64,000 nt of DNA. Origin: Levilactobacillus lanxiensis (GTDB taxonomy: Bacteria; Bacillota; Bacilli; Lactobacillales; Lactobacillaceae). The notes below the pieces were generated by a model that made no database searches, had not been told where the DNA came from, and saw only the letters and a program-made list of their open reading frames with translations. The position numbers and the translations under genes are program-made. Positions 1 through 64,000 of this stretch are shown here, one piece after another (position 1 is the first letter of the stretch; each line of letters begins with the position of its first letter). The stretch is taken from the NCBI RefSeq assembly GCF_016861655.1, contig NZ_BOLN01000002.1, positions 124,001 to 188,000 of the forward strand, given 5' to 3'.

Positions 1-2
1 AG

Positions 3-989
3 TCAAAGACCGAGCGAAGTGCTGTGGACCGGACCGTGGTGGTCGGGGAAGAAGCGGGTCATGATCGACCGCACCGCCACCGGCGCTTCACCGTACCCCG
101 TCGCAATCAGCGGCTGTTTGCCGGGATACATGACGCCATCGCCAATCGCGTAGATACCGTCCACACTGGTGGCCATGGTCGAGTCGACCGCAATCAGGCG
201 TTGGCTCTCGGCTAGTTGAACGTCCCATTTAGCCAGGGCACTGTGGTCCGACGTGAAGCCGTAGCTGACGACCAGGTCATCCACGGTCGTGTGAACCGGG
301 TCACCCGCCTGCCCGACTTGCTTTAACGTGACGTCCAGGCCGGCCGGCGTTTCCGTCAAGTCGCGGATCAGGTACGGCGTTTGGACGTGGACACTGGACT
401 CATGCAACAGGTCGACCATGTGCGGTAACCCGCGGAACTGCGCGCGCCGGTGAAGTAGCGTCACGGACTTGGCGACCGGCTCCAGCATCAGCGCCTGGTC
501 GATGGCGGCATCCCCACCCCCGGCAACCATGACGTCCTTATCACGGAAGCGTTCGAGGTCGCGGACGCTGTAGAAAAGGTGTTTGCCCGTCAGGTCGTCC
601 GCGGTGGCCACGTTTAATTTTCGTGGTGAAAAGGCCCCGTTCCCAATGGCGACAATCACGGCCTTACTCTGCGACGTGCCGGCTGGCGTGGTAATGGTGA
701 ACCCGTCTTCCGTGGCCGTCACGTTGGTCACCGTCTCCCCCGTTTTCACGGTCAGGGGAAATTGGGCGTTTTGCTTTTGCTGGTTGGCAATCAGGTCGCG
801 CCCACTCACGGCGGGAAGGCCGGCCACGTCTAAAATGGTTTTCTCGGGGTACAGGGCGTTGACCTGCCCACCCAGCTCGGCCAGGCTTTCGATGACCTGG
901 GTCTTGGCATTGTTCATGCCGGCGTAAAAGGCCGCGAACATGCCGGCCGGGCCGCCCCCGATAATCGTGATATCAAATTGCTCAGTCAT
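3..989 (-). CDS. Ferredoxin/flavodoxin--NADP(+) reductase, YumC (TrxR-like) type
   Basis: A 328-residue flavoprotein of the thioredoxin-reductase-like ferredoxin-NADP reductase family. The protein starts MTEQFD and runs directly into the FAD-binding GGGPAGMFAAF motif. A second dinucleotide motif, GGGDAAID, lies mid-protein and AIGDG near the C-terminus. No CxxC redox pair is visible between the nucleotide domains, which separates it from thioredoxin reductase. The ATG at 989 is preceded on the minus strand by AAAGGA; the open frame continues upstream without a better start. The stop codon sits at 3-5, so the gene is complete. It probably moves electrons between NADPH and ferredoxin or flavodoxin in the cytoplasm. 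It is divergent from the DUF915 hydrolase, only 33 bp away. Confidence 0.93.
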   Translation of the reverse strand: MTEQFDITIIGGGPAGMFAAFYAGMNNAKTQVIESLAELGGQVNALYPEKTILDVAGLPAVSGRDLIANQQKQNAQFPLTVKTGETVTNVTATEDGFTITTPAGTSQSKAVIVAIGNGAFSPRKLNVATADDLTGKHLFYSVRDLERFRDKDVMVAGGGDAAIDQALMLEPVAKSVTLLHRRAQFRGLPHMVDLLHESSVHVQTPYLIRDLTETPAGLDVTLKQVGQAGDPVHTTVDDLVVSYGFTSDHSALAKWDVQLAESQRLIAVDSTMATSVDGIYAIGDGVMYPGKQPLIATGYGEAPVAVRSIMTRFFPDHHGPVHSTSLGL

Positions 990-1022
990 TTTATCAAAAT
1001 CCTTTCTAAGGAGGTGGTCCCT

Positions 1023-1781
1023 GTGAAACACACGCGTGGACTCACCATTTTCCTCACAATACTCTTGGTCTTGGGCAGCTTCATTGGCTGGTGGAATCAC
1101 CGCTGGACTGTGCTCAACGATCTGCGCGTGCCCCAGACGCGGACGGCCACCCTCTTTTTGCCGGGGACCCACGGCGCTTGGCTCTCACTGCGTAGCATGG
1201 TCACCAGTCTGAACCGCCCGCACGTCGGGACGTTTGCCCTGACGGCACGGGTCACCTGGAACGGCCACGTGACCTGGCAACAGCACCAGGCTGTTGGCCG
1301 CAACAATCCGCTCATTCCGGTTATTTTCAAGGATAACACGCATCCACAGAAACAGGCACGGCAATTGGCGACCGTTCTAACGCAATTACACCGACGTTAC
1401 GGGATTGACCGGGTCAATTTGGTCGGCCACTCCTCCGGCGGCACGATTGCCTACGACTACCTAAACGACCACGCGCCCGCCCCGGTGGCCGTCGCCCGCA
1501 TCGTGATGATGGGCGCCGACTTCCCGGAACGGACGCGCCTCGCTGACCGCTATCCAGAGTTAAAAATTTTAAATATCGCTGGCGTGATTGGCCGCACCGG
1601 CAACGACAGTGAGGTTCCGGCGAACACCGTGACCCCACTGCGGCGCCTGGTCGCTGGCCGCATCGGTCAGTACCGCTACGAAACGTTTACCGGACCCGTT
1701 TGGGACACGCAACACTCCCTGTTACACGAGAACCCGGCGCTGGACGCCAAGCTGATGCGCTACCTCTATCCGCCGAGCTGA
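1023..1781 (+). CDS. DUF915-family alpha/beta hydrolase, membrane-anchored
   Basis: About 252 residues. An N-terminal hydrophobic segment (TIFLTILLVLGSFIGWW) acts as anchor or uncleaved signal. The nucleophile elbow is GHSSGG near residue 139, preceded by the beta strand VNLV. This fits the DUF915-type lipase/esterase family common in lactobacilli; the substrate is unknown. I chose the GTG at 1023 because a perfect AAGGAGGTGG lies at 1008-1017; an in-frame ATG at 978 would run through the divergent promoter. The 3' end overlaps the convergent PrsW-like gene by 16 bp. A second DUF915 protein lies at 5835-6650. Confidence 0.8.
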   Translation: MKHTRGLTIFLTILLVLGSFIGWWNHRWTVLNDLRVPQTRTATLFLPGTHGAWLSLRSMVTSLNRPHVGTFALTARVTWNGHVTWQQHQAVGRNNPLIPVIFKDNTHPQKQARQLATVLTQLHRRYGIDRVNLVGHSSGGTIAYDYLNDHAPAPVAVARIVMMGADFPERTRLADRYPELKILNIAGVIGRTGNDSEVPANTVTPLRRLVAGRIGQYRYETFTGPVWDTQHSLLHENPALDAKLMRYLYPPS

Positions 1782-2806
1782 TTACCTTTCAAGATACGTT
1801 GGCCCTGAAGCGTGCACGCCTCTCGAAGACCGGCGTTGATCAGCACAAAGATGGCGACCCAGCCGATGGCGATGAGCATCCACTGCTGCAGGTATAAAAT
1901 GTCTAATAAGGCGAACGGCGCGTTCCAATCCCAGAGGGCGTGCAGCGCAATGGCCAGGAGGTAGAAGCGCAGAAATTTTGGCGCGACCATGTTACTCCCG
2001 GTCACGGGTTGGTGCCGCTCCTTGGCTAAAATAATGGCGGCACCCATGATGGCGGACCAAATCGTATGGGTCCCGATGGCTTGCCAACTGCGCATCAGCA
2101 GGGTCACCAAGCCGTACTGGCCGGTGTACCCCGCCGTTTCAAACACGGCAAACCCAGCGCCGATGGCCGCCCCAACGAGCAACCCGTTGAAAATATAATT
2201 CAAACGGAAGCGGTTCACGAAGTAGGCGATCACCAGCATCTTGGCGGTCTCTTCAATGAAGCCGACAACCAGCGCCGACTCCCACGACGTCCCGTTGCCG
2301 GATGGAATCAGAGAGTACAGAATCATGGTGGCAATTAGGGAAAGAATCCCACCGACTAAGAAGACGGTCATTAATTGGTACACAGAAATATTGCGGAACA
2401 CATTAATTTCAAAAAACATGATCAATAAGGCAAAGGGTACCGTCAGTGAGCCGATGAAGATCATCCCCGGCACGGCGTTATTGCTTCGAAAGACCAGGAA
2501 CAACATCGCTAACAACACGAAGCTGGCCCCCAGTAGCGCGAAAACGCGTGAGAAGAGCCAGGGCTTTACGGGTGCCGCCGACACGGCTTCCAGGGACGGC
2601 GTGGTTTCGCGGGTCCCGACAATGAACAGGGCCTCCGCATCGTCACGGTTGTGCGGCTTGAATACCTCCGAAAACATCTGGAACAGGTGAATCTCCACCA
2701 CTTTGTTTTCGCCGGTCCACTCATTCATTTCCTTCGTGGCGTCGTCTAGCAAATGGTTGTGGTACTCGAATTTTTTTCTATTTGGCTTACTTGCTTCATT
2801 GGCCAT
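1766..2806 (-). CDS. PrsW-family intramembrane metalloprotease
   Basis: 346 residues with about eight membrane segments after a charged N-terminal cytoplasmic stretch of roughly 100 residues. The family signature is present: EETAK in one helix, a glutamate in FAVFETAGY, a histidine in THTIWSAIMG and another in ALHALWDWN. PrsW of Bacillus performs site-1 cleavage of an anti-sigma factor; in lactobacilli the target is not known and no anti-sigma gene lies nearby. The start ATG at 2806 follows a strong AAAGGGGGG. The gene is convergent with the DUF915 gene. Confidence 0.85.
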   Translation of the reverse strand: MANEASKPNRKKFEYHNHLLDDATKEMNEWTGENKVVEIHLFQMFSEVFKPHNRDDAEALFIVGTRETTPSLEAVSAAPVKPWLFSRVFALLGASFVLLAMLFLVFRSNNAVPGMIFIGSLTVPFALLIMFFEINVFRNISVYQLMTVFLVGGILSLIATMILYSLIPSGNGTSWESALVVGFIEETAKMLVIAYFVNRFRLNYIFNGLLVGAAIGAGFAVFETAGYTGQYGLVTLLMRSWQAIGTHTIWSAIMGAAIILAKERHQPVTGSNMVAPKFLRFYLLAIALHALWDWNAPFALLDILYLQQWMLIAIGWVAIFVLINAGLREACTLQGQRILKGNQLGG

Positions 2807-3060
2807 GGCTGGCCCCCCTTTTTTAGGTTCACGTTAACTCAGAATTCGATCGCAAATTAACCGATTTCAAAAAAATTTTACTAAAATTAGCGCCCCACTT
2901 CTAGCCTGCATCTAACTTATTGGGCACCAATTTCCAAAGCACGTAAAACGCTTTACTCAAGCGCTTCCAGCGCCATTGACCGGCAAGAATCCCGGAATCA
3001 ATGGCCGTCTTCTATCTTACCCTGAACCGTCAATTGCTTCAACTTGGTGACGGGGTGAGC
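2807..3060. other. Intergenic region, no gene seen
   Basis: This stretch separates the divergent PrsW-like and nucleoside hydrolase genes. It holds AT-rich promoter-like sequence near 2870-2900 and a weak palindrome GTAAAACGCTTTAC at 2944-2957 followed by AAGCGCTT. I see no credible small gene or RNA in it. Confidence 0.4.
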
Positions 3061-3090
3061 TTGCTAAATGTAACCAGTTACATTATAGTT
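3061..3090 (+). promoter_or_regulatory. Promoter with palindromic operator for nucleoside hydrolase
   Basis: A -35 TTGCTA (3061-3066) and a -10 TATAGT (3084-3089) are separated by 17 bp. The spacer is almost filled by the palindrome TGTAACCAGTTACA at 3069-3082, with half-sites TGTAAC and GTTACA. A repressor dimer bound here would block polymerase. The regulator cannot be identified from the window. Confidence 0.6.
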
Positions 3091-3140
3091 AAAGCAGGCG
3101 TTAAAGCTTAAATATTGACCAAAAGGGAGACACTCATATC

Positions 3141-4100
3141 ATGGCAAAACGTAAAATGATTTTGGACTTGGATACTGGGATCGACGATTCTCTTGCAATC
3201 GCTTACGCATTAGGTGCACCTGATGTTGACTTAATCGGTATCGTCGGTTCATACGGCAACGTTGTCGTTGAAGAAGGCGGCAAGAACGCATTGAAGATTT
3301 TGGAATTGTTGGGTCACACCGACATCCCTGTATACTTAGGCGAAAGTCACTCTTCAACCTCTGACCACTTCGACCGGATGGAAGTTAGTGCAAACATTCA
3401 CGGTCAAAACGGGATCGGTGAAGTTGAACTGCCAGAACCAACGCGTGCCATCGAAAAAGAATCCGGTGTTGATTTCTTAATCGAAGCTGCACACAAGTAC
3501 GGCAAAGACCTGACGTTGGTACCAACTGGCCCAATGACCAACTTGGCTGCTGCCTTGAAGAAGGCCCCAGAAATCGCTAACGAAATCGGCAACATGACCT
3601 TCATGGGTGGTGCTTTGACCATGCCTGGGAACGTTACCCCATTCGCTGAAGCCAACATCAACCAAGATGCCGAAGCTGCTAACGCCGTTTTGACCAGCCC
3701 ACTACACTCTACCATGGTTGGCCTGGACGTTACGTTGCGGACCCTCTTGACCAAGAAGGAAACCAAGCAATGGCGTGAACTTGGCACCGTTGCTGGTGAA
3801 AAGTTTGCCGACATCGTCGACTACTACATCGAAGCTTACAAGCAATTCAACGACAACTTGGGCGGCTGTGCTTTGCATGACCCACTTGCTGTTGGGGTTG
3901 CCTTAGACCCTAGCTTCGTCACCACGATTGACCTGAACATGGTCGTTAACTACAACAAGGAAACTTACGGTCGGACCATCGGTGATGACAACCGTCTCAA
4001 CGAACCTACCAACGTCAAGGTTTCCGTCATGGTTGACAAGGACCGTTACCTCAAGGTCTTCATGGACTACCTGACCACTTTATTCAAAAACAACAAATAA
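3141..4100 (+). CDS. Nucleoside hydrolase (inosine/uridine-preferring family)
   Basis: 319 residues. The calcium-binding and catalytic DLDTGIDD motif is at residues 9-16, followed by the family patterns GPMTNLAAAL and TFMGGA. These enzymes cleave ribonucleosides to base and ribose in the cytoplasm for salvage. Substrate preference cannot be set from sequence alone. An AAAGGGAG ribosome binding site lies at 3120-3127. Codon use is biased to highly expressed codons (AAC, GTT, GAA) more than in neighbouring genes, suggesting strong expression. It is monocistronic: own promoter with operator upstream, terminator directly after. Confidence 0.92.
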   Translation: MAKRKMILDLDTGIDDSLAIAYALGAPDVDLIGIVGSYGNVVVEEGGKNALKILELLGHTDIPVYLGESHSSTSDHFDRMEVSANIHGQNGIGEVELPEPTRAIEKESGVDFLIEAAHKYGKDLTLVPTGPMTNLAAALKKAPEIANEIGNMTFMGGALTMPGNVTPFAEANINQDAEAANAVLTSPLHSTMVGLDVTLRTLLTKKETKQWRELGTVAGEKFADIVDYYIEAYKQFNDNLGGCALHDPLAVGVALDPSFVTTIDLNMVVNYNKETYGRTIGDDNRLNEPTNVKVSVMVDKDRYLKVFMDYLTTLFKNNK

Positions 4101-4111
4101 GTTTGATTGAA

Positions 4112-4137
4112 AACACTGGCTGCGGCCGGTGTTTTTT
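4112..4137 (+). terminator. Rho-independent terminator after nucleoside hydrolase
   Basis: ACACTGGC and GCCGGTGT form an 8-bp stem over a TGCG loop, followed by TTTTTTG. Confidence 0.85.
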
Positions 4138-4146
4138 GTTGGACGC

Positions 4147-4191
4147 AAAAATGAGCACGGCCCCCGATTTGAGGACGCGTGCTCATTTTTT
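4147..4191 (-). terminator. Terminator of the secreted-protein gene (possibly bidirectional)
   Basis: AAAAATGAGCACG and CGTGCTCATTTTT pair over a loop of about 18 nt. T-runs exist on both strands; the gene ending at 4200 on the minus strand is the obvious client. Confidence 0.75.
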
Positions 4192-4199
4192 AATCGCAA

Positions 4200-4868
4200 T
4201 TAAGCCTTGTAGTTAAAGTTGTTGATCATGGTCTTAACAGCGTTGTTCGTGTATTCCGTGGCGTATTGTTTCTTTTGTGCTGCGGTCAGGGCATCGGTGT
4301 TGTTAAAGATGTCCGTGTATTGCTTTTGCATGGCTGGCTTCACGTACTTCTTAGCGTAAGCAGCGGCGGGACTCTTCTTGACCTTGCTGTAAGAATAAGT
4401 CTTGCCAGTGGCTGAGGCTAAACGCCGGTTGAGCTTCGTGCCAGTTACCTTGGTACTGAACTTAGTGCTGGACTTCTTCGTCAGCTTAAACGTGTACGTT
4501 GATTTCGTCAATGACGTGGTCGTCTTGTTGTCGGTCGTCTTAAATTCGATCAACTTGTACTTGGTCGTCAACGTCCGCTTGTTCTTGCTGACCTTAATAG
4601 AGGTTGGCACACCATATTTGACGTTGGCGCTCTTGCCGTTGAAGTCACCAAAAATCAGTAACGTCCCGGTTTTTCCGTTAGACTTGTATGACTTAAAGTA
4701 AAAAGCCGTCTTCGAGCTAGCATTCTTGTAGTAACGCTTCAAGTCTGTGTTCGTAAAGGTTGCGGGCTTAGCCTTCGTGCTAGCACTAGCCGCGCTCGGT
4801 GCAGCGACACCACCCAGGGTTCCCGCTGCAAGTACTACTAATCCAAGTTTCACCATCAAACGTTTCAT
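4200..4868 (-). CDS. Secreted protein of unknown function
   Basis: About 222 residues. A clear signal peptide (MKRLMVKLGLVVLAAGTL then APSAASAS) is followed by a Thr/Lys/Ser-rich exported domain of probable beta structure and a helical C-terminal third (PAMQKQYTDIFNNTDAL onward). No LPxTG motif or lipobox is present, so it is probably released or loosely cell-bound. The ATG at 4868 has GGAGG at 9-nt spacing; an in-frame TTG two codons upstream is less likely. No recognised family. It is monocistronic with its own terminator. Confidence 0.7.
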   Translation of the reverse strand: MKRLMVKLGLVVLAAGTLGGVAAPSAASASTKAKPATFTNTDLKRYYKNASSKTAFYFKSYKSNGKTGTLLIFGDFNGKSANVKYGVPTSIKVSKNKRTLTTKYKLIEFKTTDNKTTTSLTKSTYTFKLTKKSSTKFSTKVTGTKLNRRLASATGKTYSYSKVKKSPAAAYAKKYVKPAMQKQYTDIFNNTDALTAAQKKQYATEYTNNAVKTMINNFNYKA

Positions 4869-4948
4869 GACCAAAATCCTCCTTAAGATTAATCCTATAC
4901 ACCATTTATACTGCCAGTTTATCGGTCTAAATGCAAGCGCTACCGCTT

Positions 4949-5764
4949 CTAGCTTAATAATTCTGGAAAGGTTTGTTTAAGGTACGCCGCAACCCCAGCG
5001 TCGTTGTTGTCTTTAGGCGTGATGTGGTTGGCGGCATCCTTGACGGCTGGTTGGCCATTCAACATAGCCACGCCATCCCCGGCGGCCTTGATCATGCCCA
5101 AATCGTTCTCGGCATCCCCGAAGGTCATCAGGTTACTGAAGTCCCAACCGAAATGCGTCAACAGTTGGCCCAATCCCACGGCCTTATCCATGTCGGCGGC
5201 CAAGAATTCCAAAATCTTGGGTTGTGACCGCACGACATGATACAGATCGGTCAGCTCCGGCGTCAGCTTGCTAACGACTTCATCCAGCGTGGCGGGGTCC
5301 GTCGCCATGACGGCCTTACTGAAGAGATGGTCGGGTAATTCTGCAAACGGCGTCGGGGTAAAGGTCATGGGGGCCTTCAACATTTGTTGATAAACCGATG
5401 GCGTTAAATCAGCGACGGGATAGACTTGATCAAAGTCCAAGACGTCCAAGGGATAGTGGTTGGCTGCCGCAAAGGCGTGCAACGGCTTGAAGTCCGTGCG
5501 ACTCAACCCACTCTGGGCCAAGGCTTCCTTGGTCGTGTTCTGAATCACCAGGGCCCCGTTGAAGGTAATCGTGTAATCTTCAGCCGTGGTCAGCCCCAGT
5601 TGTTCCAGGTAGCCCCAAATGGCATTGATGGGTCGGCCGGTACACAGCACCACCTTGATTCCCGCAGTGTGTAATTGCCGCAGGGCTGCGGCGTTGGTTT
5701 CACTAATGGTCTTATCCGTATTGAGTAACGTCTCGTCTAAATCGAGCGCAATCATCTTTATCAT
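4949..5764 (-). CDS. Cof-type HAD-superfamily phosphatase (YidA-like)
   Basis: 271 residues. Motif I LDLDETLLNT places the nucleophile aspartate near residue 8. Motif II (VLCTGRP), a C2 cap domain in the middle, and motif IV FGDAENDLGM near the C-terminus follow. Family members dephosphorylate sugar phosphates or other small phosphoesters in the cytoplasm; the natural substrate is uncertain. Start ATG at 5764 is preceded by CGGAGG. It lies about 70 bp downstream of the DUF915 hydrolase gene and may share its transcript. Confidence 0.9.
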   Translation of the reverse strand: MIKMIALDLDETLLNTDKTISETNAAALRQLHTAGIKVVLCTGRPINAIWGYLEQLGLTTAEDYTITFNGALVIQNTTKEALAQSGLSRTDFKPLHAFAAANHYPLDVLDFDQVYPVADLTPSVYQQMLKAPMTFTPTPFAELPDHLFSKAVMATDPATLDEVVSKLTPELTDLYHVVRSQPKILEFLAADMDKAVGLGQLLTHFGWDFSNLMTFGDAENDLGMIKAAGDGVAMLNGQPAVKDAANHITPKDNNDAGVAAYLKQTFPELLS

Positions 5765-5834
5765 TCGTTGTTGGCCTCCGTAATTTTCCTTATGCCCCTA
5801 GTTTACACGTAACGGCTTGTGAAATAAACCATGA

Positions 5835-6650
5835 TTAGGACAAAAGGTCCTGGCGAATGAGCGCAACGATTTGTTGATTCTCAGGCAAATCCGCGTGGTT
5901 AGCGTTCGCACCGGTCACGGTAATTTGCGTGAATCCCTTAACTTGATCCTGAAATAAATACTTGCCGCGGTTCACGCTGTCAAATGGCACGATGCCATCC
6001 CCCGTGAAGGTCTTACTCCCGGCAATCGAGTAGACGACCAGTTGTCGGGGCAACCGTTGCCGCCCCGCTTCCAGCATCTTGAACAGGGGCGTATCCACGG
6101 TCGCGTCGTCTTCCTCCAGGTTAAACGGGGTGGCAATCGTCATCAGCCGGTTGGCCCGCACGGCCCGTTGATCCAGACTATTTTCCATAAATAGCGTCAG
6201 GACCAGGCCGCCGTTGGAATGGCCCATTGCCGAGAAATGATTGAACTTATACGTCTTCTGCAGGGCATTAAAGGCCAATGCAAACCATTTCGCCTGCTTT
6301 AAAATGTTCTGCGCCCCATCGTGATGATTCTGAAAGCCGACCACGATGAACGGCCGTGTGTCCCCCGGTTGGATGCGACCGGTGTAAACCAGTTGGCCCG
6401 TCGTCTTGACCTCGACCCGTAAGAGACTGTGGGTCGCGGGCGTTTCCCGGTTGAGTTCCTTGACCAGCGCGTTGAAGCGGTTCTGGGTCGCACTCGAACC
6501 GGGCACCAGAAAGACGGGCGCCATCAGTGTTTGATAGTGACTGCGGACCTCGCTGCGTTGCTGGGGCCGCCAGAGAAAGCCTGGCAGACTAAGCAAGACC
6601 AAGAGGCCCAGCACCACGATAAAGCCGCGTTTAATTGCGTGGGTCATCAT
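5835..6650 (-). CDS. DUF915-family alpha/beta hydrolase, secreted or anchored
   Basis: 271 residues with an N-terminal hydrophobic segment (GFIVVLGLLVLLSLPGF). The nucleophile motif is GHSNGG in the context FSAMGHSNGGLVLTL, and a late histidine (NANHADLPEN) could complete the triad. It resembles the hydrolase at 1023-1781 in size and layout. GGAGGTGG precedes the tandem ATG pair at 6645-6650. Its first 20 bp overlap the end of the EIIC gene, so the two are translationally coupled. Confidence 0.8.
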   Translation of the reverse strand: MMTHAIKRGFIVVLGLLVLLSLPGFLWRPQQRSEVRSHYQTLMAPVFLVPGSSATQNRFNALVKELNRETPATHSLLRVEVKTTGQLVYTGRIQPGDTRPFIVVGFQNHHDGAQNILKQAKWFALAFNALQKTYKFNHFSAMGHSNGGLVLTLFMENSLDQRAVRANRLMTIATPFNLEEDDATVDTPLFKMLEAGRQRLPRQLVVYSIAGSKTFTGDGIVPFDSVNRGKYLFQDQVKGFTQITVTGANANHADLPENQQIVALIRQDLLS

Positions 6651-7950
6651 CGGCCACCTCCCCCGCTGTTTGCGCTTGCGCCTGCACGTGCCATTTCACA
6701 AAGGGATAGTAGATGGCCGTGCTCAGGGCGAGGTTCACGAGTCCCAGGACCAGGGCCGTCCAGCTGCCGCCGGTCCCCAAGAACGCCAGTAAGGGTCCCG
6801 GCGTCCCGGTCAACAGCGGATACGCGACCGCGGGCACCCAGGCCAGACGCAGACACAGCCAGCTAACACTGATGCAGGCCAGTGGCGCCAGAAGAAACGG
6901 GATGCCCAAGATGGGACTCAGCATCACGGGCAGACCCACCATCAGCGGTGCCCCGAAGTTCCCCAGCGTCGGGACCAGGCTCAGCCACGCCACGGCGTGA
7001 TGCTGCGTGTGGCCGTGCACCAGCAGGATGGCCAGCACGAGTCCCAGCAACATCCCCGTCCCGCCAAAGTTGGCGTAGACGTCAACGACGGTGTGGAGCG
7101 TCACGGGATGGGGCAACTGCCAGCCGGCATGGTTCAAGACGGCCTCTAAATTTTGTGCTGTCGCTACCGTCTGCCCGCTCGGCGTGATGGGCTCGAGCAC
7201 CCCTAACCACGCATACAGGCTGGTCAGCCCGCTATAGCCTAGCAGGCCCAAGATGAAATGCGGTAAGCGAAACGGCCACTGAATGGCGCTCACGAACGCC
7301 GCATTTAGACTGACCGTCTGGGTGGTCACCCACAGTAGGCCCAGCGCGGTGGTTCCCAGCAGCCAGCCACTCATCAATAGGAACGGGCCCGTCAGACCGG
7401 TCGTCTCGTGGCGGACCAGGAACCAGCGATAACTATTGCCCACGAGGAGGCCAATCAGAATGCCCATCAGAATCCCCTGTAGGCCGAGGTTGGCCGACGC
7501 CCATTTGATTGCACGGAGGCCCAAGACTGACGGTCGACTGACGTTGAAGAATTTCAAACTGATCACGGCGGTCATCCCGGCCATCAGCCGATTGGTGGCC
7601 TGCCGAGTCACTGGCGCCACCAGATAAAAGCTCACGGCAAACGCCATCAGGATGGCCGCCAGTCCCAGCGTCCCCGCACTGATCAGGCGGAGATATTGCC
7701 GCAACACCTTGAGCTGCAGCACCCAGGTCGCCACATGTAACGTCTGATAAAAATACCCGGTCCGTTGCAGCCAGGCCTGGTCGATAAAATCCGCCAAACT
7801 ACCCAATAGAATAATGGGAAAAATCAGCCGCAACGCTTGGCGAATCGCCGCGACCTGTCGATTGCGCTGGCAATTGACCTCCAACGCAACCAGTGCCGTC
7901 CCCAAACGGCTCGTTGTGATTTGCACGTCACTCACCCCCACTGCGGTCAT
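6631..7950 (-). CDS. PTS EIIC-type sugar permease, lactose/cellobiose family, without partners
   Basis: About 439 residues, very hydrophobic, with around ten membrane segments. The order of segments and the stretch VPTLGNFGAPLMVGLPVM with FLLAPL resemble the lactose/cellobiose EIIC fold, which carries sugar across the membrane as EIIB phosphorylates it. No EIIA or EIIB gene is near, so it must borrow them or act alone. The start is unsure: ATG at 7950 has a weak ribosome site, whereas a GTG at 7926 follows GGGGGTG. The 3' end overlaps the DUF915 gene by 20 bp. Confidence 0.72.
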   Translation of the reverse strand: MTAVGVSDVQITTSRLGTALVALEVNCQRNRQVAAIRQALRLIFPIILLGSLADFIDQAWLQRTGYFYQTLHVATWVLQLKVLRQYLRLISAGTLGLAAILMAFAVSFYLVAPVTRQATNRLMAGMTAVISLKFFNVSRPSVLGLRAIKWASANLGLQGILMGILIGLLVGNSYRWFLVRHETTGLTGPFLLMSGWLLGTTALGLLWVTTQTVSLNAAFVSAIQWPFRLPHFILGLLGYSGLTSLYAWLGVLEPITPSGQTVATAQNLEAVLNHAGWQLPHPVTLHTVVDVYANFGGTGMLLGLVLAILLVHGHTQHHAVAWLSLVPTLGNFGAPLMVGLPVMLSPILGIPFLLAPLACISVSWLCLRLAWVPAVAYPLLTGTPGPLLAFLGTGGSWTALVLGLVNLALSTAIYYPFVKWHVQAQAQTAGEVADDDPRN

Positions 7951-8008
7951 TGTATGCCGGCAGCGGGTCGTTTGCCGCAACTGGACATTCGGTTAGAACG
8001 CGAGCAAC

Positions 8009-8824
8009 TCAAACTAGCCAGCGCGCAATCTGGTTCAAGACGGCCCCCTCATCGTTGGTGTCGGGCGTTTGCTGGCGACTCTCCCGTAAGACTTCCGGTG
8101 CCGCGTTGGCTACGGCAAATCCTTGCCCCACCAGCTCGAGCATGGCGGCATCGTTGCCGGAGTCGCCAAAGGCGGCCATCTGGGCGGACCCAATTTGCCA
8201 GGTGTCCCCTAAATACTGTAGGGCCGCGGCCTTGTTGACGCCCGGCAGTGTCACGTTCATGCCGCCCAGGCCACTGCTGGTTGCCCGCAGGTTCCCCACG
8301 AAACGTTGATTAAAGGCGGCAACTTGGGGCGCGATGTCGGTCTTCAGCCAGGTCAAGTCTAATTTCAAAATGCCATCGGCAACGGTCGTTAACTGATCCA
8401 CGTGCATCAGGCTGGGGTAGAAGGCCTGCGATTCCTTGAAACGTTCGCTGTCGACCGGCAACTGCGTGTAGGCCTTCTTCCAGCCACAGGCAATCACGAA
8501 GCAGTCCGCCATCACGGGCGTCTGACTGATCCAGGTGGTCGCCGCCTGCCACAACGTCGTGGGAATCGCAGCACACTTGAGCACTTGCCCCGTGGCCGTC
8601 GTGATCAGCGCGCCGTCCTCGACTACGTAGGTAATGGCCGCGCGATTCTTCAACGGCGCAAAGAGGCCCTGTGCATGGTCGAGTGGGTCCCCCGTGGCCA
8701 CCACAAAGTGGACCTGACGTTGGGCCATCACCGCCAGCTGTGCCTCAAACCGGTGCGCATCGTAGCGCCCGGTGTTATCTAAAAATGTGCCATCTAAGTC
8801 CGTCGCTATCAACCTTGGTGTCAC
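8009..8824 (-). CDS. Cof-type HAD-superfamily phosphatase
   Basis: About 271 residues. Motif I ATDLDGTFLD is at the N-terminus, VATGDP corresponds to motif II, and FGDSGNDAAMLELVG is motif IV. The cap is the C2B type seen in sugar-phosphate phosphatases. The GTG at 8824 is preferred because AGGGGAG sits 9 nt before it, while an ATG at 8833 touches that same site. It heads a probable minus-strand run with EIIC, DUF915 and the second HAD gene, suggesting carbohydrate handling (inference). Confidence 0.86.
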   Translation of the reverse strand: MTPRLIATDLDGTFLDNTGRYDAHRFEAQLAVMAQRQVHFVVATGDPLDHAQGLFAPLKNRAAITYVVEDGALITTATGQVLKCAAIPTTLWQAATTWISQTPVMADCFVIACGWKKAYTQLPVDSERFKESQAFYPSLMHVDQLTTVADGILKLDLTWLKTDIAPQVAAFNQRFVGNLRATSSGLGGMNVTLPGVNKAAALQYLGDTWQIGSAQMAAFGDSGNDAAMLELVGQGFAVANAAPEVLRESRQQTPDTNDEGAVLNQIARWLV

Positions 8825-9012
8825 GCCACCCATCTCCCCTTCTGGTAAAGCTAACTTGCACCCATCATACCTGGCCGCAAGCCGCTTCGCAACGATGTTT
8901 GCTTATAAATTTAATGATATTAACTAGCTAAGTGCTGAAGCATTTGCCAGGCTTAGCGTAACAGCCGTTTTATTTATTTGTTTATTGTGAATATACGTTT
9001 TTTAAATAAATG

Positions 9013-9041
9013 TTGACAGTTTTGATAAACATCTGTACACT
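9013..9041 (+). promoter_or_regulatory. Consensus sigma-A promoter of the DUF2087 operon
   Basis: TTGACA at 9013-9018, a 17-bp spacer and TACACT at 9036-9041. The start codon lies 22 bp downstream. The preceding 190 bp are AT-rich with no recognisable gene. Confidence 0.8.
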
Positions 9042-9063
9042 AAGACCCATTGGAGGCATCATC

Positions 9064-9816
9064 ATGAATTTACAAGACCTTTCCCTCACCGAAATTGAAC
9101 AGGGATGGCACCAAACCACCACGGCATACGTCTGCAACTACTGTCAGGCCAGCTTTGCCACCGACCAGGTTTTCCCGGTCGCTGACAAATTCTACCAGGC
9201 AGCCCAAATGATCCAACAGCACGTCGCCCAGGAGCACCCGGATGCCGTTCAACTGTTGATCAACGATGCTAGTAAGTACAACACCCTAACTGCTAAGCAA
9301 CGCGAGCTCTTGGCCGCCTTTAGTACCGGGCAAAAAGACGCCGAGATTGCCGCCGCAACTGGTGTGGCCGCCGCGACCATTCGCCACCAGAAGTTTACCT
9401 TCCGGGAGAAGGCCAAGCAGGCCAAGCTATACCTCGCCATTTACGACCAGGTCTTTAACCAACCGGCCGTAGCCGACACTCTGGTCCGCTTTCCCAATCA
9501 GGCTGGCACGGAGGACGACCGCTTTGCCATGACGACTACCGAATACCAGCAGCTCGTCGCCAAGTTCTTCCAGTCGACCGAACCGCTGCAACTGAAACGG
9601 TGGCCCAAGCACCAGAAGGCGATTCTGGCTGTGCTCAAACGCATTACCAGCACGATTTCCCCAGACCAACACTTCACCGAGGCAGGCTTCAACGACCTGC
9701 TTCGCCCCATCTATCCGGATTATCCGCTGATTCGCCGTTACCTGGTCGATTACGACTTCTTCGAACGTACCACCGACGGCAGCGACTACTGGCGGAATCC
9801 CAGTTACAAGGAGTAA
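9064..9816 (+). CDS. DUF2087 transcriptional regulator with LuxR-like HTH
   Basis: 250 residues. An N-terminal zinc-ribbon-like CNYC segment is followed near residue 80 by LTAKQRELLAAFSTGQKDAE and a helix-turn-helix (AATGVAAATIRHQKF). The C-terminal 70 residues (LKRWPKHQKAILAVL ... YPLIRRYLVDYDFFERT) match the DUF2087 domain. It probably binds DNA and controls its own operon, but the signal is unknown. GGAGG stands 7 nt before the ATG at 9064, and the promoter at 9013-9041 excludes the earlier in-frame ATG. The GIY-YIG gene follows after 3 bp. Confidence 0.85.
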   Translation: MNLQDLSLTEIEQGWHQTTTAYVCNYCQASFATDQVFPVADKFYQAAQMIQQHVAQEHPDAVQLLINDASKYNTLTAKQRELLAAFSTGQKDAEIAAATGVAAATIRHQKFTFREKAKQAKLYLAIYDQVFNQPAVADTLVRFPNQAGTEDDRFAMTTTEYQQLVAKFFQSTEPLQLKRWPKHQKAILAVLKRITSTISPDQHFTEAGFNDLLRPIYPDYPLIRRYLVDYDFFERTTDGSDYWRNPSYKE

Positions 9817-9819
9817 CTC

Positions 9820-10149
9820 ATGAACAAAAAAGACTTGATTCAACAGTACAAAGCCACGCCCACCTTCTACGGCGTGATTCAAATCAAAAATGACCAAACT
9901 GGCCAAACCTTTATCGACGTCGCCCCCAACCTCCACAACCGGTGGGGCTACTACCAAACCAACCTGAACGGCAACTTCTACCACGACACGCCACTCCAAC
10001 AGGATTGGAACGCGCTAGGCGCCGACCAGTTCAGTTACAGCGTGCTCTGGAAGAAGGACGCTACCGACGTCGACCATCTTCGCCAAAAACTACGTGACCT
10101 CAAAGCCGAGTGGCTCGACAAGCTGCACCCGGCCTATAACCAACATTAA
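9820..10149 (+). CDS. GIY-YIG nuclease family protein, small
   Basis: 109 residues. The N-terminus (FYGVIQIKNDQTGQTFIDVA) fits the first strands of a degenerate GIY-YIG fold, followed by NRWGYYQTNLNGNFYHD and a late WKKDA strand. The usual GIY is reduced to YGVI, and the distal YIG is not obvious, so nuclease activity is doubtful. It starts 4 bp after the DUF2087 stop with AAGGAG in the end of that gene. The same neighbour pair is common in lactobacilli (from memory). Confidence 0.65.
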   Translation: MNKKDLIQQYKATPTFYGVIQIKNDQTGQTFIDVAPNLHNRWGYYQTNLNGNFYHDTPLQQDWNALGADQFSYSVLWKKDATDVDHLRQKLRDLKAEWLDKLHPAYNQH

Positions 10150-10159
10150 AGGAGTCTCC

Positions 10160-10828
10160 ATGAACCCATTAAACACGACAACCACCCCCATCGACCCAGC
10201 TACCTGGTCGCGGCGGGAATACTTTTACTATTTCACCAAAATGATGCCGACCGGCTTTACCGTGAGCGCCGACCTCGACGTGACGGTCACCAAGGATTGG
10301 CTCGCCGCCCGCGATTTAAAATTCAATCCGGCGTACCTCTACTTGGTCTCCCGGGTGATTACCGAGATGCCCGAGTTCCGGGTGAGTCGGACCGACGACG
10401 GCGAACTGATGCACTACGAGGTGCTCCACCCAAGCTATTCCGTCATGCACACCGACCACACCATCTCGAGTCTCTGGACGGCCTACGATGCCAACTTCGC
10501 CCAGTTTTACCAAAACTACCTGGCAGACCAGGCCCAGTATGGCGACTTGCACACGCCAATGGCCAAGGCGCCCCAGAGTGCCAACACTTATATGATTGGC
10601 AGCATCCCCTGGACGCACTTCACCAGTTACACGCCGCTACCCTTCACGCCATTGAACACGTTCTTCCCGGTCATTCAGGCCGGCAAGTTCATCAACGAAA
10701 GTGACCACTGGCAAATGCCCCTCTCTGTGACCATCCACCACGCGGTCGCGGACGGCTACCAAGTGAGTCAATTTTTCACGAAATTACAAAATGCGTTCGA
10801 TCACCCAGAAATTTGGTTGGTCGACTAA
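10160..10828 (+). CDS. Chloramphenicol acetyltransferase-like protein (CAT type A fold)
   Basis: 222 residues, the usual length of type A CAT. The catalytic box is TIHHAVADGYQVSQFF; the histidine pair is kept, and the classical HHAVCDG has Ala in place of Cys as in many family members. SIPWTHFTSY corresponds to the conserved SxPWxxFT region. True resistance enzymes and chromosomal relatives with other acceptors look alike, so the substrate is not certain. AAAGGAG precedes the ATG at 10160. Third gene of the DUF2087 operon, closed by a terminator. Confidence 0.82.
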   Translation: MNPLNTTTTPIDPATWSRREYFYYFTKMMPTGFTVSADLDVTVTKDWLAARDLKFNPAYLYLVSRVITEMPEFRVSRTDDGELMHYEVLHPSYSVMHTDHTISSLWTAYDANFAQFYQNYLADQAQYGDLHTPMAKAPQSANTYMIGSIPWTHFTSYTPLPFTPLNTFFPVIQAGKFINESDHWQMPLSVTIHHAVADGYQVSQFFTKLQNAFDHPEIWLVD

Positions 10829-10831
10829 ACA

Positions 10832-10867
10832 AAAGCGTCCCACGAGATTTTTCTCGTGAGGCGCTTT
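10832..10867. terminator. Bidirectional terminator between CAT-like gene and higA
   Basis: AAAGCGTCCCACGAG pairs with CTCGTGAGGCGCTTT over an ATTTTT loop, with T or A tracts on each side. It can serve both convergent transcripts. Confidence 0.75.
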
Positions 10868-10876
10868 ATTTGTCCG

Positions 10877-11143
10877 CTATTGTTCGGCTAAAGCCTGATG
10901 ATAGTTCTGGTCGTACCGAAGCCAAAACGCAGCCGGGACATCAACGACTTGTGTCAACGCCGTGGCAAATTCGGGCGTGATGCGGGCTTTTCCGGCCAAC
11001 ACCCGCTGGACATAATCGACAGATACCGCAGTCTTTTCGGCCAAGGCTGCTGGCGAAATCTGTAGCAGGTCGATGGATTCTTGTAAGGTTTCCCCCGGAG
11101 CTATTGGCACGGGGACTTTGTAGGTTTCTCGGTTATTTATCAT
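10877..11143 (-). CDS. higA: HigA-family antitoxin, XRE helix-turn-helix
   Basis: 88 residues. PIAPGETLQESIDLLQIS matches the HigA opening (PGE-x-L-x-E). A helix-turn-helix follows (AALAEKTAVSVDYVQRVLAG), then ITPEFATALTQVV and AAFWLRYDQNYH, the conserved end of the family. It should bind and neutralise the toxin and repress the operon. It is the second gene, overlapping the toxin end by 11 bp; toxin-before-antitoxin order is typical of HigBA. Confidence 0.85.
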   Translation of the reverse strand: MINNRETYKVPVPIAPGETLQESIDLLQISPAALAEKTAVSVDYVQRVLAGKARITPEFATALTQVVDVPAAFWLRYDQNYHQALAEQ

Positions 11144-11465
11144 GATAATCGCTCACTTTCGTTATAACAATTTTTGTAATTCGTTCTTTATCTACAATTT
11201 GTTTTCCATACATATCTAAGCCGTAAAATACTAAGCGAACGTTTGACGTAACTGACACCGCATAAAAATCTTGTAAATCTCCAAGCAGCAGATGAAGCCG
11301 TGCAGGCGGCAAATGTGAAATCTGGCTCAGCCTTTCCGCTGACTGAATCTCAGCCAGTCTTTTTTCAACCCCATGCGCAATCAAAGGGCCAAACCTTTTG
11401 ACCATACTCACATGAGTATTAAAAATTTTACCCAATTTGTGACTTTCAAAGTCTAATTCCATTAA
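11133..11465 (-). CDS. higB: HigB/RelE-like toxin
   Basis: About 110 residues from the ATG at 11465, which has GAGGT at proper distance; a longer frame reaches 11561. The body FGPLIAHGVEKRLAEIQSAE, then LPPARLHLLLGDLQDFYAVSV and NVRLVFYG matches the HigB/RelE killer fold (helical hairpin then beta sheet). Such toxins cleave ribosome-bound mRNA. The C-terminus ending in DYHDK is the common family end. Translation is coupled to the antitoxin. Confidence 0.78.
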   Translation of the reverse strand, partial: LMELDFESHKLGKIFNTHVSMVKRFGPLIAHGVEKRLAEIQSAERLSQISHLPPARLHLLLGDLQDFYAVSVTSNVRLVFYGLDMYGKQIVDKERITKIVITKVSDYHDK

Positions 11466-11630
11466 GTTACCTCGCAATTTTGATTTGAGCTTTTCAGCCC
11501 CTACAAGATAACTCCGTAAAAGAACCGCAAAATTTTTATTTTCCTTACCTTTATTTATCATACAGAGTAAATCGGTAAAAAGATAGCAAACGCCCCAACA
11601 ACCAAATCACCCCAACACTAGTTGAATACT

Positions 11631-11671
11631 AAAATAAAAAACGCCATCCCATTGTTTAAGGATGACGTTTA
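11631..11671 (-). terminator. Terminator, minus strand
   Basis: AACGCCATCC (11640-11649) pairs with GGATGACGTT (11660-11669). The minus strand continues with a T-rich run complementary to 11631-11641. It would stop readthrough of the carboxypeptidase transcript beyond the structured repeat. Confidence 0.6.
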
Positions 11672-11734
11672 GTAGTTATTAGTCAGTTTAAATGACAATC
11701 AATCTATCTGACCAGTCCACCACACGGACAGGAT

Positions 11735-12055
11735 GACGCTTAATCGGGCTAAGCCAGTGTCAGCCGCAGGGCTGGGAAAACTGGGCCGGTCGTGGGAGTG
11801 ACCAGAGGCGAGCCAAGGTGACCAGCTGTGTCGGTGACCTTGGCTGGAGTTCTTTTCCAGCCTAGTTCACGGGACAACCTTTGAGACAGAACTTTGGCTC
11901 AAAGTTGAGGTGGAAGCCCGCTTCTCAGGCTGGAACCGGCCCCACAGCAGGGCTCCTTGAGCGCGCCGCCGGGAACGGACGCGACCAGGCCCAGTTTTCA
12001 CCAGCCCGGAGGCGCTGCAACAACACAAGTTTAACCCCAACCAGGATTAAGCGTT
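11735..12055 (+). repeat. Structured repeat copy R1, long class
   Basis: Outer arms ACGCTTAATC (from 11736) and GATTAAGCGT (to 12054) pair and include the stop codon of the carboxypeptidase at 12047. Inside are the 5' box CAGCCGCAGGG, a shell stem CTGGGAAAACTGGGCC with GGCCCAGTTTTCACCAG, and the 3' box CCGGAGGCGC. Between them lies the long-class domain: box GTGACCAGAGGCG, hairpin CCAAGGTGACC/GGTGACCTTGG with loop AGCTGTGTC, hairpin GGCTGGA/TCCAGCC, two bulged-A hairpins (AACCTTTGAG... and GGTGGAAGCC...), then CCCACAGCAG and GCCGCCGGGAACG. Confidence 0.85.
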
Positions 12056-13219
12056 CATGCTGCTGTAGCTGTAGGCTTGCTTCATCAGGGATTGCGTTTC
12101 CGTGAACTCGTTAATATCATGCAGCACCACGGTAATCACCCGGTGCTTACCAGCCTGTTGACCAGTCCCCACGAAGCAGTACCCAGCCAGCGGCGTGTAC
12201 CCGGTCTTCAAGCCATCAACGTTCAATGAAGCCTTGTAGTATTTCCGACCAGACAGCATGTTGTTGTAGTTGTAGCAAAGTTGGCCATCAACGGTCTTTG
12301 ACCCAACCGCGCCATCGGTCAAAATTTGCGGGTAGTCCTGGATCAGGTGCCGCGCAATCAGCGCCACATCCTTGGCGGAAACCATGTTGGCATTGGCTGT
12401 CCCGTAGGCGTAACCAAAGGCCTTCAAGTCACTGTTTTCCAGCCCGGAAGCCGAGACGAAACTAGCCTTACCCAGGTTCCAACTCTTGGCTTGTGCGTTC
12501 ATCTGTTGAATGAATTTAGCATTGCTGCCGGCAACCCATTCGCCCAAAGCAATTGCCGCGTTGTTGGAAGAATCCAACAGGGCCGCGTCATACAGCTCTC
12601 TAACGGTGTAGCTGTGCCCCGTTTGGAACAGGAAGCCACCGCAGGAGCTGCTCTTGCTCATAGCAATCAGGCCCTTGCTGCTGGTGTCGACGACCTGGTT
12701 CCAAGTAGACGCGTTGCCGTCAACCTTTTGTAAGACCAGGTACAGCGTCATCAATTTGGAAACGGACGCGATGGGCCGCGCCGTGTTGGCACTCTTGGAC
12801 CAAACGGCCTTGCCCGTCGTGTAGTCCATGGCAATGGCGTTCTTGGCGTATTTCAGACCAAATGGCGCCTTCCCCTTGGTCAGGTAACCGTGCCAGATCC
12901 AGCCCTTCACGGAACCAGACTTATTGGCCACATAATAGTAAATGCCCTTAGAATTACCGTGCTTCAAGGTCGCCTTCTGCGTGGCGTACCAAGTCGTGTT
13001 GGGGTAAGTCTTCAACGAAGCAATCTTGCGATTATGCGCCTGATTATAAATGGCCCCCGCCGTGCTCTTCTTGTGATAAGCCGTCTTGGTCATGGTCGCC
13101 GTCGACACAGTAGAATAAACGGCCGCATCGGCAGTCACCTGCAAGCTCAGCCCGGCACCCAACGTCAATACAAACATTAATGCCAGCACCAGCCACTTGG
13201 CTTTTCCTGATTTCATCAT
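12047..13219 (-). CDS. D-alanyl-D-alanine carboxypeptidase (PBP5/DacA family), SH3-like N-domain
   Basis: 390 residues with a signal peptide (WLVLALMFVLTLGAGLSLQV ... ADA). Residues about 35-115 form an SH3/GW-like wall-binding module ending WIWHGYL. The peptidase domain holds the three penicillin-binding motifs: SVSK (from ASVSKLMT), SNN (SSNNAAIALG) and KTG (DGLKTGYTPLAGYC). It trims the last D-Ala of peptidoglycan side chains outside the cell. No C-terminal amphipathic anchor is visible. The ATG at 13219 follows GAGGAGAGGA. It is a close paralogue of 13914-15086; its stop codon lies in repeat R1. Confidence 0.9.
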   Translation of the reverse strand: MMKSGKAKWLVLALMFVLTLGAGLSLQVTADAAVYSTVSTATMTKTAYHKKSTAGAIYNQAHNRKIASLKTYPNTTWYATQKATLKHGNSKGIYYYVANKSGSVKGWIWHGYLTKGKAPFGLKYAKNAIAMDYTTGKAVWSKSANTARPIASVSKLMTLYLVLQKVDGNASTWNQVVDTSSKGLIAMSKSSSCGGFLFQTGHSYTVRELYDAALLDSSNNAAIALGEWVAGSNAKFIQQMNAQAKSWNLGKASFVSASGLENSDLKAFGYAYGTANANMVSAKDVALIARHLIQDYPQILTDGAVGSKTVDGQLCYNYNNMLSGRKYYKASLNVDGLKTGYTPLAGYCFVGTGQQAGKHRVITVVLHDINEFTETQSLMKQAYSYSSMNA

Positions 13220-13411
13220 ATGTAGTCCTCTCCTCATTAAAAACTTTATATAAGTCACCCTAACACGACAAACGCCGTTCCCACAAGGATTCCAAGCCAA
13301 CTGTAACTTACTTGTTGGGGACGTAACTTTACCGTAATCCACAAGTTGGTGGCTAAATAACTAGGGTGGTTAACGATTAGGCCCCATCCAGCAGACACAG
13401 TTCAAGCCACG

Positions 13412-13451
13412 AAAAAGGCCCTACCAAGGAGAATTCTCGGTAGGACCTTTT
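13412..13451. terminator. Bidirectional terminator-like hairpin
   Basis: AAAAAGGCCCTACC pairs with GGTAGGACCTTTTC, one bulge, loop of about 12 nt. It stands between the first carboxypeptidase gene start and the repeat cluster and would insulate both. Confidence 0.65.
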
Positions 13452-13522
13452 CAAAACAATTTTATCTAAAGTATATGAATCTGACCAGCCACTACAACAC
13501 AACCCCAGCAGTCAACCACATT

Positions 13523-13650
13523 CACGAAGCAGAACGACCAATCCTGCGGGCTAAACCAGTGTCAGCCGCAGGGCTGGGAAAACTGGGTCGGTCGTGGGAG
13601 TGACCAGAGGCGAGCCAAGGTAACGGGAGCGGATACTCCTCCAGTAACCA
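13523..13650 (+). repeat. Structured repeat fragment R2 (5' part of a long-class copy)
   Basis: The first 55 bp (CACGAAGCAGAAC ... CAGCCGCAGGGCTGG) are nearly identical to 13660-13714 at the start of R3, forming direct repeats 137 bp apart. It continues with the long-class shell (GAAAACTGGGTCGGTCGTGGG) and the GTGACCAGAGGCGAGCCAAG box. It then ends in a short hairpin GGTAACGGGAG/CTCCTCCAGTAACC. The 3' half is absent. Confidence 0.75.
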
Positions 13651-13675
13651 GTCACCCCTCACGAAGCAGAACAAC

Positions 13676-13915
13676 CAATCCGGCGGGCTAAACCAGTGTC
13701 AGCCGCAGGGCTGGTGAAAATGGGCTCAGCCGTGGGAGTTGCCTTAGCGGGTTTCCCGCTTAGGCAACTGCTATCTTTGAGACGCGCTTCTCAGCGGCTC
13801 AAAGTAAGTCTGGAGACCGCTCTTCGGCTCCAGACGTGCGCCCACAGCGCCACGGCCCATTTTCACCAGCCCGGAGGCGCTGTCCAAAACACAAGTTTAA
13901 GCCCAAACCAGGATT
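13676..13915 (+). repeat. Structured repeat copy R3, short class, best-formed example
   Basis: Outer arms GCGGGCTAAAC and GTTTAAGCCC pair. Shell stem CTGGTGAAAATGGG (13711-13724) is the exact complement of CCCATTTTCACCAG (13856-13869); GCCGTGG then pairs with CCACGGC. Three hairpins follow: 13738-13768 (GTTGCCTTAGCGGG top), 13775-13804 (CTTTGAG/CTCAAAG) and 13809-13834 (TCTGGAG/CTCCAGA). The last two have the bulged A. Boxes are CAGCCGCAGGG (5') and CCGGAGGCGC (3'). The distal 3' arm includes the stop codon of the next gene. Confidence 0.88.
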
Positions 13916-15086
13916 AGTTGTTCATGCTGCTGAGGCGGTAGGCGTGATCCATCAAGGACTTTGTCTCCGTGAACTCGTTCTCATCATGCAACACAACGGT
14001 AATCACGCGTTGCTTGCCCTTCTTCTGACCGGTACCCACGAAGCAGTACCCAGCCAGCGGCGTGTAACCCGTCTTCAACCCATCGACCTTCAGTGAGGCG
14101 CGGTAATACTTCCGCCCCTTCAACAGGTTGTTGTAGTTGTGGCAGACCTGACCGTTGACCTTCATCGAGCCAATCTTGCCATCCTTTAAGATCCGCGGGT
14201 AGCTGGTGATCAGGTGCCGAGCGATGATGGCAACGTCCTTGGCGGAAACCTTGTTGGCGTTGGCCTTACCGTAGCCGTAACCGTACCGCCGCAGGTCGCT
14301 GTTTTCCAGACCGGAAGCCGAAACGAAGTGGGCCTTGCCCAATTTCCAGGACTTGGCTTGGGCGTTCATCTTCTTGATAAACTTGCCGTTACTGCCGCTG
14401 ACCCATTTTCCCAGCGCGATGGCGGAGTTGTTGGACGAATCCAAGAAGGCCGCGTAGTACAGTTGCTTGACGGTGTAGCTGTGATTCAATTTGAAATGGA
14501 AGCCGCCACAGTCGGCACTCCGGCTCATGGAAACCAAGCCACGGCTGGTAATCTTGACCTTGTGGTTCCAGTTGCTGGTCTTGCCATCAACCTTCTTCAG
14601 GGCCAGATATAACGTCATTAATTTAGAAACGGACGCGATGGGCCGCGCGGTGTTGGCGTTTTTGGACCAAACGACCTTCCCCGTCTTGGCGTTCATGGCA
14701 ACCGCCGCCTTGGCCTTAGTCAAGACGAATGGCGCCTTCCCCTTCTTCAGGTAGCCGTGCCAAACCCAGCCTTTCACACTATTTTTGCTGTTCTTGACGT
14801 AGAAATAAATGCCGGTCGACTTGCCATGCTTCAGCGTCGCCTGCTTCGTGGCGTACCACGTCGTGTGCGGGTGGGTCGTTAGGTTGCTGACCTTACGGGT
14901 GTGGGCCTTGTTGAAAATGGCCCCCTTGGCATGTTTCTTGTGGTAGGCCGTCTTCTTAATAGTTTTCGTGCTGACCGTTTTGTACGCTGAAGCAGCGTTG
15001 GCAGGCACGACAGCGCTGACGGTACCGCCGACCGTTAAGGCCACGGCAAACGCCATCAGGCCGCGTTTCATATGTAAATTCCTCAT
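13914..15086 (-). CDS. D-alanyl-D-alanine carboxypeptidase (PBP5/DacA family), paralogue 2
   Basis: 390 residues, signal peptide ending near ANAASA, SH3-like module ending VWHGYL, then SVSK, SNN (SSNNSAIALGKW) and KTG (DGLKTGYTPLAGYC). It is highly similar to the gene at 12047-13219 throughout, with many acidic or neutral positions replaced by Lys, giving a very basic protein. AGGAAGG precedes the ATG at 15086; an ATG at 15071 is an alternative. The two genes are a tandem duplication in the same orientation, each with a structured repeat at its stop codon. Confidence 0.9.
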   Translation of the reverse strand: MRNLHMKRGLMAFAVALTVGGTVSAVVPANAASAYKTVSTKTIKKTAYHKKHAKGAIFNKAHTRKVSNLTTHPHTTWYATKQATLKHGKSTGIYFYVKNSKNSVKGWVWHGYLKKGKAPFVLTKAKAAVAMNAKTGKVVWSKNANTARPIASVSKLMTLYLALKKVDGKTSNWNHKVKITSRGLVSMSRSADCGGFHFKLNHSYTVKQLYYAAFLDSSNNSAIALGKWVSGSNGKFIKKMNAQAKSWKLGKAHFVSASGLENSDLRRYGYGYGKANANKVSAKDVAIIARHLITSYPRILKDGKIGSMKVNGQVCHNYNNLLKGRKYYRASLKVDGLKTGYTPLAGYCFVGTGQKKGKQRVITVVLHDENEFTETKSLMDHAYRLSSMNN

Positions 15087-15311
15087 GAGTTAAATCCTTC
15101 CTATCGTATAATAATTAAGATAACCAACTATTAGAATAGCACTCTTGCCCCGCAACGGATAGCCCGATTAACCGCTTTAGACGTGAAATATCCCCGTCGT
15201 AACGAAACTGTAAAAAACGTTTCCATCCTGAATAAATCAACGACTAGGCACGATTATTTTGGGCAATGGTTGCATTTACCCAGCAAATTAGTTACGCTAG
15301 AGTCAATCACA

Positions 15312-15392
15312 TACGACTGGGGTGCCTCACGGCTGAGATCAAACCCATTGAACCTGCTCTGGTTAATACCAGCGAAGGGATGCGTACTTTTA
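15312..15392 (+). ncRNA. TPP riboswitch (THI element)
   Basis: The thi-box core is clear: GGGGTGCC at 15319-15326, GGCTGAGA (15331-15338), ACCCATTGAACCTG (15343-15356), then CTGGTTAATACCAGCG and AAGGGA up to 15380. It senses thiamine pyrophosphate. The terminator directly after it would be formed with ligand bound, shutting off ykoE and the genes behind it. A TTGCAT -35 candidate lies at 15267. Confidence 0.95.
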
Positions 15393-15405
15393 TGCTGTCA
15401 ATGAA

Positions 15406-15439
15406 CCCCACTAAGCACTTTCTTAGTGGGGATTTTTTT
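15406..15439 (+). terminator. TPP riboswitch expression-platform terminator
   Basis: CCCCACTAAG (15406-15415) and CTTAGTGGGG (15422-15431) form a perfect 10-bp stem followed by ATTTTTTT. It lies between the aptamer and the ykoE ribosome site. Confidence 0.93.
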
Positions 15440-15483
15440 CACAATGAACTCCCCTGTCAGAAAATTCTAGGAGGTATCGGGTT

Positions 15484-16044
15484 ATGAAGGCTTGGCACAT
15501 TAGAGATATTATTTTGGTCACAATTTTGGCAATTTTTATGGGGGTTATTTTCTGGGTCATTAACCCCGTTTACACGTTATTGGCAGCGGCCCTTGCCCCA
15601 TTTGGACTCCAACCCCTGGCTAACGAAATTTTGCTGGGAGTCTGGGTCATGGCGGGTCCTCTGGCCGGCTTTATCATCCGGATTCCAGGGGCGGCCACGC
15701 TGGGCGAATTTCTCGGCGCCGTTGTGGAAATGTTCTTGGGCGGTATCTGGGGCGCTAGCACGCTGATCTCCGGCGCTGTCCAAGGACTGGGCGCTGAAAT
15801 TGGCTTCGCCGCCATGCGCTACAAGAAATACAATTGGGTCACACTGGTTCTGACCGCGCTGACCACCACGATTGTCACCTTCGCCTGGGACCTGGTCCGC
15901 AGCGGATACTCCGCTTACCACTTTGGTTTTCTGATTCTCCTGTTCGCGGTGCGTTTCTGCTCGGTCTTCCTCTTCGGTGGCGTCTTAACCAAGCTGATCA
16001 CCAACCTGCTGGCCCGCGCGCACGTCTTACCAAACGTCAAATAA
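15484..16044 (+). CDS. ykoE: YkoE: substrate-binding S component of an ECF transporter for a thiamine precursor
   Basis: 186 residues, about six membrane helices, with the short inter-helix loops of an ECF S component. The pattern LANEILLGVWVMAGPLAGFIIRIPG and FLGAVVEMFLGG is typical of YkoE, which binds hydroxymethylpyrimidine or a related thiamine moiety. A GGAGG site lies 9 nt before the ATG. The TPP riboswitch confirms the thiamine link. Unusually, 578 bp with two structured repeats separate it from ykoD, so the S component may be expressed differently from the energising module. Confidence 0.9.
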   Translation: MKAWHIRDIILVTILAIFMGVIFWVINPVYTLLAAALAPFGLQPLANEILLGVWVMAGPLAGFIIRIPGAATLGEFLGAVVEMFLGGIWGASTLISGAVQGLGAEIGFAAMRYKKYNWVTLVLTALTTTIVTFAWDLVRSGYSAYHFGFLILLFAVRFCSVFLFGGVLTKLITNLLARAHVLPNVK

Positions 16045-16063
16045 CGATTGATCTGGGTGCGTG

Positions 16064-16180
16064 TCATGCACCATACCGGGAAAAGAAAATTGGCCGGAAC
16101 GCTGGGGGCAGGACGGCTTAAGCCTGAGAAACGGTCTTAAGCCTCGGCTGAGCCAATTTTTTCCCTCACGGCTGCCATGG
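16064..16180 (-). repeat. Structured repeat copy R4, minimal one-hairpin class
   Basis: Read on the minus strand: box CAGCCGTGAGGG, stem AAAAATTGGCTCAGCC, one bulged-A hairpin GGCTTAAG/CTTAAGCC, CCCCAGCGTTCC, return strand GGCCAATTTTCTTTTCCC and box CCGGTATGGTG. It has the shell and a single internal hairpin. Its 3' end lies 20 bp from the ykoE stop codon, facing that gene. Confidence 0.75.
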
Positions 16181-16372
16181 TCTATGGTCTCACCGCATCA
16201 ATCATTCTTGAAAATTTTTCTAACCCTATTACCCATCCAATCTCTGACCGCACCAAGGGTCAAAGATTACCCAACCGAACACAATCTTAACAGCTTCGAT
16301 ACCAAATTAATCACAGCTAACACACGACCACCCACCACACAAAGTGAAGGTGGCCCTGAATCCAGTAACCAC

Positions 16373-16604
16373 CAACGTTGCTGGTCACCACCATGTCAGC
16401 CGTGAGGTCGGTGAAAATGGACTCAGCCGTGGGATTTTTCGAGTGACCTTCTCGGAAAATGGTGACTTTGAAACGCGTTTCTCAGCGGTTCAAAGCAAGC
16501 CTAAAGACCGCTTCTCAGGCTTTAGGCGTCCTCCCCACAGCGTCACGGTCCATTTTCACCGACCGGTAAGGCGCGTAAAAGGCGTACCCCAGCAACATCA
16601 TTGT
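16373..16604 (+). repeat. Structured repeat copy R5, short class with GAGG/GTAAGG boxes
   Basis: Outer arms GTTGCTGG (from 16377) and CCAGCAAC (to 16596) pair. Boxes are CAGCCGTGAGG and CCGGTAAGGCGC. Shell TCGGTGAAAATGG pairs with CCATTTTCACCGA, a compensated change relative to R3. Hairpins: GATTTTTCGAGTG..., TTTGAA/TTCAAA and CCTAAAG/CTTTAGG with bulged A. Its 3' end is 19 bp before the ykoD start codon. Confidence 0.82.
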
Positions 16605-16622
16605 AGAATTGGAGGAATCATT

Positions 16623-18032
16623 GTGGCCACCGTAGCGGTTCATTCACTGACATTTACCTATCCCAAGCGTTCCCGGCCCGTCCTCGATGACCTGAACGTC
16701 ACGTTTCCCAGTGGCAAGTTTTCCTTATTAACCGGGGTCTCCGGTGGCGGCAAGTCAACGCTGCTCAAGCTGATTGCGGGGCTCACCCCGCTCCCAACCG
16801 CCGGCAGTATCACCTTTGACGACCAGCCACTGGCCGAGATTGTCCCAACCAAGCGGGCAGCTACCGTCGCCATGCTCTTCCAGGAACCCAGCACACAATT
16901 CACCATGGACACGGTGAAAAACGAGTTGCGGTTCGCCCTGGAAAACCAGTGCGTTGACCCCGCTGACATCCCCGCCAAAATCACCGCCGCCCTCGATTTC
17001 ATCGGCATCACCGATTTACAAGACCGGTTACTGATGCAGCTGTCCGGTGGTGAACAACAGAAGGTGGCCCTCGCCATCATCGTGGCCATGGACAGTGACG
17101 TCATTTTGCTGGACGAACCCTTTGCTAGCATCGACCCGCCAACGCGGCTGGCCCTGCTCGAAAAGCTGGTCGCCCTGTGCACCAAGCGCGGCAAGACCAT
17201 CATCCTCGCCGACCACGACCTCAGCAATTACGACCGCTGGGTGGACCATTTAGCCGTGCTGGATATGGGGAAGCTGACCCTCTTATCGCCAGCAGATACG
17301 CAGGCCCGGTTCGCGGCATTTACCCCCGACAAGCTCCAACTGACCCACGTTACCTTACCGGGTGAACTACCCGTCAGTCTACAGGGCACGCAACTACGCC
17401 TCGGTCACGGTGAGCGTGAATTGTTGGCGCCCCAAGACTTGGCGTTATTTGCCCATCAAGCGACCCTGATCACCGGCCCCAATGGGAGTGGCAAATCCAC
17501 CCTCTTTCGGGCGCTGGTCCGTCTTGGCAAGTACCAAGGACGCCTAACATACGACGGGACCGACATTCAAAAGCTCCCCCGCAAGCAGTACGCACGGTCC
17601 GTGGGCCTCATGTTCCAGGCCGCCAGCTCACAATTTCTCAACGTGACCGTGGCCGAGGAACTCGCGCTCTCCCGCAAATTTGGCAATCGCGACTACTTCA
17701 CGGCTGAGCGGGTCCAAGACCTCTTAACGCAACTCAACCTGGCCGAACACACCGAGCAGATCATCTACTCGCTCAGTAGCGGCCAGCAAAAGAAGCTCCA
17801 ATTACTCTGCATGCTGATCATGGCACCCGCGGTTCTCCTCCTCGATGAACCGCTAAAGGGCCTGGACTTCGCGTCGATTCAAGTGGTCATGCGTATTCTC
17901 ACGACCGTTCAGCGTGACCTCCACCTGACCCTGATCATGATCAGCCACCAACTTAGCGGCCTGGACGACCTCATCACCTTACACCTCGCCCTGGCCGACC
18001 ACCATCTCACCTACAAGGGGGCCCCAGCATGA
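16623..18032 (+). CDS. ykoD: YkoD: ECF transporter ATPase with two fused ABC domains
   Basis: 469 residues, two ABC ATPase halves in one chain. First half: Walker A GVSGGGKST, signature LSGGEQQK, Walker B ILLDEP, switch His in ADHD. Second half: GPNGSGKST, signature LSSGQQKK, VLLLDEP and SHQL. The domain pair powers the ECF transporter for the thiamine moiety. I chose the GTG at 16623 because GGAGGA is at 16611; the frame is open far upstream, but that part is repeat R5. It overlaps ykoC by 4 bp (ATGA). Confidence 0.9.
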   Translation: MATVAVHSLTFTYPKRSRPVLDDLNVTFPSGKFSLLTGVSGGGKSTLLKLIAGLTPLPTAGSITFDDQPLAEIVPTKRAATVAMLFQEPSTQFTMDTVKNELRFALENQCVDPADIPAKITAALDFIGITDLQDRLLMQLSGGEQQKVALAIIVAMDSDVILLDEPFASIDPPTRLALLEKLVALCTKRGKTIILADHDLSNYDRWVDHLAVLDMGKLTLLSPADTQARFAAFTPDKLQLTHVTLPGELPVSLQGTQLRLGHGERELLAPQDLALFAHQATLITGPNGSGKSTLFRALVRLGKYQGRLTYDGTDIQKLPRKQYARSVGLMFQAASSQFLNVTVAEELALSRKFGNRDYFTAERVQDLLTQLNLAEHTEQIIYSLSSGQQKKLQLLCMLIMAPAVLLLDEPLKGLDFASIQVVMRILTTVQRDLHLTLIMISHQLSGLDDLITLHLALADHHLTYKGAPA

Positions 18033-18682
18033 ATCCGAGTTTAAAATTAGCGCTCGTCATCCTGATTGCCCTCGAGGTGTCCTTCACCCAGGTGTGGACG
18101 GTCAACGTCGCTTTGATCATCATTAGTTTAATCCTGATGTTCGTGGGCCACGTGAAATGGAAACGCCTCCTGTGGCTAACGGTCGTGCCGCTCTTCTTCG
18201 CCAGCGCCCTAGTCTGGTCATTAGCGCTCCAGGGAACGACCACCCACCATTTTCTCATCGTCATCTTCACGCGGATGTTCGTCTACGTTTACATGGGCGG
18301 GCTCTTCACCCAAACGACAAACCCGTTGACGCTGACCCGGTCGCTGGAACAAAACGCCAAGCTGCCGTCGAAATTCGCCTACGGCTTCCTGGCCGCCTTC
18401 AACCTGATGCCGAAGATTCAAGCGGAGGTCGCCACCATTAAGGCCGCGGCGTTGATGCGTGGGCAAGTGCTCCACGTCTGGTCGCCCCAGCTGTATTTCA
18501 AAGTGATTCTGGCCGCCATGAACTGGTCGGACCAGCTCGCCGCCGCCATGACCTCCCACGGCTTTGTGGAAGGCGCACCCCGGACGCACGCCGTCACGGT
18601 AGCCTTGCGGGCCCGCGACTGGTGGCTCTGCGGCATCAGTCTGATTCTGGTTCAAGTCGGTCTCTTCATCGGTTTACCCTAA
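18029..18682 (+). CDS. ykoC: YkoC: transmembrane T component of the ECF transporter
   Basis: 217 residues with about five membrane helices. It is an EcfT/CbiQ-type protein with the coupling-helix region LMPKIQAEVATIKAAALMRG, where the Ala-Arg-Gly pattern contacts the ATPase. It overlaps ykoD by 4 bp and is followed by tenA after 21 bp. A YkoF-type HMP/thiamine-binding protein, found with this set in Bacillus, is not present. Confidence 0.88.
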   Translation: MNPSLKLALVILIALEVSFTQVWTVNVALIIISLILMFVGHVKWKRLLWLTVVPLFFASALVWSLALQGTTTHHFLIVIFTRMFVYVYMGGLFTQTTNPLTLTRSLEQNAKLPSKFAYGFLAAFNLMPKIQAEVATIKAAALMRGQVLHVWSPQLYFKVILAAMNWSDQLAAAMTSHGFVEGAPRTHAVTVALRARDWWLCGISLILVQVGLFIGLP

Positions 18683-18703
18683 TTTAGAAAAGGAGTTTCT
18701 GTC

Positions 18704-19393
18704 ATGATGTTTACTGATTTAGCACACGCGGCAACCCAGGCTAGCTGGGACGCCTCCAAACGCCATCCCTTCATCCAACAGCTGCAGGCCGGCACCTTAC
18801 CCGGCGACACGTTCCGCTACTACCTCATTCAAGACCATTACTACCTCCACGAATTTGGGAAACTCCATGATTTAGCCGCCGACCAAAGCCAGGACCCCCG
18901 CGTCGTCAAACAGCTACGCGCCGGGGCAGAGAGTCTCCGTCAGGGTGAAATTGCGGTGCGGCAAACCTTCTTTGACCGGTTAAATATCACACCGGAAGAA
19001 GTCGCCAATACCGCCGTCGCTCCCACGGGTTACGCCTATACCAGTCACCTCTACCGGTCATTGATGACGGCGGGTCCGGCCGGTGCGGTGGCGGGGCTGT
19101 TGCCCTGTTACTGGCTGTACGCAGAGATTGGTCAGGCATTGGCCGGTACCGGGTCCCCCGTCCCCATTTACCAAGCCTGGATCGACACCTACAACGCGGA
19201 CGACTATACCGGTTCCATGAAGGACCAATTAGCCCTCGCCAACTACGTCGCCACCCCAGAAAACACGCACCAGCTGTTAGACATCTTTGAAAAGAGTAGC
19301 TGGTACGAACTAAACTTCTGGCAAATGGCGCTAGACCACGAGGACTGGTCATTGACGCCGAGTAAGAAATCATCGTCACTGACAACGAATTAA
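18704..19393 (+). CDS. tenA: TenA: thiaminase II / aminopyrimidine aminohydrolase
   Basis: 229 residues, all helical. Conserved elements of the cysteine-type TenA are visible: YYLIQDHYYLHEFGK near residue 40, the catalytic Cys in LLPCYWLYAEIG near residue 140, and the Glu of SSWYELNFW near residue 208. It hydrolyses base-degraded thiamine (aminopyrimidine) to hydroxymethylpyrimidine for salvage. Its place after ykoEDC under a TPP riboswitch indicates import plus salvage of degraded thiamine. AAAGGAG precedes the ATG; a terminator follows. Confidence 0.93.
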   Translation: MMFTDLAHAATQASWDASKRHPFIQQLQAGTLPGDTFRYYLIQDHYYLHEFGKLHDLAADQSQDPRVVKQLRAGAESLRQGEIAVRQTFFDRLNITPEEVANTAVAPTGYAYTSHLYRSLMTAGPAGAVAGLLPCYWLYAEIGQALAGTGSPVPIYQAWIDTYNADDYTGSMKDQLALANYVATPENTHQLLDIFEKSSWYELNFWQMALDHEDWSLTPSKKSSSLTTN

Positions 19394-19399
19394 CGTTTG

Positions 19400-19427
19400 A
19401 AGGACTGGCCACTGGGCTGGTCCTTTT
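19400..19427 (+). terminator. Terminator of the thiamine operon
   Basis: AAGGACTGGCC and GGCTGGTCCTT pair over a short loop and are followed by TTTTT. Confidence 0.75.
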
Positions 19428-19536
19428 TGCATGGGTGTGAAATTGGTTTAATCACTCAGGCAATAACTCCTTATAGGGTAAGTTAAGTGACGGATAAAAC
19501 TTTATAATTAGCAATCCGCTAGCTGACTAATCGAAA

Positions 19537-19645
19537 ATACCAGGTTATGTGTTAAAGCTAGTGTCAACCGCAGGGCTGGTAAAAATAAGCTAGGCAGACC
19601 GGTATCAGTGACCAGAGACGGGACTGTTACAAACACCACCAAATA
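19537..19645 (+). repeat. Structured repeat fragment R6 (5' part of a long-class copy)
   Basis: Contains GTGTTAAAGCTAGTGT, box CAACCGCAGGG, CTGGTAAAAATAAGC and GTGACCAGAGACGGG, then breaks off. The next copy R7 starts again with the same order of motifs 107 bp later, so a truncated 5' end precedes a full copy exactly as in R2/R3. Confidence 0.7.
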
Positions 19646-19975
19646 CCAGTTCATGGGTTAAACCAGTGTTAGCCGCAGAGCTGGTGAAAATAGGCTCAGC
19701 TGACCGATATCAGTGACCAGAGGCGGGCCAAAGTGATCAGCTGTGTCGATGGTCTTAGTAGAGTGATTTTCTCTACTTAGAGCATGGGACAACCTTTGAG
19801 ACCGCCCTTCGGCTCAAAGTTGAGGTGGAAGCCCGCTTCTCGGGCTGGAACCGACCCCACAGCAGAGCGCTTTGAGCCCGCCGCCGGGAACGACCTATCG
19901 CGCCCACAGCGCCCCGACCTATTTTCACCAGCCCGGAGGCGCAAGCATACACTGTATTTAACCCATAAGCAACTG
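19646..19975 (+). repeat. Structured repeat copy R7, long class
   Basis: Outer arms ATGGGTTAAA (19653-19662) and TTTAACCCAT (19957-19966) are perfect complements. The shell is CTGGTGAAAATAGG with CCTATTTTCACCAG. The inserted domain holds GTGACCAGAGGCGGGCC, CAGCTGTGTCG, hairpin AGTAGAG/CTCTACT with TGATTTT loop, CTTTGAG/CTCAAAG and GGTGGAAGCCC hairpins with bulged A, CCCCACAGCAG, and GCCGCCGGGAACG. The short-class return strand CCCACAGCGCC follows, so both classes are nested here. Confidence 0.85.
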
Positions 19976-20038
19976 TATTTTCAACCCGGTGAACCTGCGT
20001 TATAATGGATACACGCATTAGAGAAAGCAGGTGTCGTC

Positions 20039-20395
20039 ATGAAACGACTGACATTCTTGGAGTTTTTTGGCTACCTGGCACTGATTTTGGGCGTCGCAAT
20101 TGAAATTTACGCGTTGCTCAAGGACCCAGGTAGTAAGCTAAGCGGTGACAACATGTTCGGTGGCGCCGTTATTTTGGGGTTAGCAGTAGCATTTATCCAT
20201 AGTAAACATCTGCCTTTCAACCTGGTCTTAATCGGGTTAAGCACGTTGGGGTTTGCTTACTTTACCTTTATTCATACGCAAAATTGGTTCTGGACCATCA
20301 TCTTAGGCATTGCCGTGGCAGCGTTCTTGGTTTACTTCTTTGGGATTCGCAAGGACGTGCGCCGCAATCAAAGCGACTGGTTCCACTCCAACTGA
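20039..20395 (+). CDS. Small four-helix membrane protein, unknown function
   Basis: 118 residues with four predicted membrane helices and a charged C-terminus (RKDVRRNQSDWFHSN). No family is recognised. The promoter -10 TATAAT lies at 20001-20006, at the distal edge of repeat R7. AAGCAGGTG before the ATG is a modest ribosome site. It is probably monocistronic; a repeat remnant begins 16 bp after the stop. Confidence 0.7.
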   Translation: MKRLTFLEFFGYLALILGVAIEIYALLKDPGSKLSGDNMFGGAVILGLAVAFIHSKHLPFNLVLIGLSTLGFAYFTFIHTQNWFWTIILGIAVAAFLVYFFGIRKDVRRNQSDWFHSN

Positions 20396-20410
20396 TTGCT
20401 CTTTGTTGTT

Positions 20411-20467
20411 CGTTCCCGGCGGTGGGCTCAAAGTGGCCTGCTGTGGTCACTGACACAGATCACTCAG
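20411..20467 (-). repeat. Structured repeat remnant R8 (long class with internal deletion)
   Basis: On the plus strand it reads CGTTCCCGGCGGTGGGCTC, then CCTGCTGTGG joined directly to TCACTGACACAGATCAC. In R9 these two segments are about 200 bp apart. The join lies at the shared CTSTGG-like sequence, as expected for a deletion between short repeats. Confidence 0.6.
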
Positions 20468-20505
20468 TTTCGGATCTATAACCTTGTTTATTATTGACTA
20501 ATTTT

Positions 20506-20561
20506 AAAAACGCAGTCGCTATCATCTGAGTTGGTTCTCAGGTTATGGCGACTGCGTTTTT
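20506..20561 (+). terminator. Strong terminator hairpin
   Basis: AAAAACGCAGTCGC pairs with GCGACTGCGTTTTT; an inner CTGAG/CTCAG stem caps it. It would end the small membrane-protein transcript and also works in reverse. Confidence 0.8.
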
Positions 20562-20579
20562 GATTTTGATTGATTTTTT

Positions 20580-20860
20580 ATCATTGGGATTAGCTTTACA
20601 CGCAACTACATTCCAAGTCCGGGGTAGCCCTTGGATTTTGTCTTGTTTTAAACCGGCTGATTCTCCACGGAACAACCCCAATCCTGGCAGCCTCCGAAAC
20701 GTGCTCCGCGAGGCAGGTCCCTGCGCTTAACCCCGGTTCAGCAATGGCCCAAGCCCAGGGCCATCACTGAACCGACGTTAATGCTCAGAACCTAACCGCT
20801 CCGCTCCGCACTCTTTTCTATAGAAAAACAGGCCCGCCCGAAGGCCGACCTGTTTTCCCG
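20580..20860. other. Unassigned structured intergenic region
   Basis: No plausible gene. A long nested hairpin covers about 20715-20800: GGTTCAG and ATGGCCC pair with GGGCCAT and CTGAACC, and GCGCTTAACC pairs loosely with GACGTTAATGC outside. A CCAAG/CTTGG hairpin lies near 20610. The region ends in a terminator-like stem AAAACAGG/CCTGTTTT at 20823-20857. It does not show the conserved cores of tmRNA, RNase P RNA, 6S or SRP RNA. It could be a small RNA on either strand or a second repeat type. Confidence 0.45.
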
Positions 20861-20962
20861 CTTGATAAACTACAAGTGACTGTAGTCTTGTAATCACAAT
20901 GATTACCAAAGTTTTAAGTTGTAACAGCCGGATGATCCGGCCCCGGGGCGGGATTAACCGCG

Positions 20963-21136
20963 TTATTTGACAGACACGCTAAATGCACGCGTCTGCGGGG
21001 TACTGATGACCCCCACTGGGCTCGAACTCTGATGGGTCGTGGTTCGTTTGCCCATGGCGTACCAGGACATACCGCTGAATACGGCCAATAAAATGACCGC
21101 CGTCAACAGACTACTGATCACATGTTTCAAATTCAT
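20963..21136 (-). CDS. 57-residue single-pass membrane or secreted peptide
   Basis: Reads MNLKHVISSLLTAVILLAVF then SGMSWYAMGKR and a Ser/Thr-rich tail ending SVSVK. One hydrophobic segment of about 18 residues follows a short basic start, so it is a bitopic membrane protein or an exported peptide. GAGGTGGCAGG stands before the ATG at 21136. An upstream AT-rich segment contains TAGAAT as a possible -10. No family is recognised. Confidence 0.6.
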   Translation of the reverse strand: MNLKHVISSLLTAVILLAVFSGMSWYAMGKRTTTHQSSSPVGVISTPQTRAFSVSVK

Positions 21137-21426
21137 CCTGCCACCTCACTAGTTATGAGTCTAAATTATTCTACTAACTAGCTTAAAGGGTTTATGTTGC
21201 AAAACCATGACAGGCTAGCGAAAAGTAAGTAACAATTCCGCCACATCGGGTTACAGGCCCGACTCTGCCAATTGTCATATTGGGTATAAGTTTACGCAAT
21301 TTTTCCTCTCGGGGCAAGCATTATCGAAAAAAACTTCCAGATATTGGGACTTATTCCGCCGATTTTTGAAAACTTTAGTATAATGAACTTAAGCAGTCAT
21401 TAGGATTATCATTTGGAGGGATATCT

Positions 21427-21621
21427 ATGAGTCAAGAATTAAACGATTTGGCCGAAGCAATCATCGCCTACCAAAAGAAATACGATAAGACAGACGGAGA
21501 GATGGCCTTTGGCTCCCGCATTTCAGTTGAGAAGTTTCACGGCATCAAGACTGGCGAACTGCAACCAACTAGTGAAGAACAGAGCTCGTTGAAGGGCTTA
21601 ATTGCTTCGAAGCCGCACTAA
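21427..21621 (+). CDS. Small conserved lactobacillar protein (LBP_cg2779-like)
   Basis: 64 residues, soluble and probably helical: MSQELNDLAEAIIAYQKKYD then DGEMAFGSRISVEKFHGIK. From memory it matches a small family of unknown function in lactobacilli named LBP_cg2779; the assignment is not tested here. TATAAT at 21379-21384 and TTGGAGG before the ATG support expression. A terminator follows. Confidence 0.7.
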   Translation: MSQELNDLAEAIIAYQKKYDKTDGEMAFGSRISVEKFHGIKTGELQPTSEEQSSLKGLIASKPH

Positions 21622-21652
21622 CAACCAGCATCTTATATTTTAGACTTAAAAA

Positions 21653-21705
21653 CAGCCGTTTCAGAAAAGTTTCGCCAGTCACCTGGCCACCTTTCTGAAA
21701 CGGCT
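21653..21705. terminator. Bidirectional terminator
   Basis: AGCCGTTTCAGAAA and TTTCTGAAACGGCT are perfect complements, with A/T tracts on both sides. It serves the 64-residue gene and the convergent macro-domain gene. Confidence 0.82.
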
Positions 21706-21725
21706 ATTTGTTTGTCTTTTAATTT

Positions 21726-22241
21726 TTAATCAGCTAAGCGATTCCAGGCCGTCCGGTACGCGGTGGCCGTGGCATCGTCAAACGCCACCAACCGCACGTG
21801 GGTCAGGCCAGAACTGTGGGCCAACTCATCGCCGATTGTTTGGGTCGCAACGGCCGCCGCCTCTTCCAGCGGGAAGCCATACACGCCCGTACTGATCGAC
21901 GGAAAATCAACCGTCTGACAATTATGGGCGACTGCGACCCGCAAACTATTGCGATAACAGCTCGCGAGCAACTCGGCCTCTCCCTGTTGCCCACCCTGCC
22001 AAACGGGCCCGGGGGTGTGAATCACCCAGGTCGCTGGCAATTTGAACCCGGGCGTGATTTTGGCCTCGCCCGTTTCACAGCCATTCAACGGCACGCAGGC
22101 CGCAAACAGCTCGGGACCAGCGGCCCGGTGAATCGCGCCGTCGACTCCACCGCCACCCAACAACGTGGTATTGGCGGCGTTCACAATCGCATCAACTTTA
22201 CTTTGGGTGATGTCGCCCCGAATTACCGTAAAATCAGCCAT
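21726..22241 (-). CDS. Macro-domain ADP-ribose-binding protein (YmdB-like)
   Basis: 171 residues, one macro domain. Key motifs: GDIT near residue 10, [20 protein letters not shown] around 20-40, and the phosphate loop [10 protein letters not shown] near residue 125. Relatives bind ADP-ribose or deacetylate O-acetyl-ADP-ribose. AAAGGAG precedes the ATG at 22241. No NAD-consuming partner gene is adjacent, so a housekeeping role is likely. It is 4 bp downstream of the zinc-ribbon gene. Confidence 0.9.
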
Positions 22242-22245
22242 CCAC

Positions 22246-22500
22246 TCACTCCTTTGACCACGGCCAGTGCCAGTGATGCTTCGGCTTTGCCGCCTGGTCA
22301 TCCCGGTCCTTCAACCGTTTCATCCCCTCACGATACGGGTTGGCGTACAGCGAGGACAAGTTCAACTTCTGACTAGCCGGCTTGACTGGTGCTTCTGACT
22401 GCCGGTAGGGCCGGAGATCCGTTTGACACTGTGGGCAAACGTCATCGTCCGCCGTCACAGCCGCACCGCAATGCGGACAAAATTTTAACTCTGTTGCCAA
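22246..22500 (-). CDS. Zinc-ribbon protein, small
   Basis: 84 residues. An N-terminal zinc ribbon CPHCG...CPQCQ (residues 8-27) is followed by a polar linker and a basic, Trp/His-rich C-terminus. Start is TTG at 22500 with AGGAGG upstream. It sits between the membrane-protein gene and the macro-domain gene, with gaps of 11 and 4 bp, so the three form an operon. Function unknown. Confidence 0.75.
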
Positions 22501-22511
22501 GAGACTGCCTC

Positions 22512-22859
22512 CTATTCGTGGTGCCGTTGTTGCTGATGCGCTTGGTTCCGCGCCAAGTTTTTCTCGCGCGTTTCGGCAGCGGTCTTGGCCGCTTCGACCT
22601 TCCGCTTTTCCCGGTCGATGACCCGTTGCTTGGCAGCGGCCTTCTTCTGTTCCTCGGCGAGCTTGCGCTTCTGTTGGCTCCGGTAGCTAAAGTAACTCCA
22701 AACCCCAACGGCCAGTAAGGCGACCACGATTTGAATCGGAACCAGTACCCAGTTGACGTTCTTCGCAAAGAAAGCGTCATAGATGATCAACAACACCGCC
22801 ATTGTGCCAACCACAGAGAGGGTGTCGCGAATCCAGCGCGGTAAATTTTGCCATTTCAT
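22512..22859 (-). CDS. Membrane protein with two helices and a charged coiled-coil tail
   Basis: 115 residues. Two membrane helices (LSVVGTMAVLLIIYDAFF and WVLVPIQIVVALLAVGVW) are followed by about 55 residues rich in Lys, Glu, Ala and Gln, with a strong coiled-coil pattern. AAGGAG precedes the ATG at 22859. Head of the three-gene operon. No recognised family. Confidence 0.7.
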   Translation of the reverse strand: MKWQNLPRWIRDTLSVVGTMAVLLIIYDAFFAKNVNWVLVPIQIVVALLAVGVWSYFSYRSQQKRKLAEEQKKAAAKQRVIDREKRKVEAAKTAAETREKNLARNQAHQQQRHHE

Positions 22860-22911
22860 GTAAAAAAACTCCTTATGTACGGTAGCGCCCTTCCGCGCCA
22901 CCAAATTTCAT

Positions 22912-23227
22912 TGTTTAGTCTTGGGGTTACCGTTATCAACGCCTCCGGGATGGTGAAAATAAGCGCGTCACAGCCGTTCCCGACGGCGGACTCAAACGGC
23001 CCTGCTGTGGGGCCCGGCTCCAGCCTGAGAAGCGGTCTTCCGCCTCGACTTGAAACCTCACCAAACCCGTGAGTTTCCAAGGTCGGCCCATGCTCTAAAC
23101 TGAGAAAATCACTCAGTTAAGACCATCGACACAGCTGGTCGGTTTGGCCCGCCTCTGGTCACTGACAGTGATCACGCATTTTCACCATCCCTGCGGCTAA
23201 CACCGGTTTAACCCGTAACTAAACGGT
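22912..23227 (-). repeat. Structured repeat copy R9, long class
   Basis: Outer arms GTTTAGT...GGGGTTA (left) and TTTAACCCGTAACTAAAC (right) pair. On the minus strand: TTAGCCGCAGGG, shell GATGGTGAAAATG with ATTTTCACCATC, GTGACCAGAGGCGGGCC, CAGCTGTGTCG, hairpin AACTGAG/CTCAGTT with TGATTTT loop, hairpin CTTGGAAACTCAC/GTGAGGTTTCAAG, a bulged-A hairpin, CCCCACAGCAGG and CCGCCGTCGGGAACG. Its 3' end points toward the start of the membrane-protein gene, 53 bp away. Confidence 0.84.
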
Positions 23228-23306
23228 TTGTCACCAACATGAAGTGTTCTCATGCCTTAACTATTTTTATGACTTAGACGCATTTAAACCCTTACACGCA
23301 CCCGTT

Positions 23307-24470
23307 TTACAAGTCACCTTCGACTCGCAACTGGTGTTCCGTGAGGTAGGCGTCGAGGTAGCCGAATGACAGCTCCTCCACGTCCGCCACGCGGTAGACC
23401 TTGCCGACCTGGTCGATTTCATCTTCCGAAACTTCGTGGAAAATGAAACGTTCGCCGCCGACTTGACTGGGGTAACCGGTCTGACTGTCGTTGTCCTTGA
23501 GTTTCACGTGGATAATCGTCCGGAACGCCGCGGCCTGACTCAGCCGTTCGTGGAACTGGTCCACCGTGGGATCAAAGAGGCGTTCATCGTTTAATACCGG
23601 TTGCAGCGGTTGTTGGCGCGCCCGGTTCAGTAACGAGAAGAGCCGCATCGTTTGGAGATAATCGGATTCGACCACGATAGCGTTCACATCGCTTAGCCGC
23701 ATCAGGGTGTAGCCCCCGAACTGGCCCGACATGTCGAGCAGGTTCATGATGACTGAATCGTCCGTCAACACGTTGATTTGGCCCACGAAGAAGAGGTCCT
23801 TGTTATGCTTGGGAATCAGCGCCACCAAAGGATCCTTACCCGCCAGCTGTTGCAGGGTATCACGGAATTGCGTCGGGTCCTCGACCGCTACCTGCTCCAC
23901 GTGCGTGAGTTTTTGCAAATGGGGGGCCGCGATGCCCTGTAACGTTAACTCCTTGCCTTGGAACTCAATGACTTCAATGTCCGCGGGATTCAGAATCATC
24001 GCCGGCTGGTCAGAATAATCAAATTTATTGATCAACTGCACGCCGACCTCTTCACTCGCCACGCTCGTCACTAAGCCTTCATAAAAATGTTCATCATTTT
24101 TTAAAACCAACATAATCACCAGGTGATCGACCCACGCGTGGCTCAAGACCTGCCGCCGCAAGTCGCGTTGGGTGTCGAATTTCATGGTCAGGCCCCCGGC
24201 TTGAATGAAGCGCTCTTCTTGCGCCGTCTTCATCCGAAAGGACATATTGTCCAGATCATCACTAGAAAATTCGACCTCATCGATCACGTTCAGCGCCAGA
24301 AAGACCGCACCGTCCGGCAACCCAAAATCATCGTAGGTTGCGAGGATGATGCCCGTCTCACCGACTGTCGTCACGTAACCGGTGTAGACGACCTCCTGGT
24401 TCGTTTGATAAACGTTGACCAGTAAGCGTTGGGCCAGTGCCCGGTTTAAATCATTCACGATTGAATTCAC
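23307..24470 (-). CDS. Cytoplasmic protein of four tandem beta-rich repeats, unknown function
   Basis: 387 residues. I see four imperfect units of about 50-55 residues, each with the pattern V-x-V...Y-x-G-x-V...V-x-L...L...DV-x-x-V-x-F. They begin at LLVNVYQTNQEVVYTGYV, LVIMLVLKNDEHFYEGLV, LVALIPKHNKDLFFVGQI and TIIHVKLKDNDSQTGY. The strand pattern recalls Sm/Hfq-like or SH3-like barrels, but no family can be named. No signal peptide. GTG start at 24470 with AGGGGGT 7 nt before. It is 109 bp downstream of the asparaginase gene in the same direction. Confidence 0.7.
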   Translation of the reverse strand: MNSIVNDLNRALAQRLLVNVYQTNQEVVYTGYVTTVGETGIILATYDDFGLPDGAVFLALNVIDEVEFSSDDLDNMSFRMKTAQEERFIQAGGLTMKFDTQRDLRRQVLSHAWVDHLVIMLVLKNDEHFYEGLVTSVASEEVGVQLINKFDYSDQPAMILNPADIEVIEFQGKELTLQGIAAPHLQKLTHVEQVAVEDPTQFRDTLQQLAGKDPLVALIPKHNKDLFFVGQINVLTDDSVIMNLLDMSGQFGGYTLMRLSDVNAIVVESDYLQTMRLFSLLNRARQQPLQPVLNDERLFDPTVDQFHERLSQAAAFRTIIHVKLKDNDSQTGYPSQVGGERFIFHEVSEDEIDQVGKVYRVADVEELSFGYLDAYLTEHQLRVEGDL

Positions 24471-24579
24471 ATGACGACCCCCTTTTTTAGTATACGTTGC
24501 CTATGAATAGGTAAAACGTATTTATCTGAAAATCTTACCATATATTGACAGAAATAGCCCGTCAGTAGTCGCGGCCTGG

Positions 24580-25563
24580 TTAGGAGACGGCGGTGCTCAA
24601 GAATTGTTTGAGCTCGGCGCCCTGTAACCCAGCGCTCAGGCCCACTAATAGCTTGATTCGTGCTTTCTGCCCGTTCAGCCCCTGACACAGCATCAGCCCC
24701 ATCTTGCGCAGCTCAATGCCACCGCCCTCGTAGTCATAAATGTCCTCGGCGACGCCATTATAACACCGTGACACCAGAACTAAAGGAATCTGCCGGTCTA
24801 ACAGCCGTTGCACGGACGCCAGCGTTTTCGGTGGTAAATTCCCGGCACCCAGGCCTTCGATGACCACCCCGGCCGTCTCGTCATTGTCGAGAAAATCAAA
24901 CAGGCTCCCGTCCATCCCGGCGTAGGCCTTGATCAGGTAAACGTGGTCGATGACGTGGTCAATATTGCAGGTATCTTCCCGAATTAATTTCTGGAAATAA
25001 ACCGCGTGGTCCTTGGCTACGATCCCAATCGGGCCAAACGTTGGCGTCCGGAACGTGGCCACGTTAGTCGTGTGGGTCTTGGTCACGTAGCGGGCCGTGT
25101 GAATCTCATCGTTCATCACGACCATCACGCCATTTCCGCGTGAGGCGTCGTCTGCGGCCACTTCAATGGCGGATTGAAAGTTGTACAGGCCATCGGAACC
25201 AACCTCATTAGAGGAGCGCATAGCCCCCGTCACGACAACGGGAATCGTGCTGGGCAGGGTCAGGTCTAAGAAGTACGCCGTTTCCTCCAGCGTATCCGTC
25301 CCGTGGGTGATGACCACGCCATCAATCCCATCCTTCTCGGCCTGGTCGATGCGTTCTTTGATCTGTAGCATCTCCACCGGCGTCATGTGGGGGGATGGCA
25401 AATTAAACATTTCATCGGTAAACAATTCCACCCGGCCGGCCAAAATCGTTTCCTGTTGGGCAATCGGGTTCTGCGCGTTCGGCACAACCTCCCCCTGATC
25501 ATTTTGCGACATAGAAATCGTTCCACCCGTATGAATGGCTAAAATTTTCTTCACAGTTGTCAA
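24580..25563 (-). CDS. L-asparaginase, cytoplasmic type I
   Basis: 327 residues. The first active-site motif is IHTGGTISM near residue 11, and the second HGTDTLEETA near residue 85, carrying both catalytic threonines and the Asp. There is no signal peptide, so it is the cytoplasmic type I enzyme, converting asparagine to aspartate and ammonia. Start TTG at 25563 with GAAAGAAG; a GTG at 25554 is an alternative. It is probably co-transcribed with the four-repeat protein. Confidence 0.92.
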   Translation of the reverse strand: MTTVKKILAIHTGGTISMSQNDQGEVVPNAQNPIAQQETILAGRVELFTDEMFNLPSPHMTPVEMLQIKERIDQAEKDGIDGVVITHGTDTLEETAYFLDLTLPSTIPVVVTGAMRSSNEVGSDGLYNFQSAIEVAADDASRGNGVMVVMNDEIHTARYVTKTHTTNVATFRTPTFGPIGIVAKDHAVYFQKLIREDTCNIDHVIDHVYLIKAYAGMDGSLFDFLDNDETAGVVIEGLGAGNLPPKTLASVQRLLDRQIPLVLVSRCYNGVAEDIYDYEGGGIELRKMGLMLCQGLNGQKARIKLLVGLSAGLQGAELKQFLSTAVS

Positions 25564-25809
25564 CTTCTTTCAGTATTAGTTAATTTCATTGAACATTTTG
25601 AATTTCATTGGTTATCCCCGGAATAATGTTGCGGTAAGTCTAGTCTGATTACAACGACCATGAAAAATCTACCAGAAACTCGACCATCGTGGCGTAATAA
25701 TCTATTCGACAGGTTTAGCTAGCGTTCTTTCTCAACTCACCAAGCCATCAGATTACTTCAGCACAACACCATCTACCGCAGCCACCCAAACGACTGGTGG
25801 CAGAATAAT

Positions 25810-26057
25810 CCACTAGGCGGGTGGGCTAAACCAGTGTGAGCCTCCGGGCTGGTGAAAATGGGCTCAGCCGTGGGAGTTGCCTTAGCGGGTTCCCCGCTTA
25901 GGCAACTGCTATCTTTGAGACTCGGTCTATGAGGCTCAAAGTAAGTCTGGAGACCGCCTTTCGGCTCCAGACGTGCGCCCACAGCGTCACGGCCCATTTT
26001 CACCAGCCCGGAGGCGCTGCAGGGAACTAAAGATTCGAACCCAGCCCACCAAGTAGA
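25810..26057 (+). repeat. Structured repeat copy R10, short class with symmetric boxes
   Basis: Arms GGTGGGCT (left) and AGCCCACC (right) pair. The 5' box is GAGCCTCCGGGCTGG, the exact complement of the 3' CCAGCCCGGAGGC, making this the only copy with fully symmetric ends. Shell stem, GTTGCCTTAGCGGG hairpin, TTTGAG/CTCAAA and TCTGGAG/CTCCAGA hairpins follow as in R3. The 3' end is 66 bp before the start at 26123. Confidence 0.86.
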
Positions 26058-26122
26058 TTCGTTATCCACATTGTACCGTATTTGCGATAGAATTAAGTTA
26101 GAATTCAGAGAGGATGTTAAAA

Positions 26123-26302
26123 ATGTCCAAAAGAGAAGACGAAGAAAAAGGCTACATCCCAGGCGTCCACGTCCACCCCAAAAAGTACAGCTCATCCGGG
26201 GGGATTGCCGACTGGGGCCCGCTCCTGACTTGGTTTAACGGTCTAGTCAAATCTTTGTGGAACTGGCTCAAAGGACTCTGGTCGAAACATAAGGCCTCCT
26301 AA
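26123..26302 (+). CDS. Small Trp/Lys-rich protein, unknown
   Basis: 59 residues from the ATG at 26123, which has AGAGAGGA upstream; an ATG at 26114 is in frame but too near that site. The N-terminal half is polar (SKREDEEKGYIPGVHVHPKK), and the C-terminal half is an amphipathic, tryptophan-rich helix (FNGLVKSLWNWLKGLWSKHK). It could associate with membranes. No signal peptide, no recognised family. Confidence 0.55.
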   Translation: MSKREDEEKGYIPGVHVHPKKYSSSGGIADWGPLLTWFNGLVKSLWNWLKGLWSKHKAS

Positions 26303-26367
26303 ATCGGTATTGTTATTTTTATTTTTCAGTGGTAAAGTAAATGACATTCCATTAAAAAAATAAGTGA

Positions 26368-26438
26368 TTGCCTATATAATGCCAAGATAAGGTTGGCGAG
26401 TTTCTACCCAGAGCCGTAAACTCTGGACTATAAGCAAA
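26368..26438 (+). ncRNA. Purine riboswitch aptamer, guanine type
   Basis: P1 strands TTGCCTATA and TATAAGCAA enclose P2 (GCCAA/TTGGC, loop GATAAGG), the J2/3 core GTTTCTACC and P3 (CCAGAG/CTCTGG, loop CCGTAAA). The specificity base after P3 is C (26428), so it reads guanine, hypoxanthine or xanthine rather than adenine. It sits upstream of a xanthine-type permease with a terminator between. Confidence 0.94.
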
Positions 26439-26492
26439 TTGAGGACGAAACTCTTTTTGCCGATGAAAAGAGTTCGTCGGCGAGTTTTCAGT

Positions 26493-26521
26493 AGCCCCCT
26501 TTTTGCAAAGGGAGCTTTTTT
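26493..26521 (+). terminator. Terminator in the purine riboswitch leader
   Basis: AGCCCCCTTT and AAAGGGAGCT pair over TTGC, then TTTTTT. A separate hairpin GACGAAACTCTTTT/AAAAGAGTTCGTC lies between aptamer and terminator (26445-26478) and may shape the switch. Confidence 0.85.
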
Positions 26522-26575
26522 GTTTTCAAAATTACCTTGGCGGCGTATGGACATCACGAGAAGGAGGAAACATTC

Positions 26576-27949
26576 TTGCAGTCCACAAAGTCCGCATCAT
26601 CCGTTTCGTCATCAGAAAAGGGGCCGTCACTACCCATGTGGCGCGCGGCCATTCTCGGTTTCCAGCATTTATTAGCCATGTACTCTGGTGACGTCATCGT
26701 TCCCCTACTGATTGGGGGCGCGCTTCATTTTAACGCCATGCAAATGGCCTACTTAATCAGTGCGGATATCTTCATGTGTGGGGTTGCAACCCTGCTCCAA
26801 CTCAAACGCACCCCGCTGACCGGGATCGGCTTACCCGTCGTCCTCGGCTGTGCGGTGCAGGCCGTCACGCCCCTGAGTGCCATCGGGAATCAATACGGCG
26901 TCGGCGTCATGTACGGCGCCATCATCAGCGCCGGCATCTTCGTCTTTCTCAGCGCGGGCTGGTTCTCTAAAATTAAGAACTTCTTCCCACCCGTGGTGAC
27001 CGGCTCTCTCATCACCATCATTGGCTTCACGCTGATTCCGGTCGGCTTCCAAGACCTGGGCGGCGGGGACGCCACGGCCAAGAGCTTCGGCGATCCCAAA
27101 ATGTTACTGGTCGGCTTCCTCACGATGGGCATCATTTTAGGGCTAAACGCCTTTGCCAAGGGCTTTCTCAAGTCCTTAGCCATTCTGGCGGGGATCCTGA
27201 TTGGGACCTTCATCGCCGGCGCCATGGGCATGGTCTCGCTAAAGGCGGTCGGCCAAGCCAGCTGGTTCCACCTGCCCCAATTTTTCTACTTTGGCACGCC
27301 CAAGTTTGAGTGGTCATCCATCGTCACCATGATTCTGGTCTCCCTGACCACCATGGTTGAATCGACTGGGGTCTTCTTCGCTCTAGGCGATATCACCGGC
27401 AAGAAGATTGGCGAACAGGATTTGAAACGCGGGTACCGTGCGGAAGGTATCGCCGTTATTCTCGGCGGGCTCTTCAACACCTTCCCCTACTCGACCTTCT
27501 CTGAAAACGTTGGGGTCGTGCAGTTGTCCGGTGTGAAAACGCGTAAGCCGCTGTATTTCTCAGCAGCCTTCTTGATGTTGCTGGGCCTGTTGCCTAAGAT
27601 TGGCGCGTTGGCTACGGTCATCCCCGACGCCGTCCTCGGTGGCGCCATGATCGTCATGTTTGGGATGGTTGGGGTCCAAGGGATTCGGATGCTCCAACAA
27701 GTTGATTTCCAAAATAACAACAACCTGTTGGTCTCCGCTATCTCGATTGGATTAGGCTTAGGCGTCACCGTCTATCCCCAGATTTTCCAAGCTCTGCCCC
27801 AATCCTTACAAATCGTGATGAACAACGGGGTCGTCATTGGGAGCTTCTCCGCCGTGCTCTTAAATATCATCTTCAACATGCGGCCGAACCGTGCTGTAAC
27901 GACCGCTCAAGCGCAGGTCAACAGCGACGCCCAACCTCAAAATAAATAA
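26576..27949 (+). CDS. pbuX: Xanthine/uracil permease (NCS2 family), probably xanthine or guanine uptake
   Basis: 457 residues, about 14 membrane segments. NCS2 features: QHLLAMYSGDVIVPLLIG at the start, GLPVVLGCAVQAVTPL, the helix with VESTGVFFALGDITGKK (substrate-contacting Glu) and NTFPYSTFSENVGVVQLSGV. The TTG at 26576 lies 8 nt after AAGGAGG; an upstream ATG at 26537 lies in the leader. The guanine-type riboswitch indicates a purine substrate. No xpt gene accompanies it. A strong terminator follows. Confidence 0.9.
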   Translation: MQSTKSASSVSSSEKGPSLPMWRAAILGFQHLLAMYSGDVIVPLLIGGALHFNAMQMAYLISADIFMCGVATLLQLKRTPLTGIGLPVVLGCAVQAVTPLSAIGNQYGVGVMYGAIISAGIFVFLSAGWFSKIKNFFPPVVTGSLITIIGFTLIPVGFQDLGGGDATAKSFGDPKMLLVGFLTMGIILGLNAFAKGFLKSLAILAGILIGTFIAGAMGMVSLKAVGQASWFHLPQFFYFGTPKFEWSSIVTMILVSLTTMVESTGVFFALGDITGKKIGEQDLKRGYRAEGIAVILGGLFNTFPYSTFSENVGVVQLSGVKTRKPLYFSAAFLMLLGLLPKIGALATVIPDAVLGGAMIVMFGMVGVQGIRMLQQVDFQNNNNLLVSAISIGLGLGVTVYPQIFQALPQSLQIVMNNGVVIGSFSAVLLNIIFNMRPNRAVTTAQAQVNSDAQPQNK

Positions 27950-27959
27950 GGTATGACTT

Positions 27960-28002
27960 AAACGACTGACTGGGTTCCTTTGCCCGAGTCAGTCGTTTTT
28001 TT
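27960..28002 (+). terminator. Terminator of the permease gene
   Basis: AACGACTGACT and AGTCAGTCGTT are perfect complements and are followed by TTTTT. Confidence 0.88.
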
Positions 28003-28339
28003 GCGGTTAAATATAATTAACATTATACTATATTCATACATCAAATAACTTTCTTCCAACCGACATCCATGATAAGCTATTAGCACGTCTTATTTTTTCA
28101 GACAATGGCCCACTGTGTGACAGGAACCTTACAAACGGTTAAGAGTCCTTTAGTTTTCCCCCCGCATCTGCGTATAATATAAGCATGTTCGAGATGGGAT
28201 TAGTCAACAATATCGTCATTTCAATTAGTAGTCGGGAGTTGGTTCCGTTTGGAGCTAGTGAAACATACCGTAATGAACACTCCGAAAACCAAATAATCAG
28301 ACTATTAAGGATGGCACACACCCATTGATGCATTAGGAT
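28003..28339. other. AT-rich intergenic region, no gene supported
   Basis: Contains a TATAAT at about 28175 and weak short frames on both strands without ribosome sites or similarity. I do not support a gene here. Confidence 0.4.
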
Positions 28340-28556
28340 GGGACTAAATCAGTGTCAGCCGCAGGGCTGGTGAAAATGGGCTCAGCCGTGGGAGTTGCCT
28401 TAGCGGGTTTCCCGCTTAGGCAACTGCTATCTTTGAGACTCGCTTCTCAGAGGCTCAAAGTAAGTCTGAAGACCGCTTCTCAGGCTTCAGACGGGTGCCC
28501 ACAGCGCCACGGCCCATTTTCACCAGCCCGGAGGCCCAGTAAACAAACATTTAACC
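28340..28556 (+). repeat. Structured repeat copy R11, short class
   Basis: Box TCAGCCGCAGGG, shell CTGGTGAAAATGGG/CCCATTTTCACCAG, GCCGTGG/CCACGGC, hairpin GTTGCCTTAGCGGG, then TTTGAG/CTCAAA and GTCTGAAG/CTTCAGAC with bulged A, 3' box CCGGAGGC. In R3 the last stem is TCTGGAG/CTCCAGA, so two pairs have changed together. The 3' end is 28 bp before the ABC ATPase start. Confidence 0.86.
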
Positions 28557-28583
28557 GCAAAACAATTGATAGGAGAATTTGCC

Positions 28584-29480
28584 ATGCTAAGCATTCAACA
28601 TATCAGCAAAGAATTCGGCCCAGTCAAAGCCCTGAACGACGTCACCTTTGACGTTCCCGATGGCCAGATACTGGGCTTGATCGGCCAAAACGGGGCCGGC
28701 AAGTCGACCACCTTTCACAGTATCCTGAACTTCATCGACTACGGCGGCAGTATTCAGTGGAACGGCCACACCCTGTCCGCCGAGGATTTTGACCACATCG
28801 GCTACCTGCCAGAAGAACGGAGCCTGATGACCAAGCTGACGATTGAACAACAAATCATTTACCTGGCCCGGCTTAAAGGTCAACCGGCTAAAGTCATTCG
28901 CCCACAAATCGACGACTGGCTTCAACGATTCGACGTCAAGGGGACCCGCAAGAGTAAGATCAACGACCTGTCCAAAGGGAATCAACAGAAGGTCCAACTG
29001 ATTTGCACGCTGATTCATCAGCCCGACCTGTTGATCCTGGACGAACCCTTTAGTGGGCTGGACCCGGTCAACGCCGACCTCCTGAAGCAAGCCATCGTGG
29101 CGGCCAAGGAACGTGGCGCGGCTATCATCTTTTCCAGTCACGATATGGAGCACGTTACGGCCGTTTGTGACCGCCTCGTGATGCTGCGGAAAGGCAACGT
29201 CGTGTTACGCGGCACCCTTGAGGACGTGCGCGAACAGTTTGGTAAGACCGAGCTATTTGTCACGACCGACTGGACCACCGAGCAGCTCGTTGCCTTGACC
29301 GGGGTTGCCAGTGTGACCCACCGGCACGGTAACCGCTACGTCCTGCATTTAACGGACGCTGCGGCCGGTCCCGCCATTTTCGATGCGCTGACGCAAGGGC
29401 ATTACATTGAAGAATTTAGCCAACAGCCACCGACCCTTGATGAAATTTTCCGTTTGAAAGTGGGTGAGGAACATGTCTAA
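28584..29480 (+). CDS. ABC-2 exporter ATPase (NatA/YhaQ-like)
   Basis: 298 residues. Walker A GQNGAGKST, signature LSKGNQQK, Walker B LLILDEPFSGLDP and switch FSSHDME; a C-terminal extension of about 80 residues follows, as in DUF4162-type exporter ATPases. ATG at 28584 with AGGAG upstream. It overlaps the permease gene by 8 bp. The pair resembles YhaQP/NatAB of Bacillus; the substrate (Na+, drugs, peptides) is not known. Confidence 0.88.
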   Translation: MLSIQHISKEFGPVKALNDVTFDVPDGQILGLIGQNGAGKSTTFHSILNFIDYGGSIQWNGHTLSAEDFDHIGYLPEERSLMTKLTIEQQIIYLARLKGQPAKVIRPQIDDWLQRFDVKGTRKSKINDLSKGNQQKVQLICTLIHQPDLLILDEPFSGLDPVNADLLKQAIVAAKERGAAIIFSSHDMEHVTAVCDRLVMLRKGNVVLRGTLEDVREQFGKTELFVTTDWTTEQLVALTGVASVTHRHGNRYVLHLTDAAAGPAIFDALTQGHYIEEFSQQPPTLDEIFRLKVGEEHV

Positions 29481-30690
29481 GACCTGGGTCGTCACGTTTG
29501 AAACCTACCTGCGCCAGATTAAATCCTGGAGCTTCCTATTCATGATTCTGGGGCCATTTGTCATGATTGCCCTGACCGTCGGCATTAGCTATGTCAGCGC
29601 CAATAGCAGTCGTAGCAGCCAACAGGTCGCCATCATTAGCGACTCAAAGGTGCTCCGGCAAAGCTACCTGCAACAGCACCAGGACGGGATCAATACCAAA
29701 ATCACCACGACCGCCGCGGCCAAGAAGGCCCTGAAGGCCAACCACCTGGCTGGTTACCTGACGTTAAGCACCAGCGGCGCACACCTGCGCGGGGATTATC
29801 ACGGGAACAAGGCCATGGCCAACGGGCTGAAGGCGCAGGTCCAAAACTTCCTGACGCAATATCAGACCATTCAAAATTACCAGGCCGCTAAACTCAGTCC
29901 TAAGCAGAAACAGACCCTCGCCCAGACGCCGGTGCTTAAGCAGCACGTGGCCACCAAGGACGGCGCCACCAACCTGGCGAAGATTATCTCCTTCTGGATT
30001 CTGATTACCATGATCTACATCATCCTGATTACGTACTCCACCATCACGGCCCAAGAAATTGCGTCGGATAAGGGCACGAAGATCATGGAAATCATCTTCT
30101 CGAGTACCACGGCAACGAGCTACTTTGTCGGTAAAATCTTAGGGATTCTGCTGGTCATCGTCACGCAAATTGCCATCTACCTTCTGGGAGGTTGGGCCGG
30201 TTATGGCTTGGCCATGCACAACGCCGGCATCAAACGCCTGGTCAGTGCGAACCAATCGCTGGTCGACAGTGTCGTTCACAACATTGTTAACCTGAACCTC
30301 CTGTACGTCCTGTTGGGGGTCGTCATCTACACGCTTCTGGCCGCCTACAGTGGCGCGCTGGTCTCCAAGGCAGAGGATGCTTCCAAAGCGGCACAACCCG
30401 TGGTGATGCTGGGAATGCTGGGCTTCTTTGCCGCCTTCCCGTTCCAAAATAATTTGGACGCGTTAGCCGTTAAAATTCTGTCCTACGTGCCCTTCTTCTC
30501 ATCATATTTCATGCCGATGCGGGTCATCAACGGCACCGTCAGTCTGGCGGAACAACTGGGCTCACTGGTCGTCTTGTTGGTCACGATTGGCCTGTTCGCC
30601 CTGTACATTGGCCGCCAGTATCAACGACTGATGTTACAGACCGACAGCGAGAATATGTGGCAACACCTAATTCACAGTTTTAAGCACTAA
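29473..30690 (+). CDS. ABC-2 exporter permease (NatB/YhaP-like)
   Basis: 405 residues. One membrane helix near residue 25 is followed by a large outside domain of about 130 residues (SRSSQQVAIISDSKVL onward) and five to six helices in the C-terminal half. The motif SDKGTKIMEIIFSSTTATSYFVGK is characteristic of NatB/YhaP-like permeases. The start overlaps the ATPase gene (GTGAGGA as ribosome site). It is followed by a tRNA gene with its own promoter. Confidence 0.86.
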   Translation: MSKTWVVTFETYLRQIKSWSFLFMILGPFVMIALTVGISYVSANSSRSSQQVAIISDSKVLRQSYLQQHQDGINTKITTTAAAKKALKANHLAGYLTLSTSGAHLRGDYHGNKAMANGLKAQVQNFLTQYQTIQNYQAAKLSPKQKQTLAQTPVLKQHVATKDGATNLAKIISFWILITMIYIILITYSTITAQEIASDKGTKIMEIIFSSTTATSYFVGKILGILLVIVTQIAIYLLGGWAGYGLAMHNAGIKRLVSANQSLVDSVVHNIVNLNLLYVLLGVVIYTLLAAYSGALVSKAEDASKAAQPVVMLGMLGFFAAFPFQNNLDALAVKILSYVPFFSSYFMPMRVINGTVSLAEQLGSLVVLLVTIGLFALYIGRQYQRLMLQTDSENMWQHLIHSFKH

Positions 30691-30710
30691 ACGCAACAGC
30701 CATTTAGCCA

Positions 30711-30738
30711 TTAACATTTCACGGCAACGTGCTATAAT
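30711..30738 (+). promoter_or_regulatory. Promoter of the tRNA-Ala gene
   Basis: TTAACA (30711-30716), 16-bp spacer, TATAAT (30733-30738), 18 bp before the mature tRNA 5' end. Confidence 0.75.
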
Positions 30739-30756
30739 TAATGGCGTAAGTGGTAT

Positions 30757-30829
30757 GGGCCCTTAGCTCAGTTGGGAGAGCGCCTGCTTCGCATGCAGGA
30801 GGTCGTCGGTTCAAATCCGGTAGGGTCCA
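30757..30829 (+). tRNA. tRNA-Ala (anticodon CGC)
   Basis: 73 nt with a complete cloverleaf. Acceptor GGGCCCT/AGGGTCC (one G-U), D arm GCTC/GAGC, anticodon arm CCTGC-TTCGCAT-GCAGG with anticodon CGC, T arm GTCGG-TTCAAAT-CCGGT, discriminator A. The CCA end is not encoded. It reads GCG alanine codons, which suits the higher GC content. Confidence 0.95.
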
Positions 30830-30862
30830 TTGATAGGGTTTCAGGGAAATGGCATTTAAATT

Positions 30863-30904
30863 AATAGAGGGTGAGCTGAAAATTCAGCTCACCCTCTATT
30901 TTGT
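30863..30904 (+). terminator. Terminator after tRNA-Ala, probably bidirectional
   Basis: AATAGAGGGTGAGCTGAA and TTCAGCTCACCCTCTATT form a perfect 18-bp stem over two bases, then TTTG. It also ends the convergent oxidoreductase gene. Confidence 0.9.
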
Positions 30905-30926
30905 TAGACGTTACCGCCAATCATTT

Positions 30927-31928
30927 TTAAAACCGAATAACGACTTTTCCCTTCGGATGGCCGTTTGCCAAATAATCTAACGCTTTATTGATATCCGTCA
31001 GCTTAAATTCAGTTGGGTCAACCGCCGGCACAATCTGGTTATCTTCAACAATTTTGGTAATTTTCTTCAGTTGTTCGCCATCACTTCTCACGAAAATAAA
31101 CCGATAGTCAGCGCCTGCTCGTTTAGCCTTCCAATCAATCCCGCTACCGGCAATCCCGATTAAAGCCGTTTTCCAAAATGGCATCTGATGATCTTTGGCA
31201 AACTGACGATTAGGCGTCATGATCAAGGACAACAAGCGCCCACCCGGTTTCAACACCTGAAGTTCATGATCCAGCTCTGTTTTTCCAACCGTATCAATCA
31301 CGTAATCAACGGGTTCGAGATGCTCCCAATAATTCTGTTCACGATAATCAAAATATTGTTCGACACCCATATCCATGACGGATTGTTTTGCGCGCGCATT
31401 TCCACTAACCATGACTTTCAAGCCCAGTTCCTTAGCAATTGGAATGGCCATTTGTCCAAACGACCCAGAGCCGCCTGGAATCATCACGCTTTGTCCGGGT
31501 TGCGCGCCTAGTTCTTCGGTCAGCCCCTGATACGCGGTCAAGCCGGTTAAGGGCACTGCCGCACTGTGTACAAAATCCAAGCCAGTTGGTTTCAGCGCGA
31601 CGGCATGATACTCAATCACAGCATATTCCGCAAAGGCCCCAATCTTTTCTAAGGGCAACCGTGAGTAAATTTCATCACCAATTTTGAAGTCTTTCACATT
31701 TTTACCGACTGCTTCAACAACGCCCGACAATTCGTTTCCCGTTGTCACTGGTAAGGCATAGTTCTGCAGCAACTTCAGATAGCCGATGCCAATTAACTTT
31801 TCCAAAGGATTGACGGCCGCTGCCTTTACTTTAACTAGGACTTCATCCTCAGTCGGCGTTGGTACGGGGATGTTCTTCACAACTAGTTTAAAATTCTTGT
31901 CATATTTCAGTAATTGGGCAGCTTGCAT
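30927..31928 (-). CDS. Zinc-independent alcohol dehydrogenase / quinone oxidoreductase-like (MDR family)
   Basis: 333 residues of the medium-chain reductase family. N-terminal GroES-like domain (VKAAAVNPLEKLIG), then the nucleotide fold with GGSGSFGQMA near residue 150. Zinc ligands are absent, so it is an NADP-dependent quinone/enal reductase type. ATG at 31928 with AAAGGAG; the longer open frame lacks a ribosome site. Base composition is lower in GC than genes before 30 kb, continuing through the two surface genes, which suggests an acquired block (inference). Confidence 0.88.
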   Translation of the reverse strand: MQAAQLLKYDKNFKLVVKNIPVPTPTEDEVLVKVKAAAVNPLEKLIGIGYLKLLQNYALPVTTGNELSGVVEAVGKNVKDFKIGDEIYSRLPLEKIGAFAEYAVIEYHAVALKPTGLDFVHSAAVPLTGLTAYQGLTEELGAQPGQSVMIPGGSGSFGQMAIPIAKELGLKVMVSGNARAKQSVMDMGVEQYFDYREQNYWEHLEPVDYVIDTVGKTELDHELQVLKPGGRLLSLIMTPNRQFAKDHQMPFWKTALIGIAGSGIDWKAKRAGADYRFIFVRSDGEQLKKITKIVEDNQIVPAVDPTEFKLTDINKALDYLANGHPKGKVVIRF

Positions 31929-32228
31929 CTTGTCAATTCTCCTTTGCTTGTTAGCGAGTAATATCGTTCTGTCTTTTTTAGTTGAAAATATCTTATAATA
32001 ATTAGTTACAATAGTCAAATAAAGTTACTTTTATAAAAACTAATGCCATCCCCATAAAGACACACCCTTGTCACAGTCTTGTTAATCCCATAAATTAATT
32101 TATATAATTGTCATCAATCTAAGCTATGACGCCTTAGTCCGAGATTCTTCTGTTTTTGTAAACAAGTTTTTCAACCTGAGTCGTGGTAGACTAACACTAT
32201 CTAAATAAGGAAAAGATGAGGTAATGCT
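31929..32228. other. AT-rich intergenic region
   Basis: Divergent promoters of the oxidoreductase and surface-protein genes must lie here. TATAATAATTAG at 31993-32004 is promoter-like. No gene, repeat or RNA is recognised. Confidence 0.4.
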
Positions 32229-34028
32229 ATGATGACGATTATTCACCGCTTTATCCTGACTAGCCTGTCATTACTTTTGATTGGTACGAATCTATCCCCC
32301 ACTGTCGTTCAGGCCGCCACGCTCCCAACAGAAACGAATTCCCCTAATACACAAACCTACAAGTTTGATTCCGCGGAATTGCCGTACAACATCATCACCG
32401 ATAAACAGGGGCACACCAGCAAGATGTTCTGGTTTCCTAATGCCACTGCCCATGAGTTTACAGCAGAAGAAACCACTGATTCAGACATTTTTACTAACAG
32501 TGTAACCGGAGGCCATCCATCCAATGATAACGTTTTTAATGTGGTTGAGGCTATGAAAGGTCTGATACAAGATGGTCTGACCGTCACCTCCGATGAACAT
32601 CTAGATCAATATCTGCTTGACAAAAAAATCTTTCCAAACATTAATACGCTAACAGACTTTACTCAAACCTATAAGACTGCAATCTACATGTATACTTGGC
32701 TTTACCAAGCCGCTGCGGATAAGGTCATAAATCATGTTGATTTTGACTCAGCTCAAGCGCATTATGAAGCGACTTTGCAGAAGCGAATCACAGCTCTGGG
32801 GAACCTGATGGACGCGAACACGCTCGCCACCTTGAATGGTTTGTTCTCAGATAAGACCCAATACGATAGCAATCTTCCTCAACTGCTACTTTTCGCTTCC
32901 GCCAACTATTTAACGAGCTCCCCAGAAGAACTGGTTAACCTTGACCCTATTGCATCTGAAGCGAAAGCAGCTAAGTTACTCAAAACACCCATTGAAACCT
33001 TTATTCATCATAATCCTGACGGTAAAGTCATGGCCGATGGCGTGTTGGTTTCCTATCCGCTTCTGACCCCCATTACCTATGTCTTCAAAGCACCCACTGC
33101 ACCAGGACCTGGCCCAACACCGCCACCCAGTCCACAACAAAGTCAGCCCGTCATTGTCCACTACCTTGATGAGCAGGGCCACTCCCTCAGACCAGCTAAG
33201 ACCTTGACTGGCTCACTTGGAAGTCGCTACCAAACTCAGCCCCTCAACATTCCCAGCTACTACCTCGTCAAAACGGTCGGCCAGGAGACTGGAATCTTTA
33301 CAACTAGCAAACAGACAGTCACCTATACCTACCGCCCGAATGTCGTCGCTCCAGTCGTGAAAAACAGTGTCGTCTACGCCACAAAAGGCCTAAACCTTTA
33401 CACCACTCCCACCTTTACCGCTGGCGCAAAGATGACCCACTTCGTGAAAAAGTCTCGAATGAATCGACCGATGTTTAAGGTCATTGACTTTGCGACCTCA
33501 CGGAATGGCCTTAAACGTTACCGGGTGAAGGATCTTAATGGTAAAGGGACAACCGGCTATATCACCGCCAGGTCCACTTACGTTAAGACCGTCTACTACG
33601 CCAACAAACCAACTAAAATCACCGTGATCAATCCCAAAGGTTTGAACGCCTACGCCAAGAAGAATCTGACTGGTAAGACCACGCACTACAAACAAGGCCA
33701 AGTTCTTAAGGTTAAGAAGATTGTCAGCCACAACCTCACCACCCGCTTCGTGCTCAGCAATGGCACCTACATTTCCGCCAACAAGAAACTGGTTATCGCT
33801 GGTAAATACACGATGCCTAAACGCGCTCAAGCCAAGAAAGCCGTCAACCGTTACAATACGGCTGACCTGACTAAAAAGAACCGCCACATCGCCAAGGGAA
33901 CTTCCCTTAAAGTTATCGGCTGGACCTACTCCAATGTCACCAATTTTCATAAGGGTGACACTCTGCGATACAAGGTTATCGGGGGCTATATCACTGGTAA
34001 TTCACGCTTTGTCAAAGCAATCGACTAA
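32229..34028 (+). CDS. Secreted surface protein with MucBP and DUF5776-type repeats (paralogue 1)
   Basis: 599 residues. Signal peptide (FILTSLSLLLIGTNLSP ... VQA), an N-terminal domain of about 260 residues unique to this pair, a Pro-rich linker (GPGPTPPPSPQQ), and one MucBP domain (VIVHYLDEQGHSL to VTYTYRP). Then three DUF5776-like units of about 70 residues each (beginning VVYATKGLNLYT, ITVINPKGLNAY and the RYNTADLT region). No LPxTG motif; the basic C-terminal units probably bind cell-wall polymer. The start follows GATGAGGT. It is paralogous to 34178-36025; a terminator separates them. Confidence 0.82.
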   Translation: MMTIIHRFILTSLSLLLIGTNLSPTVVQAATLPTETNSPNTQTYKFDSAELPYNIITDKQGHTSKMFWFPNATAHEFTAEETTDSDIFTNSVTGGHPSNDNVFNVVEAMKGLIQDGLTVTSDEHLDQYLLDKKIFPNINTLTDFTQTYKTAIYMYTWLYQAAADKVINHVDFDSAQAHYEATLQKRITALGNLMDANTLATLNGLFSDKTQYDSNLPQLLLFASANYLTSSPEELVNLDPIASEAKAAKLLKTPIETFIHHNPDGKVMADGVLVSYPLLTPITYVFKAPTAPGPGPTPPPSPQQSQPVIVHYLDEQGHSLRPAKTLTGSLGSRYQTQPLNIPSYYLVKTVGQETGIFTTSKQTVTYTYRPNVVAPVVKNSVVYATKGLNLYTTPTFTAGAKMTHFVKKSRMNRPMFKVIDFATSRNGLKRYRVKDLNGKGTTGYITARSTYVKTVYYANKPTKITVINPKGLNAYAKKNLTGKTTHYKQGQVLKVKKIVSHNLTTRFVLSNGTYISANKKLVIAGKYTMPKRAQAKKAVNRYNTADLTKKNRHIAKGTSLKVIGWTYSNVTNFHKGDTLRYKVIGGYITGNSRFVKAID

Positions 34029-34064
34029 TATTAGATGTTATTAAGAATCTTCACCATAGTATTT

Positions 34065-34095
34065 AAGTCCGGGACAATAACAGTTCCGGACTTTT
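34065..34095 (+). terminator. Terminator after surface protein 1
   Basis: AAGTCCGG and CCGGACTT pair over a 13-nt loop, followed by TT and a T-rich stretch. Confidence 0.8.
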
Positions 34096-34177
34096 GATTA
34101 TTCAATTATTTAACTTTTAATCCATTAAATGTGCTAAAATCAAATTATAATAAAATCGGAATTTATGAGGTGATTTC

Positions 34178-36025
34178 ATGTCAAAAATAGCACGCCGACT
34201 CGTCCTAGCCGGCCTCACATTAACATTAATCGGTGGTGTCTTCACACCAACCTTGGCTCAGGCAGCAACCATTGAACCGGATACTTCTGAAGCAACCGTT
34301 TCAGCTGACTCTGTTCATTATCAATTCAACACAATTCAATCCCCCTATAACATCATAACTGATGAATCGGGCAAAACAACTAACGTTCCTTGGTATTCAC
34401 CAACCGCGGATAATCCCAATATTAAACAAACCTTTTTATCTGCGGACATTTTAAATACGGATAGCAATTTTAAGACAACCTTTGATGCTTATGACACCGC
34501 CGACGGCAATATTGGTAAGGTGTCAGACCGAATGATTAACCTGGCCACTAATGGGCTTGACGGCAATCCCAATCAATCCTTAGCGACCGCTTTGGCCGCA
34601 ACCAGCCCGCTTAACGTTAGTGTCGCTGATTTTATAACTTATGAGTCCGATCTCGATTTCACCTACGGCTGGCTCTTTAAGTCCGCCGCTCAAACTGCGC
34701 TCAAGCTCCGGACCCAGGCAGACATACAAGCAGAGTACCAAAAAGACATTGTGCCAAAACTAAATGAAATCGATACTATCAATCCAGACTCGAATTCGGA
34801 TGTTAAATTTGATTACTATGCGAATGATTTTCCCGGGCAGGCCTCAGGTCTTCTGGAAAATGCAGACAGCATCCATTTAACCAAATCGCCGGAGCAACTC
34901 GCCAAACTGAACCTACAGGCCTCATCCGATCAGGAAAAAGCTCTCCTCATGCAACCTCTTAAAAACTTCATCGTTTCACAAGATGGGAGTGACCCTGCCA
35001 ATCCAACCTTACTAGCCGATGGTCAACTGAGTACCACCGCCCATCCGACTTGCTTCGTCTTCGGTGACTCAAAGCCGACAACACCTAGCACACCCAGTGT
35101 CTCAAATGCTACCAGCAAGCCCGTCACCGTCCACTACGTTGATGAACAAGGCAATACTCTGAAACCAGACAAAACGCTGACTGGGTCACTCGGCGACACT
35201 TACCAGACAGAAGCACTCAACATCGATGGCTACACCCTTATCAAGACGACTGGCCAAGAATCCGGGACCTACACGAATTCAGACCAATCTGTCACCTATG
35301 CCTACCGTAAGGCTGCGGCACATGCCGCCAATGTCGCCAATGTCGCGTCTAAGAACAGCGCTATCTATGCGACCAAGAAAATCCGTCTCTACTCATCCCC
35401 AACCTTCACCAAGCAGGCAGTCAAAACAACCTACGCGAAGAAATCTCGGATGAATCGCCCAATGTTCAAGGTCATTGGGACTGCAACTTCTAAGAATGGT
35501 GTCAAGCGTTATCAGGTTCAAGACCTCAATGGCAAAGGAACCACCGGCTACGTTACTACCAGATCCAGCTATGTAGCTCCTGTCTACTACGCTAACAGGC
35601 CAACTAAAATCACCGTGATCAATCCCAAAGGCTTGAACGCCTACGCCAAGACGAGTCTGACCGGTAAGGCCACACACTACAAACAGGGCCAAGTCCTCAA
35701 AGTTAAGAAGATTGTCACCCATAACCTCACCACCCGCTTCGTCCTCAGCAATGGCGCCTACATTTCCGCCAACAAGAAACTGGTTATCGCTGGAAAATAC
35801 ACGATGCCTAAACGCGTTCAAGCCAAGACGGCCGTCAACCGTTATGGCACAGCCAACTTGACGAACCGCAATCGGCATTATCCTAAGAAGGCTCATGCCA
35901 CCTTCACGGTTAAAGGTTGGGCCTACTCCAACGCCAACAACTTCCGCAAGGGCGACACCCTGCGCTACAAGGTTGCTGGTGGCTACATCACCGGGAATAA
36001 GCAGTTTGTGCGCGTCATCAACTAA
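34178..36025 (+). CDS. Secreted surface protein with MucBP and DUF5776-type repeats (paralogue 2)
   Basis: 615 residues with the same layout as its neighbour: signal peptide ending LAQAA, N-domain opening QFNTIQSPYNIITDESGK (compare PYNIITDKQGH in paralogue 1), MucBP (VTVHYVDEQGNTL to VTYAYRK) and three DUF5776-like units. The last 200 residues are nearly the same in both proteins, while the N-domains differ widely. This implies duplication with divergence of the presumed binding domain or gene conversion of the anchor. ATG preceded by ATGAGGTG. MucBP suggests adhesion to mucin-like glycans (family knowledge). Confidence 0.82.
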   Translation: MSKIARRLVLAGLTLTLIGGVFTPTLAQAATIEPDTSEATVSADSVHYQFNTIQSPYNIITDESGKTTNVPWYSPTADNPNIKQTFLSADILNTDSNFKTTFDAYDTADGNIGKVSDRMINLATNGLDGNPNQSLATALAATSPLNVSVADFITYESDLDFTYGWLFKSAAQTALKLRTQADIQAEYQKDIVPKLNEIDTINPDSNSDVKFDYYANDFPGQASGLLENADSIHLTKSPEQLAKLNLQASSDQEKALLMQPLKNFIVSQDGSDPANPTLLADGQLSTTAHPTCFVFGDSKPTTPSTPSVSNATSKPVTVHYVDEQGNTLKPDKTLTGSLGDTYQTEALNIDGYTLIKTTGQESGTYTNSDQSVTYAYRKAAAHAANVANVASKNSAIYATKKIRLYSSPTFTKQAVKTTYAKKSRMNRPMFKVIGTATSKNGVKRYQVQDLNGKGTTGYVTTRSSYVAPVYYANRPTKITVINPKGLNAYAKTSLTGKATHYKQGQVLKVKKIVTHNLTTRFVLSNGAYISANKKLVIAGKYTMPKRVQAKTAVNRYGTANLTNRNRHYPKKAHATFTVKGWAYSNANNFRKGDTLRYKVAGGYITGNKQFVRVIN

Positions 36026-36041
36026 AAATCAGTACAACCTT

Positions 36042-36082
36042 AATAAGGAGTGAGCTAAGAAATCAGCCCACTCCTTATTTTT
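36042..36082. terminator. Terminator, bidirectional
   Basis: AATAAGGAGTGAGCT pairs with AGCCCACTCCTTATT (one mismatch), T-rich after. Serves surface protein 2 and the convergent hydrolase. Confidence 0.8.
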
Positions 36083-36107
36083 CTGCAATTTTTTCTTTGT
36101 TAACCCT

Positions 36108-36953
36108 TTACCCAAACACCTCAAGAATACTCTGAGCAATTTCAGCAGCGTGACTTTCCAACGCAAAGTGGCCACTATCCACTGATTTCACAATCGCCTG
36201 ACTGTCATCCTTGGTGAACGCTTCGGCCCCAGGGAAAATAAATGACGGATCATTCCGGCCCCAAATCGCTAATAGTTTAGGCTGGTTCTCACGGAGATAC
36301 TGCTGGAACTTGGGGTACTGCTTAATGTTATTTTGATAATCAAAAATCAAATCCAGTTGATTGTCCGCGTAATTGGGATTCTGCGTGTAAGCAATATCCA
36401 ACGTGTAGCCATCGGGACTCACACTGTTTGCCGGCGTGCCCGTCAGATACTGACCCTTGATGGTTTCCGGCGCAAACGCACTCCGATAGCCTGCTCGCTT
36501 CTCTGGTGTCGGGTGATCCCAGAAATCCTGGCGGGTCGCCCACTTCTGGCCCAACCCTTCTTGATAAACGTTTCCGTTCTGACTCACGATGCCTTGAATC
36601 CACTCTGGATGTGCCGCAGCGATTTGAAAACCGATTGGTGCCCCATAATCAAACACGTACATGTAGAACGGATTTAACCCTAACTTTTCAATAAAGTCGG
36701 TCATGACCGCAGCCAAATGGGCAAACGTGTACGTGAAGTCCTTGTGGTTGGGCATGCTCGATTGACCGAACCCCGGATAGTCTGGCGCAATCAAGTGGAA
36801 GTCATTTTCCAAGCGTGGCATCAGGTCTCTAAACATATGACTGGCGGACGGGAAGCCATGGAATAACAGCATGGTCGGCTTTTCCGGATTGCCTGCTTCA
36901 CGGTAAAAAATGTTTAGGTCGTCTACTTGTACGGTGTGAAAACTAGTCATCAT
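36108..36953 (-). CDS. Alpha/beta hydrolase of the epoxide hydrolase / haloalkane dehalogenase group
   Basis: 281 residues. HGFPSASHMFRDL carries the oxyanion region, and VFDYGAPIGFQIA the nucleophile elbow with Asp instead of Ser, which marks the epoxide hydrolase/dehalogenase clade. WGRNDPSF and DSGHFALE supply the acid and histidine. The natural substrate is unknown. AAGGAGATAATG precedes the tandem ATG at 36948-36953. It lies 4 bp after the MarR gene, which probably controls it. Confidence 0.88.
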   Translation of the reverse strand: MMTSFHTVQVDDLNIFYREAGNPEKPTMLLFHGFPSASHMFRDLMPRLENDFHLIAPDYPGFGQSSMPNHKDFTYTFAHLAAVMTDFIEKLGLNPFYMYVFDYGAPIGFQIAAAHPEWIQGIVSQNGNVYQEGLGQKWATRQDFWDHPTPEKRAGYRSAFAPETIKGQYLTGTPANSVSPDGYTLDIAYTQNPNYADNQLDLIFDYQNNIKQYPKFQQYLRENQPKLLAIWGRNDPSFIFPGAEAFTKDDSQAIVKSVDSGHFALESHAAEIAQSILEVFG

Positions 36954-36956
36954 TCA

Positions 36957-37376
36957 TTATCTCCTTAATTTTTCGTCATTAGTCGTTAGTAAGCGGGTCA
37001 TCGCGGCTTTATCGGCCCCCAGCTTATCCGTTGTGAAATGGCCCCACGCCTCGAGACAGCGATTGGCTGTTTCGAGAAATGGTCCACTGGCCGGCAAGAG
37101 ATCGACAGTCGCCGACTTGCCATTGAGGTACATTTTAAGATACCCTTGTCGTTCCAGCTTTTGGGCCATGCGATAGCTGGAGGACCGCTCATAGCCCAGG
37201 TTCTCGGCCAGCTCACTGATGGTCAATGGATGTTGGTCCTCCAAGGCCATCATCAAATAGGAATAGGCCGGCCGCATCCCGGTGGGTTTAAAGAACTTGT
37301 CGGCCGCGGCTTCAGCGGTCCGCATGTACCGTGCCGCTGTAAAGTAGGCACAGGTTTCGTAAAAATGGTGCGTCAC
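36957..37376 (-). CDS. MarR-type winged-helix transcriptional regulator
   Basis: 139 residues from a GTG at 37376 that follows AAGGAGGG. The winged helix is LTISELAENLGYERSSSYRM with LERQGYLKMYLNGKSATVDLLPASG. Unlike classic MarR, the wing is short. It heads the operon with the Asp-type hydrolase. A palindrome over the promoter suggests autoregulation. Ligand unknown; perhaps a compound destroyed by the hydrolase (inference). Confidence 0.82.
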   Translation of the reverse strand: MTHHFYETCAYFTAARYMRTAEAAADKFFKPTGMRPAYSYLMMALEDQHPLTISELAENLGYERSSSYRMAQKLERQGYLKMYLNGKSATVDLLPASGPFLETANRCLEAWGHFTTDKLGADKAAMTRLLTTNDEKLRR

Positions 37377-37395
37377 ACTTATCGCCCTCCTTATC

Positions 37396-37412
37396 GTGTA
37401 CATACACTATAA
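37396..37412 (-). promoter_or_regulatory. Candidate operator/promoter of the MarR-hydrolase operon
   Basis: Inverted repeat GTGTA-CA-TACAC at 37396-37407 overlaps the minus-strand -10 TATAGT (37407-37412). It is placed 20 bp before the MarR start, as expected for an autorepressor. Confidence 0.55.
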
Positions 37413-37473
37413 AGCTAAAATTTTTTTCTTGTCAAGCCGCTTCTAGATTAACTATCACAATACCTGACAACGT

Positions 37474-37514
37474 AAAAAGAGAGCCGGCCAAGAAACACAG
37501 CCCACTCTCTTTTC
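37474..37514. terminator. Terminator of the prolyl-tRNA editing gene
   Basis: AAAAAGAGAG and CTCTCTTTT pair with a central GC/GC extension. A/T tracts flank both ends. Confidence 0.7.
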
Positions 37515-37522
37515 TTCAGGCA

Positions 37523-38026
37523 TTAGCCCTCTAATTCAAGAATCTGGTAATCGTATCCTAAGTTTTTAACGAACTGCAGGACATCATCACTATCTACAAA
37601 AATCGTGCTGGTGTTGATGTTGGGGTGAAAACTCATACGCTTCTCACTCAAGATGGCTTTGTCAAAGTAAACCTTCACGTCATGATCTTTGTTGTTCAAC
37701 AGCTCAAAGATAGAGACGATGCCGGGTTCCAAGCCCAGCTTCTCAAACAACAAATCATCATGGCCCATCTTGGCCCGTTTGGCACCGGTCAGTTCTTCAA
37801 ATTGATGGAAGTCGAGCCGCTTGGCATCATCCATGACTAGCAAATAACATTCGGTTTTCTTCTTGTTCGTTAAGAACATGGTCTTCGTCCGGACGCCTTC
37901 AATGCCCTCGATGAAGGCGTCAGCTTCTTCAGTGGTATGGGCAACAGCGTGATGAACGATTTGGTATTGAATGTTCATCTTTTCTAAGGCTTCTTCGACT
38001 TGTTTGGCAGGTTCCACAACGATCAT
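37523..38026 (-). CDS. ProX/PrdX-type prolyl-tRNA editing protein (YbaK/EbsC superfamily)
   Basis: 167 residues, a single stand-alone editing domain. Typical features: QIVHHAVAHTTEEADAF near the N-terminus, TKTMFLTNKKKTECYLLVM with the conserved Lys, and a late FHPNINTSTIFVDSDDVLQF. Relatives hydrolyse Ala-tRNA(Pro) mischarged by prolyl-tRNA synthetase. ATG at 38026 is close to its ribosome site; a GTG three codons on is possible. Monocistronic. Confidence 0.88.
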   Translation of the reverse strand: MIVVEPAKQVEEALEKMNIQYQIVHHAVAHTTEEADAFIEGIEGVRTKTMFLTNKKKTECYLLVMDDAKRLDFHQFEELTGAKRAKMGHDDLLFEKLGLEPGIVSIFELLNNKDHDVKVYFDKAILSEKRMSFHPNINTSTIFVDSDDVLQFVKNLGYDYQILELEG

Positions 38027-38182
38027 CCCTTCAAATTTTGCATTTTATAACAGCGTTTACATGTTAACTTATCATTTATTCTAGCACGGACTTTTGCCGT
38101 TGAACACACATCATCGTCAATTAGTTTCAGAAATTGTGCCTAGGTCAAAATAGACTAGCAAGCAAATTAACCCTTACAAAAC

Positions 38183-38200
38183 TGTACAGTGTGCTGTACA
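38183..38200 (+). promoter_or_regulatory. Candidate MarR operator
   Basis: Perfect inverted repeat TGTACAG-TGTG-CTGTACA 22 bp before the MarR start at 38222. Position and symmetry suit autorepression of the MarR-MFS operon. Confidence 0.72.
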
Positions 38201-38221
38201 CTTTAATCATGAGGTGATGAA

Positions 38222-38647
38222 ATGATTGATGATGGCATGGTTGCGCGCCAGTTGTTACAGCTGGCCCGTCGAATCAAGCAACGGCGGAATCGACACATTC
38301 AAGATTTAGATTTAACGATCGGACAGGGGGATGCCCTAAAGTACTTCGCAGAAAATCCTAACCAGACAATTGCGACGTTCAAAGACTATCAGGGCATCAC
38401 GCATCAGACGGCCCGAGTCATCGTCCAGCATATGGTGGCCTTAGGGGTTGTCACCCTAACAGCCAATCCGCAAGATGGCCGGTCCAAATTAGTGGTGGTC
38501 ACTCCGCTGGGGTTATCCAAATATGCCCAGTTAACGAAACACGGCTGGCGAACGAGTGAAGAACTTTTCGCTGGCTTTACAGCCGCAGAGCAACAGCAAT
38601 TTTTAGCCTTGGCTCGACGCGCTAACGCAAACTTAGAAGGGAAATGA
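38222..38647 (+). CDS. MarR-family transcriptional regulator
   Basis: 141 residues. The helix-turn-helix ATFKDYQGITHQTARVIVQH and the wing DGRSKLVVVTPLG are in standard places. GAGGTGATGA precedes the ATG. The next gene, an MFS transporter, begins immediately after the stop, so this is a regulator-efflux pair. The 18-bp palindrome upstream is the likely binding site. Confidence 0.9.
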   Translation: MIDDGMVARQLLQLARRIKQRRNRHIQDLDLTIGQGDALKYFAENPNQTIATFKDYQGITHQTARVIVQHMVALGVVTLTANPQDGRSKLVVVTPLGLSKYAQLTKHGWRTSEELFAGFTAAEQQQFLALARRANANLEGK

Positions 38648-39811
38648 TTGGGCGTGCACACGCGCTTATACAGTAAGAATGTTCTATTAGTTTTAGTCGC
38701 AAGTTTCTTTTATTTAATGAGTCCTATGTTGATCAATCCGGTTATCGCGGGCTTTTCAGCAAACAGCGGGGCCAGCAGTATTTTAGCCGGGGTGATTGCT
38801 GGGGCCATGAACCTAACCGCCCTCGTGTTACGGCCGCTAGCGGGTAATTTAACCGATCGTCTTTCTAAATACAGCCTCACCCTCATTGGCGGCATCTCCC
38901 TTTTGGTAGCCAGCCTAGGGTATACGTTCACCACGAATGTCGCTCTAATTCTGCTTTTCCGTGTGATTAGTGGTTTTGGCTATACCCTGTGCTCCGTCTG
39001 CATGGCGACCTGGATAGCCGACCTCTTACCCGCCGACCGAATTGGTTCTGGCATGGGGATTTACGGCCTATCGAGTGCCCTGGGCATGGCTGTGGGCCCG
39101 GCATTCAGTGTTTACTTATACCAACAGTACAACTACCAAAGCGTCTTTTGGGTCGCCTCCTTCTTTAGCGTTTTAATGTTGATCGTCATTCAATTTGTCA
39201 GCAATCGGGGGCTTCCTAGTCAGCCTCACGCAACGCAGTCAGAGCCAGCTAAAAAAATCCACCTGGTTCAGCCTAAGGTCGTTCCTTTGGCAATCATTTT
39301 ACTCTTATTCTCCTTACCCTATTTCGCCACAGAAACCTACATCGTGAGCTATATTGCCCATTGTCACTTCGCCGTCCCGGCAGGCGCTTTCTTCCCCGCT
39401 TACGCCATTATCTTGTTAGTGATGCGCCTGCTGTTACGCGATGCCTTTGATCACATCCCGTTTAAAAAATTCTTCTGGCTATGTTTGGGCTTTAACCTGT
39501 TGGGCATCATTGGTCCCACCGATTTAAACAATTGGTTTATGTTATTCCTGGGCGCGTTTGGCTTTGCAGCCGGTTATGGCCTAATGTTCTCAATTTGCCA
39601 GGCCAAGGCACTGACACTAGTTCCCATGTCAGACCGTGGTTTAGCGAATAGCACCTTCTATATTGGCGTGGATATCGGGATGTCAGGTGGGCCGGTGCTA
39701 GCCGGAATTATCACGGCCGTCTTACCCTGGACTTGGCTCTACCCGGTCATGGCACTGTCGTTACCAGTGACGGTGGTCGTTTACCTAGCTAATCGACGAC
39801 TATTAGCCTAA
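38648..39811 (+). CDS. MFS transporter, probable drug or metabolite efflux
   Basis: 387 residues, 12 membrane segments. The motif after helix 2 is RPLAGNLTDRLSKY, the loop 2-3 signature of MFS drug transporters; ALGMAVGPAFSVYLYQ in helix 5 resembles the antiporter motif C. Start TTG at 38648 adjoins the MarR stop; a GTG at 38654 is an alternative. Substrate unknown. Confidence 0.88.
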   Translation: MGVHTRLYSKNVLLVLVASFFYLMSPMLINPVIAGFSANSGASSILAGVIAGAMNLTALVLRPLAGNLTDRLSKYSLTLIGGISLLVASLGYTFTTNVALILLFRVISGFGYTLCSVCMATWIADLLPADRIGSGMGIYGLSSALGMAVGPAFSVYLYQQYNYQSVFWVASFFSVLMLIVIQFVSNRGLPSQPHATQSEPAKKIHLVQPKVVPLAIILLLFSLPYFATETYIVSYIAHCHFAVPAGAFFPAYAIILLVMRLLLRDAFDHIPFKKFFWLCLGFNLLGIIGPTDLNNWFMLFLGAFGFAAGYGLMFSICQAKALTLVPMSDRGLANSTFYIGVDIGMSGGPVLAGIITAVLPWTWLYPVMALSLPVTVVVYLANRRLLA

Positions 39812-40001
39812 TATTTAATCTAAAAATGTAAGTCCTTAATTATTTCCAACTTTTATCACAACAAATTGAAACTTATCGTGAAAGCAACCCACGATAGGCG
39901 TATGATAGGAATACTGCTGTTTTTCGACGTCCCACCAGTGGTCGGTGGGCGGTGACTGGCGCAGTCGGCTATCTTATACTTATGTGGAGTTGAACTTATT
40001 T

Positions 40002-40724
40002 ATGCATGATTCATTATTCATTCGGTGCATTGCCGAATTTATTGGGACGGCCATCATGGTTGCCCTGGGTAACGGTTCCGTTGCCAACGTTGAGCTCAAG
40101 GGTACCAAGGGCTATCACGGCAGCTGGCTGTTGATTGGTTGGGGGTACGGGATTGGGGTCATGATTCCTGCCCTCATGTTTGGGACCATTTCCGGGGCCC
40201 AGATCAACCCGGCCATGACGATTGCCTCAGCCGTCGTCGGCAATTTTCCGTGGCAAGAAGTGCTGCCCTATGTGGTGGCGCAATTGCTGGGCGCCATCAT
40301 CGGTCAACTGGCCGTGGTCCTCGCCTACAAACCCTACTACGAGAAAACGACGGACACGGAAGCCATCCTGGGAACCTTTTCCACGATTGATGCCGCCGAC
40401 AGCAAGCTGAACGGGTTCATCAACGAATTTCTCGGCACCTTTCTGCTGGTGCTGGGCGCCGTTGCCATGACCGCCGACAAATTGGACCCCCGCGCCGACT
40501 TCATTGGCCTGGGCTTCCTGGTCATGTGTTTGGTCGTTTCCCTGGGTGGTCCCACCGGTCCGGCATTGAACCCGGCCCGTGACTTGGGTCCCCGCCTGCT
40601 CCACGCCATCTGGCCATTCCCTCACAAAGGGAGTTCGCAGTTTGAATACAGCTGGGTGCCAGTCATCGCACCAATCGCCGGGGCCGTCTGTGCCACGGTT
40701 CTCTGGCAAACGGTTTTTAACTAA
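40002..40724 (+). CDS. glpF: Aquaglyceroporin (GlpF family)
   Basis: 240 residues with six helices and two NPA half-helices: GAQINPAMT and GPALNPARDLG. The Asp after the second NPA motif marks glycerol-conducting members. In lactobacilli such channels pass glycerol, water and also lactic acid (family knowledge). GTGGAG precedes the ATG at 40002. An upstream leader contains a hairpin CCCACC/GGTGGG around 39930-39948. A strong terminator follows. Confidence 0.92.
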   Translation: MHDSLFIRCIAEFIGTAIMVALGNGSVANVELKGTKGYHGSWLLIGWGYGIGVMIPALMFGTISGAQINPAMTIASAVVGNFPWQEVLPYVVAQLLGAIIGQLAVVLAYKPYYEKTTDTEAILGTFSTIDAADSKLNGFINEFLGTFLLVLGAVAMTADKLDPRADFIGLGFLVMCLVVSLGGPTGPALNPARDLGPRLLHAIWPFPHKGSSQFEYSWVPVIAPIAGAVCATVLWQTVFN

Positions 40725-40732
40725 AGCTATTC

Positions 40733-40766
40733 AAAAGGTCATGTTCGCGCTGAACATGACCTTTTT
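40733..40766 (+). terminator. Terminator of glpF
   Basis: AAAAGGTCATGTTC and GAACATGACCTTTTT are perfect complements over GCGCT. Confidence 0.92.
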
Positions 40767-40848
40767 CGTTTCTAATTTTTAAACATCCGGATAGCTACGC
40801 CGCCACCTGTTCTTCGCTTCCCCGTTTTCTTTTAAAAAAATTCGCTAC

Positions 40849-41838
40849 CTAAAACTGACTCTTCAGACTCCCAATATTCTTAATCACCACCGAAGTACTG
40901 CCATCCGGTTTCGTTTCAAACGCAATCGCATCCCGGTTCTTCAACAAGCTAATCGGCACGTTGATTTCAATCCCATTATCTAACTTGATCTTTTGGCGCT
41001 CATATTTCTTTTCAAAATAATCCGCGTTGGGGACGGTAACGACTGGTTCAATCGCCTTTTTGGCCAGTTGGTCCTTAAATTCTGCTTTAGCTTCTTCTTT
41101 CTGGTCAAACACCACGTCGGCGATATAATCATTATCGATGACGCCATCCGTCTCGATACTGTCGTGAATCGCCTGTTGCGTCTTGGACGTGATGGTGAAG
41201 TCATCCCCGTCATCGTACTGTTCCGAAATTTTTTGAATCGATTTTTTGATCTGCTTAACGTTATTCGAAACTTTGGCGGGAACCGCCGCAACGTTAAGAA
41301 AATCCCGCGACATCAGCCACTTACCACTGGCACCCGTGTACTGCTGTTCACGCAGCTGAACTTTTTCGCCATCCATCAGGAGCATGTTCTTGACCCCCTG
41401 ACTAGGCGATGGCAGGATACTCTTGTTTTGAACGATGTTATTAACCATAACATCCTCGTCATACTCAACGTTATGGATATAGCGCTGGGTGTAATCCAAC
41501 TTGGCAATCCCAATCATTTGGCTCAAGTCCTCGAGTTCGACGTTAAAGAATAACAAGTCGCCACCGGGAATTTTTTCATTGACCTTGATACTGTCAAAAT
41601 AATCCAACGCAAATTTTTCCGTCAGTTTTTGAAAATCGTCACGCCCATTCCAGAACTGTTCGAGCATCGGAATCCGTGATAGCGCCAACTCTACATATTC
41701 ACTTTTTTCAAATTTATCAATCACTTTTTCAACGTACTTGGAAATTTCAAGGTTGTCCTTAGCAATCTCTTTTTGCGACAAAACAACGTTGCCGGAGTCC
41801 TTATCCAAGATGTGGTCAATCACATTTAGAATTCGCAT
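40849..41838 (-). CDS. Nucleoid-associated protein, NA37/YejK family
   Basis: 329 residues. The overall plan fits the 37-kDa nucleoid-associated family: FALDYFDSIKVNEKIPGGDLLFFNV early, a middle helical domain, KIKLDNGIEINVPISLLKNR and a last strand SVVIKNIGSL. In E. coli YejK binds DNA and topoisomerases. GAGGAAAAG precedes the ATG at 41838. In Gram-positives such proteins often sit in accessory regions. It is monocistronic here. Confidence 0.78.
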   Translation of the reverse strand: MRILNVIDHILDKDSGNVVLSQKEIAKDNLEISKYVEKVIDKFEKSEYVELALSRIPMLEQFWNGRDDFQKLTEKFALDYFDSIKVNEKIPGGDLLFFNVELEDLSQMIGIAKLDYTQRYIHNVEYDEDVMVNNIVQNKSILPSPSQGVKNMLLMDGEKVQLREQQYTGASGKWLMSRDFLNVAAVPAKVSNNVKQIKKSIQKISEQYDDGDDFTITSKTQQAIHDSIETDGVIDNDYIADVVFDQKEEAKAEFKDQLAKKAIEPVVTVPNADYFEKKYERQKIKLDNGIEINVPISLLKNRDAIAFETKPDGSTSVVIKNIGSLKSQF

Positions 41839-42086
41839 TACTTTTCCTCACTCTGCATACCGGTATTAAAAGACGGTTTAGTTACTGGTAAAAACCAGCT
41901 AATATCATTATATCTAGCATTGACTACGAAAGCTATCGCCACCAGCCACTCTTATGCCGTCTAAACCAAGTGACCAAACAAGCGTATACCGATGAAAACA
42001 AAATTGCATTTAAAAAAAGTTTCGCAAAATGAGGCATTTCCGACTATCCTAGAGAGGTAAGCAGGATGAAAATGGAGGTCTTCAAG

Positions 42087-42833
42087 ATGGAATTTAACGT
42101 CACGCGTGACGGATTAACTTTAGCAGGTATTTACGAGCCAGCACCACAGCCCAACGGCACGGTTGCCATTCTCATGCACGGTTTCACGAGCGACCGCGGG
42201 TACACGCCCACGGCCCTACTGGTTCAGCTGGCCCAACGTTTGCGGGCAATTGGTGTGAGCACCGTGCGTTTCGACTTTAACGGTCTGGGACACAGCGATG
42301 GCGACTTCGCCAACATGACCGTTCTCAACGAAATCGCCGACGCGCAGGCCGTGTTGACTGCCGTGCAGACGCGACTCAAGCCACAACGGATCGACTTGTT
42401 GGGCCACTCCCAGGGTGGCGTGGTCGCCAGCATGCTAGCCGGCTACTACCCCGATGTGATTCACAAATTAGTGCTGATGGCGCCCGCCGCTACGCTAAAG
42501 GACGATGCCATTGCCGGGCGCACCCGTGGCTTGGTTTACGACCCACACCACATCCCCGCGCAACAACCCATGGACAATGGTGAGACGCTGGGCGGCTTTT
42601 ACCTCCGCACGGCTCAACTACTCCCCATCTATGAGACTGCGCAGGCCTTCGCCGGTCCCGTCTGCCTGATTCACGGGGACGCCGACCAGATTGTCGCCCA
42701 CCGCGCTTCCGAACGGTACGACGCCGTTTACCAAGACAGCACCCTGCACCTCATCCCCGGCGCCAGCCATCGCCTAGACGGGGACGCCCGCGAAACGGTC
42801 CTGCAGTTAGCCACCGACTTTATTCAAGATTAA
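42087..42833 (+). CDS. Cinnamoyl/feruloyl esterase-like serine hydrolase
   Basis: 248 residues. HGFTSDRG (oxyanion loop), FDFNGLGHSDGDFANMTVLNE, the nucleophile LLGHSQGGVVASMLAGYYPD, Asp in IHGDADQIV and His in GASHRLD. These patterns, including MAPAATLKDDAI and TLGGFYLR, are those of lactobacillar cinnamoyl esterases that release ferulic or caffeic acid from plant esters. I chose the second ATG (42087) because GGAGG stands 9 nt before it; an ATG at 42066 is possible. A terminator follows. Confidence 0.88.
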   Translation: MEFNVTRDGLTLAGIYEPAPQPNGTVAILMHGFTSDRGYTPTALLVQLAQRLRAIGVSTVRFDFNGLGHSDGDFANMTVLNEIADAQAVLTAVQTRLKPQRIDLLGHSQGGVVASMLAGYYPDVIHKLVLMAPAATLKDDAIAGRTRGLVYDPHHIPAQQPMDNGETLGGFYLRTAQLLPIYETAQAFAGPVCLIHGDADQIVAHRASERYDAVYQDSTLHLIPGASHRLDGDARETVLQLATDFIQD

Positions 42834-42840
42834 TCATCTT

Positions 42841-42872
42841 ACGCGTTCAGCCAGCGACTGGACGCGTTTTTT
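42841..42872 (+). terminator. Terminator of the esterase gene
   Basis: ACGCGTTCAG and CTGGACGCGT pair (one mismatch), then TTTTTT. Confidence 0.82.
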
Positions 42873-43044
42873 AGTGGCCATTTTTCAGAGGATTCACCGG
42901 CTAGCTGGTCGTTGATTACCTCCCCTAATTATCATGGCCGACCTGTCTCTTTTTTCGTTCCCTTTTCCCGGAAAACCCGCTATAATCAGTTAGGTTACAC
43001 CAGTTTTTACTCTAAAAAATTCTAACCATAGAGGAGGTAGCCTG

Positions 43045-43107
43045 ATGACGCAACCGATTATTACCTTGCGCAATGTCACCAAACGTTACGGGACCCATAC
43101 CATTGTC
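43045..43107 (+). pseudogene. Truncated potA-like 5' end (relic)
   Basis: After the same ribosome site and context as potA (GAGGAGGTAGCCTGATGAC) the frame reads MTQPIITLRNVTKRYGTHTI, nearly the N-terminus of PotA at 46247 ([20 protein letters not shown]). Homology stops after about 21 codons where the IS200/IS605 end begins. A promoter-like TATAAT (42981-42986) in a context like that before potA is also retained. DNA identity to potA is only moderate, so this is an old duplicate or the remains of a second operon. Confidence 0.8.
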
Positions 43108-43300
43108 AACCACGCCCGTTTAAAAACGGACGCTTGTGAGAACCATACCCCATAGCATGGTGACCACAATTTGCTTAGATACAGCGCTAGCCTACGAATA
43201 GGACTTATCCGCTAATTACCAAAGCCTTTTAGGTCCGCAGGTTGCCAGACGGACTCATTTTTTATAAGGCTACTAAACCCTTAGCTAATATATTTTTAGC
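43106..43300 (-). ncRNA. Candidate TnpB guide RNA (omega RNA)
   Basis: In this family the RNA covers the 3' end of tnpB and the adjoining element end, and its 3' flank outside the element acts as guide. Here the minus-strand segment after the tnpB stop has stable hairpins (GTCCG/CGGAC, then CCGTTT/AAACGG at the border). The flanking guide would derive from the potA relic. This is inference from element architecture. Confidence 0.5.
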
Positions 43301-44515
43301 TGCATTATGGTCGCGCACATGAAACGTGCCACAACTAGGACACGTCCACTCGCGGTCAGCCAACGTCAACTTGTTCTTACCGGTCATGACATGCCCACAG
43401 CAGCTACAAGTTTGCGTCGTATTTCGTGGATTAATTGTCAAAAAATTCCGACCGTACGAGTCAGCTTTATAAGCCAGCATACTTAGTAAAGTTCGCCAAC
43501 CGACGTCCGAGATGCTCATTGCCAAGGCGTGATTTCGTAACATATTTTTACCCCGCAGTTCTTCAGCTACGACTAAATCGTGGTTTTTGACCAAGGTCGT
43601 AGAGACGTGGTGCAGGAAGTTTTTACGTTGATTGGCAACTTTAAGCTGTAATTTAGCCACTAGTAGCCGTTGCTTTTGATAATTCTTTGATTCTGATAAC
43701 CGTCGTTGACTCTTTTTAGCCCGTCTAGCCCGCCGTGACAGTTTCCGCTTAGCTTTAGCCAGTTTTCCTTTAATCGTCCGGTAATAACGTGGATTATCAA
43801 TCACCTGCCCATTGGAGTCCGTCAGAAAATTATCAAGGTTCAAATCAATGCCGACTTTAGATTCAATCGCGTGTTGCTTAGCAACAAATGGATGTTCCGA
43901 CCCAATCTGCATGGACACAAAGTAATGACCCGCAGCGTCCATTGAGACGGTTGTCGTCCCAATTCTAATGTCATTAGCTCGTTCTAAAATCTTCAGTGGA
44001 AGTCCCTTGAAACGGAGACGTCCCAGCTTGGGCAATTGCAGGTGGTGATTGTCAGTTAGTCTAACGCTACCATTCTTCATAGTTGGGGCTGTTACTTTGG
44101 CACTGTAAAGACAAGACGTTTGATAAGTCTGAGAATAACCACGCTTATGAAAATTAGGTGTCCCCGCCTGATGAACCTGGCGGAATAGCTTCCAGGCGGT
44201 CTTGTAATTCTTGATGGCATTGGCTTTCATTAGGCTATCAAAATCTGGATGGTTGAGCCAACCATGAATATTAGAGATAGCAGTTGATGGCTTTTTCAGA
44301 CGCTCAGTCAAATCAGCAATCCGCTTCAAAACAAGCGTGATTGGTGTTTTGACTTTCTTCAACCAGAATAGATCATTGTTCATCCCGTTCATTTCGTTAT
44401 AAATAAAGCGACTCGCATCACTGTTACGTTTGATCAGCCGTTTCTGTTCGGTTGAAGGAAAGACCCGGACCTTAACCCCATAGTGATAAGGTAATTGTGC
44501 CATCGTTTTCGTCAT
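43262..44515 (-). CDS. tnpB: TnpB, RNA-guided nuclease of the IS605 element
   Basis: 417 residues. The RuvC acidic residues are all present: Asp in KVGIDLNLDNF, Glu in LVVAEELRGKNM and Asp in HVRDHNAAKNIL. A zinc finger CSCCGHV...CPSCG lies between the last two. The helix-rich N-terminal region starts MAQLPYHYGVKVRVFP. AAGGAGGTGG stands before the ATG at 44515, so expression and activity look intact. TnpB nucleases cut DNA next to a short TAM and promote retention of the element (family knowledge). Confidence 0.93.
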   Translation of the reverse strand: MTKTMAQLPYHYGVKVRVFPSTEQKRLIKRNSDASRFIYNEMNGMNNDLFWLKKVKTPITLVLKRIADLTERLKKPSTAISNIHGWLNHPDFDSLMKANAIKNYKTAWKLFRQVHQAGTPNFHKRGYSQTYQTSCLYSAKVTAPTMKNGSVRLTDNHHLQLPKLGRLRFKGLPLKILERANDIRIGTTTVSMDAAGHYFVSMQIGSEHPFVAKQHAIESKVGIDLNLDNFLTDSNGQVIDNPRYYRTIKGKLAKAKRKLSRRARRAKKSQRRLSESKNYQKQRLLVAKLQLKVANQRKNFLHHVSTTLVKNHDLVVAEELRGKNMLRNHALAMSISDVGWRTLLSMLAYKADSYGRNFLTINPRNTTQTCSCCGHVMTGKNKLTLADREWTCPSCGTFHVRDHNAAKNILAKGLVAL

Positions 44516-44610
44516 GAACTGCCACCTCCTTTTGCTTGATGGTAGCATACCATATGAGTATACTGAACTCATAGTAAGTTGTCTTATAATAATATTTATG
44601 GAGGGTACAT

Positions 44611-45030
44611 ATGAGTAAGAATATTGGAGGGATGATCCACGAACGAGGTTATGTTTACAACTTTCATTTTCACTTGATCTGGGTCACCAAATACCGGCAC
44701 GAAGCATTTACAACGCCAAAGCTAGTCGCTGAAATGACCGGCATTCTAACGAAGATAGCCCGGCTGAACGAAGTGACCATTGAGCAAATGGAGGTAATGC
44801 CGGACCATATCTACTTACTCTTGAGCTTTAAGCCTAAATACGCGCCAACCAACGTTGTCAAGGCCTTCAAGGGCGGCTCGGCTCGCTTATTCTTTGAACT
44901 ACATCCAGAGATAAAGGCTCAAAAGTTCTGGGGTGGACATCTTTGGTCTCCTAATTACTTCATGAGTACCCTTGGTGATATGAGCAAGACAACCGTAGAA
45001 AACTACATTGCTAATCAGCGAAAGGTCTAG
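44611..45030 (+). CDS. tnpA: TnpA, Y1 HUH transposase of the IS605 element
   Basis: 139 residues. The fold is clear: HFHLIWVTKYRHEAF, the metal-binding strand MPDHIYLLLSF and the nucleophile Tyr in TTVENYIANQ. The HUH motif normally reads H-x-H, but here the second His is Tyr (codon TAC at about 44811). Metal binding, and so activity, may be impaired. TGGAGGG precedes the ATG. It is divergent from tnpB. Confidence 0.9.
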   Translation: MSKNIGGMIHERGYVYNFHFHLIWVTKYRHEAFTTPKLVAEMTGILTKIARLNEVTIEQMEVMPDHIYLLLSFKPKYAPTNVVKAFKGGSARLFFELHPEIKAQKFWGGHLWSPNYFMSTLGDMSKTTVENYIANQRKV

Positions 45031-45088
45031 TGGCATTCATCCCTTGTTTGAATGCAAGGGAATTCTGCCTAATTTATATTAAATGCAC

Positions 45089-45121
45089 AAAGGCCATGTT
45101 CAGCACGAACATGGCTTTTTT
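45089..45121. terminator. Terminator, bidirectional
   Basis: AAAGGCCATGTTC and GAACATGGCTTTTTT pair over AGCAC. It ends the ASCH gene on the minus strand and any transcript leaving the IS element. Confidence 0.85.
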
Positions 45122-45134
45122 CATCCCAATTTTT

Positions 45135-45464
45135 CTAAATTCCAATCGCCAACACGCCCCACCGCCGCTCCTGTTCCGGCGTGTAAATGGTATACGTGTC
45201 GGCGACCATCTGGGCAACATCGGCCGTTGGCGCGCTGCCCACACTGACCGGCGAATATTGACTATAGAGCGCGGCAAAGGTCGCAAACTGGTGTAGGCTC
45301 TTCACCCGTTTGACCTGTCGCTGCGTCTCATCCACCACATTGCGAAAGGTAATCACATCACCCACCTGCAGGCCGCGCCGTTTGTCGTCATTTAACCGAA
45401 TCTCAATGGTCTTACTGCCCGCGCGGATCAGGTCAAATTGATCCGGATTCAATCCCATTTCCAA
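45135..45464 (-). CDS. ASCH-domain protein (PUA-like fold, RNA-binding candidate)
   Basis: 109 residues. Typical ASCH start MEMGLNPDQFDLIRAGSKTI with EIRLNDDKRRGLQVGDVITF, the conserved glycine and positive cleft, and the end RRWGVLAIGI. ASCH proteins resemble the EVE/YTH/PUA folds that bind RNA. TTG start at 45464 with GGGGGA; an ATG two codons on is also possible. It lies between the IS element and the potABCD leader. Confidence 0.85.
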   Translation of the reverse strand: MEMGLNPDQFDLIRAGSKTIEIRLNDDKRRGLQVGDVITFRNVVDETQRQVKRVKSLHQFATFAALYSQYSPVSVGSAPTADVAQMVADTYTIYTPEQERRWGVLAIGI

Positions 45465-45900
45465 GCTAATCCCCCACTTTCACCACAACTTTCGCGACCT
45501 TCGGCGGTACTATCACTCATATAACGCTTCAAGCCACTTCGCCACACCAGCCGATACGCCAGCCACAAGGACACCGGCCCGGTACCAGTACATAAATTAC
45601 TTTTCTGAATTAAATTCTATCCTACATTAAAGTTGGACAGAATTCTAACCTAATTTTAATTTACAAGAGATACTCATTACTTTGTTGATCAAATCTCTCG
45701 CTTTCGACGTAGTTAATTTGCTTACATTTCACAGTTAATTTCCTGCCTTAATCATCTGCGCTGTTCGTCATCTTTTTTCATTTCTTTTTGCCGCTAAACC
45801 CGCTATAATCAATGGAGTTGCAACAAGTCCTGTTGCATTTTAAAGCCACGAAAATTGACGAATATTTTTCGGTTTTACGAGGGAAAATACGACTGCGCTT
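45465..45900. other. Intergenic region with potA promoter
   Basis: AT-rich. TATAAT at 45804-45809 has a TTTCTT -35 at 17-bp spacing; the context CCCGCTATAATCA recurs before the potA relic at 42974-42988. A small hairpin TGCAAC/GTTGCA with following TTTT lies at 45818-45841 in the leader and could attenuate transcription. No gene. Confidence 0.5.
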
Positions 45901-45914
45901 TTGATTGTAAAATG

Positions 45915-46200
45915 CCCCATCTTGTTAACCGGTGAAAATCATCAGCCCACGCAACAGGTAAGAAAATTGCTAAACACTTGTTAGAAAAGTAATGAGATCA
46001 CTAGTAAATAGCAAAATCAATTTTAGCCGAAGGGGGCCAGAGATGTAGCCAGTCGTGTCGACACTGTTAAACGGTCTGTCCCACGTCATGAAGACGCGTG
46101 CCCCTCGCGGCTTCATGGCGAGGTCACAGACCGCACCTCAGGCTGTGACCGTTTCGCATTGCTGGCGGAATCCCTGGCAACCGCAGTGCAATCAGCCAAA
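45915..46200 (+). repeat. Diverged structured element in the potA leader
   Basis: Motif order resembles the long-class repeat: CCGGTGAAAATCATCAGCC, CCAGAGATGTAGCCAG, GTCGTGTCG, CTGTCCCACG, then two bulged-A hairpins CATGAAG/CTTCATG and GGTCACAG/CTGTGACC joined by GCGAGG. These hairpins keep the bulged A and the CGC...GCG or CC...GG tops while their stems differ from all other copies. The end boxes are not conserved. It lies directly before potA. Confidence 0.55.
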
Positions 46201-46246
46201 TCAATCCAATTTACAACTAAATTTATTATCCTGAGGAGGTAGCCTG

Positions 46247-47356
46247 ATGACTCAACCTATCATCGCGCTTCACCACGTCACCAAGCGTTATGGCGACGCG
46301 ACCATTTTAAAGAATATTGACCTTACGCTGGAGCCCGGGAAATTCTATACCCTGCTTGGCCCGTCAGGCTGCGGTAAAACCACGATTCTCCGGACGATTG
46401 CCGGCTTTACCGATGCCACTGACGGCGATGTCTTGTTTGCGGGCGACCGCATCAACGACGTTCCCGCCAACAAACGCAACGTCAACACGGTCTTCCAAGA
46501 CTACGCGCTCTTCCCCCACATGACCGTGGCGGAAAACGTGGCCTTCGGGTTGACCCTGAAAAAGCGCCCCAAACCAGAAATTGCCGAACGTGTCGCCCAA
46601 GCCTTGAAGCTGGTTCAGCTGGCCGATTACGGCGACCGGGAGATCAGCGCGCTCTCCGGTGGCCAACAACAGCGAATCGCCATTGCCCGCGCCATTGTGA
46701 TGGAACCGCAAGTCCTGTTGCTGGACGAACCCCTGTCCGCCTTGGACGCCAAGCTCCGGCGACAAATGCAATACGAACTGCGCGACCTGCAGCAACGCCT
46801 GGGCATTACCTTTTTATTCGTGACCCACGACCAGGAAGAAGCCCTCGCCATGAGTGATGAGATCTTCGTCATGAGTCAGGGCGAGGTCCTGCAGAGCGGC
46901 TCCCCCGTCGACATTTATGATGAGCCCATCAACCATTTTGTCGCCGACTTCATCGGGGAAAGCAATATCTTGCCCGGTAAAATGATTGCCGACTTCCAGG
47001 TGGCCTTCGGGGGGCACCAATTTGAATGCGCCGACGCCGGTATCCCGGTCAACGAGGCCGTGGAAATCGTGATTCGCCCCGAGGACCTCACGCTGACCGA
47101 CCCGGCCAATGCCAAGTTGACCGTGACCATCGACACCCAGCTGTTCCGGGGCGACTACTACGAAATCGCCGCCACCGACAGCCTGGGCAACGACTGGCTG
47201 ATTCACTCCGTCAACCCCGCCGAGGATGGCGAGAGTGTCGGCATCACCTTCCGCCCACAGGACCTCCACGTCATGCGGTTCGGGGAAAAGGAAGCCGAAT
47301 TCGACGCGCGCCTCGAGACCTACGAAACGGAGGATGAGTCCCATGACGAACCGTAA
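46247..47356 (+). CDS. potA: PotA: spermidine/putrescine ABC transporter ATPase
   Basis: 369 residues. Walker [10 protein letters not shown] near residue 40, Q-loop [12 protein letters not shown], signature LSGGQQQR, Walker B VLLLDEP and [12 protein letters not shown]-terminal TOBE-like regulatory domain of about 120 residues follows. It drives polyamine import with PotB and PotC. GAGGAGG precedes the ATG; the gene overlaps potB by 14 bp. The 400-bp leader carries a diverged structured element. An N-terminal relic of a second potA lies at 43045. Confidence 0.95.
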
Positions 47357-48158
47357 AACGTGGCTGTACTTCATCCCCTACGGCCTGTGGCTCGCGCTCT
47401 TCGTGATTGCCCCGGTCGCCTTGATCATTTATCAATCCTTCTTTGACCTCGGTCACCACTTCACGGTGGCCAACTACGGCACTTATTTTCAGTCGGCCAC
47501 CTATCTCAAGATGACCCTCAACTCCGTCTGGTACGCCTTCTTGATCACACTGTTCACGGTGCTCATCAGTTACCCCACGGCCTATTTTCTCCATCAATTA
47601 AAACACCGCCAGTTCTGGCTCCTACTGGTGATTCTGCCGACCTGGATCAACATCCTGCTCAAGGCCTACGCCTTCATCGGTATCTTCAGTCAGGCCGGCC
47701 TCGCCAATCAGTTCTTAACGTTCATTGGCATCGGACCGCAGCAGATTCTGTTTACCAACGCCAGCTTTATTTTCGTGGCGACCTACATTCAGATTCCGTT
47801 TATGATCCTGCCGATTTTTAACGCCCTCGATGACCTCAATCCGGCGTTTATCAATGCCAGTAAGGATCTCGGAGCCAGCGCCTGGCAGACCTTTCACCGG
47901 GTGATTTTCCCGTTAACGCTGCCCGGCGTGAAGGCTGGCGTTCAGGCCGTGTTCATCCCCTCGCTCTCCCTCTTCATGTTGACGCGCCTGATTGGCGGCA
48001 ACAAGGTCATCACGCTGGGGACCGCGATTGAGGAACACTTCCTGACGACCATGAACTGGGGCATGGGCTCCACGATTGGCGTCGTCTTAATCGTCGCCAT
48101 GATCATCGTGATGACCCTGACCGGCGACCAGAAGCCGAAGGGAGGGACGCCCCGATGA
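47343..48158 (+). CDS. potB: PotB: spermidine/putrescine ABC permease
   Basis: 271 residues, six membrane helices. The EAA-like loop [26 protein letters not shown] contacts PotA. ATG at 47343 with GGATGAG; overlaps potA by 14 bp and potC by 4 bp, so translation is coupled through the operon. Confidence 0.93.
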
Positions 48159-48958
48159 AACGCCATTTAGCCAACAGCTACTTAGTCCTGGTCTTCATTA
48201 TTTTGTACGCGCCCATCCTGTTTCTCATCGTCTACTCCTTCAGCCAGGGTGATACCATGACCAACTACCACGGCTTCACCTGGCGCCACTACCAAACACT
48301 GTTCAGTGACGCCCGCATGCTGGCCATTGTGGCCAACACGCTGCTGGTGGCCCTGCTGTCCTCGCTGATTGCCACCTTCATCGGTACCCTGGGCGCGCTC
48401 AGCATTAACCGGACGACCAAACGCGTGACCCGCGAATCCCTCCTGACCCTAAACAACGTCCTGATGGTCTCGCCCGACGTCATCATTGGGGCTAGCTTCC
48501 TGATTTTCTTCACGATGCTCAAGATTCCCCTGGGCTTCGGCTCCGTGCTGATGAGCCACATCGCCTTTGAAATTCCCATCGTGGTCCTGATGGTGCTGCC
48601 CCGGTTACGGGAAATGTCCACGTCCATGCTGGACGCCGCCCAAGACCTCGGCGCCACGACCCGCCAGCTACTATCGCGGGTCATCATTCCCTTCATCTCA
48701 CCGGGAATCTTCGCCGGCTTCTTCATGGCGCTCACCTACTCGCTGGACGACTTTGCCGTGACCTTCTTCGTCACCGGCAACGGCTTCTCGACGCTGTCCG
48801 TGGAAATTTACTCACGGGCTCGCCAAGGCATCAACCTCGAAATCAACGCGCTGTCCGGCGTCATGTTCCTCTTTTCTCTGTTGCTGGTTGGCGGCTACTA
48901 CTGGATTCAACAGGCCAGCCAGAAACGCAAGCACCGTAAGCGGGAGGTGGTCTCATGA
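48155..48958 (+). CDS. potC: PotC: spermidine/putrescine ABC permease
   Basis: 267 residues, six membrane helices, EAA-like loop DAAQDLGATTRQLLSRVIIP. It starts within the potB stop (ATGA) and ends within the potD start. It forms the heterodimeric channel with PotB. Confidence 0.93.
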   Translation: MKRHLANSYLVLVFIILYAPILFLIVYSFSQGDTMTNYHGFTWRHYQTLFSDARMLAIVANTLLVALLSSLIATFIGTLGALSINRTTKRVTRESLLTLNNVLMVSPDVIIGASFLIFFTMLKIPLGFGSVLMSHIAFEIPIVVLMVLPRLREMSTSMLDAAQDLGATTRQLLSRVIIPFISPGIFAGFFMALTYSLDDFAVTFFVTGNGFSTLSVEIYSRARQGINLEINALSGVMFLFSLLLVGGYYWIQQASQKRKHRKREVVS

Positions 48959-50025
48959 AACGTTTAGTGACCATGGTCGTGGGTCTGCTCGCCATTTGTG
49001 GCCTGCTGGGTTATACCAGCAATCGCCTGGAACGGTCCAGTGGGAGCACGGGCGACAAGGTGCTGAACCTGTACAATTGGGGCGACTACATCGACCCCAG
49101 CCTGCTGACCAAATTTCAAAAGGAAACCGGCTACCACGTGAACGTCGAGACCTTCGACAGCAACGAGGCCATGTACACCAAGATCAATCAGGGGGGCACT
49201 CACTACGACCTGGCCGTGCCGAGTGAATACATGGTCGCCAAGATGAAGCGCGCCCACCTCTTGAAGCCGTTGGATCAGAGCCGGCTGACCGGTTGGCAAA
49301 ACTACGATTCACAGTTTCTCAACCAGCCGTTTGACCGCGGCAATCGCTACTCCATGCCCTACTTCTGGGGCACGCTGGGCATCATTTACAATGATAAATT
49401 CGTCAAGGCCAGTCAGGTCCAGCACTGGCAAGACTTGTGGTCCCCGAAGTTCCGCGACAAGATCATGTTGATTGACTCGGCGCGCGATATCATGGGGATG
49501 TCCCTCGTGACGCTGCACAAGTCGATGAATACCACGGACCCGGCAACGTTGCTGGCGGCCGAACACAAGCTCAATCAGCTGGCGCCCAACGTGAAGGCCA
49601 TCGTAGCGGATGAAATCAAGATGTACATGACGCAAAACGAGGCCCCACTGGCCGTCGACTGGTCCGGTGAGGCGGCAGAAATGCTGGCCAACAATCAGCA
49701 CCTGCACTATGTCGTCCCGAGTGAGGGCAGTAATCTGTGGTTCGACAACTTGGTCATCCCCAAGACGGCCCAGCATACCAACGCCATCTACGCCTTCCTC
49801 AACTTCATGAGTCAGCCGAAAAATGCGGCCCAGAACGCGGAATACATTGGCTACGCCACTCCAAACCGCAAGGCCAAGGCACTCCTGCCCAAGTCGGTGC
49901 GCGATGACCGCCAGTTCTATCCCACCCAGGCCACCATCGACCACTTGCAGGTCTACCGTGACTTGTCGCCAACTAAGGTTGAACTCTACAACGACCGCTA
50001 TCTAGAATTTAAGATGCACCACTAG
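48955..50025 (+). CDS. potD: PotD: polyamine-binding protein
   Basis: 356 residues. The N-terminal hydrophobic segment (LVTMVVGLLAICGLLGY) is followed by the mature start KVLNLYNWGDYIDPSLL, typical of PotD/PotF. AVPSEYMVAKM and SMPYFWGTLGIIYN are further family marks. The lipobox is poor (LAIC, bulky residue before Cys), so it may be held by an uncleaved anchor. The gene overlaps potC by 4 bp and is followed by a long terminator. Confidence 0.93.
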   Translation: MKRLVTMVVGLLAICGLLGYTSNRLERSSGSTGDKVLNLYNWGDYIDPSLLTKFQKETGYHVNVETFDSNEAMYTKINQGGTHYDLAVPSEYMVAKMKRAHLLKPLDQSRLTGWQNYDSQFLNQPFDRGNRYSMPYFWGTLGIIYNDKFVKASQVQHWQDLWSPKFRDKIMLIDSARDIMGMSLVTLHKSMNTTDPATLLAAEHKLNQLAPNVKAIVADEIKMYMTQNEAPLAVDWSGEAAEMLANNQHLHYVVPSEGSNLWFDNLVIPKTAQHTNAIYAFLNFMSQPKNAAQNAEYIGYATPNRKAKALLPKSVRDDRQFYPTQATIDHLQVYRDLSPTKVELYNDRYLEFKMHH

Positions 50026-50101
50026 GTTGTCCTGTCAGCGGGCATCGTCACCTGCGGCTTCTGACAACTTACTGACTGAGATTAACTTTGCTAATGATTC
50101 G

Positions 50102-50148
50102 AAAAAACTACGATTATCTGTACGCTTACAGATAGTCGTAGTTTTTTG
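50102..50148 (+). terminator. Terminator of potABCD
   Basis: AAAAAACTACGA and TCGTAGTTTTTT pair, continued by TATCTGT/ACAGATA over a short loop. Very stable and usable in both directions. Confidence 0.93.
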
Positions 50149-50174
50149 ATGTAGCTTATATAGAATTCACTATT

Positions 50175-51011
50175 TTATCCTGGGTAAATCGTTGATTCGC
50201 TTAAGAAGTATTGGGTCTTGCCCACCTTGTACCCCGCAGCGATTTCGACCGAGTTCAGGACGTTCTTAGACTTGGCGTTGTAGAACATCGTCCCGTAGAA
50301 CTGGTTGAGCCGCTTAATCGTTACCTTGTAGCGGTAATTGCCCTTCTTGCTGACCTTGCTCCCGATTGCCTTAGGCACGGCCCCTTTGGAATAGAGGGTC
50401 AGCGTACTCTTAGACTTTGAAGTCTTGGTGATCTTCACGGAAGTCGTGGGCTTTTTATCCACGCCGTCCACCCTGAAGGGACTGCTCTTGTAGTATTCCA
50501 GGTAGCCATTCGGCGTCACGTGGACCCGCGCCATTTTGGCCTTGGTATCGTTCTTGGGGTATTTGGTCCCCTTATACAGGTTGCCATCGGCCTTGTAGTT
50601 CCGCAAAGCCCCGTCCGGATAGGTCTTCTGGGTTGCGTAGAAACCAAGGTACTTTGGTACTGACACGTGTTTGAAATTCTTGGTTGTCGCCGGAATTGAT
50701 TCCGTCATGGTTGGCGACAGCTTGTAAGACTTGCGAATGTTATAGCTCAATTGATTGATGTTGAGGCCGACCCAGGTCTTGCCATTGCTAGCACTGATAG
50801 CTTGAATCTGGACCACGGTGCCCTTAGGAATCGTAATGGTCCCCTTCTTCACCGAATTCTTGGTCACAATCTTTCGTTGCGTCTTTAAAAATTTATGCGT
50901 GGTCACGCCTAAATACTGCGTACTGGCCTGCGCCGGTAAGGTCCCGACCCCACACATGCCAGCAGCGATTAGCCCCGCCACAATCCATTTACCTTTAATC
51001 AACTTGAACAT
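50175..51011 (-). CDS. Secreted protein of unknown function
   Basis: About 278 residues with signal peptide (WIVAGLIAAGMCGVGTLPAQAS). The mature part is basic and beta-rich. Its first 60 residues (FLKTQRKIVTKNSVKKGTIT to TWVGLNI) have an SH3-like feel; the rest shows no known domain. No sortase motif. The ATG at 51011 touches GGGAGG, so a TTG at 51002 with proper spacing may be the true start. Confidence 0.65.
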   Translation of the reverse strand: MFKLIKGKWIVAGLIAAGMCGVGTLPAQASTQYLGVTTHKFLKTQRKIVTKNSVKKGTITIPKGTVVQIQAISASNGKTWVGLNINQLSYNIRKSYKLSPTMTESIPATTKNFKHVSVPKYLGFYATQKTYPDGALRNYKADGNLYKGTKYPKNDTKAKMARVHVTPNGYLEYYKSSPFRVDGVDKKPTTSVKITKTSKSKSTLTLYSKGAVPKAIGSKVSKKGNYRYKVTIKRLNQFYGTMFYNAKSKNVLNSVEIAAGYKVGKTQYFLSESTIYPG

Positions 51012-51066
51012 CCTCCCAAAATAAGGTTTGCACTTATTATACGCCAACCTGGGAAAAGACGGCAGT

Positions 51067-51110
51067 AAAAAAAGCTCGTGAATGGGCGTCTCCGCACCCA
51101 CTCACGAACT
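51067..51110 (-). terminator. Terminator of the pst operon
   Basis: On the minus strand GAAGTTCGTGAGTGGG pairs with CCCATTCACGAGCTT, followed by seven T. Confidence 0.85.
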
Positions 51111-51113
51111 TCT

Positions 51114-51917
51114 TTAACCGAAACTCCCAGCGATATAATCTTGGGTCACTGGAATTTGCGGATTGCTAAACATGGTCCCGGTCGGCGTGTACTCCATCAC
51201 GTGACCGAGGTGGAAAAAGGCACATTGGCTGCTGACCCGCGCGGCCTGTTGCATGTTATGGGTCACGATGATGATGGAATACTTTTTCTGTAATTCCAAC
51301 AGCGTTTCTTCCACCTTCACCGTCGAGATAGGATCCAGCGCGCTACAAGGTTCATCGAGCAGGAGCACGTCGGGTTCCATGGCAATCGAACGAGCAATAC
51401 ATAACCGTTGTTGTTGCCCACCGGAGAGGGACAGGGCACTCTTATCCAGACTGTCCTTAACTTCATCCCAGAGTGCGGCGCCCCGCAGGCTCTTCTCCAC
51501 CCGTTCTTCCAATTCTGCCTTATTCTTCAGGCCATTGGCCCGCAACGCATACACAATATTTTCCCGAATCGACTTGGCAAAGGGGTTAGGCCGTTGGAAG
51601 ACCATCCCGATGTGCCGGCGAATCTCGTAAATGTTTACGGTCGGTTCATTGATATCCACGTTGTGGTACCAAATTTTCCCGGTCACCGTGGCAATCCCAT
51701 CGTTCATGCGATTCAATGACCGCAGATACGTGGACTTCCCAGAACCAGAGGCGCCAATCAACGCGGTGATCTGGTTCTTCGGAAAGGCCAGGTCGGCGTC
51801 ATGCATGGCATGGTTGGCGCCATAGAAGACTTGCAGGTTCTCGGTCTTCATGGCTAGCGATGTCTTCTCATCAAAGGTTTGCACCGCAGTTTCTTCAAAT
51901 GAATATTGTTTTAACAT
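51114..51917 (-). CDS. pstB: PstB: phosphate ABC transporter ATPase
   Basis: 267 residues. GASGSGKST, FQRPNPFAKSIRENI (PstB-specific Q-loop), [21 protein letters not shown] and VTHNMQQAARVS. The last gene of pstSCAB, 12 bp after pstA. It energises high-affinity phosphate uptake. No phoU follows within the window; the operon ends here with a terminator. Confidence 0.95.
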   Translation of the reverse strand: MLKQYSFEETAVQTFDEKTSLAMKTENLQVFYGANHAMHDADLAFPKNQITALIGASGSGKSTYLRSLNRMNDGIATVTGKIWYHNVDINEPTVNIYEIRRHIGMVFQRPNPFAKSIRENIVYALRANGLKNKAELEERVEKSLRGAALWDEVKDSLDKSALSLSGGQQQRLCIARSIAMEPDVLLLDEPCSALDPISTVKVEETLLELQKKYSIIIVTHNMQQAARVSSQCAFFHLGHVMEYTPTGTMFSNPQIPVTQDYIAGSFG

Positions 51918-51928
51918 GGTTGCTCCCC

Positions 51929-52816
51929 CTATTTGCTAGCCGTGACGCGCCGGTACAGGAAGTTCCCCAGTAACCGGGCACCCAAGTTGAATAACAGAAC
52001 GGCAATGATCAACACAGCTGAGGCTGCCGCGGACAGTTGGGCCGCATTGTTGGCTAAGCCTTCCGTGTTAACCTTCCAGATGTGGACCGCTAACGTTTCC
52101 GCTGGCCGGAAAGGATTCAATGGACTGGCTGGATCCATGGGATTCCAGTCGCCAAAGTTGGTCACAGGCGCACTTTGACCGGCCGTGTAAATCAAGGCAG
52201 CGGCTTCCCCGAAGACCCGCCCAGCACTCAACACAATCCCGGTCACGATTCCTGGTAAGGCCACTGGCAAAATAATGCCGATTTCCGTTTTCCATTTGGA
52301 TAAGCCTAATGACAGGCCCGCTTCCCGTTGACTCCGGGACACAGCACTCAATGATTCTTCAATGTTCCGCGTTAATAACGGGAGGTTGAAGAACGTCAGC
52401 GCGATGGCCCCAGAGATAACGGAGAAACCAATTTTAAATTTCACCACGAACAGTAAGAAGCCGAACAGCCCCACGACCACGGAAGGCAGTGAGCTCAGGA
52501 CTTCAATCGCTGAACGAATTAAACTCGTCCGCCAGTTGTCCTTGGCATATTCTGCCAAGTAGATCCCGGCACCCAAGGAAATGGGCACGGAAATCAACAT
52601 GGTCAGAACCAACAGATAGAAGGAGTTAAACAGCTGAACACCAATTCCGCCAGCACCACTAAAGGCATCCGTCGTCCCCGTCAGGAATGACCAGCTCACG
52701 TGCGGCAGTCCTGAAATCAGGATGTAAGCCAGTAAGAAGACCAAGATACCCACGACCGTCGCCACGATTAGATTAATCACGACCGTCGCCAAAAAATCAG
52801 TTCGTTTAGCGTTCAT
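51929..52816 (-). CDS. pstA: PstA: phosphate ABC transporter permease
   Basis: 295 residues, six membrane helices; PstA motif YLAEYAKDNWRTSLIRSAIE and the EAA loop AGLSLGLSKWKTEIGIILP. It overlaps the end of pstC by 11 bp and couples translation. Confidence 0.94.
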   Translation of the reverse strand: MNAKRTDFLATVVINLIVATVVGILVFLLAYILISGLPHVSWSFLTGTTDAFSGAGGIGVQLFNSFYLLVLTMLISVPISLGAGIYLAEYAKDNWRTSLIRSAIEVLSSLPSVVVGLFGFLLFVVKFKIGFSVISGAIALTFFNLPLLTRNIEESLSAVSRSQREAGLSLGLSKWKTEIGIILPVALPGIVTGIVLSAGRVFGEAAALIYTAGQSAPVTNFGDWNPMDPASPLNPFRPAETLAVHIWKVNTEGLANNAAQLSAAASAVLIIAVLLFNLGARLLGNFLYRRVTASK

Positions 52817-53759
52817 GTTTCAGTTGCCCCCTCTTAGCAATGACCCGCACGAGTGCGTTGAAGAATAATGACATCAGTAACAGGATCAAAGCCAAGGACC
52901 ATAAGGCGTTGTTTGGCAGCGTCCCATCAATCGTATCCCCGATACCAGTGGTTAGTTGACTGGTCAATGTTGAAGCGGGTGAAATTAAGTTCTTAGGCAT
53001 AATCGCCGCGTTCCCGATAACCATTTGAACGGCTAAGGCTTCCCCGAAAGCCCGGGCCATCCCAAAGATCACGGCCGTTAAGATTCCAGGCGTCGCTGAA
53101 CGCAGGATTACCCGTGACACCGTTTGCCAACGCGTTGCACCCAACGCCAAGGAAGCTTCCTTGAAGTGCCGGGGCACTGCCCGTAAGCTATCGACCGTCA
53201 TGGACGTAATCGTTGGCAGAACCATGACAAACAGCACGAAGGTGGCCGAGATAATCCCGAATCCGGAACCACCGACCACGTGGCGCATGAATGGCACCAC
53301 CACGGCCAGGCCAATGAACCCGTACACAACGGAAGGAATTCCAACCAGTAATTCAATCACGGGTTGTAAGAGCTTTCGGCCCTTGTTTGGTGAGATTTCG
53401 GTCATGAAGATGGCCGTCCCAACAGCAAAGGGTGTGGCCACAATCGCGGCGGCAAAGGTCACTGCGAACGACCCGACAATCATAGGTAAGGCCCCAATAT
53501 GGCCCTGATCAGGCGCCCAGTTAGTCCCAAACAAGAACTTGGTCAGGCTGACGTGGTTCTGGGTAAACGTGGCGACCCCTTTAGACGTGATGAACCAGAG
53601 CATTGACGCCACCACCAAGATGATGACCCCAATACAGAGGTAACTGATACCCTTACCCATCCAGTCCTCACGTGTGGCCCGCGTGGCGTGATGCAAGCGC
53701 GCTGACCAGTCGTTGGACTGCGATTTCTGTTTCTTAAGTTGAAAATTTGTTTGCTCCAT
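52806..53759 (-). CDS. pstC: PstC: phosphate ABC transporter permease
   Basis: 317 residues, six membrane helices after a charged cytoplasmic N-terminus. Motifs IVATPFAVGTAIFMTEI and KEASLALGATRWQTVSRVIL match PstC. AAGGGGGAG precedes the ATG at 53759. A terminator-like hairpin separates it from pstS. Confidence 0.94.
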   Translation of the reverse strand: MEQTNFQLKKQKSQSNDWSARLHHATRATREDWMGKGISYLCIGVIILVVASMLWFITSKGVATFTQNHVSLTKFLFGTNWAPDQGHIGALPMIVGSFAVTFAAAIVATPFAVGTAIFMTEISPNKGRKLLQPVIELLVGIPSVVYGFIGLAVVVPFMRHVVGGSGFGIISATFVLFVMVLPTITSMTVDSLRAVPRHFKEASLALGATRWQTVSRVILRSATPGILTAVIFGMARAFGEALAVQMVIGNAAIMPKNLISPASTLTSQLTTGIGDTIDGTLPNNALWSLALILLLMSLFFNALVRVIAKRGQLKHER

Positions 53760-53775
53760 CTGTTGACTCCCCCTT

Positions 53776-53810
53776 AAAAAAAGTGAAGGTGCTACGACCG
53801 CACCTCCACC
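53776..53810 (-). terminator. Intercistronic attenuator between pstS and pstC
   Basis: On the minus strand GGAGGTGC and GCACCTTC pair over GGTCGTA and run into ACTTTTTTT. Partial termination here would make PstS in excess of the membrane parts. Confidence 0.75.
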
Positions 53811-53840
53811 CATGTGACTACGACAATTTGTTCGTGGCGC

Positions 53841-54737
53841 TTAGTTCTGGGTCACAGTCCCCTTAGCGTCCTTAGTAACTTTCATATCATGGATACTGAT
53901 GTAGCCCATGTCTTTAACCAAACTGTCTTGAACAGTCTTGGAATCCATGTACTTCAGGAAAGCAGCAACGGCTTTGTCAGGCGTGCCCTTCGTGTACATG
54001 TGTTCGTAGGACCAGATCTTCCACTTGTTACTTTCAACGTTGTTGTCCGTTGGCGTAACGTTGTCAATGGAAACAGCTTGTAACTTGTTCGTGAAGTATG
54101 AGAAGGCCAAGTAGCTAATGGCACCAGGCGTCGTCGCAACAATCTTTTGAACGGCACCGTTAGAGTCTTGTTCTTGTGACTTCACAGCGGTTGCGCCCTT
54201 GAGAACAGCATTTTCAAAGGTTGCTCGTGTCCCACTACCTTGCGCACGGTTGATGATGACGATCTTTTGGTCTTTACCGCCAACTTCTTTCCAGTTGGTA
54301 ATCTTACCGGTAAAGATTTGTTTTACTTGCGCCATCTTTAAGTTCTTGATGCCGGCATCCTTGTTCACAACGGGTGCCATCCCAACAACGGCAACCTTGT
54401 GGTCAGTCAATTTGTCTGCCTTGATACCTTCTTTTTCTTCAGCGAAGATATCTGAGTTCCCAATTGAAACGGCCCCAGCTTGCACTTGGCTTAACCCAGT
54501 CCCGGAACCCCCACCTTGAACGGTCAAGTTAACCTTGCTGTTCTTAGCTTGGAAGTTGGCGCCGGCCTTGGCAGCCAATGGTTGTAAGGCGGTTGACCCC
54601 ACAGCCGTGACCTTGCCAGAAAGTGCTTCACTACTACTGCTGCTCTTGCTGCTAGTCGAACTGGTTGCCTTACCACAGCCCACTAATAGTAAACTGATTG
54701 TTGCAATCCCCATCGCTAACTTTGTTCCCTTATTCAT
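53841..54737 (-). CDS. pstS: PstS: phosphate-binding lipoprotein
   Basis: 298 residues. Signal with lipobox LLVGCG near residue 20 and a Ser-rich linker (SSTSSKSSSSSEALSG). The phosphate-site motifs AVGSTALQPL, GGGSGTGLSQV and RAQGSGTRATFE are present. TGGAGTG precedes the ATG at 54737. First gene of the operon, with a PHO-like box upstream. The lysine- and asparagine-rich codon use resembles other highly expressed genes here. Confidence 0.95.
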   Translation of the reverse strand: MNKGTKLAMGIATISLLLVGCGKATSSTSSKSSSSSEALSGKVTAVGSTALQPLAAKAGANFQAKNSKVNLTVQGGGSGTGLSQVQAGAVSIGNSDIFAEEKEGIKADKLTDHKVAVVGMAPVVNKDAGIKNLKMAQVKQIFTGKITNWKEVGGKDQKIVIINRAQGSGTRATFENAVLKGATAVKSQEQDSNGAVQKIVATTPGAISYLAFSYFTNKLQAVSIDNVTPTDNNVESNKWKIWSYEHMYTKGTPDKAVAAFLKYMDSKTVQDSLVKDMGYISIHDMKVTKDAKGTVTQN

Positions 54738-54872
54738 CTCTGTCACTCCATGTCTTTTTAAGATATAGTAGAACCACCACAACGTAAGCTAAGTCGCAAA
54801 TGTTTCGTGGTGCCTCCCCTTAACTTACAAGGCCAATTCTACGTGGTGAATTTATGTTTTTCGTCGCAATCG

Positions 54873-54889
54873 TGTAAATTTTCGGTAAA
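54873..54889 (-). promoter_or_regulatory. Candidate PhoP (PHO) box of the pst operon
   Basis: Minus-strand direct repeats TTTACC and TTTACA with 5 bp between (11-bp period), as in Bacillota PhoP sites. They lie about 135 bp before pstS. Confidence 0.6.
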
Positions 54890-55023
54890 TGTTGCCGAAA
54901 TCTCTATAAATTCGTTTATATTGAGATACTTAACCCCCAAACACGATTAATCAACTAATTACGGGTGATTAATTGCGTAATATCAAGAGAATGGCTAGAA
55001 TTAAAGGTAAGAGGTGACCAGAA

Positions 55024-55374
55024 GTGGCAAATAAAAATGTAAAAGCCGCACGGCACGCCATCATCGTTGATATGAACGACTTTTTGATGGACTACGCTGC
55101 CAACAAGTTAGGGAAACAACCCGACTTGGCTGAAAAGGTAGCAGCTGCCGCAAAGAATGATCTTTCAGAATTAGACAACCTATTTAAAGACAACGGTGTC
55201 GGTCGACGGACCAAGTACTTGGACCTCGCTGCAGGTTTTCTCCGCGACGAAGCCGATGCTGACGATGAAGACACCAGTCATGACTTTACCGCTGCTAGCG
55301 ACGCCTTGGCTAAAGAAGCGATGGCTTACCTTAGCAGTCACACCAACGAATTCGACCGCTGGGAAGAAGAATAA
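55024..55374 (+). CDS. Small acidic soluble protein, unknown
   Basis: 116 residues, acidic and helical, with no signal peptide (MANKNVKAARHAIIVDMNDF start; DEADADDEDTSHDF acidic stretch). GTG at 55024 with AGAGGTGA. Divergent from pstS and closed by a strong terminator. No recognised family. Confidence 0.7.
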   Translation: MANKNVKAARHAIIVDMNDFLMDYAANKLGKQPDLAEKVAAAAKNDLSELDNLFKDNGVGRRTKYLDLAAGFLRDEADADDEDTSHDFTAASDALAKEAMAYLSSHTNEFDRWEEE

Positions 55375-55391
55375 GATTTTGACTGAAACAC

Positions 55392-55427
55392 AAAACACCT
55401 CACGAAAAAAATTCGTGAGGTGTTTTT
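55392..55427. terminator. Bidirectional terminator
   Basis: AAAACACCTCACGAA and TTCGTGAGGTGTTTT are perfect complements with A/T tracts on both sides. Confidence 0.9.
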
Positions 55428-55435
55428 ATTTTGCT

Positions 55436-55639
55436 TTACTTCCACTGCCAGAGGTCAGCCTTCATGTTAGTCGCAATGATTTTGGCCAGTAGATCAACAA
55501 ACTGATCGGGCATGTAGGCGGTCGTATCCAGTGTCGTTGCTTGGTCATTGACCTTGGTGATGGTCAGGCCTTGATGTTCAAGAGTCAGCCCATACTTGGG
55601 GGCAATCTGGCAGAGCCGTTCGACTTGTTCTTCGTTCAC
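55436..55639 (-). CDS. Small protein, unknown
   Basis: 67 residues (MNEEQVERLCQIAPKYGLTL ... ADLWQWK), soluble. GTG at 55639 follows GGAGG at 7-nt spacing. Repeat R12 points toward its start 68 bp upstream. No known family. Confidence 0.65.
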   Translation of the reverse strand: MNEEQVERLCQIAPKYGLTLEHQGLTITKVNDQATTLDTTAYMPDQFVDLLAKIIATNMKADLWQWK

Positions 55640-55706
55640 GGGAGGTCCTCCTTGTCTAGTGTCTTTAAGACGAGCTTAGCCAATCCCCCCAGCCACGTCA
55701 AGTTGG

Positions 55707-55924
55707 TCCTGTCTTTGTTGTCGCCTCCGGGATGGTAAAAACTGGGCCGGAACGCGGTGGGCAGGACGCTGGAAGCCAAAGGACGGTCTTCCAGCTCGCT
55801 TTGAGCCTCTAAGGAACGAGTCTCAAAGTCGCCATTTACTGGGCTTAATCGCCCAGTAAATCCCACGGCTGAGCCCATTTTTACCATCCCTGCGGCTGAC
55901 ACTCGCCCAACCCCAACTTGACCG
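55707..55924 (-). repeat. Structured repeat copy R12, short class
   Basis: Outer arms GTCAAGTTGG (55707-55716) and CCAACTTGAC (55913-55922) are perfect 10-bp complements. On the minus strand: TCAGCCGCAGGG, GATGGTAAAAATGGG with its complement on the return strand, GCCGTGGG, hairpin ATTTACTGGGC/GCCCAGTAAAT, CTTTGAG hairpin, GCTGGAAG hairpin, box CCGGAGGC. Confidence 0.86.
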
Positions 55925-55982
55925 CCTGTGGCCGGCCCTTGTCGTTTGTCTTCTTAACTATCTTCCACCCCGATTGCTAATA

Positions 55983-56016
55983 AACAAACCCCATGACTAC
56001 GGAATAAGCCATGGGG
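55983..56016 (-). terminator. Terminator-like hairpin
   Basis: CCCCATG (55989-55995) and CATGGGG (56010-56016) pair; the minus strand continues TTTGTTTA. Confidence 0.5.
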
Positions 56017-56130
56017 CAAAAAGTTCAATTTTAAATACCAATCATTGTCAGCTACCAGGCTTAGAAACGATACCGTCAAGAACAAACCTGACAACTGTCG
56101 TGGAGCAATTGGCAACACAACTGGTTCTCA

Positions 56131-56338
56131 CAACCAACGTGTAAGCCGTGAGGGCGGCGAAAATAACTTCAGCCGTGGGAATGCCCTTAGTAGCGCTTTT
56201 AGCTGCTTAGGGCATTGGCGTCTTTGAGACGTGCTCTTACGGCTCAAAGCGAGGGCGAAGACCGCTCTTTGGCTTCGCCCGTCCGCCCCAGCGTTCCAGG
56301 TTATTTTCGCCGCCCGGTAAGGCGCTGACAACGATCAG
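56131..56338 (+). repeat. Structured repeat copy R13, short class with GAGG/GTAAGG boxes
   Basis: Box TAAGCCGTGAGG, shell GGCGGCGAAAATAAC with GTTATTTTCGCCGCC (perfect, but different from R3 at several pairs), hairpin ATGCCCTTAG/CTTAGGGCAT type, TTTGAG/CTCAAA with bulged A, GGGCGAAG/CTTCGCCC with bulged A, box CCGGTAAGGCGC. It ends 2 bp from the stop codon of the HPr-like gene. Confidence 0.84.
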
Positions 56339-56339
56339 C

Positions 56340-56603
56340 TTAATAACAATACTTGTCTTTGGCTAATTGCTGATGAATGGCGGCGGCTAATTGGGCCTCG
56401 TCTGGACCATCCGTCACCACCTGCACAAAGTCACCCCCATGCTTCGAAAGCTCCGCGACCTCCTGGGCTCGTTTGGGATTGAGGTCCGTGTTGCGCACCC
56501 GAATCGTGGCCGTTCCGGTGTAACGCTGACAAATTTTCTGGAGCGCGACACTTTCGTCAGTTGCAGGCATTTCTTGGTATAATGGGAATCCGATTGTTTT
56601 CAT
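56340..56603 (-). CDS. HPr-like small protein lacking phosphorylation sites
   Basis: 87 residues. By eye the segment VALQKICQRYTGTATIRV to DGPDEAQLAAAIHQQL lines up with HPr from after the active loop to the C-terminus. The active-site stretch equivalent to IHARPA reads EMPATDES, without His15, and the Ser46 region (LKSIMG) reads PKRAQE. It may be an HPr-fold protein without phosphotransfer. AGAGGTG precedes the ATG. A sigma-A promoter overlapping a perfect cre lies directly upstream. Family assignment is tentative. Confidence 0.55.
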   Translation of the reverse strand: MKTIGFPLYQEMPATDESVALQKICQRYTGTATIRVRNTDLNPKRAQEVAELSKHGGDFVQVVTDGPDEAQLAAAIHQQLAKDKYCY

Positions 56604-56623
56604 CTGTAATCACCTCTGAATTA

Positions 56624-56652
56624 ATTGTAAGCGATTACATCGGCTTTGCCAA
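56624..56652 (-). promoter_or_regulatory. Promoter with perfect cre (CcpA site)
   Basis: Minus-strand -35 TTGGCA (56652-56647), 17-bp spacer and -10 TACAAT (56629-56624). TGTAAGCGATTACA at 56626-56639 fits every position of the cre consensus TGWAANCGNTNWCA and overlaps the -10, so CcpA should repress the gene in rich sugar. Confidence 0.78.
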
Positions 56653-56756
56653 TACCTTTTACCAATTTTCACAAAGTCACTGACCGAACCCTTCTCGCAA
56701 CCACTGCTCTGGGAAAAATCACATAGCGCTTTGACCTATGACTTTCCGAACACGCG

Positions 56757-56785
56757 TTCAAACCCAGGGCAAAGTGTGGTATGAT
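56757..56785 (+). promoter_or_regulatory. Promoter of the helicase operon
   Basis: TTCAAA (56757-56762), 17-bp spacer, TATGAT (56780-56785), 28 bp before the chosen start. Confidence 0.55.
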
Positions 56786-56812
56786 ATTGCCAGAAATGGA
56801 GGCGATGGCGGC

Positions 56813-59176
56813 ATGACCACCAAACTTGGCGTCCGGGAATTAGTGGAGTTCACGCTCCGTACCGGCGACCTCAGTGCCACTTCCGGCAGCCAGAATACGG
56901 CCTTACTGGGCGCACAGATCCACCGTCGTCTACAGAAACAACGCGGTGAAAATTATCAAAAGGAATACTACCTCGACAAAGAATTGACGCTAAACGGCGA
57001 CGACTACCTGCTTCACGGCCGGGCCGACGGGGTCACTTTGACTGAAGACGCCGCCAGCATCGAGGAAATCAAGACGTCTGAAACCGTCTTTGATCAGCTG
57101 AGCGACAACACCCTGACCCTCTACTGGGCGCAGGTGAAAATTTATGCCTACCTTTTAATGGAAAAAGAATCTGATTTAGATCAGGTCACGTTGACCCTGA
57201 CCTACTTTCAGACCAACACGGAAACGACGACCCAAACGGACCAAACCATCACGCGTGAAGAGGCCGCAGCCTTCTTTGATAAGGTCATCACGGAATACAT
57301 TACCTGGCTTAAATTTCGCTCGGACCTGCGCGAGCGGCGAGACCCCACTATTCAGGCGCTGACCTTCCCATTTGGCCAGTACCGGCCGGGCCAACGCGAG
57401 CTCGCCGTGGCCGTCTACAAGACCGTTCTCACCAGCAAACGCCTTTTCGCCGAGGCCCCAACTGGGACCGGAAAGACCATCTCCACGCTTTTTCCCACCA
57501 TCAAGGCGATTGGCGAGGGCGTGATTCAACGCATCTTCTACCTGACCGCCAAGCAGAGCACGCGGCGGGTGGCCGAGGAAGCCGTCGACCTGATGGCCAG
57601 TCAGGGACTGAAGCTCAAGAGCATCACCCTGACGGCCAAGGACAAGATCAAGTTTCCTGAGGAGGCCGACCTCCAGCCCGATGAGAACCCTTATATGCTG
57701 GGCTATTACGACCGATTAAAGCCGGCCTTGCTGGACCTCATTCAACACAATGACCAGCTCACCCGCCCGGTCATCGAAGAATACGCGCGCAAACACACGC
57801 TGGACCCGTTTGAATTTCAGCTGGACGCGAGCCTCTTTTGTGATATCATCATCGGCGATTACAACTACCTCTTCGACCCGCAAGTTCACCTCCAACGCTT
57901 CTTTGCGACCGAGGACCCCGACAACTTTTTCCTAATCGACGAAGCCCACAACCTGGTCAGTCGGTCCCGCGATATGTACTCGGCGGAAATCAATAGTCAG
58001 CCGCTGGACCGCTTGATTGAAACCAGTCGGGACCTGGCCCAAGCCACGCCCAAACTGCGACGGCGGCTCCAAGACCTGCGTGCCACTTTTAGTGATATCG
58101 CCCAACCATTGATCGACGACGGCCAGACCGACAGCACCTTTTTGATGCCGCCGGAAAACTTCGACCACGACCTCAGCCGCTTGGTGGAGGCTATTCACGA
58201 CTGGCTAGTTGACCAGCCACAGACGCCCTTCACCCAGGCCATCCTCGACTACTACTTCGCCGCCATCAGCTACCAGCGCATCGGCGAGTACTACGACGAC
58301 ACCTACCGCATGCGCCTCGAGCTGGACAACGGCAACATCATGCTCAAGGAATTGTGCCTGGACCCCAGCGCCTTTCTCGCCGACAGTCTCGCGCTGGGCC
58401 ACGGCGCCGTGCTCTTCTCGGCCACCCTGTCGCCCATGGACTATTACCAAAACGTGTTGGGCGGCGACCAGGACAGTCTGGCCTACCAACTCGACTCCCC
58501 GTTTGAACCCGCGCACCAAGAAATCCTGGTCACGACCTACATTCAAACGACCTACAAACAGCGTAACGCCAATCTGGCCAACATCTTACTGGCGATTAAA
58601 AACTTGATTGACGGCAAGACCGGCAACTACCTGATTTTTTTGCCTTCCTATAGTTATCTACTTGACGTCAGCCAGGCCTTTCATCTGGCCTACCCGCACG
58701 TCAAAACCGTCTGCCAGGAGTCCCAAATGGCCGAGGCCAACCGGACGGCCTTCCTCGCCAGCTTCACGGCCAACCCCAGTGAAACACTGGTCGGCTTTGC
58801 CCTGCTCGGTGGCATTTTCTCCGAGGGTATCGACTTGAAAGCCGACCGCTTGATTGGCGTCGGCATTGTTAGCGTTGGCCTGCCCGGACTCAACCCGGAG
58901 ACCAATCTGCTGCGCGACTACTTTGACGAGCGTTCTCATCGTGGCTTTGCCTACGCCTACCAGCTGCCCGGTCTGAATAACGTGTTCCAGGCGGCTGGTC
59001 GTCTGATTCGTGGGTCGAAGGACGTGGGGATTATTTTACTGATGGATCAACGATTCGCCAGCCCCCGCTACACCAACCTGTATCCGCGGCACTGGCAACA
59101 CTTCCACCGAATTTATCGGCCCGAACAGCTCAGTCCCGCGATTGAAAATTTCTGGCATCAGGAGGTGCCCCAATGA
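56813..59176 (+). CDS. DinG/XPD-like helicase fused to an N-terminal PD-(D/E)XK (Cas4-like) nuclease domain
   Basis: 787 residues. N-terminal 190 residues carry a nuclease core: GAQIHRRL, LLHGRADGV, IEEIKTSE and WAQVKIYAYLL (the D...ExK and QxxxY pattern). The helicase follows: Walker A EAPTGTGKTI, DEAH box LIDEAHNL, and C-terminal motifs LFSATLSP, GGIFSEGIDL and QAAGRLIRG. The Cys residues that hold the 4Fe-4S cluster in XPD/DinG relatives are missing (KDKIKF and PDENPYMLGYYDR where cysteines are usual). GGAGG lies 10 nt before the ATG at 56813. First gene of a three-gene coupled operon; probably DNA repair or defence (inference). Confidence 0.85.
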   Translation: MTTKLGVRELVEFTLRTGDLSATSGSQNTALLGAQIHRRLQKQRGENYQKEYYLDKELTLNGDDYLLHGRADGVTLTEDAASIEEIKTSETVFDQLSDNTLTLYWAQVKIYAYLLMEKESDLDQVTLTLTYFQTNTETTTQTDQTITREEAAAFFDKVITEYITWLKFRSDLRERRDPTIQALTFPFGQYRPGQRELAVAVYKTVLTSKRLFAEAPTGTGKTISTLFPTIKAIGEGVIQRIFYLTAKQSTRRVAEEAVDLMASQGLKLKSITLTAKDKIKFPEEADLQPDENPYMLGYYDRLKPALLDLIQHNDQLTRPVIEEYARKHTLDPFEFQLDASLFCDIIIGDYNYLFDPQVHLQRFFATEDPDNFFLIDEAHNLVSRSRDMYSAEINSQPLDRLIETSRDLAQATPKLRRRLQDLRATFSDIAQPLIDDGQTDSTFLMPPENFDHDLSRLVEAIHDWLVDQPQTPFTQAILDYYFAAISYQRIGEYYDDTYRMRLELDNGNIMLKELCLDPSAFLADSLALGHGAVLFSATLSPMDYYQNVLGGDQDSLAYQLDSPFEPAHQEILVTTYIQTTYKQRNANLANILLAIKNLIDGKTGNYLIFLPSYSYLLDVSQAFHLAYPHVKTVCQESQMAEANRTAFLASFTANPSETLVGFALLGGIFSEGIDLKADRLIGVGIVSVGLPGLNPETNLLRDYFDERSHRGFAYAYQLPGLNNVFQAAGRLIRGSKDVGIILLMDQRFASPRYTNLYPRHWQHFHRIYRPEQLSPAIENFWHQEVPQ

Positions 59177-59865
59177 AAACCAAACTCACTTTAGAAATGG
59201 AAGCGACACTCTACGCGTACTGCCGAGAAGCCGGCGCGTTTGCGGTCGAAGAGGTCACCATGCCCGACGACGCTGGGATTGTGGACACCCTGAGCTACCA
59301 GGAGATGCCCGATAAATCCATCGAGTGGCGCTGCTACGAGCTGAAGGTCACCAAGAGTGATTTTCACTCGAAGGCCAAACTCTCCTTCGTCGGCCACTAC
59401 AACTACTTCGTCCTGCCGCTCAAGCTCTACCAAACGGTTCAAGACGAGATTCCGCCCCGCATCGGCGTCCTGATTTACCGACCCTTTGATGCGGAAATGC
59501 TGGCGACCGCGACCGAAGCGCCCAGCACCCCGGGCTACCTGACCGTTGCTCGGCCGCCCCGCCATCAGGACCTGCAAGTGCCTGCCTCGGAGCTGACGAC
59601 CCGATTCATCGCTTCGCAGGCACGGGAGGTCGGCAAGGCCAAGCAGATGGCGACCGGTCTCAAACAGTATTCAACTGACCGGCTCTACCAGGAATTGAAG
59701 AAACGCCACCAACATTATGATATCTACGATCCAGATGCCAACTTCTATGATCAGTTCATCGAGGACACCCAATCGACGGCGGTCACGGCCCTGCAGAGTG
59801 AAATCGATGCCCTGAACCTGGAACGCCACGACCTCCAGCAACAGCTAAAGGAGCAGCGGCCATGA
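59173..59865 (+). CDS. PD-(D/E)XK-fold nuclease-like protein (MmcB-type)
   Basis: 230 residues. The N-terminal half has the restriction-fold pattern: EEVTMPDDAGIVDTLSYQ followed by EWRCYELKVTKSDFHS, that is Asp...ExK. GHYNYFVLPLKL continues the core. The C-terminal part is a Gln/Glu-rich coiled coil (TALQSEIDALNLERHDLQQQ). It overlaps the helicase by 4 bp and the next gene by 4 bp. The catalytic residues look complete, so it may cut DNA in concert with the helicase. Family name tentative. Confidence 0.65.
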   Translation: MKTKLTLEMEATLYAYCREAGAFAVEEVTMPDDAGIVDTLSYQEMPDKSIEWRCYELKVTKSDFHSKAKLSFVGHYNYFVLPLKLYQTVQDEIPPRIGVLIYRPFDAEMLATATEAPSTPGYLTVARPPRHQDLQVPASELTTRFIASQAREVGKAKQMATGLKQYSTDRLYQELKKRHQHYDIYDPDANFYDQFIEDTQSTAVTALQSEIDALNLERHDLQQQLKEQRP

Positions 59866-60776
59866 TTTATTTTCCTTATTTTCGGGGGCGACAGTACGAC
59901 CTTTTGGCCCTGAAAAACATTGCCCAACAACACATTCTGCCGCCTAACATTATTCCGATTATCGAACCCGTCCGGGACATCCGAGCCCTGCCCCAAACCG
60001 TGGCGGCCTTCGTCGAACACGACCAACCACTAGTGGTGATTGCCAATCCAACCGTCAGCGACTACGCCTTGACCAAACAAAAGCTCCACGACTGGCGGCC
60101 CTACGCGGACAATCCGCAATTGATTGTCGGCCACATTCTGACGCCTACCGTCATCCCCGCTAGCCTCCAACCAGCCGCAAATCACCGAACGTTGTTGGTC
60201 GGTCGCCAATACGATGAACTGGTTGCCGCCCAACATGCTGGTTGGCTCAACGACCCGAGTTATTTGCTAGTGCCGCCCGAGGCGCGGATTCGCCAGCTCA
60301 TCACCCGGCCCACCGTCAGTCTCTTTGACCATGCCTGGCTGCCGGAACACGAGCGCAGTTACGCCGATATCACCGACGGCTTCTTCAGTGATGACTGGGT
60401 GCTCGCCACCCTCGACGGCTATCACGGCGTCAGTGACTACACGATTGGTGGCGCGCACTACAGCGAGCACGGCTATCCAGCTCGCGCCGTCACCCTGCAC
60501 CTCACCTACTTTCACGGCGACCAGCTCCGCATCCACCGCTTCGTTTCCGATGACCGCGAAGACTTCCGCCATCCCAAGGAGAAGTTTTTCCAAGCAGTCG
60601 CGAAACTGGCCGCCTGGTTGCCAGACCACCCGGACGTCCAAACGCCGGCAGCCCTGGCTCTGGCGGACTACCATACGTCGCAACATTTTCCGGGACTGGG
60701 CGTGGTAAAGCGCCTCAGCCTGGAGCACCACCTACAGACGATGGCCGCTTACTTCAAACTGCATTATCCAGAATGA
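59862..60776 (+). CDS. sce7725-family protein
   Basis: 304 residues. The start MIYFPYFRGRQYDLLALKNI with IIPIIEPVRD, then VVIANPTVSDYAL and SLFDHAWL fit the sce7725 family, which is usually paired with the nuclease-like sce7726. Here its partner is a different PD-(D/E)XK protein. No function is established. AAAGGAG in the end of the previous gene is its ribosome site. It ends the operon; repeat R14 begins 18 bp after the stop. Confidence 0.7.
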   Translation: MIYFPYFRGRQYDLLALKNIAQQHILPPNIIPIIEPVRDIRALPQTVAAFVEHDQPLVVIANPTVSDYALTKQKLHDWRPYADNPQLIVGHILTPTVIPASLQPAANHRTLLVGRQYDELVAAQHAGWLNDPSYLLVPPEARIRQLITRPTVSLFDHAWLPEHERSYADITDGFFSDDWVLATLDGYHGVSDYTIGGAHYSEHGYPARAVTLHLTYFHGDQLRIHRFVSDDREDFRHPKEKFFQAVAKLAAWLPDHPDVQTPAALALADYHTSQHFPGLGVVKRLSLEHHLQTMAAYFKLHYPE

Positions 60777-60793
60777 GATTGGTACGTGTCTTT

Positions 60794-60985
60794 CGTTCCC
60801 GGCGGCGGATTCAACCTGTTCTGCTGTGGGGAACGGTTCCGGCCTGTGAAGCGGTCCTACACCTCGCCTGAAAGCCTGGAAAGCCACCAGTCTCCCAGGT
60901 CGCCCCGTGCTCTAAACTGAGAAATTCACTCAGTTAAGACCACCGACACAGCTGCCCAGGTTGATCCGCCTCTGGTCACTCACAC
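60794..60985 (-). repeat. Structured repeat copy R14, long-class domain without shell
   Basis: On the minus strand: GTGACCAGAGGCGGATCAA, CAGCTGTGTCGGTGGTC, hairpin AACTGAG/CTCAGTT with TGAATTT loop, TAGAGCACGGGGCGACC, further hairpins, CCCCACAGCAG and CCGCCGCCGGGAACG. The CTGGTGAAAATGG shell of other copies is missing at both ends. Confidence 0.78.
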
Positions 60986-61098
60986 TAGTCATCTCATTCT
61001 TGATTTGCGAAATCAAACCAAGTCACGACTGGTTAACGTCACTGGCTGCTGGAGAAATTTTCTCACAACACGTCACTAGATTGCGTGGCACAATCGCT

Positions 61099-61367
61099 AT
61101 CCGCCGCAGGACTGGTGAAAATTAGCCACGCTGCTCCATGTTAGTGACCAGAGGCAGATCAACTTTCCCAGCTGTGTCGGTGGTCTTGGCTGGGGAGATT
61201 TTTCCCAGCCTAGCCCACGGGGCAACCTTTGAGACCGCTCCTTAGGCTCAAAGTTGAGGTGGAAGCCCGCCCTTCGGCTGGAACCGACCCCATAGCAGGG
61301 AAGGTTGAATCTGCCGTCGGGAACGACACTCTCCACACGGCAGAATTGCACTAGTCCGGAGGCGCAG
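61099..61367 (+). repeat. Structured repeat copy R15, long class with decayed shell
   Basis: Box GCCGCAGGACTGGTGAAAAT at the left and TTGCACTAGTCCGGAGGCGC at the right; the shell pairs only partly. The core is intact: GTGACCAGAGGCAGATC, CAGCTGTGTCGGTGGTC, hairpin GGCTGGG/CCCAGCC, CTTTGAG/CTCAAAG, GGTGGAAGCCC hairpin, CCCCATAGCAGGG and GCCGTCGGGAACG. It faces R14 in divergent orientation with 113 bp between. Confidence 0.82.
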
Positions 61368-61379
61368 AATTTTAAGCCA

Positions 61380-61418
61380 TAAAAAATAGCACCTGGGAAA
61401 AAATTCCCAAGCGCTATT
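61380..61418 (-). terminator. Terminator of the lactonase gene
   Basis: On the minus strand AATAGC pairs with GCTATT and GGGAA with TTCCC inside, followed by TTTTTTA. Confidence 0.75.
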
Positions 61419-61429
61419 CGTTTAACTAT

Positions 61430-62476
61430 TTAGAATTTAGCTGGTAAGACGCTGACACCTTCTGGGACCATGAAGTCCTTTTGGGCCAACGTTAACTTAC
61501 CACTCTCAGCGTCGCGACTGAATAACGAAGCGTTGTCGGAGTTTTGGTTAACGACTAACAGTAAGCTTTGGTCTGACGTCCAGTTGAAGTCCCGTGGGAA
61601 GTCACCTTCCGTGGAGATTCGTTGAACCAGCGTCAACGTACCATCATCAGCGGTGGCGAAGACGGCCAGGGAGTTGTTCCCGCGGTTTGAGACGTAAATG
61701 AACCGCCCGTCCTGGCTCATGCGAATGGCTGCGGCACCGTTGTGCGTGGTCCAGTCGGCTGGAATCGTGGAGATGATACTCTTCACAGCCAATTTGCCGG
61801 TGGTAGCGTCGTAGCTTAACGTGGCTACGTTGCTGCTTAATTCGCCAACGAGGTAAGCGACACCCTTTTTGTCATCGAAGACGATGTGCCGTGGGCCGTA
61901 GCCGGCTGGCATGTCGAGTTGACTGACGGGAGATAATTTGCCATCATCAGAAACGTCGTATACGTAAACCTTGTCGGACCCTAAGTCACAAACGACTAAA
62001 CGGTTGTCCGGCGTCAGGTCAGCGAAATGCGGATGAGGACCGTCAGCTTGTTCGGGCGCTGGACCAACGGGATCTTGGTCAACGACTCTATCCGTTTCCT
62101 TCAACGTCCCGTCAGTGGCGATGGCGTAGACCGTCACAGCGGCCGTGTGGTAATTGGCCGTGTAGACCAACTGCCGAGCTTCATCAACTGATACATAGGC
62201 TGGTGAGGCGCCCAATTCCAAGACCTGTTGAATGGCCCGTGGCTTTTCTTCAGATACATCATAGATGATCAACCCACCGTGGGTCGTGCCATCCGTTTCT
62301 TTTTTGTTGATGACGTACAGGCGCTTAGCTGCAGCCTTTGCGATGTAAGTCGGGCTCCCAGCTGATGCTAACCATTCGCAGTCCATTAACTTAGGCGCTG
62401 CGGTGTCTACGGTTACCCGGTAAATCCCACGACTAATGCGCTTGGTATAAGTTCCAATGTAAAAATCTTCCGTCAT
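61430..62476 (-). CDS. Lactonase-family seven-bladed beta-propeller (6-phosphogluconolactonase, Pgl/YkgB type)
   Basis: 348 residues. Start MTEDFYIGTYTKRISRGIY, then blade repeats with SPTYIAKAA, SPAYVSVDEA, GPHPHFADLTPDNR, GYGPRHIVFDD, MSQDGRFIYVSNRG and TEGDFPRDFNW, typical of YkgB/Pgl. It hydrolyses 6-phosphogluconolactone in the oxidative pentose phosphate route, central in heterofermentative lactobacilli. GAAAGGGG precedes the ATG at 62476. Monocistronic. Confidence 0.92.
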   Translation of the reverse strand: MTEDFYIGTYTKRISRGIYRVTVDTAAPKLMDCEWLASAGSPTYIAKAAAKRLYVINKKETDGTTHGGLIIYDVSEEKPRAIQQVLELGASPAYVSVDEARQLVYTANYHTAAVTVYAIATDGTLKETDRVVDQDPVGPAPEQADGPHPHFADLTPDNRLVVCDLGSDKVYVYDVSDDGKLSPVSQLDMPAGYGPRHIVFDDKKGVAYLVGELSSNVATLSYDATTGKLAVKSIISTIPADWTTHNGAAAIRMSQDGRFIYVSNRGNNSLAVFATADDGTLTLVQRISTEGDFPRDFNWTSDQSLLLVVNQNSDNASLFSRDAESGKLTLAQKDFMVPEGVSVLPAKF

Positions 62477-62754
62477 GTGTGCTGCCCCTTTCAACTTGCC
62501 AATATCACTCTTAAGTATAGCACAGCTGGCAGACAAAGGCCGGTGAAGTCATTTTACCTTGGGCAGTCACCCCGGTAGTTGCCAAATATCTCTGAAACTT
62601 AGTTGCAACCGCCCCCTGAGATTAGTATGATGTAATATAACCACTCGCTTAAAGAATAAGTCGTTTGACGGTCGGCTCACACTGACCAGAACCCCTTATC
62701 CCTAAGCCAATGTCCGTACCTACAGAATGACTGCCAAGAAAGGACTCACCGCAC

Positions 62755-63204
62755 ATGTCTAGTTTCGAAGGGTATCATCCCCTTTTGACACCGCAATTTC
62801 GTTTCGACTGGCTCACCCAATTCAACTTAAAAAATGTGGCGGATCTCACCGCTAACGACCTGGGGGCCACTGCCGACTGGGTCAACGCCACCATGCACGA
62901 CACCATGGACCGTTCCGCGCTCACCTGGGGCATCGAACGGCGCCGGACCCACAAACTCATTGCCTGGGGCGGCTTCAGTGACCTCGACCTGACCGCTCAC
63001 ACCGGTAAAATTGGCTTCAACGGCAAGCGCGTACCGGTCAACGAACAACAGGAAATCGTTGACCGGCTGGTTCATTTCGGCCACGAAGAACTCCAACTGA
63101 CGGACATGACCCTGACCAGCGCCGGTAAATTAGACGATGCCGTACTGGCCGCTGCTGGCTTCGTACAAGCAGACGGCCAGTGGCGCTGGACGTTCCGCCG
63201 CTAA
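62755..63204 (+). CDS. GNAT-like N-acetyltransferase (RimJ/RimL-like, reduced)
   Basis: 149 residues. TWGIERRRTHKLIAWGGFSD and TGKIGFNGKRVPVNEQQEIV, then LTLTSAGKLDDAVLAAAGFV, resemble the core strands and the last helix-strand of GNAT acetyltransferases. The acetyl-CoA loop (RxxGxG/A) is not clear, so activity is uncertain. AAGGACTC before the ATG. A strong terminator follows. Confidence 0.65.
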   Translation: MSSFEGYHPLLTPQFRFDWLTQFNLKNVADLTANDLGATADWVNATMHDTMDRSALTWGIERRRTHKLIAWGGFSDLDLTAHTGKIGFNGKRVPVNEQQEIVDRLVHFGHEELQLTDMTLTSAGKLDDAVLAAAGFVQADGQWRWTFRR

Positions 63205-63218
63205 AAATAAGTGTAAAC

Positions 63219-63252
63219 AAAAGCCCATTTCTACGCGAAATGGGCTTTTTTC
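63219..63252. terminator. Bidirectional terminator
   Basis: AAAAGCCCATTTC and GAAATGGGCTTTTTT are perfect complements; it lies between convergent genes. Confidence 0.9.
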
Positions 63253-64000
63253 TTATTTCGAGGCAAAAACTAATAATCCCGTGCCACCAGTGGTGCCCGT
63301 TGGCGTGCCAATCTTACCGGCAATCTGCCACCGTTGTAGGTCTTTTTGCTGTTGGGCAGTCAACTGCCCATCCACCGCCTGCTTGACCGCGGCCGCGTTG
63401 GTCGGGTCGCTCACATGGAACCTCACCAGGTAAAGGGCACTGTAGCTGGCGTTGTTAGCGGTCAACAGCTGATCAAAGTCATCTTCGGCACTAGTAATCT
63501 GCTCCGTCAAAATGGGCTGATTGTCCGCTGAGGCAAAGACCTGATTAACCACGGCCATCAGGTCACTGTCGTAGGCCGCATGTGGGAACAACTTCATCAA
63601 ACTGATGTCGGTTGGTTGTAGCCCGGCCGTCTTGGTGGCCGTTGCCCAGTTCATCGTCGAAGTCGTTGCCGCTGCGGGCGTGCTGGCTGCGGACTTCAAG
63701 TAGCCGCGCCAGATCCACCCACCGTGCTGGCCATCGGCGCTGTTCACGTGATAGTAAATTAAGTATTTCCCGGTAGCCACGTCGTACAGCTTTTCATGGG
63801 CATTCGTGTACCACGTCACATCTGGCAGACTGCTGTTGTACCCATACCAGGTGCCCAAATGCTTGGAGTACCGACTCCCCTTTACGGCGGTCAGCGCGTG
63901 CCGCTTCATGCTAGCACGCCAAACCAACCGAACGGACTTGGACCGACTGGCCGAATACTGCGACTTAGCTGAAGCCGTAACCGTCCCCAGGCCGCCAACT
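63253..64000 (-). CDS. Secreted protein with SH3-like module (5' end outside the window)
   Basis: At least 248 residues; the frame stays open to the window edge. The visible start VGGLGTVTASA followed by KSQYSAS looks like the end of a signal peptide, so an internal TTG at 63927 is not the true start. Residues after it (RLVWRASMKRHALTAVKGSR to GGWIWRGYLK) form an SH3-like module like that of the two carboxypeptidases in this window. A Thr/Ala linker and a C-terminal domain of about 120 residues of unknown type follow. Probably wall-associated. Confidence 0.75.
   Translation of the reverse strand, partial: VGGLGTVTASAKSQYSASRSKSVRLVWRASMKRHALTAVKGSRYSKHLGTWYGYNSSLPDVTWYTNAHEKLYDVATGKYLIYYHVNSADGQHGGWIWRGYLKSAASTPAAATTSTMNWATATKTAGLQPTDISLMKLFPHAAYDSDLMAVVNQVFASADNQPILTEQITSAEDDFDQLLTANNASYSALYLVRFHVSDPTNAAAVKQAVDGQLTAQQQKDLQRWQIAGKIGTPTGTTGGTGLLVFASK

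Follow-up and report, generated by a model that had tools for sequence, protein, structure and literature searches.

Dispersed, folded intergenic elements of Lactobacillaceae, possibly mobile or recombining, with two related core types and a common shell

ERIC, Correia and bcr1 are bacterial MITEs, which are short, non-coding and bounded by terminal inverted repeats. The elements described here differ from bacterial MITEs in that they are GC-rich, show no direct target duplication and are gene-adjacent with a polarity, and they resemble them (as represented by RUP; PMC2229807) in being short and non-coding with terminal inverted repeats. YPAL (RU-2) of Yersinia is described as a 168-bp intergenic sequence that is not A+T-rich, has internal inverted repeats, targets sites that span or adjoin dyad symmetry and is flanked by target duplications of 3–26 bp (PMC2229807). 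The likeness to our elements lies in the intergenic position, the base composition, the internal inverted repeats and the dyad-symmetry targets; here, however, the flank copy is inverted and no direct duplication was detected, and core exchange, a feature of our elements, is not mentioned for YPAL in the part of PMC2229807 on which this comparison draws. REPs are described as palindromic, extragenic sequences of 20–40 bp with high copy number, most carrying a GTAG or CGTC tag (PMC3733652). Our elements are likewise numerous, palindromic and extragenic, but they form multi-arm folds of 180–290 nt and contain only 0.11 GTAG per element. Structured RNA candidates described from Lactobacillales include Lacto-rpoB, Lacto-usp, Lacto-int and the L17 downstream element (PMC2864571). 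These share a covarying RNA-like fold with our elements, which differ in being dispersed by the hundreds and in matching no Rfam model (Lacto-int, given there without an Rfam number, is perhaps not covered by that comparison). Finally, fold-back inverted duplications, in which hairpin-primed synthesis yields an inverted copy, are described from yeast and cancer rearrangements (PMC7467729, PMC10622511); they resemble the process proposed below, but here the setting is a dispersed bacterial repeat.

The window analysed comprises 64,000 nt of Levilactobacillus lanxiensis (GCF_016861655.1, contig NZ_BOLN01000002.1, positions 124,001–188,000, forward strand). The repeats reported in the initial annotation were located in it, and CTGGTGAAAATGG, allowing at most 2 mismatches, occurs 18 times, far above 100 shuffles (mean 2.34, maximum 5). 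That annotation described a single element with shared parts. The shared shell stands, but within it there are two related core types, type A (element of ~205 nt) and type B (~290 nt), and the shell is absent from some type B cores. Most copies have a terminal inverted repeat, GGGCTAAAC...GTTTAACCC, in addition to the shell stem, and AGCCGCAGGG/CCGGAGGC and AGCCGTGAGG/CCGGTAAGGC appear to be alternative forms of one internal loop at the shell base. GC content is 0.594 over 105 type A copies. The copies sit between recognizable genes, some of them overlapped by a few short, mechanically predicted ORFs (e.g., 25773–26195(-), 55636–55902(-) and 56128–56331(-)). Five overlapping ORFs gave no Pfam family at E ≤ 0.01, and no coding capacity was seen.

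Both types form a closed multi-arm fold on one strand, with an outer shell stem followed by a three-hairpin junction and, in type B, an extra inner stem. Covariance models were built from 44 type A copies (R1) and 46 type B copies (R2). Double-sided changes occur at 40 of 57 pairs in type A and 35 of 55 in type B. The selection of alignment rows used model score and length and required a mutual identity below 0.88, a bias towards well-fitting copies. On each of the five covariation measures, none of 500 shuffles equalled the observed value, and slid versions gave 0.052–0.091 compared with 0.443 and 0.368. G·T pairs greatly outnumber A·C pairs (105:17 and 158:19; 49:16 and 61:18 once wobble-rich pairs are removed), which implies that one particular strand folds. 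Covariation alone does not distinguish RNA from single-stranded DNA.

Eleven complete cores and five or more remnants lie in the window; the models detect six type A copies at 166–207 bits and five type B copies at 191–203 bits. Some minus-strand matches (e.g., 25840–26021) are palindromic shadows of a plus-strand copy and add no further copy. Full type A copies are found at 13685–13904(+) (R1 206.8 bits at 13696–13878, ends read from the sequence), at 16393–16571(+) (166.5 bits; the GTGA/GGTAA variant of the internal loop) and, with approximate ends, at 25823–26030(+) (193.9 bits at 25834–26015), upstream of a purine riboswitch (26352–26450), and at 28341–28550(+) (192.4 bits at 28352–28535), just upstream of gene 28566–29480. 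Two further type A copies, at 55723–55902(-) (179.3 bits) and 56139–56322(+) (184.7 bits), lie back-to-back. Shelled type B copies are present at 11746–12037(+) (core at 11795–11977, R2 194.3 bits), docked at the 3' end of gene 12047–13342(-), and, with approximate ends, at 19655–19960(+) (203.4 bits at 19710–19892), 22930–23215(-) (193.6 bits at 22975–23165) and 61090–61370(+) (191.5 bits at 61141–61325). The last is beside gene 61430–62536(-) and back-to-back with a shell-less type B core at 60794–60982(-) (194.6 bits), 18 nt behind gene 59862–60776(+). The remnants include two half copies seen directly in the sequence, one at 13548–13624(+) with the 5' shell and the start of a B core and no 3' part, which we read as an older copy, and one at 19549–19651(+) with the 5' shell and the B start (approximate ends). 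Also present are a decayed type A-like remnant at 16071–16178(-) (R1 49.0 bits), a type B core fragment at 20411–20453(-) (R2 19.0 bits) and a divergent relative or remnant at 46020–46189(+) (R1 44.2 bits, R2 34.3 bits).

The ~3-Mb genome of L. lanxiensis contains at least 300 copies. Such copy numbers are minimum values, since the candidates scored were limited to 150 per model in this genome and elsewhere to 75 per genome in the R1 genus survey and 13 per genome, under stricter filters, in the other surveys. R1 matches 33 of 35 genus genomes. Of the 40 genera sampled from the family, 11 (Levilactobacillus included) show matches, compared with 0 of 199 genomes of the class outside the family. 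A plasmid collection gave no match for a single query (window 13600–13900). Searches of the window and eight loci against Rfam 15 at the gathering score returned riboswitches and tRNAs only, none over the elements, and at E ≤ 5 nothing matched over the elements of the window. The covariance-model search that the initial annotation had proposed recovered copies in this genome and its relatives, and Rfam gave no match, in agreement with the earlier statement that no named family fits. The covariation with its controls and the copies in many other genomes likewise bear out the description of the elements as dispersed, folded, intergenic and present in both orientations. Searchable databases and papers, judged by title or the start of the abstract and with most subscription journals outside the scope, yielded no description of the family.

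Polarity, inverted gene-tail copies, core exchange and stratified older copies had not been part of the initial annotation. Gene contexts were taken from mechanically predicted ORFs with a minimum length of 110 codons (90 for neighbouring element pairs and outside the genus). The 3' end of the element lies a median of 36 nt from the nearest gene, compared with 438 nt on the other side. The gene on this 3' side (D, the 3' flank; X denotes the 5' flank) is the nearer one for 67 of 73 type A copies, 32 of 34 shelled type B copies and 31 of 40 shell-less ones; outside the genus the polarity is weaker (16 of 24). Where two elements lie within 600 nt of one another, 44 pairs are back-to-back, 25 point the same way and none is tail-to-tail. 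In 42 of 73 cases the 3' end is behind the stop codon of the neighbour and the element is antisense to it. This is about half, not clearly more, and argues against an ordinary cis-acting element of the mRNA.

About a quarter of the type A copies carry, as X, the inverted sequence of D: 28 of 105 exceed the 99th percentile of swapped pairs, some of which are mutually orthologous, which raises the swapped scores. The mean X–D score was reached in 0 of 2,000 permutations, and a distal control was null. Complementarity was undetectable in the other 77 type A copies, and outside the genus it was not significant (24 loci, 193 of 2,000 permutations). The inverted copy often corresponds to the final ~50 nt of the adjacent coding sequence, including the stop codon, and D is mostly inside coding sequence (11 of 13 significant convergent cases). 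For the type B copy at 11746–12037, X at 11730–11745(+), ATGACGCTTAATC, is the inverted gene tail and compares with the reverse complement of D, ATGAACGCTTAATCC (score 13.5); here D, the native flank at 12038–12060(+), is the 3' coding end of a gene of the S11 peptidase family (12047–13342(-), Peptidase_S11). For the type A copy at 13685–13904, X at 13654–13681(+), ACCCCTCACGAAGCAGAACAACCAATCC, is the inverted tail of gene 13914–15086(-) and compares with the reverse complement of D, ACCGCCTCAGCAGCATGAACAACTAATCC (score 17.0; 0 of 200 shuffles); D, at 13910–13939(+), lies mostly within the 3' coding end of that gene (0.90 of the segment). No direct target duplication was detected (5.93 for own and for swapped flanks; 973 and 949 of 2,000 permutations reached the observed mean).

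Three other accounts of these flanks were rejected. Maintained X–D pairing was set aside because within-species scores (14.75 and 14.10) equal cross-species scores (14.85 and 14.54), with no sign of co-evolution. A pre-existing palindrome as target was absent at site I2 in four element-free species (G001, G008, G015 and G010); scores in two congeners that carry other elements at this site were 11.0 (21 of 200) and 10.0 (62 of 200), and at I4 and I8 not even the filled sites rose above shuffle level with D as chosen. A C/A-rich, single-stranded upstream leader was dropped because the skew is confined to the ~60–100 nt adjoining the shell.

At 9 of 20 compared sites, the sister species hold the other core type at the same address, seen as a core-length difference of more than 40 nt between L. 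lanxiensis and L. wangkuiensis or L. mulengensis. By comparison instead of by site the figure is 10 of 24, restricted to those with both shells found and matching D flanks. The type B site 11746–12037 has type A in both sister species, the type B site 19655–19960 has type A in L. wangkuiensis (and an element-free spacer of 42–61 nt in 15 other congeners), and the type A site 28341–28550 has type B in L. wangkuiensis. Where the window has the half copy 13548–13624, L. wangkuiensis has a complete type B. The copy at 16393–16571 is type A in both sister species, each of which matches it best at the orthologous site. In nine of the 13 A/A pairs, the ortholog is less similar than a paralog; because the own-genome loci (L001–L030) were selected for resemblance to a single type A copy, best-paralog values lean high, and the rank of the ortholog among copies of other species leans less. 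Sites filled in L. lanxiensis are mostly filled in the sister species, with no fresh insertion among them; presence differs among species at sites I2, I3, I4, I6 and I8.

Pieces truncated at the 3' end occur almost solely on the far (5') side of a full copy. A lone 5' shell followed by a second 5' shell was found 26 times and the mirror case once (E ≤ 0.01). Counts of all lone shells, five-prime to three-prime, are 71/68 (E ≤ 1), 29/14 (E ≤ 0.01) and 7/9 (E ≤ 1e-4), and the corresponding counts with an adjacent second shell are 39:6, 26:1 and 6:1; the asymmetry rests on the latter, as the simple counts differ at E ≤ 0.01 only. Of 40 upstream-shell cases, at least three (L088, L062 and L114) are non-tandem, and the repeat of the segment U-X was judged by eye.

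The initial annotation was undecided between an RNA family and a mobile element. The data favour an element that is mobile, or at least recombining, with a constraint on the folded strand. A functional RNA spread by duplication, either a plus-strand trans-acting or antisense RNA or a 3'-end stabilizer or terminator whose selected function keeps the fold, is in our view doubtful. It would be consistent with covariation far beyond the controls, the excess of G·T over A·C, the conservation of unpaired motifs in the alignment, the closeness to gene ends and the MFE z-scores of two copies (−9.6 and −8.4). However, a mobile element could also keep the fold, orientation relative to the two neighbouring genes is mixed (28 --, 16 ++, 15 -+, 14 +-), the two core types replace each other and presence differs between species at I2, I3, I4, I6 and I8. 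In addition, a scan of 11–30 kb, read by eye, showed an own-strand promoter-like site within 300 nt upstream of one of seven full elements; for the six on the plus strand, no terminator-like site lay in the 100 nt downstream. We consider a classical MITE moved in trans by a DDE transposase very improbable: the terminal inverted repeat GGGCTAAAC...GTTTAACCC and the many intergenic copies with no coding capacity seen are as expected, but direct target duplication was not detected, GC is 59%, and a strand-specific fold with polarity is unexpected. Moreover, 0 of 366 five-prime shell matches pair with a 3' shell at least 330 nt away in the fetched loci, where no autonomous version between shells was identified.

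Movement of a REP-like element on single-stranded DNA by an IS200/IS605-type Y1 nuclease would fit the single folding strand, the hundreds of copies and their location near gene ends, and Y1_Tnp is encoded in 23 of 35 genus genomes, L. lanxiensis included (a count that does not separate RAYT from IS200/IS605 TnpA). It is nonetheless improbable, given that Y1_Tnp found nothing at E ≤ 1e-5 in the copy-rich L. wangkuiensis (G012), and that the element is much longer than REPs and poor in GTAG. Least probable of all is a retroelement, in which target-primed reverse transcription of the RNA would begin at D and the cDNA would snap back at its end. Polarity and the plus-strand fold would agree with this, and an X that is the reverse complement of D is a natural outcome of snap-back, but RVT_1 occurs in 10 of 35 genus genomes (including L. 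lanxiensis) compared with 33 of 35 for R1. Also, remnants beside full copies lack the 3' end and not the 5' end, and the usual incomplete reverse transcription leaves the opposite truncation, with the 5' end missing. As partner enzymes, both RVT_1 and Y1_Tnp were rejected as inconsistent across carriers.

We consider the chances about even that these sequences represent an undescribed, non-autonomous, dispersed and structured element of the Lactobacillaceae that is mobile or recombining and undergoes fold-back synthesis at insertion. DNA synthesis that makes or repairs a copy would begin on the gene side (D), cross the element, fold back on the shell palindrome and recopy the gene tail, producing X as the reverse complement of D. 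Later ectopic recombination via the shell may swap the core, and out-of-register resolution would leave the old copy truncated upstream, together with a duplicated U-X segment. More tentatively, the elements may constitute a new class of mobile cassette with a single-strand fold, 3' docking to genes, a self-primed inverted gene-tail flank and a fixed address, at which the core is repeatedly replaced and truncated predecessors are stratified on one side.

In summary, a covarying fold with at least 300 copies in one genome, and with related folds in 11 of 40 genera sampled from the family, is covered by no Rfam family; R1 and R2 could be submitted to Rfam. Inverted gene-tail flanks and fixed addresses with changing cores misfit the usual transposition models because there is no direct duplication. 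Levilactobacillus includes food-fermentation species, so laboratory tests should be easy. The element is thus a concrete, testable case of the spread and renewal of small structured repeats for which no transposase is visible.

The repeats sit where the initial annotation had placed a dispersed, folded intergenic family, between positions 11735 and 61367 of the window (C2:124001-188000 of a 3.03 Mb Levilactobacillus genome in 24 contigs), as found by sequence comparison within the window. They have one shell, GGGCTAAACCAGTGTCAGCCGCAGGGCTGGTGAAAATGGGC ... GCCCATTTTCACCAGCCCGGAGGC, followed after ~15 nt by GTTTAACCC, and two related cores, type A (~205 nt) and type B (~290 nt). Type A is a junction bearing three hairpins, and type B has this layout with an added inner stem (GGCGGGCCAAG/CTTGAGCCCGCC). 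In line with this shared layout, R2, the covariance model of type B, gives the A copies of the window 53-70 bits. The shell is absent from some B cores. Six A copies, five B copies and at least five remnants were identified in the window using covariance models and direct reading of the sequence. None of five tested short ORFs overlapping copies matched any Pfam family.

When 44 A and 46 B copies drawn from several species were aligned, the A consensus fold had 57 pairs and the B consensus fold 55; both sides changed in 40 and 35 of these pairs, respectively. In a controlled test, 98.0% (A) and 97.4% (B) of cells were paired and the covariation scores of 0.443 (A) and 0.368 (B) were reached by none of 500 shuffles (0.159 and 0.174); in a slid-partner control the score was just 0.052-0.091. 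Cells with G.T greatly outnumber those with A.C (105:17 in A and 158:19 in B; 49:16 and 61:18 with wobble-rich pairs removed). A cruciform in double-stranded DNA would be symmetric; thus, it is the plus strand, in the orientation given here, that folds, as RNA or as single-stranded DNA. Two copies with their flanks have folding energies far better than those of shuffles (z -9.6 and -8.4).

Polarity was evaluated using 73 full A copies from the window and named loci, with distances taken from the model end. The median distance to the gene is 36 nt on the 3' side vs. 438 nt on the 5' side, and the 3' gene is the nearer in 67 copies, as it is in 32 of 34 shelled and 31 of 40 shell-less B copies. 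The 3' gene converges on the element in 42 of the 73 (not clearly more than half), at a median distance of 27-28 nt, and thus the element lies directly behind the stop codon; medians are 103-121 nt where this gene instead starts beside the element. Neighboring pairs less than 600 nt apart are oriented back-to-back (44) or the same way (25), never tail-to-tail. Outside the genus the polarity is weaker (16 of 24 loci; a 25th locus has no gene on one side). In the window, two related tandem genes of the S11 peptidase family (12047-15086) each have an element behind the stop codon. Also present is a related tandem pair encoding MucBP and DUF5776 domains (32229-36025), in which 300 nt are 80% alike.

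The flanks outside the element, here termed D (3' end, gene side) and X (5' end), are inverted repeats specific to each locus. Across 105 A copies, the inverted score was 8.66 for own pairs and 5.89 for swapped pairs; 28 copies exceeded the 99th percentile, the mean was reached by none of 2000 permutations, and the signal was lost 60-100 nt out (5.76 vs. 5.79). The same test for direct repeats was null, so no target-site duplication was detected. A significant inverted repeat occurs in 18 of the 73 A copies: 13 of the 42 whose 3' gene converges and 5 of the 31 whose 3' gene starts there. In 11 of the 13 converging cases D lies mostly within coding sequence, and X is therefore an inverted copy of the last ~50 nt of the gene, in most cases including the stop codon. 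Because D is mostly coding and X repeats the gene tail upside-down, we take D to be the native flank and X the copy. At spacer I2 (13343-13913) the window carries the complement of D (score 17.0, reached by 0/200 shuffles), which four element-free congeners lack (9-9.5, shuffle level); in L. wangkuiensis the complement is weak (12.5, 8/200 shuffles). At I4 and I8, even element-bearing sites scored at shuffle level against the D segment used. Comparison of sister species shows no co-evolution of X with D, and thus their pairing looks like a footprint rather than a maintained structure. The X-D signal was not found at loci outside the genus, where 193 of 2000 permutations reach the mean.

Comparison of seven spacers of the window with L. 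wangkuiensis revealed a switched core type at the corresponding position in four: B in the window and A in L. wangkuiensis at I1, a half copy plus A vs. B at I2, a half copy plus B vs. A at I4, and A vs. B at I8. The core is the same in both at I3 (A) and I6 (B), and I7 gave only a weak partial match. In a larger set of loci, comparison of this genome with L. wangkuiensis or L. mulengensis gives core lengths that differ by more than 40 nt at 9 of 20 sites (10 of 24 comparisons). In A/A pairs, a paralog from the same genome beats the ortholog in 9 of 13 and the ortholog ranks first in 4, although paralog values lean high, as the own-genome loci (L001-L030) were picked by similarity to one type A copy. 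A second 5' shell occurs upstream in 40 of 162 A-model matches, mostly (by eye) in the order U-X (a duplicated segment with X), older 3'-truncated copy, U-X again, full copy. A lone 5' shell precedes another 5' shell in 26 cases vs. one mirror case at E<=0.01 (39 vs. 6 at E<=1; 6 vs. 1 at E<=1e-4); lone 5' and lone 3' shells are nearly equal in number (71/68 at E<=1, 7/9 at E<=1e-4).

We infer that fold-back and repair steps are involved. DNA synthesis would begin on the gene side and run through the element, and fold-back over the shell palindrome would then leave X, the reverse complement of D, on the far side. Should the element subsequently suffer a break or stall, repair from another copy may enter via the 3' shell and return via the 5' shell, so that the core would be exchanged; out-of-register repair would yield U-X, truncated old copy, U-X, new copy. 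The strongest rival explanation is that the elements serve an RNA function, which is compatible with mobility. The elements are not consistently accompanied by a reverse transcriptase, which matches in 10 of 35 genus genomes, or by a Y1 nuclease, which matches in 23 of 35 but not in L. wangkuiensis. The window encodes an IS605-type pair (43262-45030) comprising the Y1 transposase tnpA (44611-45030, PF01797) and, on the other strand, a TnpB/Cas12f-like protein (43262-44572; PF07282, PF01385). A separate cluster (56738-60776) includes a gene for an sce7725 family protein (59862-60776, NF033831) and one (56738-59176) whose resemblance to DinG/YoaA helicases falls short of their curated cut-offs.

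All 150 scored candidates in this genome pass for each model (weakest 112 bits for A and 169 bits for B). As cross-scores in the window are below 70 bits, the two sets are counted as distinct, and we take the genome to contain at least 300 copies. Matches occur in 33 of 35 genomes of the genus; the remaining two, G228 and G235 (2.3-2.4 Mb), have no match to R1, the type A model, and offer a natural contrast for element function. In the family sample, 54 of 201 genomes and 11 of 40 genera match, this genome and genus included, and 46 of the matching genomes belong to other genera. None of 199 other genomes in the class sample, none listed under the same family, matches. Two matches examined from outside the genus span the full length of the model and retain the end motifs, and in ten chosen genomes from seven genera the copy number ranges from 3 to 84 (E<=1e-6). 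The exact 20-base shell pattern occurs in at least 87 stretches of named genomes. Among the 80 matches listed it is almost confined to L. wangkuiensis, L. mulengensis, L. cerevisiae, L. humaensis, L. lindianensis and L. hammesii, with one uncultured Lactobacillus MAG and single off-family matches in Vogesella, Omnitrophota and Clostridiales.

No Rfam family covers the elements of the window and eight loci, including two from other genera. Rfam does identify a TPP riboswitch (15308-15397) and a purine riboswitch (26352-26450) in the window; a type A element lies between the latter and the gene at 24580-25563(-). Sub-threshold matches to greA and Thr_leader (E 0.02-0.4) at 61380-61518(-) and 63163-63284 are probably chance hairpins or terminators. 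Neither the element family, which the initial annotation had left without a known name, nor an account of its inverted gene-tail flanks or of its core exchange at fixed addresses was found in Rfam or the literature searched. In kind, these are small, structured, non-autonomous intergenic repeats of an already known type.
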